From Diplocarpon mali (Eukaryota; Ascomycota; Leotiomycetes; Helotiales; Drepanopezizaceae), in NCBI GenBank assembly GCA_024741835.1, contig JAENRP010000355.1:1-44368 (forward strand): DNA of 44,368 bases. Direction: 5' to 3'. A program made the position numbers and the translations under genes. The notes under the pieces are model-generated. The model saw nothing but the letters and a program-made list of their open reading frames with translations. It was not told where the DNA came from and made no database searches. The stretch's first letter is position 1. Each line of letters begins with the position of its first letter. Below, piece by piece: positions 1-44,368 of the stretch.

Positions 1-281
1 TTTATTTATTATTTAAGGAAAGTAATAGGAATATTATAATTAAAGGCTAATATTAAGAATATAAAATAAGTTAAAGTAGGCAAGAATTTAAAGTGATCTT
101 AAAAGATCTATATCTTAAATAATAAAGGAGGCAACCTTACTAAAAATGTAAAAATAAGGATTAAAGGAAGGTAAGATAATTAATAGGCTAGGAAATCGTT
201 TAGTATTCCTACTTACATTCTTCGGATATTTTAAGAATAATAACTTAAAGTTGCGATTAGTTAGGTATTTTAATATTCTTC

Positions 282-304
282 ACTTATAGGACCGGCTTAT
301 AGGT
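282..304. repeat. 23-bp palindromic repeat, copy 1 (element A)
   Basis: ACTTATAGG...CTTATAGGT. Read on the minus strand in the A polyprotein frame as TYKPVLQV. Inherited in A' at 36659. Confidence 0.8.
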
Positions 305-1716
305 TAAATTGGAAAAATCTTAGTCTTTATCTAAGGGTTTAAAATTGCTTATATCGCTGTTAGTTCTTATAAAGGATTCAAAGGTTGTATCAATTTCTAA
401 TTCGTCTTTTAAGGGGAATAAGGTCTAGTCGCATTAATAAAAGCGCTTTAATTAATTAGCTGCAAAGGTTCCTTTAATATTAACTTTATTAAGTTCCTAA
501 AGAGAATAGTATCCTTTTTCTTTCTATTCAAATTTAACCTTAAATAGACTAAGCTATTAATAGTCAAGTTTAGTATCTGCTAATATATTAATACTTCTTA
601 TAATATTATAGACTAAGATAAGATTATCTTTTTAAATAGGGTGTATTTTAAGTACTTTAGAAGCAGCCTACGCTTCTTTAGCTTTTTCTTAATATCGTTT
701 CTTTTATAGAATAATTTCCTTTATATCTATATCTTAAAGCTTAAGTTATTAGTATCTTATTATAAGTAAATCAGAACAGTTCCGAATTTGACTATAGTCG
801 AATAATCTTTAAATAGGCTATTAGGATTTAAAAGGGAGCTATGCCTCTTTACTATAAATAAGGAAGAATAGTATAACTCTAATCGGTTTATAAATTATTA
901 TTCAATAAGTAAAGAGTATTTTATAAAAGCGTTTTATCTAATCCTTAAATCCTTTATAAGTAACTTTAGATAGACTATTAAGAATGTTATAGTATCCTTA
1001 TTCTACTACTCTATTAGCTTTCGAGTTATATACTAAGATTTAAACCCGTTTAATATTATATTTTCGTAAGAAAGCTTCAACTACTCCTTTATTTTCAAGG
1101 CCTCTATTAATAGTTAATCTATTAAAAAGTCTATAGCAATAGATTATATCTTCTTAAAGGAACTTTGCAATAGATTCAAAGTTAGCAGATTTTAAAGGTC
1201 GTCTTTTAAGCCATCTTAATAGGTCTTCCTTTATTAAAATAAAATATATTATCTTATTCTTAGTAATTAATACTTATATAATATTAAAGCTAACTTTATA
1301 GAAAAGGCCCAATAGCTAGGTTAAGAATAAGGGATTTTCCTTATAACTAGGTTTTCATTTCTAATAGAGGACGCAACTCTTTATAAAAGCTTTACAATCC
1401 TTAAAAGAGCCTTTTTAAAAGAATTTTCTTAAGAGTTAGTAGTAAGTGAACTTAGCTCCTTAGTAGCCAGTTTCCTTATAAATATCCTAGATAGCCTTAG
1501 CCCTTAGTTTTTCATTATCTAAGTAGAGTTATATAAGAAATGAGTTATCGCTCCTTTTAAATAATCGTCTTCCTTATATTAGATAAATCAGAGCTTTAGC
1601 TTTAAATTTCTAAAAATCCTTAAAAGCAACTGTCTTTAGTTATTTAAATATAATTAAAAACTTCGCAATTTCTTTAAAGTCACTTAAGTAGTTAGGTAAT
1701 AAAATTCTCTTATTTG

Positions 1717-1739
1717 ACTCGCAGGCCAGACTTATAAGT
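1717..1739. repeat. 23-bp palindromic repeat, copy 2 (element A)
   Basis: Starts ACTCGCAGGCC. Flanks TTTG and CGAA extend the symmetry. Minus-strand peptide TYKSGLRV, in frame with the A polyprotein. Confidence 0.85.
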
Positions 1740-3605
1740 CGAATCCCTTTAAGGCAATATATTAATAGATAACTAACTTCATTTTCTACCTATTTATTAA
1801 TATCTATTTTGTCTTCTTTAATTAAATTAAAAGGGTAGGGCCGAGTTCTTCTTAAAAGGCCGTCAGCGGCGGTATTTTTTATTTTTAGAATATATTTAAC
1901 TTCAAAGTCCATTAGTCTTATTTAAGTAATCCATTTTATTAACAAGGCTCTTAATAGGTTACTTGCAACTCTATTCAATTGTTCTACTAGCACTTTAGTA
2001 TCAGTTTTAAAAATGAAATAAGTACTATAAAGGTCGCTTCTTATCTTTTTTATCGCTTTTAAAGCGCCTTTACATTTCTATTTAATAGTATTATACTTTA
2101 TTTCCGCTAGATTCTAAAGACCACTTTTAAAGTAAGCTAAATGTCTTTTCTACTAGCTATTAGCTTATTAAAGGATAGCATCCTATCTGATTAAGCTTAT
2201 ATTAACTATTAGTATAATTGGCCTAGCATTAGCTCTATAGTCTATTTTAATTAGATAAGGCGCCTTAAGTAACGCTTACTTTAATTATTTTATAGCCTTT
2301 ATTTAAGGTTTCTCTTATTGAAACTCAGCCCCTTTCTAAAATAAGGAGTAAATAGGTACTGCCTTTTTAGCGAAATCCTTAATCCAAATGCGATAGTATA
2401 CTATAACTCTAATAAACGCGCGAGCTTCTACTATATTATTATACCTCTTCCATTTGTCGATTTTAAGTACTTTAGCCCTTTAAAGACTTCGGCTATTAGA
2501 ATCAGTAATAAAACTAACAATTTCCATTAATAAGAGATAGTATTATAACTTCGGACCAACTATTGCTTTTGCCCTTTCGAATCGTATAAGTACCTAGTCT
2601 AGGTTTTAAATATATTCTATTATAAATCGTTATATATTAAGGAGAACTTCTTTATAGTTATAGAATGATCTTAATCCTTTTACTCCTATATCATCTATAT
2701 AAGGGAGTGCAATATTAAGTATACAATCTATTAATATCTTATAGATTACTTAAACAAATTAAGCAATTGAATTTATAGCCCCTTAAGGTAATCTTATCAT
2801 TTGAAGTAGCCCGAGAGGGGTTTGAATTACTATTATATCTCTCGATTTAATATTAAGAATAAATTGGTCGTATCTAGAGAAGAAGTCAATAAGAGAACTG
2901 CAGGTTAATCCTGCGAATTCATTCGAGAATTTATCCATATTCGGAGGAATATTAGCGTCTCTAACAGTTACTCAGTTCATCTCTAAGAACTCGAGAACAC
3001 CTTGCTTTAGCCTGTCCTTTAACATTTCGATTACCTTTTCTTAGAGAGCTTTAGGGACCCCGAATGTTTTCTCTTGCCAGGCTTTATAAGGTATTATCTT
3101 AATCTTAATATAAGGCGTGACCTCTTCTCGAATCTGGCCAAGTTCTATTTAATCAAAAGCTAAGGCGTCCTCTTGATTTATTAAGGTTTTATAAAGTAGT
3201 TTGCATTCTTGCTTTATCAAGTCTTCTTTAATTTTCAGTATATCGAAACGTTCTTTTATTAGTTAATATCCAATAGGTTTATTAGAAAATCTGCCTATAA
3301 TAAACTTATCGAATTTACTACTTAGCTTCAGAGGTCGAAGCTTCTTATCTTATTTAAACTAATTATTTAGTCCTTTAAGCTTTAAGCTATTAAAGATTCC
3401 CTAATCTACCGGTTATACTTTATCGGCCTTGCTTTTATATATAGTTCGAATATTAGTTAGTACTATGCTTCTCTACTTCTTTCCTTTTTTATCAAATCTT
3501 ATAAAACGATCTGAATTTTCCTTTTTAAAAATAAATAAAAGATTTTCTAAGTTATTAATTTAAAGTATATAAATGGAAATATTATTAGTAATTTTATTAT
3601 TTTTC

Positions 3606-3628
3606 ACTTATAAGTCTGGCTTATAAGT
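3606..3628. repeat. 23-bp palindromic repeat, copy 3 (element A)
   Basis: CACTTATAAG and CTTATAAGTG form perfect 10-bp arms around TCTGG. Minus-strand peptide TYKPDL-stop-V. Confidence 0.85.
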
Positions 3629-3767
3629 GGTTTTTAGGTTTTTTAAAATAATTGGTAAATTGTCGAAATTTGTAAAATAAACTCTCTTTTCTACCTTATT
3701 TTTCTTTTTTCTTAATTATTAAGCTAATAAAACGCTAATTATACTATTTTTTAAAATTCTAAATTTG

Positions 3768-3790
3768 ACTCTTGGTCTAAGACTGTAAGT
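3768..3790. repeat. 23-bp palindromic repeat, copy 4 (element A)
   Basis: The flanks AATTTG and CAAATT are perfect complements, extending the palindrome to 35 bp. Minus-strand peptide TYSLRPRV. Confidence 0.85.
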
Positions 3791-4299
3791 CAAATTACTA
3801 TTATTTAAAATCGATAAACTTACCTTTCTTTTACTATAACTCCTTGCTAAGTGCCTTCCTTTACTAGCATTAAGCCTAGCTCTTATACTAGCTAATTGTT
3901 TTCTAAAACCTTATTCTAGAATTTAGCTATATCTCCTATAATAACTATTTATCCTTCTAAGGATCGATCTATATTTTAAAGGCTAGCTTTTATAAGCCTA
4001 TCTTTAGGATAGTTAAATATTAGCTGAGATTTTAAAATAAAGGGCATTTTTAAAAGAATATCATTTGAAGAATTCTCTATTATTAGAAAGTTAGTATAAT
4101 TAATAATTCCTTTGACTCTAACCTTTACGTTTTTTACCTATTTATTAAAATTGTATTTCGATCTAAAGATAGTCGAATAAATAAGGAGTCGATTGCTAAC
4201 GATTATTAATTAAGCTATTTCTACTACTTTTCTAATTATTGCATTAACTTCTAAACCATAATTGATTAAAGCCTTTACTTTAACTAATTCTTCTATTAA

Positions 4300-6600
4300 A
4301 TAAATAATAATAGGGCTTTTTATTGCAATTGCTAAACAATTTCGATTAATATTCTAAGATATTAAAGCTATTACTATAATATTATAGTACCTTTAAGTTC
4401 CTTCGTTTTCTATAATCTAAAGATATTTAATTAAGGCTAGGTGCTTCTTAAAGTTCTTTTATATTATAATTTCCATTTCCTTATTATTATTCAAATCTTT
4501 AAAGGCTATTAGGATATGCTTTCTTAGCACTTTATTAAAGCGTTTAATTAAATTAAATAGGTCTTTAAATATAAGGTTAATTTGCTAAGCTATAATATTC
4601 TCTATAGCTTTCTCTATTGCAATTGAACTAGCGTATTTATTAACGAATTTTTCCTATTTTAATATCTGTCTCTTTCGCTTAAGGTTAGGGGTCTGCGTAA
4701 TAACTTCAACTTCTTAATCTTTAAGCTTAGAGCCATCTTTATCTATTATATCTCTAATCAATTTATTTGCTATATTAGCTTTATCCTTATCTATTGCAGT
4801 TTTAGATTATTAAGTGTCTTTTAGCATTTGGACTTTATATTAAGATTCTTGAGTTACACGCGCTAATTTCTGGACTTTGGCTAGTTTTATTAGTATTAGT
4901 AGAGTAGAAGATCTAGAAGGACGCTAAGAATTCTAAGGGTTCCTAGATATAGAAGTAGCATTAATATCAGTTGAAATATTATTATTAACCTATCCTAAGA
5001 TAAAGATGCCTTTAACTTCTATAGCTATTTGATTAGAAGCTAGGTCCTTAAGAACTCCCTTAAGTAGATTACTAGTTAGACCTATATATATATAAATTGG
5101 GATTTTAGCATTTATATCTATAATATACTATCGTTTGACTAAATTCTCGTCCTATTTTATACTATATATTATTATTCGAATAGTCTGTAACTATAAGCGA
5201 TTCTAGTACTTTTTAATAGGAATAGCTTCTGGCCTAGGATCCCTAATATAAAGCATCCTATACTTATTAATATATATAACCTTAGTATTAATAAAATGAA
5301 GGAAAAGAGGGCAATTATTGCGATACTTATATAGAGCGCAATTGAGTTCTTCATTATTGCAAAAGTTGCAGGTTAGTTATCTTCTATTGCTATTTCCTTA
5401 GTACCCTATAGCATTAATATTAGTAAAGTGCTAGTTAAGATCAATTCCTCCTTCTTTAGCCAGCTATTGCGTTCTTATATTAGCCGGTTATTCCAAATGA
5501 TAAAAAGCAGGAGTCTAATAATAGGAACTACTAAATTGACTTATAGTAGCTGAGTTTTATCTATTACCAAACTAGGGAATATGCTATTTTTCTTATAAGA
5601 GATTATTAATCTTAGTTTTCAAGCTTTAGATTCGGAGTTCTGCAAATTAGGTCTTAAGTTCCTTAATTCTAAGGTTAGATCTTACTCCTAGATCGGGCCT
5701 GCGAGTAAAAGGTATGACTATTAAGTTCTTCTTTGCCTCTTTTATAACTTCTAAAGCTTTTAAGTATTCTTAGACCAGGCTCTTAAGGTCTTTAGTATAA
5801 AAGGGAGTAGGGGCTTTTTCCTACTTTATAGCATTAATGGTTCTTTTATTAAGATCTGATTTTAAAGCAAAGGCCGAGAATTCCTTAAATAAGGCAAAGG
5901 TTATAGGGTTTTGCTTATTAATCCTAAAATACTTAATAATCTTATTTTAAAGGCCAGTAGGTAATCTAAGTAAGAAAAGGCGGCCTCTTTCAATTTTGCT
6001 AAGTATTTTCTAGCTGATTAAGGTATTTAATATATAAGTAAAAGTCCGATAGTAGTTTTTAAGTTCCTTAAGAGTATAAGTGATTAGAACAAATTCCTTT
6101 AAGAAAGTTAAGGTATTGCAAATCTATTATCTATCAAATTCTTAGAATTTAGACTTAAGAGCCTTAATAAGGAGTTCTTATAAACTATACGTTTTCCATT
6201 TGAAAAGGGATTTGATAATATCTTTACTTATATAGTTATAGTAGTAAGGAAGTTGAGAAATCATATCCTCTTATATAATATTAAAATCGTAATAAGTTTC
6301 CTTATATTACTTAAGGAAATTAGTAATATTAGCGCTTATAAAGTAAGGAGCGCTAGGGGAACTAAAGAGGGGAAAGTGACTAATAATAGCCTTAAATGCG
6401 GCTATTATCGTTTTATACTAACTGTCTAAGTTAATAGAATCTATAAGGGGCAAAGGAAAAGCTTTAATATTGCGAGATTAATTGCTAAAAGGAGTACTTC
6501 GAAATTCAAAAGGGCTTAAAGAACATTTAGAATCTGAGTTAATCTTAAAGTGATTAGGACGAGTTTAAAAAGATTTAAATAAAGGGTTAATAAAAAGTTT
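4300..6600 (-). pseudogene. Element A gag (relic)
   Basis: The structural capsid and nucleocapsid protein of the gypsy element. The minus strand gives a long helical capsid-like stretch (SAPYFISANITNFLKQYKE near 6290-6350, with a stop at one Gln), then a lysine-rich part. A zinc-knuckle-like cluster follows, with Cys codons at 5368-5370, 5359-5361, 5338-5340 and 5311-5313, the last followed by PLF. The spacing is degenerate and no clear His remains. A charged linker leads to the protease. An in-frame palindromic repeat (5684-5706, FTRRPDLGV) lies between capsid and knuckle. The exact start is not determinable. Confidence 0.7.
5684..5706. repeat. 23-bp palindromic repeat, copy 5 (element A gag)
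   Basis: ACTCCTAGATC...GCCTGCGAGT. Minus-strand peptide TRRPDLGV, in frame within gag. Confidence 0.85.
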
Positions 6601-6639
6601 AAAATTATTATTATTTTTAATATTTTTTAGTATTAATAT

Positions 6640-7387
6640 TAAAAAAGTAGATAGCAGTCTTAAGTTATTTAAAGATATCTTTTTATCCTCTTATTTATAG
6701 GCTAGGCCTAGGAGTAGAATTCCGGATTCTGCTAAAAGTTTAATCTAAGTTTGCTAAGAGATTCTAAGTAGGTATTAAATAACTAATAAAAGCGTTGCAA
6801 CTAATTATAATAAGATAAGGTTTACTTAATTAAGGACCAATTTCTAAGATAAGGTTTATATTTAAGATTCTTCTTAGCCTTTAAGCTAATTCCTATTAGT
6901 CCTTAGAATAAAAGGGTCTTTAAAGACGATTCTAAGGCAATTTTTAGAGTTTTATTAAGCTAAAGCGGCTGAATTATCAGATTCGGATTTCTAAGGATTC
7001 TAAGGAGGCACTTCCAATTGGAGTTTGCGCTTAGTATTACTTAAGTACTCGAAACTACTGCTATTTGAGATTGCTATTATAAGGTTTGCCAAACTTTTTA
7101 TATTAAGAAGCCGAAAATTCCGAAAATCTCAAAGTTAAGGAAGAGAATAAGGGTTTTCAAAGCAAAGCTAAAAAGGGAAAGTCTAAGGTTATTAATAGTT
7201 GCTAAATGAAAATCAATAGTTCTAAATAATTAAGCAATTAAAGATAAGGGTTTTAAAGTTAATTAAAATGCTATAAGTGTTTTAAAGATATATTTCAAAG
7301 GCCGGTCTCTTATTTATAAACTAAGAGATTAATAAGGTCGTATAAGGACGGAAATCTTAAGAAATCGGTCCTTATATAGGTTACTAA
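6640..7387. other. Unassigned AT-rich sequence between element A and B1
   Basis: No domain is recognised. It should hold the 5' leader or LTR of element A, but no matching LTR exists elsewhere in the window. On the plus strand one frame gives a lysine-rich stretch (about 7110-7200) followed by KCYKCF near 7266-7285, faintly like half of a gag zinc knuckle, with RIP-type stops. On the minus strand the palindrome at 6693-6715 reads STPRPSL. I cannot decide which strand was coding. Confidence 0.3.
6693..6715. repeat. 23-bp palindromic repeat, copy 6
   Basis: Core TAGGCTAGGCCTAGGAGT. The first ACT has become ATT. Followed by AGAATT. Minus-strand peptide TPRPSL-stop-I. Confidence 0.8.
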
Positions 7388-7634
7388 TATAAAACTTAAA
7401 GAGGAGATAATATAAGAATAGGCCTAAGGGAAGACTTAAAAACAAAAGGAGGAAGTACTACAAGCGGGCTCTTTTAAATAAGATATTAAGGACAAGTCCT
7501 AAGTATAGGGTATATTTAATACTATAGCAATACGCGCTATCTCTATATATAGAAGGTGGCCCTTTTATCCTCCTACCGGCCTGCGCCGATTATATGATAT
7601 ATATCACAAGACCTATCTATCTCAGGTCTTTATA
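7388..7634 (-). repeat. B1 3' LTR
   Basis: About 247 bp. It is nearly the same as 13202-13447, differing almost only by C/T and G/A transitions. Shared landmarks are GAATAGGCCTAAGGGAAGA, AGAAGGTGGCCCTTTTATCC and CTATCTATCT. The lower end is adjacent to older sequence and the upper end to the purine-rich 3' end of the element. The lower boundary has a 2-3 bp indel relative to the other copy, so it is uncertain by several bases. Confidence 0.85.
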
Positions 7635-7659
7635 CTATTTGCATATATCTCTTTAGTAA

Positions 7660-9400
7660 GAAGGTAGATTATTTAAAAGCTTCCTCTTTAGTACTTTTAG
7701 CAGATCTATATATTATTGATTTCAATATATCAAAGGCTTGTCTTAATCTTCTTATTCTTTATAACTATTAGCCGAATCGTCTATTAGTTATTATAATATA
7801 TATTCTATTTAAAGAAGGAGTCTATGCGAATCTCCTTAAAGAGGCATTTTATAGCTATTATCTCCTTTGTAGTAGAAACTATACTATAGAGTTCTACTTT
7901 AATAGAAGAGAGCGTAATAATCGCTTAGCGATTTGCTTTCTAAATAATCGGTCCTTTAAATAAGAAGAAGACATATCCTTAGGAGGATCTGCAAGTCTCT
8001 CAGTTATCTTTAAAAGAAGTATCTAAAGATGCGACCAATTGGTATTCCCTAGCCTTAAAGCTATAGGCAATTCTTAAGAAGCGCGTGCTATATAGGTATT
8101 AAAGCGTCTAATCTGTAGTTAAAAGGTACTTAAAGCTTAGATTAATTAGAAAGAAAGATAGTTAGGAGGCTGCGAACGCAATATCTAAGCGTATTATAAT
8201 CGTTATATAGAGAATAGAGCCTATTTTCTCTTAGTACTCCTTTACCTTTTCTAAGGAAGCTTGCCTTAAGTTCTTAATAAACTCCTTCTTTAGTAATAGA
8301 GTATTAAGCACTCTCCTTATATTAGTCCTAAACTTTTGAGCGATCTTTTCAATATAGGTATTATAAACTAAGGAGATCCTCTTTACCTTCCTATCTTAAA
8401 TAATCCTTACTTTAAGGAACTAGGAGATATCTCTTATAATAGTAAGCTTATATGCCCTCTTTAAGTCTTTAATCAAATGAGTCGCCCGATTTAAGTTAAA
8501 GGCCTTATATAATACTTAAATATTATTAATATAAAATGCTATAAAGACTATATAATCCTTTATTATGAAAATATAAGGCTCTTCGCCTAATAGCTTGAGT
8601 TAAAGGCCTTTAAGCGTTCCTACGAAGTTCTTATACTATAGCGCTAAAGAGTCTTTCAGCTTATAAAGCGCGCGGTCCAGTTCTACTACTATACTAAGGC
8701 GCTTAAAGCCATTTAATAAGAAGCATATGACTAGAGCACTCCTTAGGTCTTTAAAAGCATTAATAAACGCATTAATAATATCGAACTACTTTACTTTTAT
8801 ATCAAAGTATATAGTAAGCGCTATTAGTACCTTAAAAGACCTTACTATAAGCGTGGCTGCGTAGATTGAGAAAATTAAAGCTTTGTCTTAGAGATCCCTT
8901 TGCATAATTAGCTATAATCGGCACTTTAGAAGCTTACTAGAGCTATTAATCTTATAGGTAAAAACCCATTTTAATAATATTAGTAAGGGCTTTAAGTAAT
9001 CCCTTTATACGATTCTCTAGCAACTTTAAGATTCTAGATTCCTAATCTCCTAGCGCCCTCCTTCTTTAAACCGTTTGCTAAAAGGGTACTTCTCTAGGTC
9101 TAGCCATCCTTTCGAAGGCTTTGGCAAAGAGCCTTAGTATTATAAGCGGTTAAGAGACTGCGCTCTATCCTTTGCCTAACTATCAACTATAGCTTTAATA
9201 ATTGTATAAACTATCAAATAGTTCTTCTTATCCTCCCTTATCTATTTATTTGCTTAAAAGGTTAATATAAACTCTTATATATATAAGGAGTAGGGTAAAT
9301 CAATATTACTTTAAGAGAGTATATACTTTAAAGTAGTAGTATATACTTTTAAAGTCTCTTATTGCTTAATGCTTAAGCATTTTATCCTTTTTTACTTAAG
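7660..9400 (-). pseudogene. B1 copia reverse transcriptase and RNase H (relic)
   Basis: The reverse transcriptase shows KWVFTYK-like sequence near 8960, KQFDIINAF near 8785 and a FYINDI-type catalytic box near 8520-8540 (FYVDDI in relatives). RNase H follows with DASF near 8010, then a GPIIWKAxRQATxTLSST-like segment near 7895-7950. These are the usual C-terminal Ty1/copia domains. Stops fall mostly at Gln, Trp and Arg positions. The equivalent point in B2 (between 8891 and 8896 here) is where element C inserted. Confidence 0.8.
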
Positions 9401-10300
9401 AAAAGGGAGTTCCTCCTTGCGCTTTTCTCTATAGGTCTCTTCTTCTATTTTTATTATTATTAGAGGTTCCTTTAAGAGTCTAGGTAGCTCTATCTCCTAA
9501 GCTTATAGTCTTTAAGCTAGTATTATAACTTAAGGTATTATATTATTAAGGCCTACTCCTTTTACTAAGTCGCTTTTTATAAGACTATTAAAGCTTCTCC
9601 TAGATCTTAGTAGTAATGCCTTTAGCCTTTTACTAGAGTTTACTAAGGCTTGCCTTTATAATTAAAGACTTTGTCTTAAAGCCCTTAAGCTATTTCTATT
9701 CTTATATAGAATAGTAGCTAAAGATCTGCCGATCGCCTTATAGAACTTATCTTTAAAGACTCCTTTAGAGTTGTCTATAGTTCCTTCTTTAGTAGGGCCT
9801 TTATAGGGAATCATTACCCTTAAGCTCTAGTTGCTATTTGCCTTTTTAAAGACTGGCGCAGTGGCTTTTAATTCGCTTGCTTTTACTTCTGAGTTTTTAA
9901 GCGGGTCTTTTAAAGAATTTAGATTTAAGTTAAGGCCTTTTATATTATTAGTTAAAGGCTATAGAGCAGCGTCGGTTTATAATATAGGCTCTTCTTATAT
10001 AGCGGCTTCTTTTATAGCAATTGCATTCAGTCTTGCGATAAGCTCTAATTCTTTGAAAATGCCTTTGAACTTAGCGTTCTAAGCTCCCTTTCCCTTTCTA
10101 ATCAATTAAAGGGTTGTCTTAAGTTCTTAGTATAATATAAGGTTTGCGCGCTTAGCTTCTGGACTATAAAAGAGAGACTTATCGAATTCGATATTATAAG
10201 TTATTATTACTTACTAAAGCATAAGAACCTAGATTTTATAAATATTAAAGGTAATATATCCAACTAAGTAACTTAAGTGCTCTTATAGTTCAATTTTAAA
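9400..10300 (-). pseudogene. B1 copia integrase-RT linker (relic)
   Basis: A variable, acidic and serine-rich stretch of the polyprotein between integrase and reverse transcriptase, with no named domain. It matches 27170-28070 in B2. The antisense strand happens to be open at 9831-10082 and at the matching B2 position, but the family homology is on the minus strand. Confidence 0.6.
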
Positions 10301-11750
10301 GGTTTGGCAATCCTTTCCTACCTCCCTCTCCTTAATTAAAGGGTATATGCAAGCGCTATATATATAAACGCAACTTTAGTTAGGCTTTAAGCTTGCTATT
10401 ATCTGCTTAATAAGCAGCAGCTTATAAAATCGAAAATACTACTTAAACTAATTATAAAGAGCCTTGCTTAATAAGATCATCTTCTTCCTAGCGAGTAGGG
10501 AGATATTATAAAGGTATATAGCAGCCTTTATAACCTTCGGCTAAAGGCTTACTAGAAGCCTGGCGTAGATCCTCATTTTAATAAAGCGTTTAATCAACTC
10601 CCTTCCTACTTGCTCTACGCCTTTATTAAATTAGTATATATAAGTAGGAGTAAGTTCTAAATCGATTCCCTCCTCTTTTACCTATCTTTGGTACTTTATA
10701 AGAGAGTCTTCCCTTAGGGAGATTACTAAAGTATTATTATCTTACCTAATCTTGCAAATAGAAAGCCTATATTAGCGTTTCACTTATGCTTTAAAGGCCT
10801 AAAGGACCTTTATAACTACGTCTTTGCCCTTTGATCTTAATAGGAACGTCTAAAGTATATTATTATATTTATCTTTAATTAAAAGAACTTATAAATAATT
10901 ATTATATAAGTTATTTAAAAAGTTAAAGAGATCTTAAGAGATCTTGAAAAAGGGCCTTAGAGATCGGTTCTTAAAGGTAGCGTAAGAAATAACTTGCTTA
11001 GCAGACGCTACTACGTATATAGGGCACTCTAGCCTTTATATTCCCTTGATCTTTACTCCCTTAGCGCACTTGACTAGCGCTTAAAGAGCCTCTGCGCCTA
11101 GGTGGCTAGCGCAAAGGTGCTACGTATACGCATTATTATCCCGTACCTTAGTAGGTATATAGCTAGACTAGAACCTATTATAAAGCATTATCTTAGCTAT
11201 AGGGAATGCTATTAAAGTAAAGAAGTTATATTAAAGCATATTTAAAAGATCTAAATAGTTAATAGGCTTATATTTAAAGAAAACAAGATTATAGCAATAC
11301 TTTAATTAAGCTTGCTTTATAAAATCTCTAATGCTCCTAGAGCGTAAAGTGAGGTCTACCTTAGAGTATTAAAAACCCTTATCTGCAAGGAGCCTCTCCG
11401 AGATAATATTAGTAGTAAACTCCTTTATAATAGCAATATTATAAAGCGTTATTCCTATAGGAGAGCCGTTATACTATAGAAGAGAGTCTGCTATATATCT
11501 ATTACCTCTTTTAATAATTAGGAGTCTTAAGGTACCTATTTTAATATATTACTACAAGTCGCCAGAAGGCTTAAAGGTGCCTGCGATAAGTAAATCCTTT
11601 GAATTAATAATATAAGTAGCTATGCAATTATTAAAGAGCATACTTAAGAAGAGCAGGTAGTATTTTAGCTTAAAGAGGTAATAGATATTAAACGATTCTT
11701 TAAAAGCGTTAAAGGCAAAGGGATCCATTATTATAAAGACTAGTGAGTTC
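10300..11750 (-). pseudogene. B1 copia pre-integrase and integrase (relic)
   Basis: The pre-integrase part reads KDLLIAGTFKPSGDL near 11565-11610, and SPIGITLYNIAII with NIILERLLADKGF follows toward 11360. The integrase core lies at about 10620-11130, with the C-terminal core reading RDNNTLVISLREDS, then SVEQVE-like sequence holding the catalytic Glu. The last segments resemble the region of copia integrase ending in QEYLGYLVGY. Multiple TAA and TAG stops are present. Domain identity rests on the better preserved B2 copy (28100-29600). Confidence 0.75.
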
Positions 11751-11899
11751 TCCCTTTTACTTGAACTATCCTCTCTAAAGGCTAAAGCCTTTCCTTTAAA
11801 TTTATTAATTGCTATTACTACAATATTATTCTCCTTAAGCCATACTTAAAGACCCTTGAACTAGTCTCTTACGTTTAATGCCTTTTGTATTCGTAGGAC

Positions 11900-13084
11900 C
11901 TCTTCTTATAAAGAGAGAACCTTTATATTTTCCTTACGCCTATTTATAATATATAATAGTTTCTAATAGTCCTAGGGCTTCTAATAGTGATTTTTAAAGC
12001 CTCTATAAGGGCACTTAGGCCTGATCTCCCTTCTGAAGCTTATAGAGCGATTTCGGGAGCTGCTTGCTAAAGCCTGCGAAAGGGTTTCAGCATTTAAGAG
12101 AGACTCTCGAGTAGTAAAAACTGCTAGCCCTTTATTATCGATCGCTTTATTAGATTTAATACCTGCTAAGGTGCGGCTTAACTACATTAGGTTGTGCTTA
12201 TATAAGGTTCTTATCTGCTTATTAATAATAATTTCCTCCTTTAAGTGAGTCGCCTAACTCAGATTGATCTTTACTATAATTAAGTCTAAAAAGTCAATAA
12301 CTCCTAGTCTCCCTTTGATCTTAAGGAGATTGTATTATTCTGCTAGGCAGTACGCCTCCTACTACTCCCGGATCTACTATTAAGTATTGGTTCTTCTAGC
12401 TTTGCCTTAGTATAGTATATTACAGTACTAGAGCCTTATCTAAGACTGAATAGCCTTATTAGAAGGCGCAATATCACGCTTTAAAATAGATACTAGGCCT
12501 TAGAGTAAGAGTTGCTAATTCACTAAATTAGTATATAGGTTATTAGCAGTAGTTCTACTTATAAGAGTATCTCTATTAGGTATTAAGGAAGAGAGCTTCT
12601 TAACTTGGATTTATACTTAAGCTATTGCGGAAGCTAGGAGCGTTCTGTTAACGGTCTTAGAGACCTATTTTAAAAGTAGTTCGTAGTATTTGCATTAGGT
12701 CTTCCAAGTTTCCTTATGCATATAGTGCTCCTTTATTAGGATTTTATATTTATCCTTAATATCCTTATAAGACGCCTATAAAGGAGGACCTTTTAATAGA
12801 TCTCCTAAGGGAAAGCAGGCGTAAATCTATTCGAATAGAGTCGCTATATACTCTTTATATAACCTCGCGTATACTATACAAAGGTTAGCCATTTCCAATT
12901 CCTTAAGCTCTTATATAGAGGGAGCTTAAGGCTTAGTCTTTATAATTGATTTAAATAAAAGTCTCAGATCGGTAAAAATAGTGATATTATAAAGCTTTAT
13001 AAAGAATATATATTTATTAAACCACTTTACTTAAAAGGTAAAGGTATTAAAGCGAGGCTTAAAGATACTTAAAGAGTTAGATAT
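11900..13084 (-). pseudogene. B1 copia gag (relic), start codon lost
   Basis: Homologous to the gag of B2, whose ATG is at 30862-30860. Here the matching codon at 13084-13082 reads ATA, a C-to-T change on the plus strand as RIP would make, so initiation is destroyed. Near the C-terminal end (about 11960-12020) a degenerate CCHC-like cluster reads CPYRGFKNHY; the second Cys is Arg in both copies. Several stops interrupt the frame. Confidence 0.7.
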
Positions 13085-13201
13085 ATTAAATAGAGTCTAG
13101 TGAAAAGGTTAGGTATATAAATGGAGTTTGCAAATAAGGTTCGATCGGAAAATAGAGATTTATTAATTGAAAATAAAGGTCCTTTAAGTTGTTATAAATA
13201 C

Positions 13202-13447
13202 TATAAAACAGAGGGGAGACAATACAAGAATAGGCCTAAGGGAAGACCTAAAAACAAAGAGGAGGAAGCACCATAAGCAGGCTCTCTTAGACAAGATATT
13301 AGGAATAAGTCCTAAGTATAGGGTATATTCAGTACTATAGCGACACGCGCTGTCTTTATATACAGAAGGTGGCCCTTTTATCCTCCTACTGTCCTACGCC
13401 GATTATATAATATATATTATAAGATCTATCTATCTTAGGTCTTTATA
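13202..13447 (-). repeat. B1 5' LTR
   Basis: About 246 bp, pairing with 7388-7634. It is less mutated than the other copy in places (for example GACAATACAAG against GATAATATAAG). On the minus strand it starts TATAAAGA, which fits TG...CA ends after RIP. No primer-binding site could be recognised next to it. Confidence 0.85.
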
Positions 13448-13629
13448 TATATCTTAAATAATAAAAGTAGTAGCCCTTATTACTATTAGTAAAGAATATA
13501 AAATAATATAGGTTAAGGCAATAGCATATTAATTACTAGCAAACCTTAAGTGTAAGAAAACTAATATATTAAAAGGCCTAAACTAGGGCTATATTATTAT
13601 TAAAGGTAAAAGGAAAAAAAAGAAGAGTT
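13448..13629. other. Short flank between B1 and the assembly gap
   Basis: Very AT-rich. The plus strand can be read as a lysine-rich tail (KGKRKKKKS just before the gap). No family is recognised, and it is too short and mutated to assign. Confidence 0.3.
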
Positions 13630-13700
13630 NNNNNNNNNNNNNNNNNNNNNNNNNNNNNNNNNNNNNNNNNNNNNNNNNNNNNNNNNNNNNNNNNNNNNNN
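13630..13700. other. Assembly gap (71 N)
   Basis: A run of N. It hides the left part of a palindromic repeat at 13701 and the boundary of relic E1. Confidence 0.99.
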
Positions 13701-13718
13701 TAAGCTAAGCCTAGGAGT
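13701..13718. repeat. 23-bp palindromic repeat, copy 7, truncated by the gap
   Basis: The last 18 bases of the unit (TAAGCTAAGCCTAGGAGT) start exactly at the end of the N run. Confidence 0.7.
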
Positions 13719-14120
13719 TAGAAAACGAAACTAGCAAAATAAACAAATAAGCTATAGAGTCGTAAAAACAATTAAAAATAGTACTAACCTAGATATTAAT
13801 TTTCCTTAATTCTCTTTAAGGGATAAGGAGAACTATTATTAAATAATACTCTCTTTATAAAGCGCCTACTTCTTCTTAATAGTTTACTATTAATATTAAA
13901 AGAGTCCAGTCTTAATATTATAAGAGCTTTAGTATTTTATAAAGATGCTAATATAATTTGATAGCTTTTATTAATAAGAAGGGAGACTTATATTATAGCG
14001 TTATTATTATTATCCTTTTTATTATTATTATTATCCTTTAAAGAGTCATTTACTACTAAGGGAAACGCAGTAAGAGATTCTATAGCTATAACTTCCTTAG
14101 CCTTGCCTTTCTTCAAATTG

Positions 14121-14143
14121 AGTCGCAAGCCAGGCCTAGGAGT
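14121..14143. repeat. 23-bp palindromic repeat, copy 8 (E1)
   Basis: AGTCGCAAGCCAGGCC then TAGGAGT. Minus-strand peptide TPRPGLRL within the open stretch 13988-14212 of E1. Confidence 0.85.
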
Positions 14144-14942
14144 TGTATTAAGGGTTTTTATATAAGGCTTTTTAATACTATACTTCTTAAGAAGAATTAT
14201 CTCATCAATCATATTATTAGCTTTAATATTATTATTAGTGCCTTTTGTCTTAGCCTAGGATTTATTGCTATATAATTATAGTTCTAATTATTATACCAAC
14301 TTTTAAGTATTAGTAAAATTGTTAAAAAGTTCTTACTTATATTTCTTTAGATATATTATCAATTGTGCCATATCCTTTAAAAACAACTCCTTTATAGCTA
14401 TTACTACTAATAGGTTATTCTATAATCTTCTACCTATAAGGGCCTCTAATAATAGACTGCCTTTTATTATCCTAAGGGTTATATAGAACTTTGCAAAAGA
14501 TTCTCCTACTGCACCCTATCTTACTATACTTAGTCTCTTTATACTAAGTGAGTTAATGAGAAAATCTTTTAGGTTAATGCTATTCTTAAGTGAATCATTA
14601 CTAATAACTTCTATATAATTATTATTAATAGTTAAAAAACCGCCCTTTTTAAGTTCCTATTCCGAATCGAGATTAATAAATATACCTTATCTTATAAATA
14701 TTAAGAATAGAATAATATTATTTGAAACGTATTCCTTTAAGATAATTTTCTCCTTAGTATTTAGCTCTTTTTATTATATAGTGCTCTGCGCTAGATTTAA
14801 TAAGATCTATTAAAAGTTCTTAAGATAATAGGATATAAGTATAAATGACTTATAAGACTTTTCCTATATAGCAAATTCTTTAGTTAATTATTTTATAATA
14901 GGAATTATATAATAGTTAATAGTTCTATTATCAAAGGAGTTG

Positions 14943-14965
14943 ACCCGCAAGCTAGGCCTAAGAGT
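14943..14965. repeat. 23-bp palindromic repeat, copy 9 (E1)
   Basis: ACCCGCAAGC then TAGGCCTAAGAGT. Minus-strand peptide TLRPSLRV, in the E1 frame. Confidence 0.85.
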
Positions 14966-16107
14966 CGATTTAATAAATCGCAAGTTAGCGTTAATCTTAG
15001 TAGCAATAATTCTTAAATAGTAGTTAATACTTATAAACTATATAAGCTTAAGATATATTACCAACTTATATAAAGACTTATAATAAGTTAATAGCATATT
15101 AAGATATAGCTTATAATATATTTTTAAAGTCTATTGTATTAGGCTATGCGTTATATTATAGAGAAATGCAAAGAGGGGCGGAAGTTTTTTATTAGAATTC
15201 TAAAAATGATACTAATACATTTCTAATTCCTCTTATACTAATGTTAAAAATGAATTCTTTCTATAATAGCCAAGGCTATATATGTGCATAGCGCTTAAAA
15301 AGGTATAGCTAAGCAGCTTAGGCATATTTAAGAAGCCTTTGCTGCAGAGCGATATTAAGGTATTATTAGTTAGTATAGTCTTATACTAAGCAGGGGTCCA
15401 AGTGATATTATAAAACAATTTAAAGGCCTTAGGTACTACTCAGAACTTAGAGAAACCTAACGATATATCTTTCTTAACCTAATTAGCTATTCTATTACTA
15501 GTAGCCATAATTGCATAGTTTTTAAAGTATAATAAAAACAGTTTTAGATTAGGAGTAGTGTAAAATTTATAGATATTAGATAATACCTCTTTATTAGTAA
15601 TGCCTATTAATGCTAGTCTATAGTATAATATATATTATCATTTATAAAGGGTATAAAATTTCTTAAAATGGAAGTCTTTAAATATCCCTATTACGAATTT
15701 ACTTAAGCGAGTCTTTATTTCTATTATTACTATAACTTTGAATCTATTACTATACTATAGTATTATCTTAATATTAAAGGGGACTTAACAATATTCTATA
15801 GAGATTATTATTATAGTATCTTTAGGCTTCTCCTTAAGTATATAATAGTCGCCCTTTGATTTCTTATAATTAATAAAGAACTGTATAATATTATCTAAAG
15901 TGAATTTGTCTTATTGCAATTTTATAATCTATTTAATAGCTCTTGCTATTGCCTCTTATACTAATAAAATATCTTTCCGGTTTTCCTTCTTTAAACGCTT
16001 TATTATAGACTTAAAGAATTTTAAAACAAACTTTTGCAGATCTTCGGGAAAGGTCTATATAATATTAGATATATCCTTCTTAATATTATTAAAAATTTCC
16101 AATATAT

Positions 16108-16112
16108 TAATA
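16108..16112. repeat. Target site duplication of B2, left copy (TAATA)
   Basis: TAATA directly left of the 198-bp LTR. An identical TAATA follows the right LTR at 31266-31270. A 5-bp duplication is usual for LTR elements. Confidence 0.85.
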
Positions 16113-16310
16113 TATGGTGCGGTCGGCTAGAGGGCCTTCATTGGGTCGCTCAGGAGGCTTGCTGATATAGATAAAGATGATTGATTGTATTATTATCTAA
16201 TGTATATATAGTAAGGAGACTTCGGAAAGAAAAGGGAGAGTCTATGACTTAGCAGGAGTCATATAGAGGGTCTTTAGAATAAGTAGAGACTTCGCCTATT
16301 CTGTATAATA
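16113..16310 (-). repeat. B2 3' LTR
   Basis: 198 bp, matching 31068-31265 base for base in length. The differences seen are transitions, mostly with the T or A form on this copy. It starts TATGGTGCGG (TGTAGTGCGG in the other) and ends CTGTATAATA (CTGCACGACA in the other), consistent with ancestral TG...CA ends. Confidence 0.92.
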
Positions 16311-16322
16311 CACCCCTTAGTT
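16311..16322 (-). promoter_or_regulatory. B2 polypurine tract
   Basis: On the minus strand AACTAAGGGGTG directly precedes the 3' LTR, which is where the plus-strand DNA primer of an LTR element lies. It is purine-rich but short, so the call is modest. Confidence 0.5.
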
Positions 16323-16849
16323 GGGCGATGCTCTTAAAATCGCTTAGCTATATAGATAAAATAAAAGAAAGAATAGCAGTTGTAAAGAAAAGAGGCTTTA
16401 TCTTATATATTGCCCCTTTAGAGGTCGTTCCTTTTAGAACAAGAAGGGTCGCTATAAGCAATAAGCGCGCTTAGGAATCTTCGCAATTCTACGCTAGTGC
16501 TCTATTAGGCTTCCTATAGAGTATTTCCATCGCAGAGGTTCTCCTTCCCTTCTTTTAAAAACAATCCTCCTTTATTATTTAAAATATTATCTTTATACTA
16601 ATAATTTTAAATATAGAAGGAACTCCTACTTATTATGGCCCTAGCCGCCCTTGCAAAGTAAGACCCTTAGAGTCCCTATACCCTATATTGTACTAACTTT
16701 GCGCTAGGTCGCTAGCGCTCTTATAAAAGCTGGAACCCTATCCTAGTCCTTTTAGCGCCTGCTAAGTAACGAGCCGCTACTACTATCCCCGCTGCTGCTA
16801 CCGCCTCTGCTGCCGCCGCTGCTACCTAAGAGCCCTACCCCTGCTGCGC
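16323..16849. other. B2 3' region, no clear coding signal
   Basis: Absent from B1. Composition rises from AT-rich to GC-rich toward the right, with CTG/GCC-type low complexity at about 16780-16830. It may hold the promoter or start of the plus-strand ORF that follows. No domain seen. Confidence 0.45.
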
Positions 16850-17815
16850 GCTATATGCCTAAGCCTATAATAGAGCGCAACGACGCGTGCGTATATTGCA
16901 TTGCACGCAAGAGCACTAGCAATCTCGATTGTTAGTGCTTTAATAGCACCTTTAGTACGCGTTGCGTTTATTATATAATACTAAGCAACAGCTGCTAGTA
17001 GGCCAGCGGACCTCTCCTTATCTCCTAAGAGGCTATTGTATCGGCCCGCGCCTGCGGCGCCTTTAAGGAGGAGGTGGCGCTACTGCTAAATGTAGTAAAG
17101 GGTGCGCTTCGGAGCTTCTATAGTACGTCTTATCGAGTCTTATTAAGTTCTAGGCTGATTTTTAAAAGATAGGAGCGATCGGACCTTAGTGCTAGGAGGG
17201 CCTGCTACTCCTACGAGTGGTAGTACTACTGCCTCCCCCGCTCCTAGCATCCTATTCGCGTTCGCTACCGGCCTATCCTCTGCTACCCTATTTCTCCCGC
17301 TCGCCGCCGCTGCTACTCCTATCCCTACTGCTGCTGCCGCCGACCCCTTTGTATCTCCCTTCGTCTCCCTGGCCCTTGCCGTCGCCGCTCCTGCCTTTGC
17401 CGCCGCCCCTGCCGCACCCCTTGCCTTCGCCCCTGCCGTTGCTAGTATGTTCGCCGGCAGGCCTCTGGCCGAGGGAGTGCCTCCGGGCCTCTCTTAAGAG
17501 GAGATCTATACGGAGCTTATAGCTATAGCTTCGCAGCTCCTAGCCCTAGCTAAGAGGATCTAAGGAAGGGTCGCGCCTTGCAATAGCAGCTTAAGAACGT
17601 TACCTATTTTTATATTTTTAGAAAAGGAGAAGCTTCTATAGTGCGCTTTGCAAGAGAAAACAAATAAATGTAACTGTAAAAGAGTAAGAGCTTATAAGTA
17701 TAAGTCTCTTAGTAATAAGTGACTACTTGCTAGCGAGTGCGAGTTATTAAACGATTATTTAAAAGCTCTAGAGGTTTAATAAACGAACGAAGCTCTTAAA
17801 CTTCTAGCAGTCTAG
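16850..17815 (+). pseudogene. Antisense ORF in the B2 3' region, cysteine motif plus Ala/Pro-rich and coiled-coil parts
   Basis: Opposite in strand to the copia genes. From an ATG near 16852 the frame reads MPKPIIERNDACVYCIARKS, then further Cys residues (spacing about C-x2-C-x11-C-x-C-x8-C-x2-Tyr, the last probably a lost Cys), like a zinc-binding cluster. It continues with GAFKEEVALLLNVVKGALRSF (about 17070-17130). After a frame change there is a long Ala/Pro-rich segment, open at 17189-17497, then EEIYTELIAIASQLLALAKRI and a leucine-rich coiled-coil-like end near 17700-17815. Four or more RIP-type stops and at least one frameshift break it. The function is unknown. A gag-like or DNA-binding accessory protein is possible. 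Confidence 0.5.
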
Positions 17816-17839
17816 GTTCTTAGTAAGCCTATCTGCGTG

Positions 17840-19088
17840 CATCTCCTTAGTAGGGAGGTAGATTATCTAAAAGCTTCTTCTTTAGTACTCTTAGCGGATT
17901 TATATATTACTAATTTCAATATATCAAAGGCTTGTCTTAATCTTCTCATTCTTTATAACAATTAGCCGAATCGTCTATTAGTTATTGCAATATATATTCT
18001 ATTTAAAGAGGGAGTCTATGCGAATCTCCTTAAAGAGGCGTTTTATAGCTATCATCTCCTTTATAATAGAAACCATACTATAGAGTTCTACTTTAGTAGA
18101 AGAGAGCGTAACAGTCGCTTGGCGATTCGCTTTCCAAATAATCGGTCCTTTAAATAAGAAGAAGACGTATCCTTAGAAGGATCTGCGGGTCTCTCGATCA
18201 TCTTCAAAAGAAGCATCTAAAGACGCGACTAATTGGTGTTCCTTAGCCTTAAAGCTATAGGCAATTCTTAAGAAGCGCGTACTATATAGGTATTGAAGCG
18301 TCTAATCCGCGGCTAAGAGGTGCTTAGAGCTTGGATTAATTAGGAAGAAAGACAGTTGGGAGGCTGCGAACGCAACATCTGGGCGTATTATAATCGCCGT
18401 ATAGAGAATAGAGCCTATTTTCTCTTAGTACTCCTTTACCTTTTCTAAGGAAGCTTGCCCTAAGTTCTTGATAAACTCCTTCTTTAGTAGTAGAGTATTA
18501 GGCACTCTCCCTATATCAGCTCCGAACTTTTGAGCGATCTTCTCAATATAGGTATCATAAACTAAGGAGATCCTCTTTGCCTTCCTATCCCGAATAATCT
18601 TTACTCTAAGGAACTAGGAGATATCTCTTATAATAGTAAGCTCGTACGCTCTCTTTAGGTCTTCAATCAGACGAGTCGCCCGATCTAGGTTAGAGGCCTT
18701 ATATAACACTTAAATATCATTAATATAAAATGCTAAAAAGACTATACGATCCTTTATTATGAAAATATAAGGCTCCTCGCCTAGTGGCTTAAGTTAAAGG
18801 CCCTTGAGCGTTCCTGCGAAGTTCCTATACTATAGCGCTAGAGAGTCTTTTAGCCTATAGAGCGCGCGGTCCAGTTCTACTATTATACTAGGGCGCTTAA
18901 AGCCATCTGGTAGGAAGCATATGACTAGAGCACTCCTTAGGTCTTTAGGAGCGTTAACAAATGCATTAATAATATCGAACTACTTTACTTTTATATCGAA
19001 GTACGCGGCAAGCGCTATTAGTACTTTGAAAGACCTTGCTACGAGCGTGGCTGCATAGGTTGAGAAAATTGAAGCTTTGTCTTAGAGA
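17840..19088 (-). pseudogene. B2 copia RT (C-terminal part) and RNase H (relic)
   Basis: From the C insertion point leftward the minus strand reads the second half of copia reverse transcriptase (KVKQFDIINAFVNAPK near 18950-19000, FLAFYINDI near 18715-18745). RNase H follows with SLDASFEDDRETRRSF near 18195-18240, then FFLFKGPIIWKA and RQATVTLSSTK toward 18080. The catalytic YVDD-type box reads FYINDI. Stop codons are fewer than in B1. It joins 26666 rightward once element C is removed. Confidence 0.85.
19085..19088. repeat. Target site duplication of element C, left copy (GAGA)
   Basis: GAGA precedes the 135-bp LTR and GAGA follows the right LTR at 26666-26669. B1 has the uninterrupted site CTTAGAGATCCC at about 8888-8899, which confirms the empty target. 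Confidence 0.85.
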
Positions 19089-19223
19089 TAAACGTAGGGG
19101 TAGTAATACCTCAGAAAAGGGGGAAAAGGTTATTGTATTAGGTATGGTACAGTTGTAGGTTTTATCCCCCTGCACTAGCGCCCACGTGCTCTACTCTAGC
19201 CTATTTAGGACTAGCACTCCATA
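19089..19223 (-). repeat. Element C 3' LTR
   Basis: 135 bp. It differs from 26531-26665 at four positions, all C/T; three sit in CpA/TpA context. It ends CTCCATA here and CTCCACA in the partner, and on the minus strand the partner starts TGTGGAGTGC. It contains CACGTG at 19183-19188. Confidence 0.92.
19183..19188. promoter_or_regulatory. CACGTG E-box in the element C 3' LTR
   Basis: CACGTG preceded by CACTAGCGCC. The same 16-base context (CACTAGCG, two variable bases, CACGTG) occurs in the LTR of element G. A possible bHLH-factor site. Confidence 0.45.
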
Positions 19224-19229
19224 AGCCCT

Positions 19230-20640
19230 ATAATAAGAATAAGAGCCCCTTGAGCTATTGCAAGTTTATATATATGCACCTATTGTACTCCCCTATTCCT
19301 ATAGATCTGTAGAAATATTTACTTCCTTCTTCTATCGCCTTATTAGGCTGGCAACCTTAAGCTTTTGGTATTCTTAGATCTTTGCTTTTAGCTTTCTTAG
19401 CGGGAGCTTTAGGAGTTCTAAACCCTAAGGATTATCCCCCTCCTTTCTTCCTTCTCTTGCCTGGTTCTTCTGACCTCTTGAGGTAAGGAGTGAACTAATC
19501 TCCTAGCTTATAGGTTTTGGTACACTAGAATACGCCCTTCCTATCTTGATATAAGGTAGGAAGTTCGGAGGTAAAAGGGCTTTAGCTGATCTATATAGAA
19601 GTGCCTTGCGATATATATACCGCTGATCTATTTGAGCTAGTAAGACTTCCTATGCTCTCCTCCCTCTTTAATAATGCGAAATGGTCCTCTTTAGGAAGGC
19701 CGAAGTTTCTGGCCTAAGGCCTTCGAGTTGTATAATATCACTATAGAGCTAGGGAGGAAGCTCTTCTCCTTTCCGGTAAACCGCGCGGCGCGCCTTTTAT
19801 ATAGCTCCTTTTTTCTATACTCTAATAGCATCCTAACTTTGTCTTAGATACCTTCTTATATCGCAATATGCTTGAGAACAGCGTCGCTCTATACTTTGTA
19901 TAATTGCGAATCAGCTCCCTATAAGGCTTTAGAGAACCCTTAGTCGGTAAGAGTTTGGTAGATTATATACGTATAGTAAGTAGAGAATGACAAATCGATA
20001 GAAGCTCTAGGCTAATGCCCTCGATAGATGTTAAAAGGGGAGTATCCTAGGAATAAGATCTCCTTAGCGTTTACCTTAAATAGCACTCTTTATAGTTTTT
20101 CTTCGAATGAGCCCTGAGACTTGGCTATAGCTTATTGGAAGATATCAACTGCCTTCTCTACTATTCCTATACTCTTCTTAAAGGCAGAAGGGGAGTTAGT
20201 CCATAAGACTCCCCTCTTCCTAATAAACTAGCGCACCTGTTTTCCGAAATAGCTGCCAGGGTCGACATAGAAGCTGATAGGAACGCCCTCGATCTGGAAA
20301 AGCCTTTCTAAGCTTCGAATAATATAAATAGAACTCGGTATAGGGCACGGAAAAGCCTAGATAAAATAAGAAAAGTAATCGATAACTATTAGGACGTGCT
20401 TATACTCCTCTAGCACACTAGAAAAGGGTTTGCAAAAATCTGCGCCGAGAAGCTCTATAGGCCCAGAGACAACTATACTCAATAGAGGTTATAATCTCTA
20501 AGCAGGACTATATTTTGCGCACTAGAGGCACCCTAAGATGTATAGAGAAACGTCCCTTATTATAGAAGGCTAGTAGACGTTTCTCAGCTTCTTAAGGGTA
20601 GTAGTAAAAGCAAAATGGCCCCCTTTATTATAGGCAGCGA
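19230..20640 (-). pseudogene. Element C integrase (relic)
   Basis: The zinc-binding part shows GGHFAF, then GCLQCAK (about 20510-20640). The core shows LLGADFCKP with Asp at 20438-20440, YVDPGSYF with Asp at 20261-20263, and IGIVEKAVD with Glu at 20156-20158. The second Asp to Glu spacing is 35 codons, as in the D,D-35-E retroviral integrase fold. All three catalytic residues survive, but TAG and TAA stops interrupt the frame. The C-terminal part leads to the 3' LTR. Confidence 0.85.
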
Positions 20641-21340
20641 ATAGAGCATTAGAAATCTGTCCTAGAACTAGGCAAGACTTGTATTTTCCTCTCCAGTAGT
20701 ACTAAAGAGTATTATTCTCCTATTTGTACTTAAGGCCCTTCTGCTAAAGGCTCCTCTTCCCTACTCGGTCTATTCTATTAGGAAATTCCTAATATAGAAG
20801 ATATCTTATTACCTTACTATACTAAGGGTATTATAAAAAGGCCTATAGAGCTTCCTATATCTTAGCATCTGCTATTAGGTCGGCATTTGCTAGCAGATAT
20901 ATAATATTAGGAGTTATGGCCAGTCTAGCTAGGATTCCTAAGAAGGGAGATATAGGTTGGAGGCCGACCTCTAACTCTGCTCCTGCAACCTGGTAGAGAG
21001 CTGCTATAAACGATATATCTTCTTCTTTATCTCCTGCGTATCTTAGCACCTTTAAAGGGTAGAGCATCTCTTGCATAGCCTTTAGCTTTAAGCGTTTGAT
21101 TTCTATTAGTAGGTTGGCAATGTCTTTAAGTAGCTGTTTATAGCCCTCTTTCCCATCTTTCCAGATCCAAATACTATTCTGATCTGCTGCTGCTTATATG
21201 TATCCGTATTTCGAGTAGTCTCCCTTATTATAATTGTCTCTTGGAAAGATGGTTCTTGATAGCGCGTCTGCAACCTTGTTCCTTTCGCCCTTGATATAGG
21301 TGATCGTAATATTAAGGAGGCGTAGCTCTGCGGCCTATCG
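20640..21340 (-). pseudogene. Element C RNase H-integrase connector (relic)
   Basis: Continues the polyprotein after RNase H: ITYIKGERNKVADALSRTIF near 21240-21310 (the conserved end of the gypsy RNase H region), then an open stretch at 20855-21076 (MQEMLYPLKVLRYAGDKEED and onward) in the true frame, ending at a TAG. No separate domain name. An overlapping open frame at 21106-21345 is in the wrong phase. Confidence 0.75.
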
Positions 21341-22800
21341 AGCATAGATCCCTTCTTATATAGAGCTCGAATTTAAGAAAAAGGTAAGCGGCTAATAGTT
21401 AGTATAGATGGTACTGGTTTTCTCTCCCCTAAGGAAATGGTGGTATTTTCGGCAGAACTCGATAATAGTTAGAAGCTCTTATTTATAGGTGCCGTACTGC
21501 CTCTAGGTATAAGAAAAGGTAAAACTATTAAAAAGTATCAGTACTGCGGCAGATTCCCCTGCTTGAATTTAGGTGATATAGCACCCTCTTGCGTAGCCAC
21601 TTGCGTTGGTATATATAGAGACCGGCTCTAATAGTATATGGCTAGATCGTTCGATAACTATAGAGCAATACTCCTTAAGTATTAAGAAGGAGAGGGCCTT
21701 TGCTTCTGACCACCTCTACTCTACTGCTCCTATTAGGCGATTTAAGGGCCTTGCTATCTCGGCGAAGTTCTTCGTCCAGTTCCGTATGATCTATATAGCT
21801 CTTAAGAACCGCTGTACCTCTATTGCGTTCTAAGGTATAGGCCAGAGTTTGATATTCTCCGATCTCTCTAGCTTTATGATAGTCTTGCCTCCTGCTCTAT
21901 GTCAGATGCCTAGGACTAGCACCTTAGTTATAAAGAGGAGGCATTTCTTAAAGGATAGCTTTAGCCTAGATTATAAGAGCCTAAGAAGGAGGTGATCGCG
22001 TAGGAAAGCAAAGGCGGCTTTAAAGTTGGGGAAACCTCTAAAGATATTGTCTATATAGAATATTAGATGCTATAATCGAATGTAGTCATCTGCTAGAATA
22101 AGGGAGAATAGAGAAGGCTTTAAATCATCCCTACCCTTAGCAACGGCTCTCTCTGATATAAGGATAGGGCCAAAAACAAGCTTTATAAGTTCATTCATTA
22201 AGAATGCCGAAGAGGCAGCCCCTTAAGGCATTCTCGTAGGTTGCAATTGGCAATGGCCAGGCGTAGAAAAGGCGTAGAAGTATCGGTGATCTGGGTCTAG
22301 GTTGACTGACTAGTACGTATGCTTTAGGTCTAGCTATATAAATAGCTAGTACTAGGGGTTGCTCAAATAATTGAAGTACTTAGATAAACTGATTATTATA
22401 CAACCTAGTATAATCTCCTTAATTTAGGAATAATCGAAGGTGACCCTATACTCTTCTATAGACGCCTTACTCTCCGCACTCTTATCGATTAAGTGTAAGT
22501 AGGAGTTCTAGTCAGAAAGCCTATAGTTTATAAGAAAGGTGCTCTTAAATATTCCATAGTCTATTCCTTCTATAATCGTCTTATTTAGCCACGCTAGCTT
22601 GCGAGGGTTGTATCGCCTCGCAGTATTATCAGCTATTAGAATAGCGCCTTTTAGGATTCGGGCTCGATAAGTATAGAGGTTGGTATAAGGAATATTAGTA
22701 AGTCTATTAGAGTTGACCGCTCTATAGGTATATAGAAGCTCTTACACCTCTTTCAATCGGGTTTTAAAGATCCTAGGTCCAAAAGTTATTTTGCAGCTCT
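21340..22800 (-). pseudogene. Element C reverse transcriptase and RNase H (relic)
   Basis: The minus strand reads QPTRMP-stop-GAASSAFLMNEL (about 22185-22250), with the stop at the Gln of the usual MPQG motif. The catalytic box reads FYIDNIF at 22041-22060 (YIDD in active relatives, so one Asp is lost). RNase H shows IYTNASGYARG near 21590-21625 (expected TDASG) and ELLTIIEFCRKYHHFLRGEK at about 21415-21480. The order and motifs are those of Ty3/gypsy. Confidence 0.88.
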
Positions 22801-23379
22801 CTATCTATGCCTCTAGGTCGCTCTTAAGAGGCTATTCCATTAGGAGCCTTCTTACTCGTCGATCTATTAGGAAGTTGGGTATAAAGGTTTCCTTATTATT
22901 ATGGCTTCTTAAAAGCAATGAATATGATTGTACTAATGGCTTCTGCGAGCTTTCGAGTTGGATTCTTCTGCTTCTAGGTCCTAGCTCTCCCCTCTATATA
23001 TGCGAAGATATAGCACTCCCTTTTCTTATTGTATTTTAACCCTTTATTAGCCTAAATAGAGCTTCTGAAGCTAGTATAGATGTCCCTTCCCATTTCTCCT
23101 TAGTCTTAGAACAGTCTTCTGCCTCCTTAGTCTCTTCTAAAGCTAGTAGATCAGCTATTTAGAGCGATAGGCAGTTCCCTACCATAGCTGAGTTTAATGC
23201 CTTCTTAGGGCGTTGCCGATGATCTAAAAATCCTATTTATCCTCGGAGTCGGTTTCGCTTTTAGAGCTGCTATTGCTTTTTAAGTTGTTAGTAGTGGAAA
23301 TATCAGAGTCTTCAGGTGCGAGTCTTACTATTAGGTTCTCGAGGGGTGTTTTCTATAGTTTCTCCTTTAAATGAAGCAA

Positions 23380-24000
23380 TAAGTTTAGACCTAGGCTAGG
23401 AGTGAATTGCGGTCCTATAATAGTGATAGGTTTCTCTCTTAGTATATTCCCTCTAATAGTGATCTCGCTCTTCTAGATATTCAATTTTACGTTAACTATA
23501 TATAGCTAAGGTAGACCTAGAAGGAGAGATAGCTCAGTTTTCTTCGGAGGGCTGTTTAATCTTAAGAAGGAGTCTACTTTACGCCAGATGCTTTGAACTC
23601 TAATCTCGAATGATATATAGCTGGTCAAGTTATATATCTTTCTATCTATAGTGCTATAGGTTACCTTTAAGTAGCCTTTTGAATTAAAGGAACGCTTTAT
23701 GAGATTAAAAGCCCTCTTAAGTCTTTAAGAAGTAAGTAAAATGTTACTGCCTTGATCAATAGCACTTATACCAATAGGCAGATCTACTACTATCTCTTCT
23801 TCCCTTTCCTTTACTCGAATTAATACTGGTACTTTCTAAGCCTTCTTATCCAGGTGTATACTAGGCAGGAGTTTCGTAAGGTTCAACTGCATAGCTAATA
23901 GGGGAGGGGGCTCGGTCTCTTCGGATGCTACTCTTAAAAAGGTAGCCTTCTTCTATCTCTTCTAGTTCTAGCGAGTAGAGAGATTGCGGAACTGCTTTAA
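23380..24000 (-). pseudogene. Element C protease region (relic)
   Basis: Between gag and reverse transcriptase the minus strand reads REEEIVVDLPIGISAI near 23750-23800 and LLLGLPWLYIVNVKLNI near 23490-23540, resembling the retropepsin-like region of gypsy polyproteins. I did not see an unambiguous Asp-Ser/Thr-Gly triad, so the domain is inferred mainly from position. Confidence 0.55.
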
Positions 24001-24285
24001 TACTTTTAAAGATAGCTGGAATAGATCTAGAAGATTTATTAAGATCTTAAATCCTTTTGCCAGCTCGATATAGTTAATAGGACTATCGCCCTCCCTCCCT
24101 ACGATCTCTCGTAGATAGCGAAGCTTCTTCTCCCTAGAGGCTGCCTTCTTCTTTCCGATAGGGTCTGCGCTAGCTTGCTTCCCTCAGGGTTGTCTCCTAG
24201 GTTTCGCCTAGGTAGTATCGTCTAATAAACCAGCTATTCGTACTCTCTTCCGAACCCCTTTCCCATCTGCCAAGAAGGAGGTAGC

Positions 24286-26500
24286 TTAAGGAAGTGCATC
24301 TTCCTCAATATTATATATAGCATCGTAATATCTAATACCTCCTACCTCTGCCAGGTTAGAGACTATAGCAGGTTCGCTAATATCCTCTACTGCCGCTCTT
24401 CGCAATCTATTAAACTCTTTTAGCGATATCCTTATTTCGGGATCTGTTTTAACAGAGGCAGGTATAAGCGCTGCAGAGCGACTACTATCAGCATATCTTC
24501 TATAATCGTGATGTTTTCCTTCTTCTATATAGATCTTGATATAATGCACTAAGGCAGCAGATTCGGGGAAGACAATCGACCTAAGGTAGGCCTTTTCTTA
24601 TGAAGTCAAGGGCGGCCGTATGCATTTATCCTTATAGTGACTATACTCCCTGCACTCAATATATAGAGGCCTGTCCCTAGTTCTATTTTATATCCTCGAT
24701 CGGTTGATAAAGGGATTAGATAAATCGGAGGCCAGTTTTAAAGCGTACTACTAGTAGAGAGGTATCGTACTATTGTAGTTTAATGCGCCCCTCTATTCTA
24801 TATTCTAGTTTAGTATTGCCCTTCTCTAGGGGTTTCGATAGTCGTTTTGCTAGTTCTGGGCATTATGCTTAGGACGCCCTCTTTAAACTAGGTAAGTTAG
24901 AGGCGGTCCTTGCCAAGGGATAGCTAGGCTCTCTTAGGCGGTGGTTGGTAGTCTAGGCGTAGGCTTAAAGACTAAAGGAGGTTAATACCCTCTTATCGTT
25001 ATAGCTAGTGCTAAGTATTGTCTTCTAGTGTCTTCTCTAGCAATAGGAGCATAGTTCCGATTATCTAAGGAGGCTAAGGCAGATTGAATTAAGACTCTTA
25101 AGCAGTTCTTTATATAGGATTCCAAGCGCTTATAGTATTATTGCTTCTTAATCTCAGCCTTGATTTTCTCCTAGGCCTTAAGAGCAGACTGTGATAAGCA
25201 AAGGGTATTATAGGCCTTCTAAAGATACGGAAGTAGTAGGACATTATTGCTTAAGGCATATGATCTAAGCTTATTATTATATACCCCTTTTACAAAGGCC
25301 GATATAATAGACTTAAGGATATATCGGTCCGAATCCTTTTATAAGGGTATAGGGAATAGGGGGATATTCCGGTCGAGATCTTTGCCGCCGGTCTTCTTTA
25401 GTAATGCGGCAGTTCTCTAATAGTAAGAGGCCAAGTTCTTAAGTAGGCCTTGCTAAAGATTAGCCACCTTTATTATAACGTCTAGCTCCTTTATAGGATT
25501 ATCCTCATTTGGAAACTGGGTCTTTAGCCATTCGATTACCTCCTGCCTATCTTCTTCAATAGCAGTAAGCCTATTGGCTATAATACTCTTTATCTATTAA
25601 TTGGACTTAAAGCGGCGGGAAGCCTCTCCCTTAAGTAGGATAGAGATGGCTCTTAGGTAGATGGCGGGAGGTAGTAGGAATTAGCCGTCGACTTCAAAGT
25701 CGTAATTAAGCCTATTGAGCTAAAGCTTAGCTAGCATTTCCCTATTGTAGTCCTTGTACCTCTCGAACTTGGGCATCTTTTGAAAGCATATAGCTGTTAG
25801 GGGCAGTTATTGGCTTGATCTAAGTAGGCTAGGTAAAGAGGAGCACTAGGTATTCCTTTGTTTAGTAGTAGCCTTAAAGAAGTCCTGGTTTATAGGATAG
25901 AACGGAGGTAAGACACTCTCCTTATGCTATAAGTCCCCTTATATAACGGTAGGAGAGAATAGAGGCGTACTTAGGTCTGAGTCAGATAGGTCTATTAGTA
26001 AGATGCTTCTCTAGCGGCCTTCGTACCTCTAGAGTGGAAAGGTATTATTATTATATATACTCTCTTTATAGTCCCTCTAGGCCTTTTATAGGATTTCTGA
26101 ATGGCTAGGACTTATTGAGAGCTTTAGTAGTTCTATTAAGAAGGAAGGGACGAGTAGTCCTAAAGCTAGTCCTAAGGTAGAGGGTTAGTTGTCTGCTCCT
26201 TCCTTACGAGGTTCGGGTAGATATACAGAATTTTCCAGCTATAGAGTCGATAACGCTTATTGAAGGAGAGCTTTAGGGCAAGACTCTTGCTTATTATACT
26301 CCTATATTAATTGTATTATTCCCCTCTCCTTGCTCTTATAGAAGTTCCTCTTCAATTGCTTATTCTAGAGTATTAGTTGCTGAATCTTCGAGTCTATAGA
26401 TGATAGGAGTGTCGGACGTATCTCTAGTCTTCTTTTGCATCTTAACTCGGTTTTAAAAAGGGTTCTGAGTATTAGTCTACTTGATCGAATGGAGATGAGA
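24286..26500 (-). pseudogene. Element C gag with zinc knuckle (relic)
   Basis: The capsid and nucleocapsid protein. A CCHC zinc knuckle lies at 24622-24663, reading YIECREYSHYKDKC; the first Cys has become Tyr and the last Cys and His remain. The true frame is open after this at 24286-24549 (MHYIKIYIEEGKHHDYRRYA and onward), ending at a TAA followed by more of the same frame. Upstream to the 5' LTR is a Gag-like charged region I could not subdivide. Confidence 0.75.
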
Positions 26501-26530
26501 AAGCTTGCTACGCCTCCTTGCGTAGGTCAC

Positions 26531-26665
26531 TAAACGTAGGGGTAGTAATACCTTAGAAAAGGGGGAAAAGGTTATTGTATTAGGTATGGTACAGTTGTAG
26601 GTTTTATCCCCTTGCACTAGCGCCCACGTGCTCTACTCTAGCCTATTCAGGACTAGCACTCCACA
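26531..26665 (-). repeat. Element C 5' LTR
   Basis: 135 bp, paired with 19089-19223. On the minus strand it runs from TGTGGAGTGC to TACGTTTA. It contains CACGTG at 26625-26630. The sequence just inside (minus strand GTGACCTACGC) would hold the primer-binding site, but I do not recognise the tRNA. Confidence 0.92.
26625..26630. promoter_or_regulatory. CACGTG E-box in the element C 5' LTR
   Basis: Same site and context as 19183-19188, conserved in both LTR copies. Confidence 0.45.
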
Positions 26666-28100
26666 GAGATCCCTTTGCATAACTAGCTATGATCGGCACT
26701 TTAAAAGCTCGCTAGAGCTATTGACCTTATAGGTAAAAACCCATTTCAATAGTATTAGCAGGGGCTTTAAGTAATCCCTTTGTATAATTCTCTAGCAACT
26801 TTGAGATTCCAAATTCCTGATCTCCTAGCGCCCTCCTTCTTTAAATCGTTCGCTAAAAGGGTGCTTCTCTAGGTCCAGCCATCCTTTCGGAGGCTTTAGC
26901 AGAGAGCCTTAGTGCTATAGGCGGTTAGGAGACTGCGCTCTGTCCTTTGCCTAACTATTAACTGCAGCTTTAATAACTATATAAACTATCAAATGGTCCT
27001 TCCTATCCTCCTTTATCTATTTGTTCGCTTAGAAGGTCGATATAAACTCCTGCGCATATAAGGAGTAGGGTAAATCAATATTACTTTAAAAGAGCATATG
27101 CTTTAGAGTAATAGTATACACTTTTGAAGTCTCCTATTGCTTAACGCTTAAGCGTCTTATCCTCTTTTGCCTAGGAAGAGGGAGTTCCTCCTTGCGCTTT
27201 TCTTTATAGGTCTCTTCCTCTATTTTTATTATTACTAAAGGTTCCTTTAAGAGTCTGGGTAGCTCTATCTCTTAAGCCTATAGTCTTTAAGCTGGTATTA
27301 CAACTTGAGGTATTATATTATTAAGGCCTACTCCTCTTACTAGGTCGCTTCTTATAAGATTGTTAAAGCTCCTCCTAGATCTTAGCAGTAGTGCCTCTAG
27401 CCTTCTACCAGAGTTTACTAAGGCCTGCCTTTATAATTAAAGACTCTATCTTAGAGCCCTTAAGCCATTTCTATTCTTATATAGAATAGCGGCTAAAGAT
27501 CTGCCGATCGCCTTATAGAACTTGTCTTTAAAGACTCCCTTAGAGTCGTCTATAGTTCCTTTTTTAGTAGGGCCTTTATAAGGAATCATTACCCCTAAGC
27601 TCTAGTCGCTATTTGCCTTTTTAGAGACTGGCGAAGTGGCTTCCAGTTCACTTACTTCCACCCCTGAGTTTCTAGGTAGGTCTCTTAGAGAATTTGGATT
27701 TAAGTTAAGGCCTTCTATATTATTAGTTGGAGGCTATAGAGCAGCGTCGGTCTGTGATATAGGCTCTTCCTATACAGCGGCTTCTTTTGCAGCGATTGCG
27801 TTCGGCCTTGCGATAAGCTCTGATTCCTCGAAAATGCCTTCGAACTTAGCGTCCTAAGCTCCCTCTCCCTCTCCGATCAATTAGAGGGTCGTCTCAAGTT
27901 CCTAGCGCGATATAGGGTTTGCGCGCTTAGCTTCTGGACTATAGAAGAGAGACTTATCGAATTCGATATTATAAATCGTTATTACTCGCTAGAGCATAAG
28001 AACCTAGATTCTATAAACATTAGAGGTAATATATCTAACTAAGTAACCTAAGTGCCCTTATAGTTCAATTTTAAAGGTTTAGCAGTCCCTTCCTGCCTCC
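26666..28100 (-). pseudogene. B2 copia RT N-terminal part and integrase-RT linker (relic)
   Basis: Right of the C insertion the minus strand carries the first part of reverse transcriptase (near 26680-26760, KWVFTYK-like with frame damage). The acidic linker lies to its right (ANSD near 27610, NNIEGLNLNPNS near 27690-27725). It matches 8892-10300 in B1. Joined to 17840-19088 it makes one domain. The antisense open frame at 27636-27857 is fortuitous. Confidence 0.75.
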
Positions 28101-29600
28101 TTCTCCCTAATTAAAGGGTATACGCGAGCACTATACATATAAACGCGACTCCAGTCGGGCTTTAAGCTCGCCGTCATCTGCTTAATAAGCAGCGGCTTAT
28201 AAAATTGAAAATACTACTTAAACTAACTATAGAGAGCCTCGCTTAGTAAGATCATCTTCTTCCTAGCAAGTAGGGAGATATTGTAAAGGTATATAGCAGC
28301 CTTTATAACCTCCGGCCAAAGGCTTGCTAAAAGCCTAGCGTAGATCCTCATTTTAATAAAGCGTTCAATCAACTCCCTTCCTACTTGCTCCACGCCTCTA
28401 TTAGGTTAGTATATATAGGCAGGAGTAAGCTCTAAATCGATTCCCTCCTCTTTTACCTATCTCTGGTACTCTATAAGAGAGTCTTCCCTTAGGAAGATCA
28501 CTAAAGTGTTATTATCTTATCTGATCTTGCAAATAGAAAGCCTATATTAGCATTTCACCTATGCTTCAAAGGCCTAGAGGACCTCTATAACTACGTCTCC
28601 GCCCTTCGATCTTAGTAGGAACGTCCAAAGTATACCGCTATACTTATCCTTAATTAAAAGAACCTATAAGCAACTATTGTACAAGTTGTCTAGAAAGTCA
28701 AAGAGATCCCAGGAGATCCTAAAGAAGGGCCTTAGAGATCGGTTCTTAAAGGTAGCGCGAGAAATAACTTGCTTAGCAGACGCTACTGCGCATATAAGGC
28801 ACTCCAGCCTTTATATTCCCCTGATCTTCACTCCCCTAGCGCACTTAACTAGCGCTTAAAGAGCCTCTGCGCCTAGGTAGCTAGCGCGAAGGTGCTAAGT
28901 GTACGCGTTATTATCCCGCACCTTAGTAGGTGCATAGCTAGACTAGAACCTATTATAGAGCGTCGTCTCAGCTATAGGGAATGCTATTAAGGCAGAGAAG
29001 TCATATTGAAGCATATTTGGGAGATCTAAATAATTGATAGGCTTGTATTTAAAGAAAATGAGATTATAGTAATGCTTTAACTAAGCTCGCTTTATAGAAT
29101 CTCCAATGCTCCTAGAGCATAAAGTAAGGTCTACCCTAGAGTACTAAAAACCCTTATTCGCAAAGAGCCTCTCCGAGATAATATTAGTAGTAAACTCCTT
29201 TATAATAGCAATATTGCAAAGCATTATCCCTATAAGAGAGCCATTACGCTATAGAAGAGAGTCTGCCATATATCTATCACCTCTCCTAATGATTGGGAGT
29301 CTTAAGGTACCTACTTTAACACATTGCTATAAGTCGCCAGAAGGCTTAAAGGTGCCTGCGATAAGTAAATCCTTTAAATTAATAATATAAGTAGCTGCGC
29401 AATTGTTAAGGAGTGTACTTAAGGAGAGCGGGTGGCGTTCTAGCTTAGAGAGGTAGTAGACGTTAAACGATTCTTCAAAAGCGTCAAAGGCAAAGGGATC
29501 TATTACTATAAAGACTGGTAAGTTCTCCCTTTTGCTGCTTAAACTGTCCTCCCTAGAGGCTAAAGCCTTTCCCTTGAATTTATCAATCGCTATTACCGCA
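28100..29600 (-). pseudogene. B2 copia pre-integrase and integrase (relic)
   Basis: Best preserved integrase of the copia pair. The minus strand shows a zinc-binding remnant (HLRASYLGAEAL near 28850-28900, then ECLICAVASAKQV near 28770-28810), the core start WDLFDFLD near 28700, DNNTLVIFLREDS near 28480-28530 and NRGVEQVGRELIE near 28370-28415, which carries the catalytic Glu. RIP-type stops remain. The pre-integrase segment (KDLLIAGTFKPSGDL equivalent) is near 29335-29385. Confidence 0.82.
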
Positions 29601-30862
29601 ATGTCATTCTCCTTAAGCTATGCTTAGAGACCCTTGAACTGGTCTCCTGCGTTTAAAGCCTTTCGTATTCGTAGGACCTCCTCTCGCAAGGGGAGAACCT
29701 TCATATTTTCCTTACGCCCGTCTATAGCATATAACAGTTTCCGACAGTCCTAGGGCTTCTAATAGTGATTTTTAGAGCCTCTATAAGGGTACTTAGGCCT
29801 GATCTCCCTCTTGGAGCTTATAGAGCGATTTCGGGAGCTGCTCGCTAGAGCTTGCAAAGGGGTTTCGGCATCTAAGAGAGACTCTTAAGTAGCAAAAACT
29901 GCTAGCCCTTTATTATCGATCGCTCTATTGGATTCAATGCCTGCTAGGGCGCGGCTTAGCTATATTAGGTTATGCTTATATAGGGTTCCTATCTGCTTAT
30001 TAATAATGATTTCCTCCTTTAAGCGAGTCGCCTAACTCGAATTGATCTTTACTACAACTAAGTTTAAAAAGTCAGTAACTCCCAGTCTCCCTTTAATCTT
30101 AGGAAGACTATATTGCTCTATTAGGCAGTACGCCTCCTGCTACTCCTGGATCTACTGCTAAGTATTAGTTCTCTTAGTTTTGCCTTAGCATAGTATATTG
30201 CGGTATTGAAGCCTTATCTAAGACTAAATAGCCTTATCAGAAGGCGTAATATCACGCTTTAAGATAGATACTAGGCCTTAGAGTAAGAGTTGCTAGTTGA
30301 CCAAATTGGCATGCGGGTCGTTAGCAGTAGTTCTACTTATAAGAGTATCTCTATTAGGTATTAAGGAGTAGAGCTTCTTAGCTTGGATTTATACTTAAGC
30401 CATTGCAGAAGCTAGGAGCGTTCCGTCGACAGTCTTAGAGACCCATTTTAGAAGTAGCTTATAGTATTTGCGTTAGGTCTTTTAAGTTTCCTTGCGCAGG
30501 TAGTGCTCCTTTATTAGGATTTTATATTTATCCTTAATATCCTTATAAGAAGCCTATAGAGGAGGAGCCTTTGACAGATCTCCTAAGGGAAAGCGGGCGT
30601 AAATCTGTTCGGATAGAGTCGCTGCATACTCTTCATACGACCTTGCATATACTACGCAGAGGTTAGCCGTTTCCAGTTCCTTAAGCTCCTATATAAAGGG
30701 AGCTTAAGGCTCGGTCTCTATAATTGACTTGAATAGGAGTCTTAGATCAGTAAAAATGGTAATATTATAAAGCTTAGCAAAGAATATATATTTACTAAAC
30801 CACTTTACTTAAGAGGCAGAGGTATTAAAGCGAGGCTCAGAGATACTCGAAGAGTTAGACAT
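29600..30862 (-). pseudogene. B2 copia gag (relic)
   Basis: Starts at ATG 30862-30860 (MSNSSSISEPRFNTSAS); the ATG is intact here but lost in B1. A degenerate CCHC-like cluster (YPYRGSKNHY) lies near 29755-29800, with the first Cys mutated to Tyr. The frame continues into the pre-integrase part. An overlapping open frame at 30805-31041 is in another phase and is not the gag. Confidence 0.75.
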
Positions 30863-31054
30863 TTTAAATGGAGTCTAGTGAAAAAGGTTAGGTATATAAA
30901 TGAGGTTTGCAAATAAGGTTCGATCGGAAAATGGAAATTTATTAATTGAAAATAAAGGTCCTTCGAGTCGTTATAAGTACTCGAAAAGTCGGTTAGGAGC
31001 TCGAAGGGCCCTCTAGCCGGTTGCATGCGAAGAGAAAGCATATTAAAGTGCTTA

Positions 31055-31067
31055 CAGGGCTTATAAC
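31055..31067 (-). promoter_or_regulatory. B2 primer-binding site, methionine-tRNA-like
   Basis: On the minus strand GTTATAAGCCCTG lies directly next to the 5' LTR. With one G-to-A (RIP-type) change it resembles GTTATGAGCCC, the complement of the anticodon arm of CAU-anticodon tRNA. Copia elements are known to prime from an internal fragment of initiator tRNA-Met, so this fits the family. Confidence 0.6.
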
Positions 31068-31265
31068 TGTAGTGCGGTCGGCTGGAGGGCCTTCATTAGG
31101 TCGCTTAGGAGGCTCGCTAATATAGATGAAGATGATTGATTGTATTATTATCTAATATATATATGGTAAGGAGACTTCGGAAAGAAAAGGGAGAGTCTAT
31201 GACTTAGCAGGAGTCACGTGGAGGGTCTCCAGAATAAGTGGAGACTCCGCCCATTCTGCACGACA
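31068..31265 (-). repeat. B2 5' LTR
   Basis: 198 bp, starting TGTAGTGCGG and ending CTGCACGACA on the plus strand. It pairs with 16113-16310 and is followed by the TAATA duplication. It holds CACGTG at 31215-31220, which the left copy has lost (CATATA). Confidence 0.92.
31215..31220. promoter_or_regulatory. CACGTG E-box in the B2 5' LTR
   Basis: CACGTG after GGAGT. The matching position in the left LTR reads CATATA, lost by transitions. Confidence 0.4.
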
Positions 31266-31270
31266 TAATA
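31266..31270. repeat. Target site duplication of B2, right copy (TAATA)
   Basis: Exact match to 16108-16112. Removing B2 and one copy restores a continuous E1 frame. Confidence 0.85.
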
Positions 31271-31330
31271 ATAAGGCTATCTACTTCATCTATTAGCTTA
31301 TCTTCTGAATTTATATTATTATATATTCTA

Positions 31331-31353
31331 ACCCGTAGGCTAGGCCTGCGAGC
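31331..31353. repeat. 23-bp palindromic repeat, copy 10 (E1)
   Basis: ACCCGTAGGC then TAGGCCTGCGAGC. Minus-strand peptide ARRPSLRV, in the E1 frame. Confidence 0.85.
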
Positions 31354-31516
31354 TAGTTTCTTTACTACTAGTATATAAGGTGTTTTAAGCATTTCTAAGG
31401 ATAGTAATTCAAATATATCTAAGTCTAATACTTTAAGGTTATAATAGTTAGCAATTTGTATTTCTAGTATTATAGGCACTTTATACTTATAGACTTCTTT
31501 ATTATATACTGATTCT

Positions 31517-31539
31517 ACTTATAGGCCAGGCCTGCGAGT
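31517..31539. repeat. 23-bp palindromic repeat, copy 11 (E1)
   Basis: ACTTATAGGCC then AGGCCTGCGAGT. Minus-strand peptide TRRPGL-stop-V, in the E1 frame, at a place matching copy 14 in E2. Confidence 0.88.
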
Positions 31540-32397
31540 TAAATCGCGCTTGTCTATTGATCCTACCGTAGGTAGTAGTAGCTTTAAAGCAGTAGGTATA
31601 ATAAATTCCCATCTCTTTATTTTATTATTAAAGTAGTTCATAGTATATTCAGCTAGATATATCATCTTTTCTTTTATAATAAGTAGACTGCATTATAACT
31701 ATTGCAAGCCGAGCGTATCTAAAACAGTTTAATTAAAGAGTATAAGATTATTATACTAGGCAGGGCTATCCTTTATAGTTTAAATAGTAGAGTATATAAT
31801 AGTACTTGAGAATCTAATAAATTTTCTACTCTACGCACTATTTCCCTGCAACTTCTTTATACCTTCTTAGATAGTGAAATAATTTAATACCTATATGGCT
31901 TTAGCTACTGGTTAGTATATTTTAAAAATCTTACTAAGTCCCTGCAGAGCATTATTTGTAGTAATATCATTTATAAAGTGGCTTCGAAAGAGCGTTCTAC
32001 ATATTCTGCTTATAAACTGTATTAGTCTTTTCATACATTCATTTTTCTTATCTTAGTTCTTCTGAAATAAATCAACCGAATTAGTATACTTCTAATACTC
32101 TTATAAAAACTTTTCATAATTAATACCTTTGCCTTAGAGTTCCTTATCTAAGAAATTATCAAAACCTAAGAATCCTTCCTTAATAGTAGAAATTCTATAG
32201 TTAAGCACTTTAATAGATGAATTCAGAAATACCTACTATTCGGTCTTACTTAATGTTCTATAAGTGCTTATTATATCTTCTAATGATCTTAATAACTTTC
32301 TATCTTATAAGAACCCTCCCTCTAATATTAGTTTATTATTAGTAGTGCTTAAGGACTTGCTACCTAAGGCAATAACCGATATATTCTTTTTAGGTAT

Positions 32398-32999
32398 GGC
32401 CTTTTTACTTATAGTTAGTGGTACTATAATGAATTATTTAGTAGGAGAGGTAGCTTTAAATAAAGAGATAATTATTTAAGAAAGATTAATAATATAATAG
32501 GCTTATACTTAAAAAGATTGATAATAGAAAGATAATAGTAGTAGTATTGATATTATAGGTCTAATAAGGTTGAAAAGAGAAGTAAAAAAAAGTAAAATCG
32601 TAGTATAGGAAGAGGCTTATTTATAGAGTTTGGAGTTGCACTAGTGCATAAAGGAAAAGTGGGCATAAAGAGGCTAGAAGTAGGAATAAAAGTAGGGTAT
32701 GATATATATAAGGACCTATAATTGGTAAATGATAATTCTTTAAAGGTAAGGATAATATTTTAAAGGTAAGCGTTAGAAAATTATATATAAAGGAAATAAT
32801 TAAAAGATAGATTATATAAAGAATAAAGTAGAGTAAAGAATATATATAAAATAGAATAATGAATAAAGAATAAAGAGGTACTGGTATATAGGAAGTAGAT
32901 AATCTTAAAAAGATTCAACTCGAATTCGTAAGTCCTTTAAATAGTCTTCTCTAAAGGTAATAGGCTAGATTCTCTAGATTGCTTGACTCAATTATCAGT
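32398..32999. other. AT-rich spacer between E1 and E2
   Basis: About 600 bp of purine-rich, low-complexity plus strand (repeated AAAGAATAAAG-type words near 32760-32880). I see no gene. It should contain the upstream region of E1. Confidence 0.45.
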
Positions 33000-33123
33000 T
33001 CTATTATCACTTTGGAGTCTTTTTCTCTTATATTAGTTCTTACCTTTCGGCGTTTTCTTTAATTCAAGTGACCGAGGTTTATCCGAACTATCTTATAGGC
33101 TTAAGCCAGCCGAGTCTAACCTC

Positions 33124-33146
33124 ACTTATAGGCTGGGCTCGTAAGT
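33124..33146. repeat. 23-bp palindromic repeat, copy 12 (E2 end)
   Basis: ACTTATAGGC then TGGGCTCGTAAGT. The host frame is uncertain here. Confidence 0.75.
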
Positions 33147-34008
33147 CAGTCTTAGCATTTCTAAGCTTAAGGGTAAAAATAGGGGATTAGTTCCTAAATT
33201 AGGGTCTAATATTATATTAGCGTCTTAATTTATCTCTTTTCCGAATTTTCTTATAATAATGCCTTTATTAATTAGTGCATTAGGCTTTTAAATAGCATTT
33301 ACTTTATCGTATTATCCTTAAGACTTAAGTTTATAAAGAAGCGACTTAGTATTTATAATATTCGTTTAGGCCTTAATAAGGGCGTTAAAGAGTTTTTAAT
33401 TATATTCTATAAAGTGGATTTTCAATTTGTCCTTATTAAAAAGGAATAACTCTTATACTTTAGTTATAATAAAAGGATCTATTTAAGAGCGCTAACTAAT
33501 AATAGCTTTAAAGAGGCTACTATAGTTCTTAAGATAAAAAGCTGCTTTAAAAGGTATAGTAGTTCTACTTATATTAATCTATTAAGGTACTAGAGGTTGC
33601 TTTAGAGTAAAGATTGAAAAGATAAGATCAGAGATTTAAGTCTTATTTTTTAAGGTATTCTTATTGCAAATGGCTATATAGTTATTATAAAAGGCTATAA
33701 AGCCTCTAATTCTATAAAGTTTATTTAAGCGCATTTTAAGAAGGTGCCCTTGTTTTATTATTACTATAATAGGGTTACTATTATTAGTAATAGGCTATAA
33801 GATCTCTTTTTACTTTATTTTTATAATTATGTAAGCTAATTAAGATTTTGAGCCGAGTGCTTAAGAAGTCTATCGACTTATCTTCTTTATAAATAAAGTG
33901 AGTTTTATATTCGATTAAAAGCCGATCTACTTATTAAGGCTTTTAAAAGCTAGCCCTTATCCGATCGATAGGATCTAATAATCTAAGACTTGCTTTCTAA
34001 TAAAATTG

Positions 34009-34031
34009 ACTCGTAGGCCAGGACTGCGAGT
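34009..34031. repeat. 23-bp palindromic repeat, copy 13 (E2)
   Basis: ACTCGTAGGCC then AGGACTGCGAGT. Minus-strand peptide TRSPGLRV. Confidence 0.85.
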
Positions 34032-35394
34032 GAAAATCGGAATTTCTTTATTAGTAGTACTTATATCTCTCTTTATTAAAACGACTTGATTATAAAGACT
34101 AAGGCTAATTAATTAAGGAGGTTTAGAGTAGGCTATAAGCTAATAGGCTCCTCTACTTTTCGCTATTATAGCTAAGAGGTAGAGTTTATAATGCATTTAA
34201 AGGACTTATTAAGTAAGATTGAATATTATATTATAAAGAAAATAAAAAGGTATAAAGGTTATATTATCCATAGGGTAAAAGTGATAAAGGTATATCTCTA
34301 CTTCTTATTTTATAATAGAAAGAAATATACTTATAAAAGCACTATTATTAGTAGTAAAATTGTCGGTTAAGAAGTAGTATCTAAAGGGTTTAGGCATTAC
34401 AATTGACCCTTCTTCTTCTATTTCCTCTTACTATTTATTGCTTAATAATATCGAAAAGAAAGAATTGTTCTATTTAATCGGCTCTAACGCCTTTAAGGCT
34501 TTAGGATTAGCCTTGAATTTTACAATACCTAAAGATGCCTCTATTATTAATAGGTTAGATTTGCGTATCTTTAAAGAAATAAAGAATTAATTATTAAAGT
34601 AGATTAGAAAAAGATCAATATCTTCTGCTATATAAAGAAGTTTAAAGTATTTAATAGTTTTATTAATATTAAATCCTTTATAATTAAGACTATAGTAAAC
34701 CGAAAGAGAGCGAATATAAAGGTCGCAAAGTCTTCTCCCTTCGATTCCTATATTAGGAAGATACTATTAAAAGCGAGTTTTTATTATAAAGGATACTTAA
34801 ATATTATATTATTCTTTAAGCTTAAGGTTAAGAATAACTGATTAAGGCATATTATTATAATTACAAATGTCTTAATTAATAAATTCCTCTTTATATTCTC
34901 TTTCTTATAAGATAAAATAGTCTTACTTAGCATTTAAAAGACTAAGTTCTTAACTTTTATAATTATTAAAGAATTAAATAATATCCGTAGGGGTGAACTT
35001 ATTTAAGATAAGCTATTAAATCTATCTAACGGCTTTCCTAATTATCTTTAAAGCAATAGGAATAGGGTCTTTCCTTATATTATTATTTCTAAAACAGTTG
35101 TATATAAATATAAAGAAGTTAAGAATTAGCTCTTTTAAATTATTAAAGAAGGAGTTTAAGCGAGCGCGCAATCCTTTAGTTTTAAATTATAAATTAGCTA
35201 AAGTGGCTATTAAACGATTTATCCTTTTTAAAGGTTAAGCTAAAATAGGTCATTTAATTAAAGGAGAGTCCTTTAAAGATTTTAAAAATTCTAAAGAGGC
35301 TATACTAAGCGTTTAAGCAGTTTATTTAGCAGCAGTTTCTAGAATTATTTTAATAAGAGGTAGGTTAAGTCTAGTTTTAAAATTCTCATTTCTA

Positions 35395-35417
35395 ACTCTT
35401 AGTCTAAGACCGCAAGT
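35395..35417. repeat. 23-bp palindromic repeat, copy 14 (E2)
   Basis: ACTCTTAGTC then TAAGACCGCAAGT. Minus-strand peptide TCGLRLRV, in the E2 frame. Confidence 0.82.
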
Positions 35418-36263
35418 TAAATTATATAGTTTAGCACTTATTATATCTTTAGGTTAAGAGGCGAATTTTAAAGTAGGCTTAATTATAAATAACCAATTCT
35501 CTTCTTTATTATTAAAGAAATCTTATTTAAACCCTAGTATAAGAGTCCAGTTTTCTCTTAAAATAAGTAAACTATAAGTAGAAGCGTAGAGCCTTAGCAT
35601 ATTAATAATAGTACTATTAGGTAAGGTAATATCTATAGCTTAATTTGATCTTTTTATAGCTCTATTAGCTACTATAAGTATTATATTAAATAGGCCTATA
35701 AATCTGCAATTATAAATTCGATTGCCTTAGAATTTTACTACTCCTTCTTAAATAATAAAGAAATTGAGAATCTGAATAGCTTTAGCTATAGGAGTGTTTT
35801 CCTTAAGAATTTTTAATAATACTCGCCTTCTATTATTAGAATTAATATTTGTTAAGAAACGTGAATGAAATAGGAGTCCTCTTTTATTAGTAGCTAAATT
35901 ATCCAATTGTCGAATAGATTCTTCCTTTTTATCTTAATCTATTTTAAAAGTATCGGCTAAGGTTATATATTAATCTATATCAGCTAAGAATTCCTCTTTA
36001 AAGATTCCCTTTAATCTTAATTCTTTAATTAAGAAGTTGTTAAATTAAAGAATTCCAAGGGCTACTTAGGTTAAAAGGTTGCTAATAGCATTCGCATAAG
36101 TTAAAAGGAGTTTTTATTACTTTATATCTCCTAAGGCTATATAGGTTAATTTAAAGTTCTCTAATAATACAATAGCTCTACTATCTTAAGAGAAGTTTAT
36201 AACTAGTATTTATTTATCCCTTATTATAATAGGTAAAACCATTTATAAGTTCTTTAAAGGCAT

Positions 36264-36377
36264 ATTACTTATGAAAGATAGAGAATATAAATAAAAGAGT
36301 TTAATAAGATATAAGAATTAAAAGGGTATATAAGCTATAATAGGTTTACTATATATATATTAAAGAAATTGGACTTT
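36264..36377. other. Junction between E2 and element A'
   Basis: About 114 bp, AT-rich, ending in a run of T. Homology to element A begins at the T run (36378 corresponds to position 1), so I cannot tell whether this stretch was part of the same repeat. Confidence 0.4.
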
Positions 36378-37965
36378 TTTATTTATTATTTAAGGAAAGT
36401 AATAGGAATACTATAATTAAAGGCTAATATTAAAAATACAAAATAAGTTAAAGTAAGCAAGAATTTAAAGTGATCCTAAAAGATCCATATCTTAAATAAT
36501 AAAAGAGGCAACCTTACTAAAAATATAAAAATAAGAATTAAAGGAAGGTAGGATAATTAATAAGCTAGGAAATCGTTTAATATTCCTATTTATATTCTTT
36601 AGATATTTTAAGAATAATAACTTAAGGTTGCAATTAGTTAGGTATTTTAATATTTTTTATTTATAAGACCGGCTTATAGGTTAAGTTGGAAAAATCATAG
36701 TCTTTATCTAAAGGTTTAAAGTTGCTTATATCGCTATCAGTTCTTATAGAAGATTTAAAGGTTATATCAATTTCTAATTCGTCTTTTAAAAGAAATAAGG
36801 TCTAATTGTATTAATAAAAGTGCTTTAGTCGATTGGCTGCAAAGGTTCCTTTAATATCGATTCTATTAAGTTCCTAAAGAGAATAGTATCCCTTTTCTTT
36901 TTACTTAAACTTAACTTTAAATAGACCAAGCTATTAATAGTCAAGTTTAGTATCTACTAATATATTAATACTTCTTATAATATTATAGACTAGAACGAGA
37001 TCATCTTTTCAAATAGGGTGCGTTTTAAGTACTTTAGAAGCAGCCTATACTTCTTTAGCTTTTTCCCTATATTATTTCTTTTATAAAATGATTTCCTTTA
37101 TATCTATATCTTAAAGCTTAAGTTATTAGTATCTTATTGCTAGCAAATTAGAATAGTTCTGAATTTGACTATAGTCGAACAATCTCTAAATAGGCTATTA
37201 GGATTTAAAAGGGAGCTATACCTCTCTATTATAAATAAGGAAAAATAATATAACTCCAGTTAGTTTATAAATTATTATTCAATAAGCAAAGAGTATTTTA
37301 TAAAAGTATTTTATCTAATTCTTAAATCCTTTATAAGTAACTTTAGATAGCCTATTAAGAATGTTGCAATATTCTCACTCTACTACTCTATTAGCTTTCG
37401 AATTATATATTAAGATTTAAACCTATTTAATACTATATTTTCACAAAAAAGCTTTAACTACTCTTTTATTTTCAAGGCCTCTATTAATAGTTAGTTTGTT
37501 AAAAAGTCTATAGCAATAGACTACGTCTTCTTAAAGGAACTTTGCAATAGATTTAAAGTTAGTAGATCTTAATAGTCGTCCTTTAAGCTATCCTAATAGG
37601 TCTTCCTTTATTAGAATTAAATATATAATCCTATTTTCGATTATTAATATTTATATAATATCAAGACTAACTTTATAAAAAAGGCCTAATAGCTAGGTTA
37701 GGAATAGGGGATTCTCTTTATAACTAGGTTTTCGTTTTTAATAAAGGACGCAACTTTTTATAAAGGCTTTATAATCTTTAAAAGAACCCTTTTAAAAGAA
37801 TTTCCTTAAGAGTTAGTAGTAAGTAGACTTAGCTCCTTAGTAGCTAGTTTCCTTATAAACATCTTAGATAGCCTTAGCCTTTAGTTTTTTATTATCTAAG
37901 TAAAGTTATATAAGAAATAAGTTATCGCTCCTTTTAAATAATTGTCTTCCTTGCATTAGATAAAT
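36378..37965 (-). mobile_element. Element A': second copy of the 3' end of gypsy element A
   Basis: Matches positions 1-1587 with abundant transitions and few indels. It encodes the integrase end on the minus strand with the same palindromic repeat (36659-36681 matching 282-304). Homology stops abruptly at 37965, after TTAGATAAAT, where the LTR of element G starts. The rest of A' should therefore lie beyond the other end of G, outside the window. Confidence 0.9.
36659..36681. repeat. 23-bp palindromic repeat, copy 15 (A')
   Basis: ATTTATAAGACC then GGCTTATAGGT. Orthologous to copy 1. Confidence 0.8.
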
Positions 37966-38220
37966 TGTTACGACTTGCTCTCGAGCGTACAGAAGGCGAG
38001 AATTGAATGACGCTGACTGTATTACCTCAAGAGGTACGCTATGTAATTGAGAAGAAAAGATGAAGGAGAGAGAGCCTCTAGTAGAGCTCCTCCAGAATAA
38101 GTATAGGTGCTTCACTAGCGTGCACGTGATCTAGCCACCTTACTACCTTAGCGTGCACCTGACTTTGTGCACCTGACTGATATATGATATAACCGTGTAT
38201 ATGATGCGGCTATAATACTA
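37966..38220 (-). repeat. Element G 3' LTR
   Basis: Starts TGTTACGACTTG at the point where homology to element A ends, and stops at ATACTA before the polypurine tract (ancestral TG...CA ends likely). About 255 bp and less AT-rich than its surroundings. It holds CACGTG (38123-38128) and repeated GTGCACSTGA words at about 38120-38180. Its partner LTR is outside the window, so the boundaries rest on the A' junction and the tract. Confidence 0.82.
38123..38128. promoter_or_regulatory. CACGTG E-box in the element G LTR
   Basis: CACGTG within CACTAGCGTGCACGTG, 14 of 16 bases shared with the element C LTR site. Confidence 0.45.
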
Positions 38221-38232
38221 CCCCCCCCCTTT
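38221..38232 (-). promoter_or_regulatory. Element G polypurine tract
   Basis: Nine C then TTT on the plus strand, so AAA followed by nine G on the minus strand, directly beside the 3' LTR. It primes second-strand DNA synthesis in LTR elements. Confidence 0.85.
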
Positions 38233-38236
38233 GAAA

Positions 38237-38254
38237 AACTGCGCTCGCGCAGTT
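38237..38254. repeat. GC-rich perfect hairpin beside the polypurine tract
   Basis: AACTGCGC-TC-GCGCAGTT, 8-bp perfect arms with a 2-nt loop, five bases inside the polypurine tract. It would form a strong RNA stem near the 3' end of the element transcript. Confidence 0.8.
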
Positions 38255-38354
38255 GTATCCATAGGCGTATTGTCCTCTAGGTCCTTATAATCGTCAACTC
38301 TATTATTATATAACCTAAGCTAGCTTAATAGCGCCCTTAGTAGTCCCTTAGCTT

Positions 38355-38570
38355 AAATGTTTTTTAAATGGAAATCTCAAATAGCATATAGCGCTATTAT
38401 AGCGTTAGAGCATAGGTACTATTTAAGGTCTTTATTAGCTCCTTTCCACTTAATCTGATATTCGAGCTTTTAAGCTCGAATATGAGATCTAATTATTACT
38501 TCTATCTCCTACTCCTCCTATTCTAGTAGCACTTTAATTAGTGCAAGAGGTTCCTGAACTTATCTTAGCA
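38355..38570 (-). pseudogene. Element G chromodomain (relic)
   Basis: The C-terminal part of the chromovirus polyprotein, which binds modified histones and steers integration to heterochromatin. The minus strand reads PLLRQVQEPLAL-like sequence, then KLEYQIKWKGANKDL near 38430-38475 and NAIIALYAIQDFH near 38370-38410. The WKG core and the following acidic turn are typical. The aromatic position after DL is a stop (Trp to TAG) and other stops are RIP-type. Confidence 0.82.
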
Positions 38571-38639
38571 AGGGGTTGGCAACGTATTTACGTAGTAAGT
38601 GCGAGTGGAAAATAGGGTAGATCGAATAGAGCGAATCAG

Positions 38640-39780
38640 GCAATTGTAGCTTCTAGCTTTCTCTTAGCTTTTCTAATACTTTTACTAGGCCGTACTACTT
38701 ATTAAAGAGCTTTTGGCTTAGCCGGTCCAGTTTCCAATTCTTAGTACTAATTAGTATATTATCTCCTATAGTTCAATCAACTAGCTAGCGGTAGAGATCT
38801 ATAAGCCGTTTCATTTTAGTTTATTATACTTAAAGAGACAACTAGGCGAATTAGACTACTTTTTAAGCTTTAGTAGTTATATAGAGTGCTATTTTACGAT
38901 TTACTTTCTTAGTTGCTATCTATAAAGGCTTTAGGTTAATTAAATTCTAAGAGGAGCAAGCCTTATAGCTATTTAGCACTTAGAAAGGGGAAATTTGCCC
39001 TAGGGATTTGTAAGGCAAGGTTAATTAGGCAATATCCATTAGAGGCAAGAGACAACTCCAATTGTCTTAATAGTATAAGTAGAACGGCCTAAGGCGTTAT
39101 TTTAAGTACTAATTCATAATCTCGGTTTAGCTATTGATATTAGGGTTATAAGCTATAGTTAGCTTGACCTTTATACCTAGTATTCGATAGAGCTCTTTCT
39201 AAAAGGTAGAGACAAATTAAGCGCCTCTATTTAATAGAATCGAGTTGGGCATACCGAAATGGCGTATCTAATAAACTAAAAACAACTCTGCAAGGTCTTT
39301 TATATCGACCGAATTATAGCATAGAATCGAAACTGCCTTCTTTAATAACCTATCGATAATTATAAGGGCAAAATTATAACTGAGTTCGTTAAGCGGAAGC
39401 TTTATAAAATCCATTATTAAGTATTAATAAGCTCGTTTAGGAATTGGCAAGGGTTATAGGAAACCAGAGGTCTTATTATAATAAGCTTTTATTCTTAAAT
39501 AATAATAGTTCTAAATATAAGTGCTAATATCGCTACTAAAGCTTTTCTAATAGTATTTTCTTCCTACTAGAAGTCTTATTTTCCCGATTCCAGCGTATAT
39601 AACGCAAGGTTACTTATATATATAATAAATTAGAGCTATTTGTAGTTTAGGAGGTTAGGATAGTATAACGAGTCTACCTTAGAAGAAGAGTTTGCCTTAG
39701 CTAAGTTCGTAGTCGAGGCTATGGTTCTACGCCTTATCTCGGAACTTTTATAGCTTAAGGGAGGTCTTATTAGCTTAAAT
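38640..39780 (-). pseudogene. Element G integrase (relic)
   Basis: The zinc-binding N-terminus reads GIGKIRLLVGRKYY with the Cys pair degraded (about 39520-39640). The core reads LIMDFIKLPLNELSYNFAL with the first Asp near 39405, ILLNRGAQFVSTF near 39215-39255 (the usual SDRGxQF, second Asp now Asn), and TEIMN near 39115 with the catalytic Glu. Family identity is clear. Activity is lost through the Asp change and stops. Two palindromic repeats lie just upstream at 39875-39942. Confidence 0.85.
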
Positions 39781-39874
39781 AACCTTATTGATAATATAAT
39801 AGTTTGCTATATTATACTTAACCTTAGACATTAGGTCAGCAGGTGCCTCTATTAGCGCGATTAGCACAGTCGTT

Positions 39875-39897
39875 ACTCGTAGGCTAGGCCTAAGAGT
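39875..39897. repeat. 23-bp palindromic repeat, copy 16 (G)
   Basis: ACTCGTAGGC then TAGGCCTAAGAGT, followed by GGAATCG. Minus-strand peptide TLRPSLRV, in the G polyprotein frame. Confidence 0.88.
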
Positions 39898-39919
39898 GGA
39901 ATCGATCTATACTAAAGTC

Positions 39920-39942
39920 ACTTATAAGCCAGGCCTAGGAGT
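39920..39942. repeat. 23-bp palindromic repeat, copy 17 (G)
   Basis: ACTTATAAGCC then AGGCCTAGGAGT, followed by GGAATCG. Starts exactly 45 bp after copy 16. Confidence 0.88.
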
Positions 39943-39949
39943 GGAATCG

Positions 39950-41300
39950 CCTTTAGTAGCAAGTACTTTTATAGAGAGCTTATTATTAGGTAAGAGCTGC
40001 TAGTGGCGTAAAGCTCGTTTCCTAGCCTTAAGAGGGGTCAGCTCTTAGTCTTAATATAAGAGTATATTAGCTAGCGTATTTATTATACCTATTTAGTATA
40101 TAATAAGGAAGTTGAAATTAGTAAAGAACTCCGCTTAGTAAGCCTACTAGGCTATTAAGTCCTTAGTTATTATAAAGTACTTAAGGACTTTATAATTTAT
40201 ATATATATATACTATTTTCTAAGCCATAAGTAGCTCTGCCTTATATTAGTAGAACGATTTAAAAATTGCTAAGAGCTCCTTATTGTAAATAGGGTAATTC
40301 AACTCGGCGTTATTTATAATCTTTAAGAAGTACCTGATTAAGTGGTAGTTCTTATCTTCCTAGAGTTAAGAGAGTACGCCGGCGACTACTCTGTCGGAGG
40401 CATTAGTCTTAAGCCTTATTTACTTCTAAGGGTAATAGTAGTATAAGATCGGGGTTATTTAAAGGCTTAAGCGCAGAGCTTCCTAAGCTTCCTTATAAGC
40501 GTTATTAAAATCAAAAGGAACATTTCTTATAAAAGCTATTAAAGGTTAGCAGATATAACTATAACTTTAAATAAACCTTTAGTAAAAGTTACAGAACCCT
40601 AGGAAGCTTTATACGCTATATACATTCTTAGTGTATTTCCACTTTTAAATAACTAAGACCTTATTAAGGTCTACTTCAATTTTATAAACTCTAATTATAA
40701 ACCCTAGGAACCTAGTCTTAATAACTCTAAACTCGCTTTTCTTAATATCTACTTAAAGGCCATAGCATTAGAGAATTCCTAAGATCTTCTTAATATAAAT
40801 CTTATAGTTAAAGGAGTTTTTTAAGTAAATTAGAATATTATTTAAGTAGGTAAAGTAGAAATCATTAAAGTAGTTAAGGAGAATATTATTAATAAACTGC
40901 TAAAAGGTGGTAGGCCCATTTATCAGCCCGAATAGCAAAACCTTATATTTATAGGTCCTATAACGCGTGCGAAAGGTAGTTAGGTCCTTAGCGTTAGTTA
41001 ATATGCGGATATAGTAAAAAGCTTATTATATATCGATTTTTATAAAAACATAAGCTTTCGATATGCGTGCCATTATCTTATCGATAAGGGGAATCGGGTA
41101 GGGGTCTTTCTTTATTAAGGTATTTAGTTTCTAGTAGTTAACGTATAGACGTAAGGAGCTATTAGCTTTTCTAATAAAGAGGATTAAGGCTACTTAAAAG
41201 GAACTTAAAGCTTTAATAAATCCTTTATATAAGTTCTTAAGAATATAGCTCTTAACCTTAGAAAGCTATTTATTAATAAAGCGGCAAAGGGGTTTGATTA
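39950..41300 (-). pseudogene. Element G reverse transcriptase and RNase H (relic)
   Basis: The minus strand reads KKDPYPIPLIDKIMARISKA near 41065-41125, then DLTTFRTRYRTYKYKVLLFG near 40940-41000 and FYFTYLNNILIYLKN near 40830-40865. The last is the catalytic box, YLDD in active relatives, with both Asp changed to Asn. RNase H and the tether region follow toward 39950. These are strong Ty3/gypsy signatures. Confidence 0.9.
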
Positions 41301-41836
41301 TTAAGTTGTTCTCGCTTATTAGCTCGATTTTATAATCTACCCTTAGCTTAAGTTCTAGCAGTTGGTTAAAGGCCTAGCGACTAAAGATATTCTTAAACTT
41401 AGTATACTAAGGCAGGAGCTTCTAATCTATTAGCTTATTGTTGCTCTTATACTTGGCTTGCAGTACCGAACTAAGACTAAGGGAGCTAATTTCAGCTTTT
41501 CTAGCCGATTCTTAGCAATTGATTTCTCAGTTCAGATTATAAATTAAGCTTATAAATATAAACTCTTTAAGCGCTAGTTCTTAAGTTTATATAGCTTGTC
41601 TTACCTTAATTATAAAGCAGTAGTAAAGGGCGTCGATTGCTAAGGCTAAGATTAGGCTAATCTAATAAGCCGGCTTTTAAGTAGCATTCCTCTTTATTAA
41701 AAAAGGGGATAAGGGGTCTAATACTCTTAGCAAGGCCTTCTTTATATAGTTCAGATCTCTTTTTAAGTCTTTAAAGAAACTACTATCTTTAGGTCTATAA
41801 GAGGCCATAGGAGTAGGAATCGAATTAGCAAATTTC

Positions 41837-41859
41837 ACTCGTAGGCTAGGACTAGGAGT
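41837..41859. repeat. 23-bp palindromic repeat, copy 18 (G)
   Basis: ACTCGTAGGC then TAGGACTAGGAGT, followed by GGAATT. Minus-strand peptide TPSPSLRV, in frame. Confidence 0.88.
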
Positions 41860-41881
41860 GGAATTCGAGTTCGCAGATTTT

Positions 41882-41904
41882 ACTTGCAGGCTAAGACTAG
41901 GAGT
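41882..41904. repeat. 23-bp palindromic repeat, copy 19 (G)
   Basis: ACTTGCAGGC then TAAGACTAGGAGT. Starts exactly 45 bp after copy 18. Minus-strand peptide TPSLSLQV. Confidence 0.86.
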
Positions 41905-42539
41905 AGAATTTAAGGCGTTAGTACTTACTAGTACTAAGAGCTAGGCTTAGGCCATTCTAAGGTCTTTGTCCTTAGCGTCTATTATAGCTGCTTAACAATC
42001 GATATCTTATTAAGCTATTAGGGATTTTATTAGCTATAAGAGATCGATTAGTACGCGTCAATTAAAGTAGAGGATAATAGGTATATCCTTAGGCTAAGAG
42101 ATGCTATTTTTTCCCCTTTCGTAGGACTATTTAAGGTTATAGTACTTTAAGAACTTCCTATTAATTAAAATGTCGATTGCTCTTAAGCTTATAATTAAGA
42201 AAGGGAAGTTTATTTATCACCTATCGATTATAAAGGTAAGTAAGATAGCGAATCGAATGGTTTCTCCCTTAAGGCTATTATAGCTAATAGGAATAATCAG
42301 TTTAAGCAATTTAATAAACTTTACCTTAAGTCTTTAAGAGAGCTAGTATATTAGAAACATCTTAATAATACTAAAAATATTAGCTCTACTATTAATATAA
42401 GTAACTATTTTAATAAATGATCTATTTCGAGCTAGTTCTATAGGAACTAAGAACTAGCGGCCGCCTATTAATAAGCGGGAATTAAAATCCAAGTCTTTTT
42501 ACAAATTATAACCTATATTATAATAAGAGTCTTTGCTAT

Positions 42540-43874
42540 AGCTTAGCAGTTTCTTAATAGCAGGTTGTTTTCCATCTTAACTTTAGCTATTATAAACTCG
42601 CCTTGCTTCTTTAGCTTTAGGCAATCTATCGCATAGTGACTAGGGGCTTTGCAATTATAGCAGAGATTAGATAACGGCTTTAGGCTAGCAGACCTTTCTT
42701 AATAAGTCGCTGGCAAAGGGAAACGAGTATAAGGAGCTAAGGAGGTAGCTATAGTAGTAAGTCTCTATAACTCCCTTTTCAATATACTAAGGGCGCGGTC
42801 CTTTAAAAGAGAGAATGCAATAGCAAAGGCGACTTATTAAGTATTATAGGCCTCTTTTTACTTGATATTATAGGCCTTGCGGTCTGCAATAGCTAAGAAC
42901 TTATCTAAAGTAGTATAATTATTATTTATTTTATACTTTTTTACTTAAAGGTCGTTCTTTAAAGCTAAAGAGACCTTTTTATAAATATTATTAAACTAAT
43001 AAGACTAATCGATCTTTCTAGCTATAGTAAGGGTAACGAACTTAGATTAAAACTTATTATATAATAATAAACCTATAGTTAGCCTACTATATTTAAGCTT
43101 AGCGGACTAAATATAGTTATAATTAAAGAACCTTTAATCTAAGACTTTAAAAATATTAGTAGTATATATAAACTTATTAGTAAAGATAAGATCTATATAT
43201 TATAGGATTAGGTTTTAAGCTTTACTTATTATATACTTAAAGTAAGCAATGATTTAGTCTTCTTTTAAAGTGAAGTTACTTAAGTACTTTTAAATAAATA
43301 CCTTTATAGCCATCTTCCAAGTATTATAAGTGATTTTGCCTTAGTAGTTATTAAAATGGGTTTAAAGGTACTTAATTCGATAGGAGTCGATAGCTAGGAC
43401 TAAAGGTCTAATAATTAAAAGGTAATAGTCTAGGAGAGGCAGTAAGTCGGCGGTAAAGGACCGAGTATTCTAAGGGCTAGCACTTAAGGAAGAAGGGGCG
43501 GTAGTATTATTTTAAAGAGTAGCAGCTATAGTAGCGCTAATAAGGTTCGCAATTTCAGCCTATTAAGTAGCTAAAAAGAGAGGGGCCGATATAGTAAGGG
43601 TAGACATCAGTTCTTCCTTAATTTCAATTGATAGAAGGGGAGTATTTTAAGAATCTACTTATAGTCTAGGCCTAGGAGTAAAATCAGTACTAAGGGAGGT
43701 TTCTTTTTAAGTAGGCTTAAGAGAGGGAATATCTTTAGGACTAAGGTTGGCAGTAAGGCCTATAGAACTAGAATTAGTAGTAGTAAGGCCTATAGAACTA
43801 ATAGTAGTAAGACCTGGTAGTAGAGGTACGGTTAACCTTTCACTTCTCCTAAGTGGTATAAGATTAAAGGTCAT
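42540..43874 (-). pseudogene. Element G gag with intact zinc knuckle (relic)
   Basis: Begins at ATG 43874-43872 (MTFNLIPLRRSERLTVPLLP). About 400 codons follow in one frame, broken almost only by TAA and TAG at Gln positions. Near the C-terminal end a complete CCHC zinc knuckle, CYNCKAPSHYAIDC, lies at 42621-42662 and would bind RNA. The N-terminal part contains short internal repeats (TTISSIGLTTTNSSSIGLT near 43740-43800) and an in-frame palindromic repeat (43657-43679, TPRPRLQV). It is the best preserved gag in the window. Confidence 0.88.
43657..43679. repeat. 23-bp palindromic repeat, copy 20 (G gag)
   Basis: ACTTATAGTC then TAGGCCTAGGAGT. Minus-strand peptide TPRPRL-stop-V inside the otherwise well preserved gag frame. 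Confidence 0.88.
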
Positions 43875-44368
43875 AAGTACTAACTCTCTCTATATTATCT
43901 AGTTTAATCTAAAGGGACCTAATACTAAATAGTAACCTATTCAAAAGGGAGAAGATTAGTATAGATAGAGCTATATATATTCTTAAAGCCTTTTAATAGA
44001 GTATATATTAAGGTATTATAGGTTTATAGATCTTAAGAAAGAAGGTTTTACTTTAGGATCACTTCTCTTTACTAATTAAGAGTTGCAATAAGGTTGCCTA
44101 AGGGTGCAATGCAAATCTAGGAAAGTAGGGTCCAAGGATCTAAAGCTTATTACTCTACCAAAGTTGACCTAGTCTCTAATAGTATAGTATAACCCACTAA
44201 GGCTAACTAAGTCTTTATATATATATATAGGTGTGAAATATGAGGGCTGGCCGATATGGTAAAGAGAGTATAAGGTAGTATTGAGTAGTAAGTAATAGTA
44301 GTAGTTGAAGAACTTGGAGACTTAGGAGGCTTGATTCCTAACTACAGGAGCAAAGCAATCTATATATA
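43875..44368 (-). other. Element G 5' leader, up to the window edge
   Basis: Lies upstream of the gag ATG on the minus strand. No similarity to the 3' LTR of G is seen, so the 5' LTR starts beyond 44368. It contains a short TA dinucleotide run near 44217-44230 and AGTAGT/AGTAAT words near 44280-44310. No ORF. Confidence 0.5.

Follow-up and report, generated by a model that had tools for sequence, protein, structure and literature searches.

Homologues that lack the insert are known for the palindromic elements of Rickettsia. Elsewhere, LTR retrotransposons have short sites that DNA-binding proteins of the host recognise: the su(Hw) insulator sites of Drosophila gypsy and the Sap1/Abp1 sites of fission-yeast Tf, which lie in untranslated regions or LTRs. 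A review describes the Rickettsia palindromic elements as inserts of about 150 bp, found in bacterial metabolic genes that are unrelated to one another (PMC10969869). The VANC motifs of Arabidopsis VANDAL transposons, which serve anti-silencing, are 8 or 9 bases long and mainly noncoding. They are bound by a known transposon protein; VANC21 motifs are arrayed in one direction, and VANC6 motifs are found outside VANDAL elements too, in the unrelated transposon AT9TSD1 (PMC5735166). A search of the open-access literature for such an element in fungi, for analogues and for the species did not find the motif described below, which is weak evidence of novelty.

How does the palindromic unit of Diplocarpon mali compare with these? 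The window, that is, the whole stretch of 44,368 nucleotides analysed, contains 19 complete units, each assigned to a site and all on the minus strand, and a truncated one at 13,696 adjoining a run of N. The complete units align without a gap over 23 bp in 19 of 19 cases. The copies of the original prediction (19 complete, one truncated, constant in length at 23 bp) were all found again, and their count in the genome is far larger. The RIP-tolerant pattern ACTYNYRRKYYNRRMYYRNRAGT, allowed up to two mismatches, gave 18 matches in the window against a mean of 0.45 in 20 block shuffles; the 19th unit (36659, three mismatches) is known by homology to the copy at 282. Genome-wide, the same pattern has 7,877 exact places and its reversal 0. 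A 244-kb set, consisting of the window and 20 fetched 10-kb stretches picked because they bear units, holds 161 units at up to two mismatches, against 0 in one shuffle. These shuffle and reversed-pattern controls, in the window, the 244-kb set and the genome, rule out a chance origin.

The window displays the RIP-mutated form of the unit, and the arm of the ACTCGYAGGCY type that had been taken as its consensus is that form. The unmutated form is ACTCSYGGKCCNGGMCCRSGAGT, which in the usual phase encodes T-(P/R)-G-P-G-P-(R/G)-V; intact proteins contain T[RP]GPG[PS]RV or near variants. Annotators should note that RIP converts the GPGP codons into a different form. The genome holds 118 exact intact places. 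At positions 5 and 19, 108 of these read C..C (equivalent to G..G on the opposite strand) and two C..G, leaving eight G..C by subtraction, with at least seven among the matches listed. The unit, first described as a near-perfect palindrome, is an imperfect one, in which the bases at positions 5 and 19 mostly fail to complement each other. Its core is 23 bp, or about 27 bp including the adjoining Y and R, with the half-site ACTCSYGGKCC. Half-sites are paired in 295 of 340 cases; 45 are isolated, against 19 in total for the reversed control. Of the palindromic flanks proposed to extend the unit to about 35 bp, little is left. Beyond the core palindromy is weak, only -1 and 25 (Y/R) are near-invariant across sites, and transversions rise outside these two positions.

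Which elements carry the unit? All carriers that could be identified, in loci selected as unit-bearing, are retrotransposons. They comprise at least three families, the giant Ty3-type element I, the Ty3-type element II and the Copia element III, in whose unrelated ORFs the unit lies in frame; there is also one unassigned element. Some 35 site types are distributed over at least three families, the units being spread across whole elements and differing in sequence from one another. The unrelated hosts of the original prediction are real genome-wide, but the window carriers, identified by homology and spacing, are two Ty3-type elements only; the Copia carrier belongs to another part of the genome.

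Element I has about 14 site types, judged by spacing. Its minus-strand units in the window lie at 282–304 (site C7, copy alpha), 1717–1739 (C14, between RNase H and integrase), 3606–3628 and 3768–3790 (C28 and C27, both in phase 0, with weakly supported frame and strand assigned by homology), 5684–5706 (C26, in a gag-like frame labelled by eye) and 6693–6715 (C30, near the 5' side by spacing, and noncoding or in phase +1). The truncated unit at 13696–13718 probably represents, to judge by its flank, the 3'-side site C25/C31 of copy beta. ORF2 contributes units at 14121–14143 (C6), 14943–14965 (C5), 31331–31353 (C8) and 31517–31539 (C4), and ORF1 at 33124–33146 (C3), 34009–34031 (C2) and 35395–35417 (C1); a second copy of C7 is at 36659–36681. 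ORF1 and ORF2 are 36–38% identical and keep the unit and its peptide at two aligned positions. Element II carries its units, again on the minus strand, at 39875–39897 (C13, downstream of RNase H) and 39920–39942 (C12), at 41837–41859 (C11, upstream of reverse transcriptase) and 41882–41904 (C10), and in its upstream part at 43657–43679 (C9); C12 and C10 are tandem neighbours of C13 and C11 at steps of 45 bp.

The domains of these elements, with coordinates converted from residues, also lie on the minus strand. The RNase H and integrase region of element I (1346–2224) comprises an RNase H above the PF17917 cut-off (2224–1931) and an integrase zinc-binding domain below its cut-off (1516–1346). 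The domain region of element II (38581–41175) begins with the reverse transcriptase (41175–40693), which like the RNase H is above cut-off, and runs to a Tf2-1-like SH3 domain just below cut-off, ending at 38581. Other Ty3- and Copia-type stretches of the window are without any unit. Such sequence at 18521–22363 (minus strand) has a Ty3-type RNase H and a Copia-type reverse transcriptase (19042–18521) above cut-off, as well as weaker reverse transcriptase and integrase matches.

In which frame is the unit read? When the frame with the fewest stops was taken on each flank at 35 sites, frame 0 was best on both flanks at 25 (two of these being ties); at 4 it was best on a single flank, and at 6 on neither. 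The single phase originally predicted therefore describes most coding sites, but not C14, which is in phase +1 in five of five copies, nor C19, which lies in 3' untranslated sequence, 75–80 bp past the Copia stop codon, in all six copies examined. Spacings below 100 bp are multiples of three in 47 of 48 cases. Tandem arrays, found at C0, C10–C13, C17, C18, C23 and C24, vary in unit copy number and proceed by in-frame steps of 39–54 bp. Because most coding sites are in one phase, the peptide matters too.

Could the encoded peptide alone account for the unit? If it were a functional protein linker, the palindrome would be a by-product of its codons. The prevailing phase, the spacings divisible by three, the two aligned positions in ORF1 and ORF2, the motif in intact proteins and the absence, at 35 of 35 sites, of the arginine-less type (YR at positions 5 and 19) all agree with such a linker. 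The wobble bases do not. We searched the genome with a free-codon pattern for TPGPGPRV, ACNCCNGGNCCNGGNCCNCGNGT, in which no wobbles are preselected. It has 108 places, and when the wobbles are limited to T, Y, K, N, M, R and A the number is again 108 (59+49); at 108 of 108 places, the wobble bases are solely dyad-symmetric. Among the 100 matches listed, the central Pro wobble (12) takes all four bases, and those at 6 and 18 are C/T only or A/G only. In a RIP-tolerant version of the test on the examined loci, some of which overlap, 312 of 356 strand-wise matches obey the rule, and 42 of the 44 that do not obey fail at a single wobble; a shuffle gave 2 matches in all. Around the units codon choice is freer: ACT accounts for 66% of the codons for Thr, and GGC for 28% of those for Gly.

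Low transversion is demonstrated only where the flanks have diverged. At four well-diverged ORF2 sites, with nine copies each, none of 36 synonymous columns within or adjoining the unit shows a transversion, against 53 of 160 in the flanks (Fisher p = 4.6e-6); since the copies are related, neither columns nor sites are wholly independent of one another. Pairwise, C4–C6 show 0 transversions in 2862 comparisons within the unit against 910 in 12497 nearby. At C9, C14, C15, C16, C24 and C26, each with few copies, transversions per base in the unit equal or exceed those of the near flanks. Over all sites, 28 of the 47 differences in the unit fall at positions 9 and 15 and stay inside the classes permitted there. 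A simple binding site would be expected to drift within a family at its free positions 0, 12 and 24, yet at the four ORF2 sites these too have no transversions (0 of 12 columns), so that homogenisation or other causes are possible. Read from sequence, the unit is not merely a peptide: the wobbles, the synonymous columns, the noncoding C19 and the phase of C14 rule out the peptide as sole cause, and we consider a linker selected for its protein function quite improbable. The tolerated in-frame linker of the original prediction fits a unit mostly read in one frame, but is too weak alone, because synonymous positions within the unit are conserved.

If the unit is a DNA word, did it insert itself? 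The original prediction was of a mobile or actively spread mini-element, comparable in concept to those of Rickettsia; such an element would have inserted in both orientations, survived where in frame and become immobile. It would account for the recurrence of one DNA word at some 35 site types across three or more families, and for a noncoding copy. The majority types at positions 5 and 19 are YY at 19 of the 35 sites, RR at 9, RY at 7 and YR at none (Fisher p = 0.00016, with the sense strand assumed for C32–C34), as expected of one asymmetric sequence that lies either way round in the host gene. Mixed C and G halves occur at 28 of 35 sites, in excess over independence (p = 0.00013), which we count for an oriented dyad kept by recognition.

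The empty sites that such insertion would leave are another matter. In loci chosen as unit-bearing, the left and the right flank of every unit were used as separate queries. For 172 of 182 units, both flanks recur together in one or more further places, and in 868 of 1,314 flank pairs the distance is exactly 23 bp. Flank distances below 15 bp are confined to tandem-array sites, plus one partial deletion (C8 in locus L015), and no unoccupied place at any non-tandem site was found in these loci, so that there is no basis for defining a target-site duplication. Homologues align through the unit for 177 of 182 units, with gaps of at least 8 at three units of one tandem array, although large gaps could escape this test. 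Within this genome, family members share the same sites, the pattern that the original prediction had named, for other species, as its refutation. On contig 1, one of the 51 places listed falls within an unannotated 391 kb (3,708 to 394,936). A search for Copia homologues gave seven distant proteins, three of them named and none as Diplocarpon, and no clean unit-less relative. Moreover, neutral relics would lose their synonymous positions, yet these are kept, and the single phase at most coding sites is unlike random insertion. Present or recent mobility is not supported, given the lack of unoccupied non-tandem sites in the examined loci; a mini-element now immobile seems to us rather unlikely.

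Might the unit act as RNA instead? It could fold in retrotransposon RNA as a short mismatched stem serving export, packaging or dimerisation, and the carriers so far identified are retrotransposons. A stem forms in all three intact units that were folded (-17.2, -19.7 and -21.9 kcal/mol; z -2.1, -1.4 and -3.2) and in two of three RIP-mutated copies from the window. Pairing statistics, computed on partly RIP-mutated copies, are divided: there is slightly more pairing than independence predicts at 8-16 (22.4 vs 18.7 of 30), 11-13 (19.1 vs 16.7) and 9-15 (20.5 vs 18.7), but less at 5-19 (4.3 vs 7.1), mostly a C.C or G.G mismatch, and at 6-18 (12.5 vs 16.7). Units in reverse orientation, furthermore, yield a different RNA. 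An RNA hairpin is in our judgement improbable.

What, then, keeps the unit? An oriented dyad, kept through recognition at the DNA level, tolerated as an in-frame linker and gained early by several families, is the explanation that we prefer, giving it an even chance. The unit, an imperfect dyad with an orientation, 23 bp long or about 27 bp if the outer Y and R are counted, would serve in cis as a recognition site, and a putative sequence-specific factor, presumably a protein encoded by host or element, would read it and so cause retrotransposons to retain it. Double-stranded DNA is the most likely form in which it is read, probably in both orientations. It would have been placed where extra sequence is tolerated, in interdomain linkers of polyproteins, protein tails and an untranslated end, taking at most coding sites the sole phase that yields its peptide. 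Local copies would multiply by in-frame tandem duplication, and the first spread, entry into several unrelated families, probably preceded their amplification. What stands of the original prediction is a near-palindromic unit of constant length, at the DNA level, common to unrelated retrotransposons, serving mostly as a linker in one frame and possibly occurring in both orientations.

A bolder suggestion, possible but in our view doubtful, is that several unrelated Ty3 and Copia lineages of this fungus share one trans-acting system. The 27-bp dyad, disguised as a linker, would be read by a single DNA-binding factor as a licence or address label; it might have passed between superfamilies as a DNA cassette and thereafter been conserved as nucleotide sequence within coding regions. 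Such a factor might, for instance, counter silencing or RIP, or position integration. If a DNA-binding factor does read the unit, unrelated retrotransposon superfamilies would have one recognition site in common, kept inside coding sequence, and this would bear on the ways in which retrotransposons of fungi evade genome defence or attract it. Some 7,900 natural sites, RIP-mutated to varying degree, and the 118 exact intact ones provide a testable handle.

Like the Rickettsia elements, the unit is palindromic DNA lying in frame in unrelated ORFs and encoding a conserved peptide; unlike them, it measures 23–27 bp rather than about 150 bp and is seen in retrotransposons only. Unoccupied homologues are known for the Rickettsia elements, whereas at non-tandem sites in our examined loci there are none. 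The su(Hw) and Sap1/Abp1 sites are untranslated or in LTRs, whereas the present unit is mostly coding and common to several families. With VANC motifs it shares being a short DNA motif that accumulates in transposons and evolves via tandem repeats. Those motifs, however, are mainly noncoding, whereas the unit is mostly coding, and they have 8–9 bases and a known binding protein, against a dyad of 23–27 bp in at least three unrelated families and a putative factor here. The Conserved Hairpin Site of fungal GalEa Copia elements resembles the unit in being a short conserved palindrome in ascomycete Copia with a strictly conserved internal hairpin mismatch.

The genome that carries the window comprises 49.37 Mb in 676 contigs, of which the window is contig 355. 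The window is AT-rich, with CpA and TpG each depleted to 0.41 of expectation, the signature of the genome-defence mutation RIP; the longest stop-to-stop frame among those listed for it is 116 codons. Two protein searches with its best-preserved open reading frame, each scoring about 8,000 candidates, returned only Diplocarpon coronariae as closest proteins (four of four, then five of five matches), which makes Diplocarpon the probable source of the genome. All 19 complete units and the one truncated unit predicted in the window were found again there. How widespread is this 23-bp near-palindrome? A pattern accepting RIP-mutated letters has 7,877 exact matches genome-wide against 0 for the same pattern backwards; an earlier, stricter pattern gave 1,192 against 35 in its control, up to two mismatches being allowed. 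On contig 1, the 391 kb from 3,708 to 394,936 contain one of the 51 listed places. Among the matches listed, a single unit-like place, at 292,109 on that contig, lies far from the others.

RIP converts TpG to TpA and CpA to TpA. GGG after T thus becomes AGG and CCA becomes CTA, which accounts for the peptide T-x-R-P-G-L-R-V of the original prediction: a protein motif does exist, but in annotated D. coronariae proteins it stands as T-(R/P)-G-P-G-(P/S)-R-V and close variants, of which the predicted peptide is a RIP-altered version. The intact pattern ACTCSTGGGCCNGGCCCASGAGT occurs at 254 genome places with up to two mismatches, and the complete intact description ACTCSYGGKCCNGGMCCRSGAGT at 118 exactly, against 0 in the control in both cases.

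Which elements carry the unit? LTR elements make up 25–32% of five D. coronariae assemblies by RepeatMasker, in the account of PMC11527701; ‘palindrom’ does not occur in the main text of PMC11527701, PMC7864672 or PMC5628827. Our host survey took in the window and 20 further stretches (designated L) selected for unit content, 244 kb altogether. Its 182 units, accepted at up to three mismatches, group into 38 components. Thirty-five were kept as site types, i.e. homologous unit positions (C29 to C34 having just one or two copies each); C36 and C37 were set aside as chance-like, as was C35, which adjoins a run of N. Among the matches listed, the order C30-C26-C27-C28-C14-C1-C2-C3-C4 is seen twice on contig 1 with near-identical spacing, C7 being placed between C14 and C1. 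From the repeated order and spacing, these sites appear to be parts of a single large Ty3-type element, element I, which spans at least 14 kb. Its RNase H passes the Pfam cut-off; a match to an integrase zinc-binding domain falls short of it. Two further ORFs (L005:2200–9999 on contig 1; window 14,000–36,700, in pieces) are 36–38% identical in their intact forms (P0012 versus P0001, P0002 and P0004) and have no Pfam match; two protein searches of about 8,000 candidates each found matches in D. coronariae alone. Each spans about 1,100 codons when intact. When the intact proteins are aligned, two of three unit correspondences between ORF1 and ORF2 hold exactly and the third, close to the C-terminus, approximately. 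In element II, also Ty3-type, reverse transcriptase and RNase H exceed the cut-off and a Tf2-1-like SH3 narrowly misses it; in the Copia carrier, RVT_2 and a retroviral SH3-like domain exceed it and two gag-type matches lie below. An additional, unassigned carrier (L006, L016, L018) has eight to ten units in tandem and no Pfam match.

Between 14,965 and 31,331 the window contains no unit at up to two mismatches. This unit-free stretch of about 16 kb (15,000–31,300) has a higher GC content (~0.40) and interrupts copy beta of element I. Ty3- and Copia-type domains lie within it, at about 18.5–22.4 kb. The long direct duplications of the window (8,890–13,208 with 26,665–30,987, and 7,635–8,895 with 17,829–19,089; 88–89% identity) are probably copies of unit-free elements.

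Is the unit itself mobile, as originally suggested? Left and right flanks of every unit were searched separately against all loci examined. For 172 of 182 units at least one other place bears both flanks, and in 868 of 1,314 flank pairs the gap is exactly 23 bp. Apart from one C8 case, the L015 copy, which lacks 9 bp, distances below 15 bp are confined to tandem arrays (C0, C10–C13, C17, C18, C23, C24); there the shortfall is mostly 45 bp, the length of one unit with its linker. No empty place was thus seen at a non-tandem site in these loci, which had been selected for unit content, and present or recent mobility is not supported. Several copies of C23, the last unit of its array, retain just 8 bp of the unit. 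Unit number in arrays varies among copies: the element II linker downstream of RNase H holds one unit in L013 and L016 (site C29), two in the window, three in L024 and four in L026 and L028. Spacings below 100 bp are multiples of three in 47 of 48 cases, mainly 45, 48, 39 and 54 bp.

A single reading phase, also predicted, holds in part. At 25 of 35 site types (two of them through ties) both flanks have their fewest stops in frame 0, which reads T-(P/R)-G-P-G-P-(R/G)-V; at four (C7, C20, C22, C26) one flank does, and at six (C14, C19, C25, C30, C31, C32) neither, the sense strand at some sites having itself been picked by stops or by eye. But C14 is in phase +1 in all five copies, that frame having 6–8 stops against 20–25 in the other two, and the Copia unit is noncoding: the ORF ends 75–80 bp upstream in six of six copies examined, and the unit's frame relative to it varies between copies. 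In L029, L030, L033 and L034 the Copia stop codon and the noncoding unit at 1501 are separated by tandem repeats of the GGGGTGATTTTTTTT type.

Could the unit be merely a peptide motif? A pattern for T-P-G-P-G-P-R-V that leaves every third codon position free matches 108 genome places. Among the 100 listed, the wobble bases are T at position 3, C/T at 6, G/T at 9, any base at 12, C/A at 15, A/G at 18 and A at 21; limiting wobbles to the dyad-symmetric set again gives 108 places. In the RIP-tolerant version, run on the loci examined, 312 of 356 strand-wise matches obey this set, counts that are symmetric by construction and include some overlapping loci; 42 of the other 44 depart from it at a single wobble, with C at position 3 in 22, and shuffled sequence gave two matches. 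Since RIP makes transitions, transversions were used as the measure of constraint. At C4, C5, C6 and C8, four ORF2 sites with diverged flanks, none of the 36 synonymous columns inside or adjacent to the unit shows a transversion, against 53 of 160 in the flanks (Fisher p = 4.6e-6); at first and second codon positions the figures are 1/64 and 36/308 (p = 0.01). Site membership at up to three mismatches could hide diverged copies; homologues of C4, C5 and C6 (eight) equal the number of other members, and C8 has one more. Transitions are commoner inside the unit (1333/7889) than in flanks (about 0.13–0.14). At C9, C14, C15, C16, C24 and C26, with few copies, unit transversions per base equal or exceed those of near flanks. 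The dyad-symmetric wobbles and the transversion-free synonymous columns at C4, C5, C6 and C8 led us to reject the peptide motif as a sufficient description.

The unit is also asymmetric. By majority type on the sense strand, positions 5/19 are YY at 19, RR at nine, RY at seven and YR at none of 35 sites (Fisher p = 0.00016); ignoring strand, one C half and one G half occur at 28 of 35 (p = 0.00013), tandem sites not being independent in either statistic. As DNA, YY and RR are one oriented sequence in opposite directions. YR is the sole type without arginine in the peptide, so a peptide reason for its absence is possible. Arm pairing shows small excesses and small deficits relative to independence, and single intact units are able to fold.

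The silent-position constraint, the dyad symmetry, the occurrence in either orientation and the noncoding copy together suggest that double-stranded DNA is recognised in a sequence-specific way. Most likely a putative factor reads the unit in this form, and the coding phase would be a second constraint, set by the proteins of the host elements. How might the unit first have entered unrelated families? An old insertion in both orientations would fit, and so would cassette transfer during reverse transcription. For what such reading might serve, the nearest well-studied parallel is anti-silencing, as described for the VANC proteins in PMC5735166.
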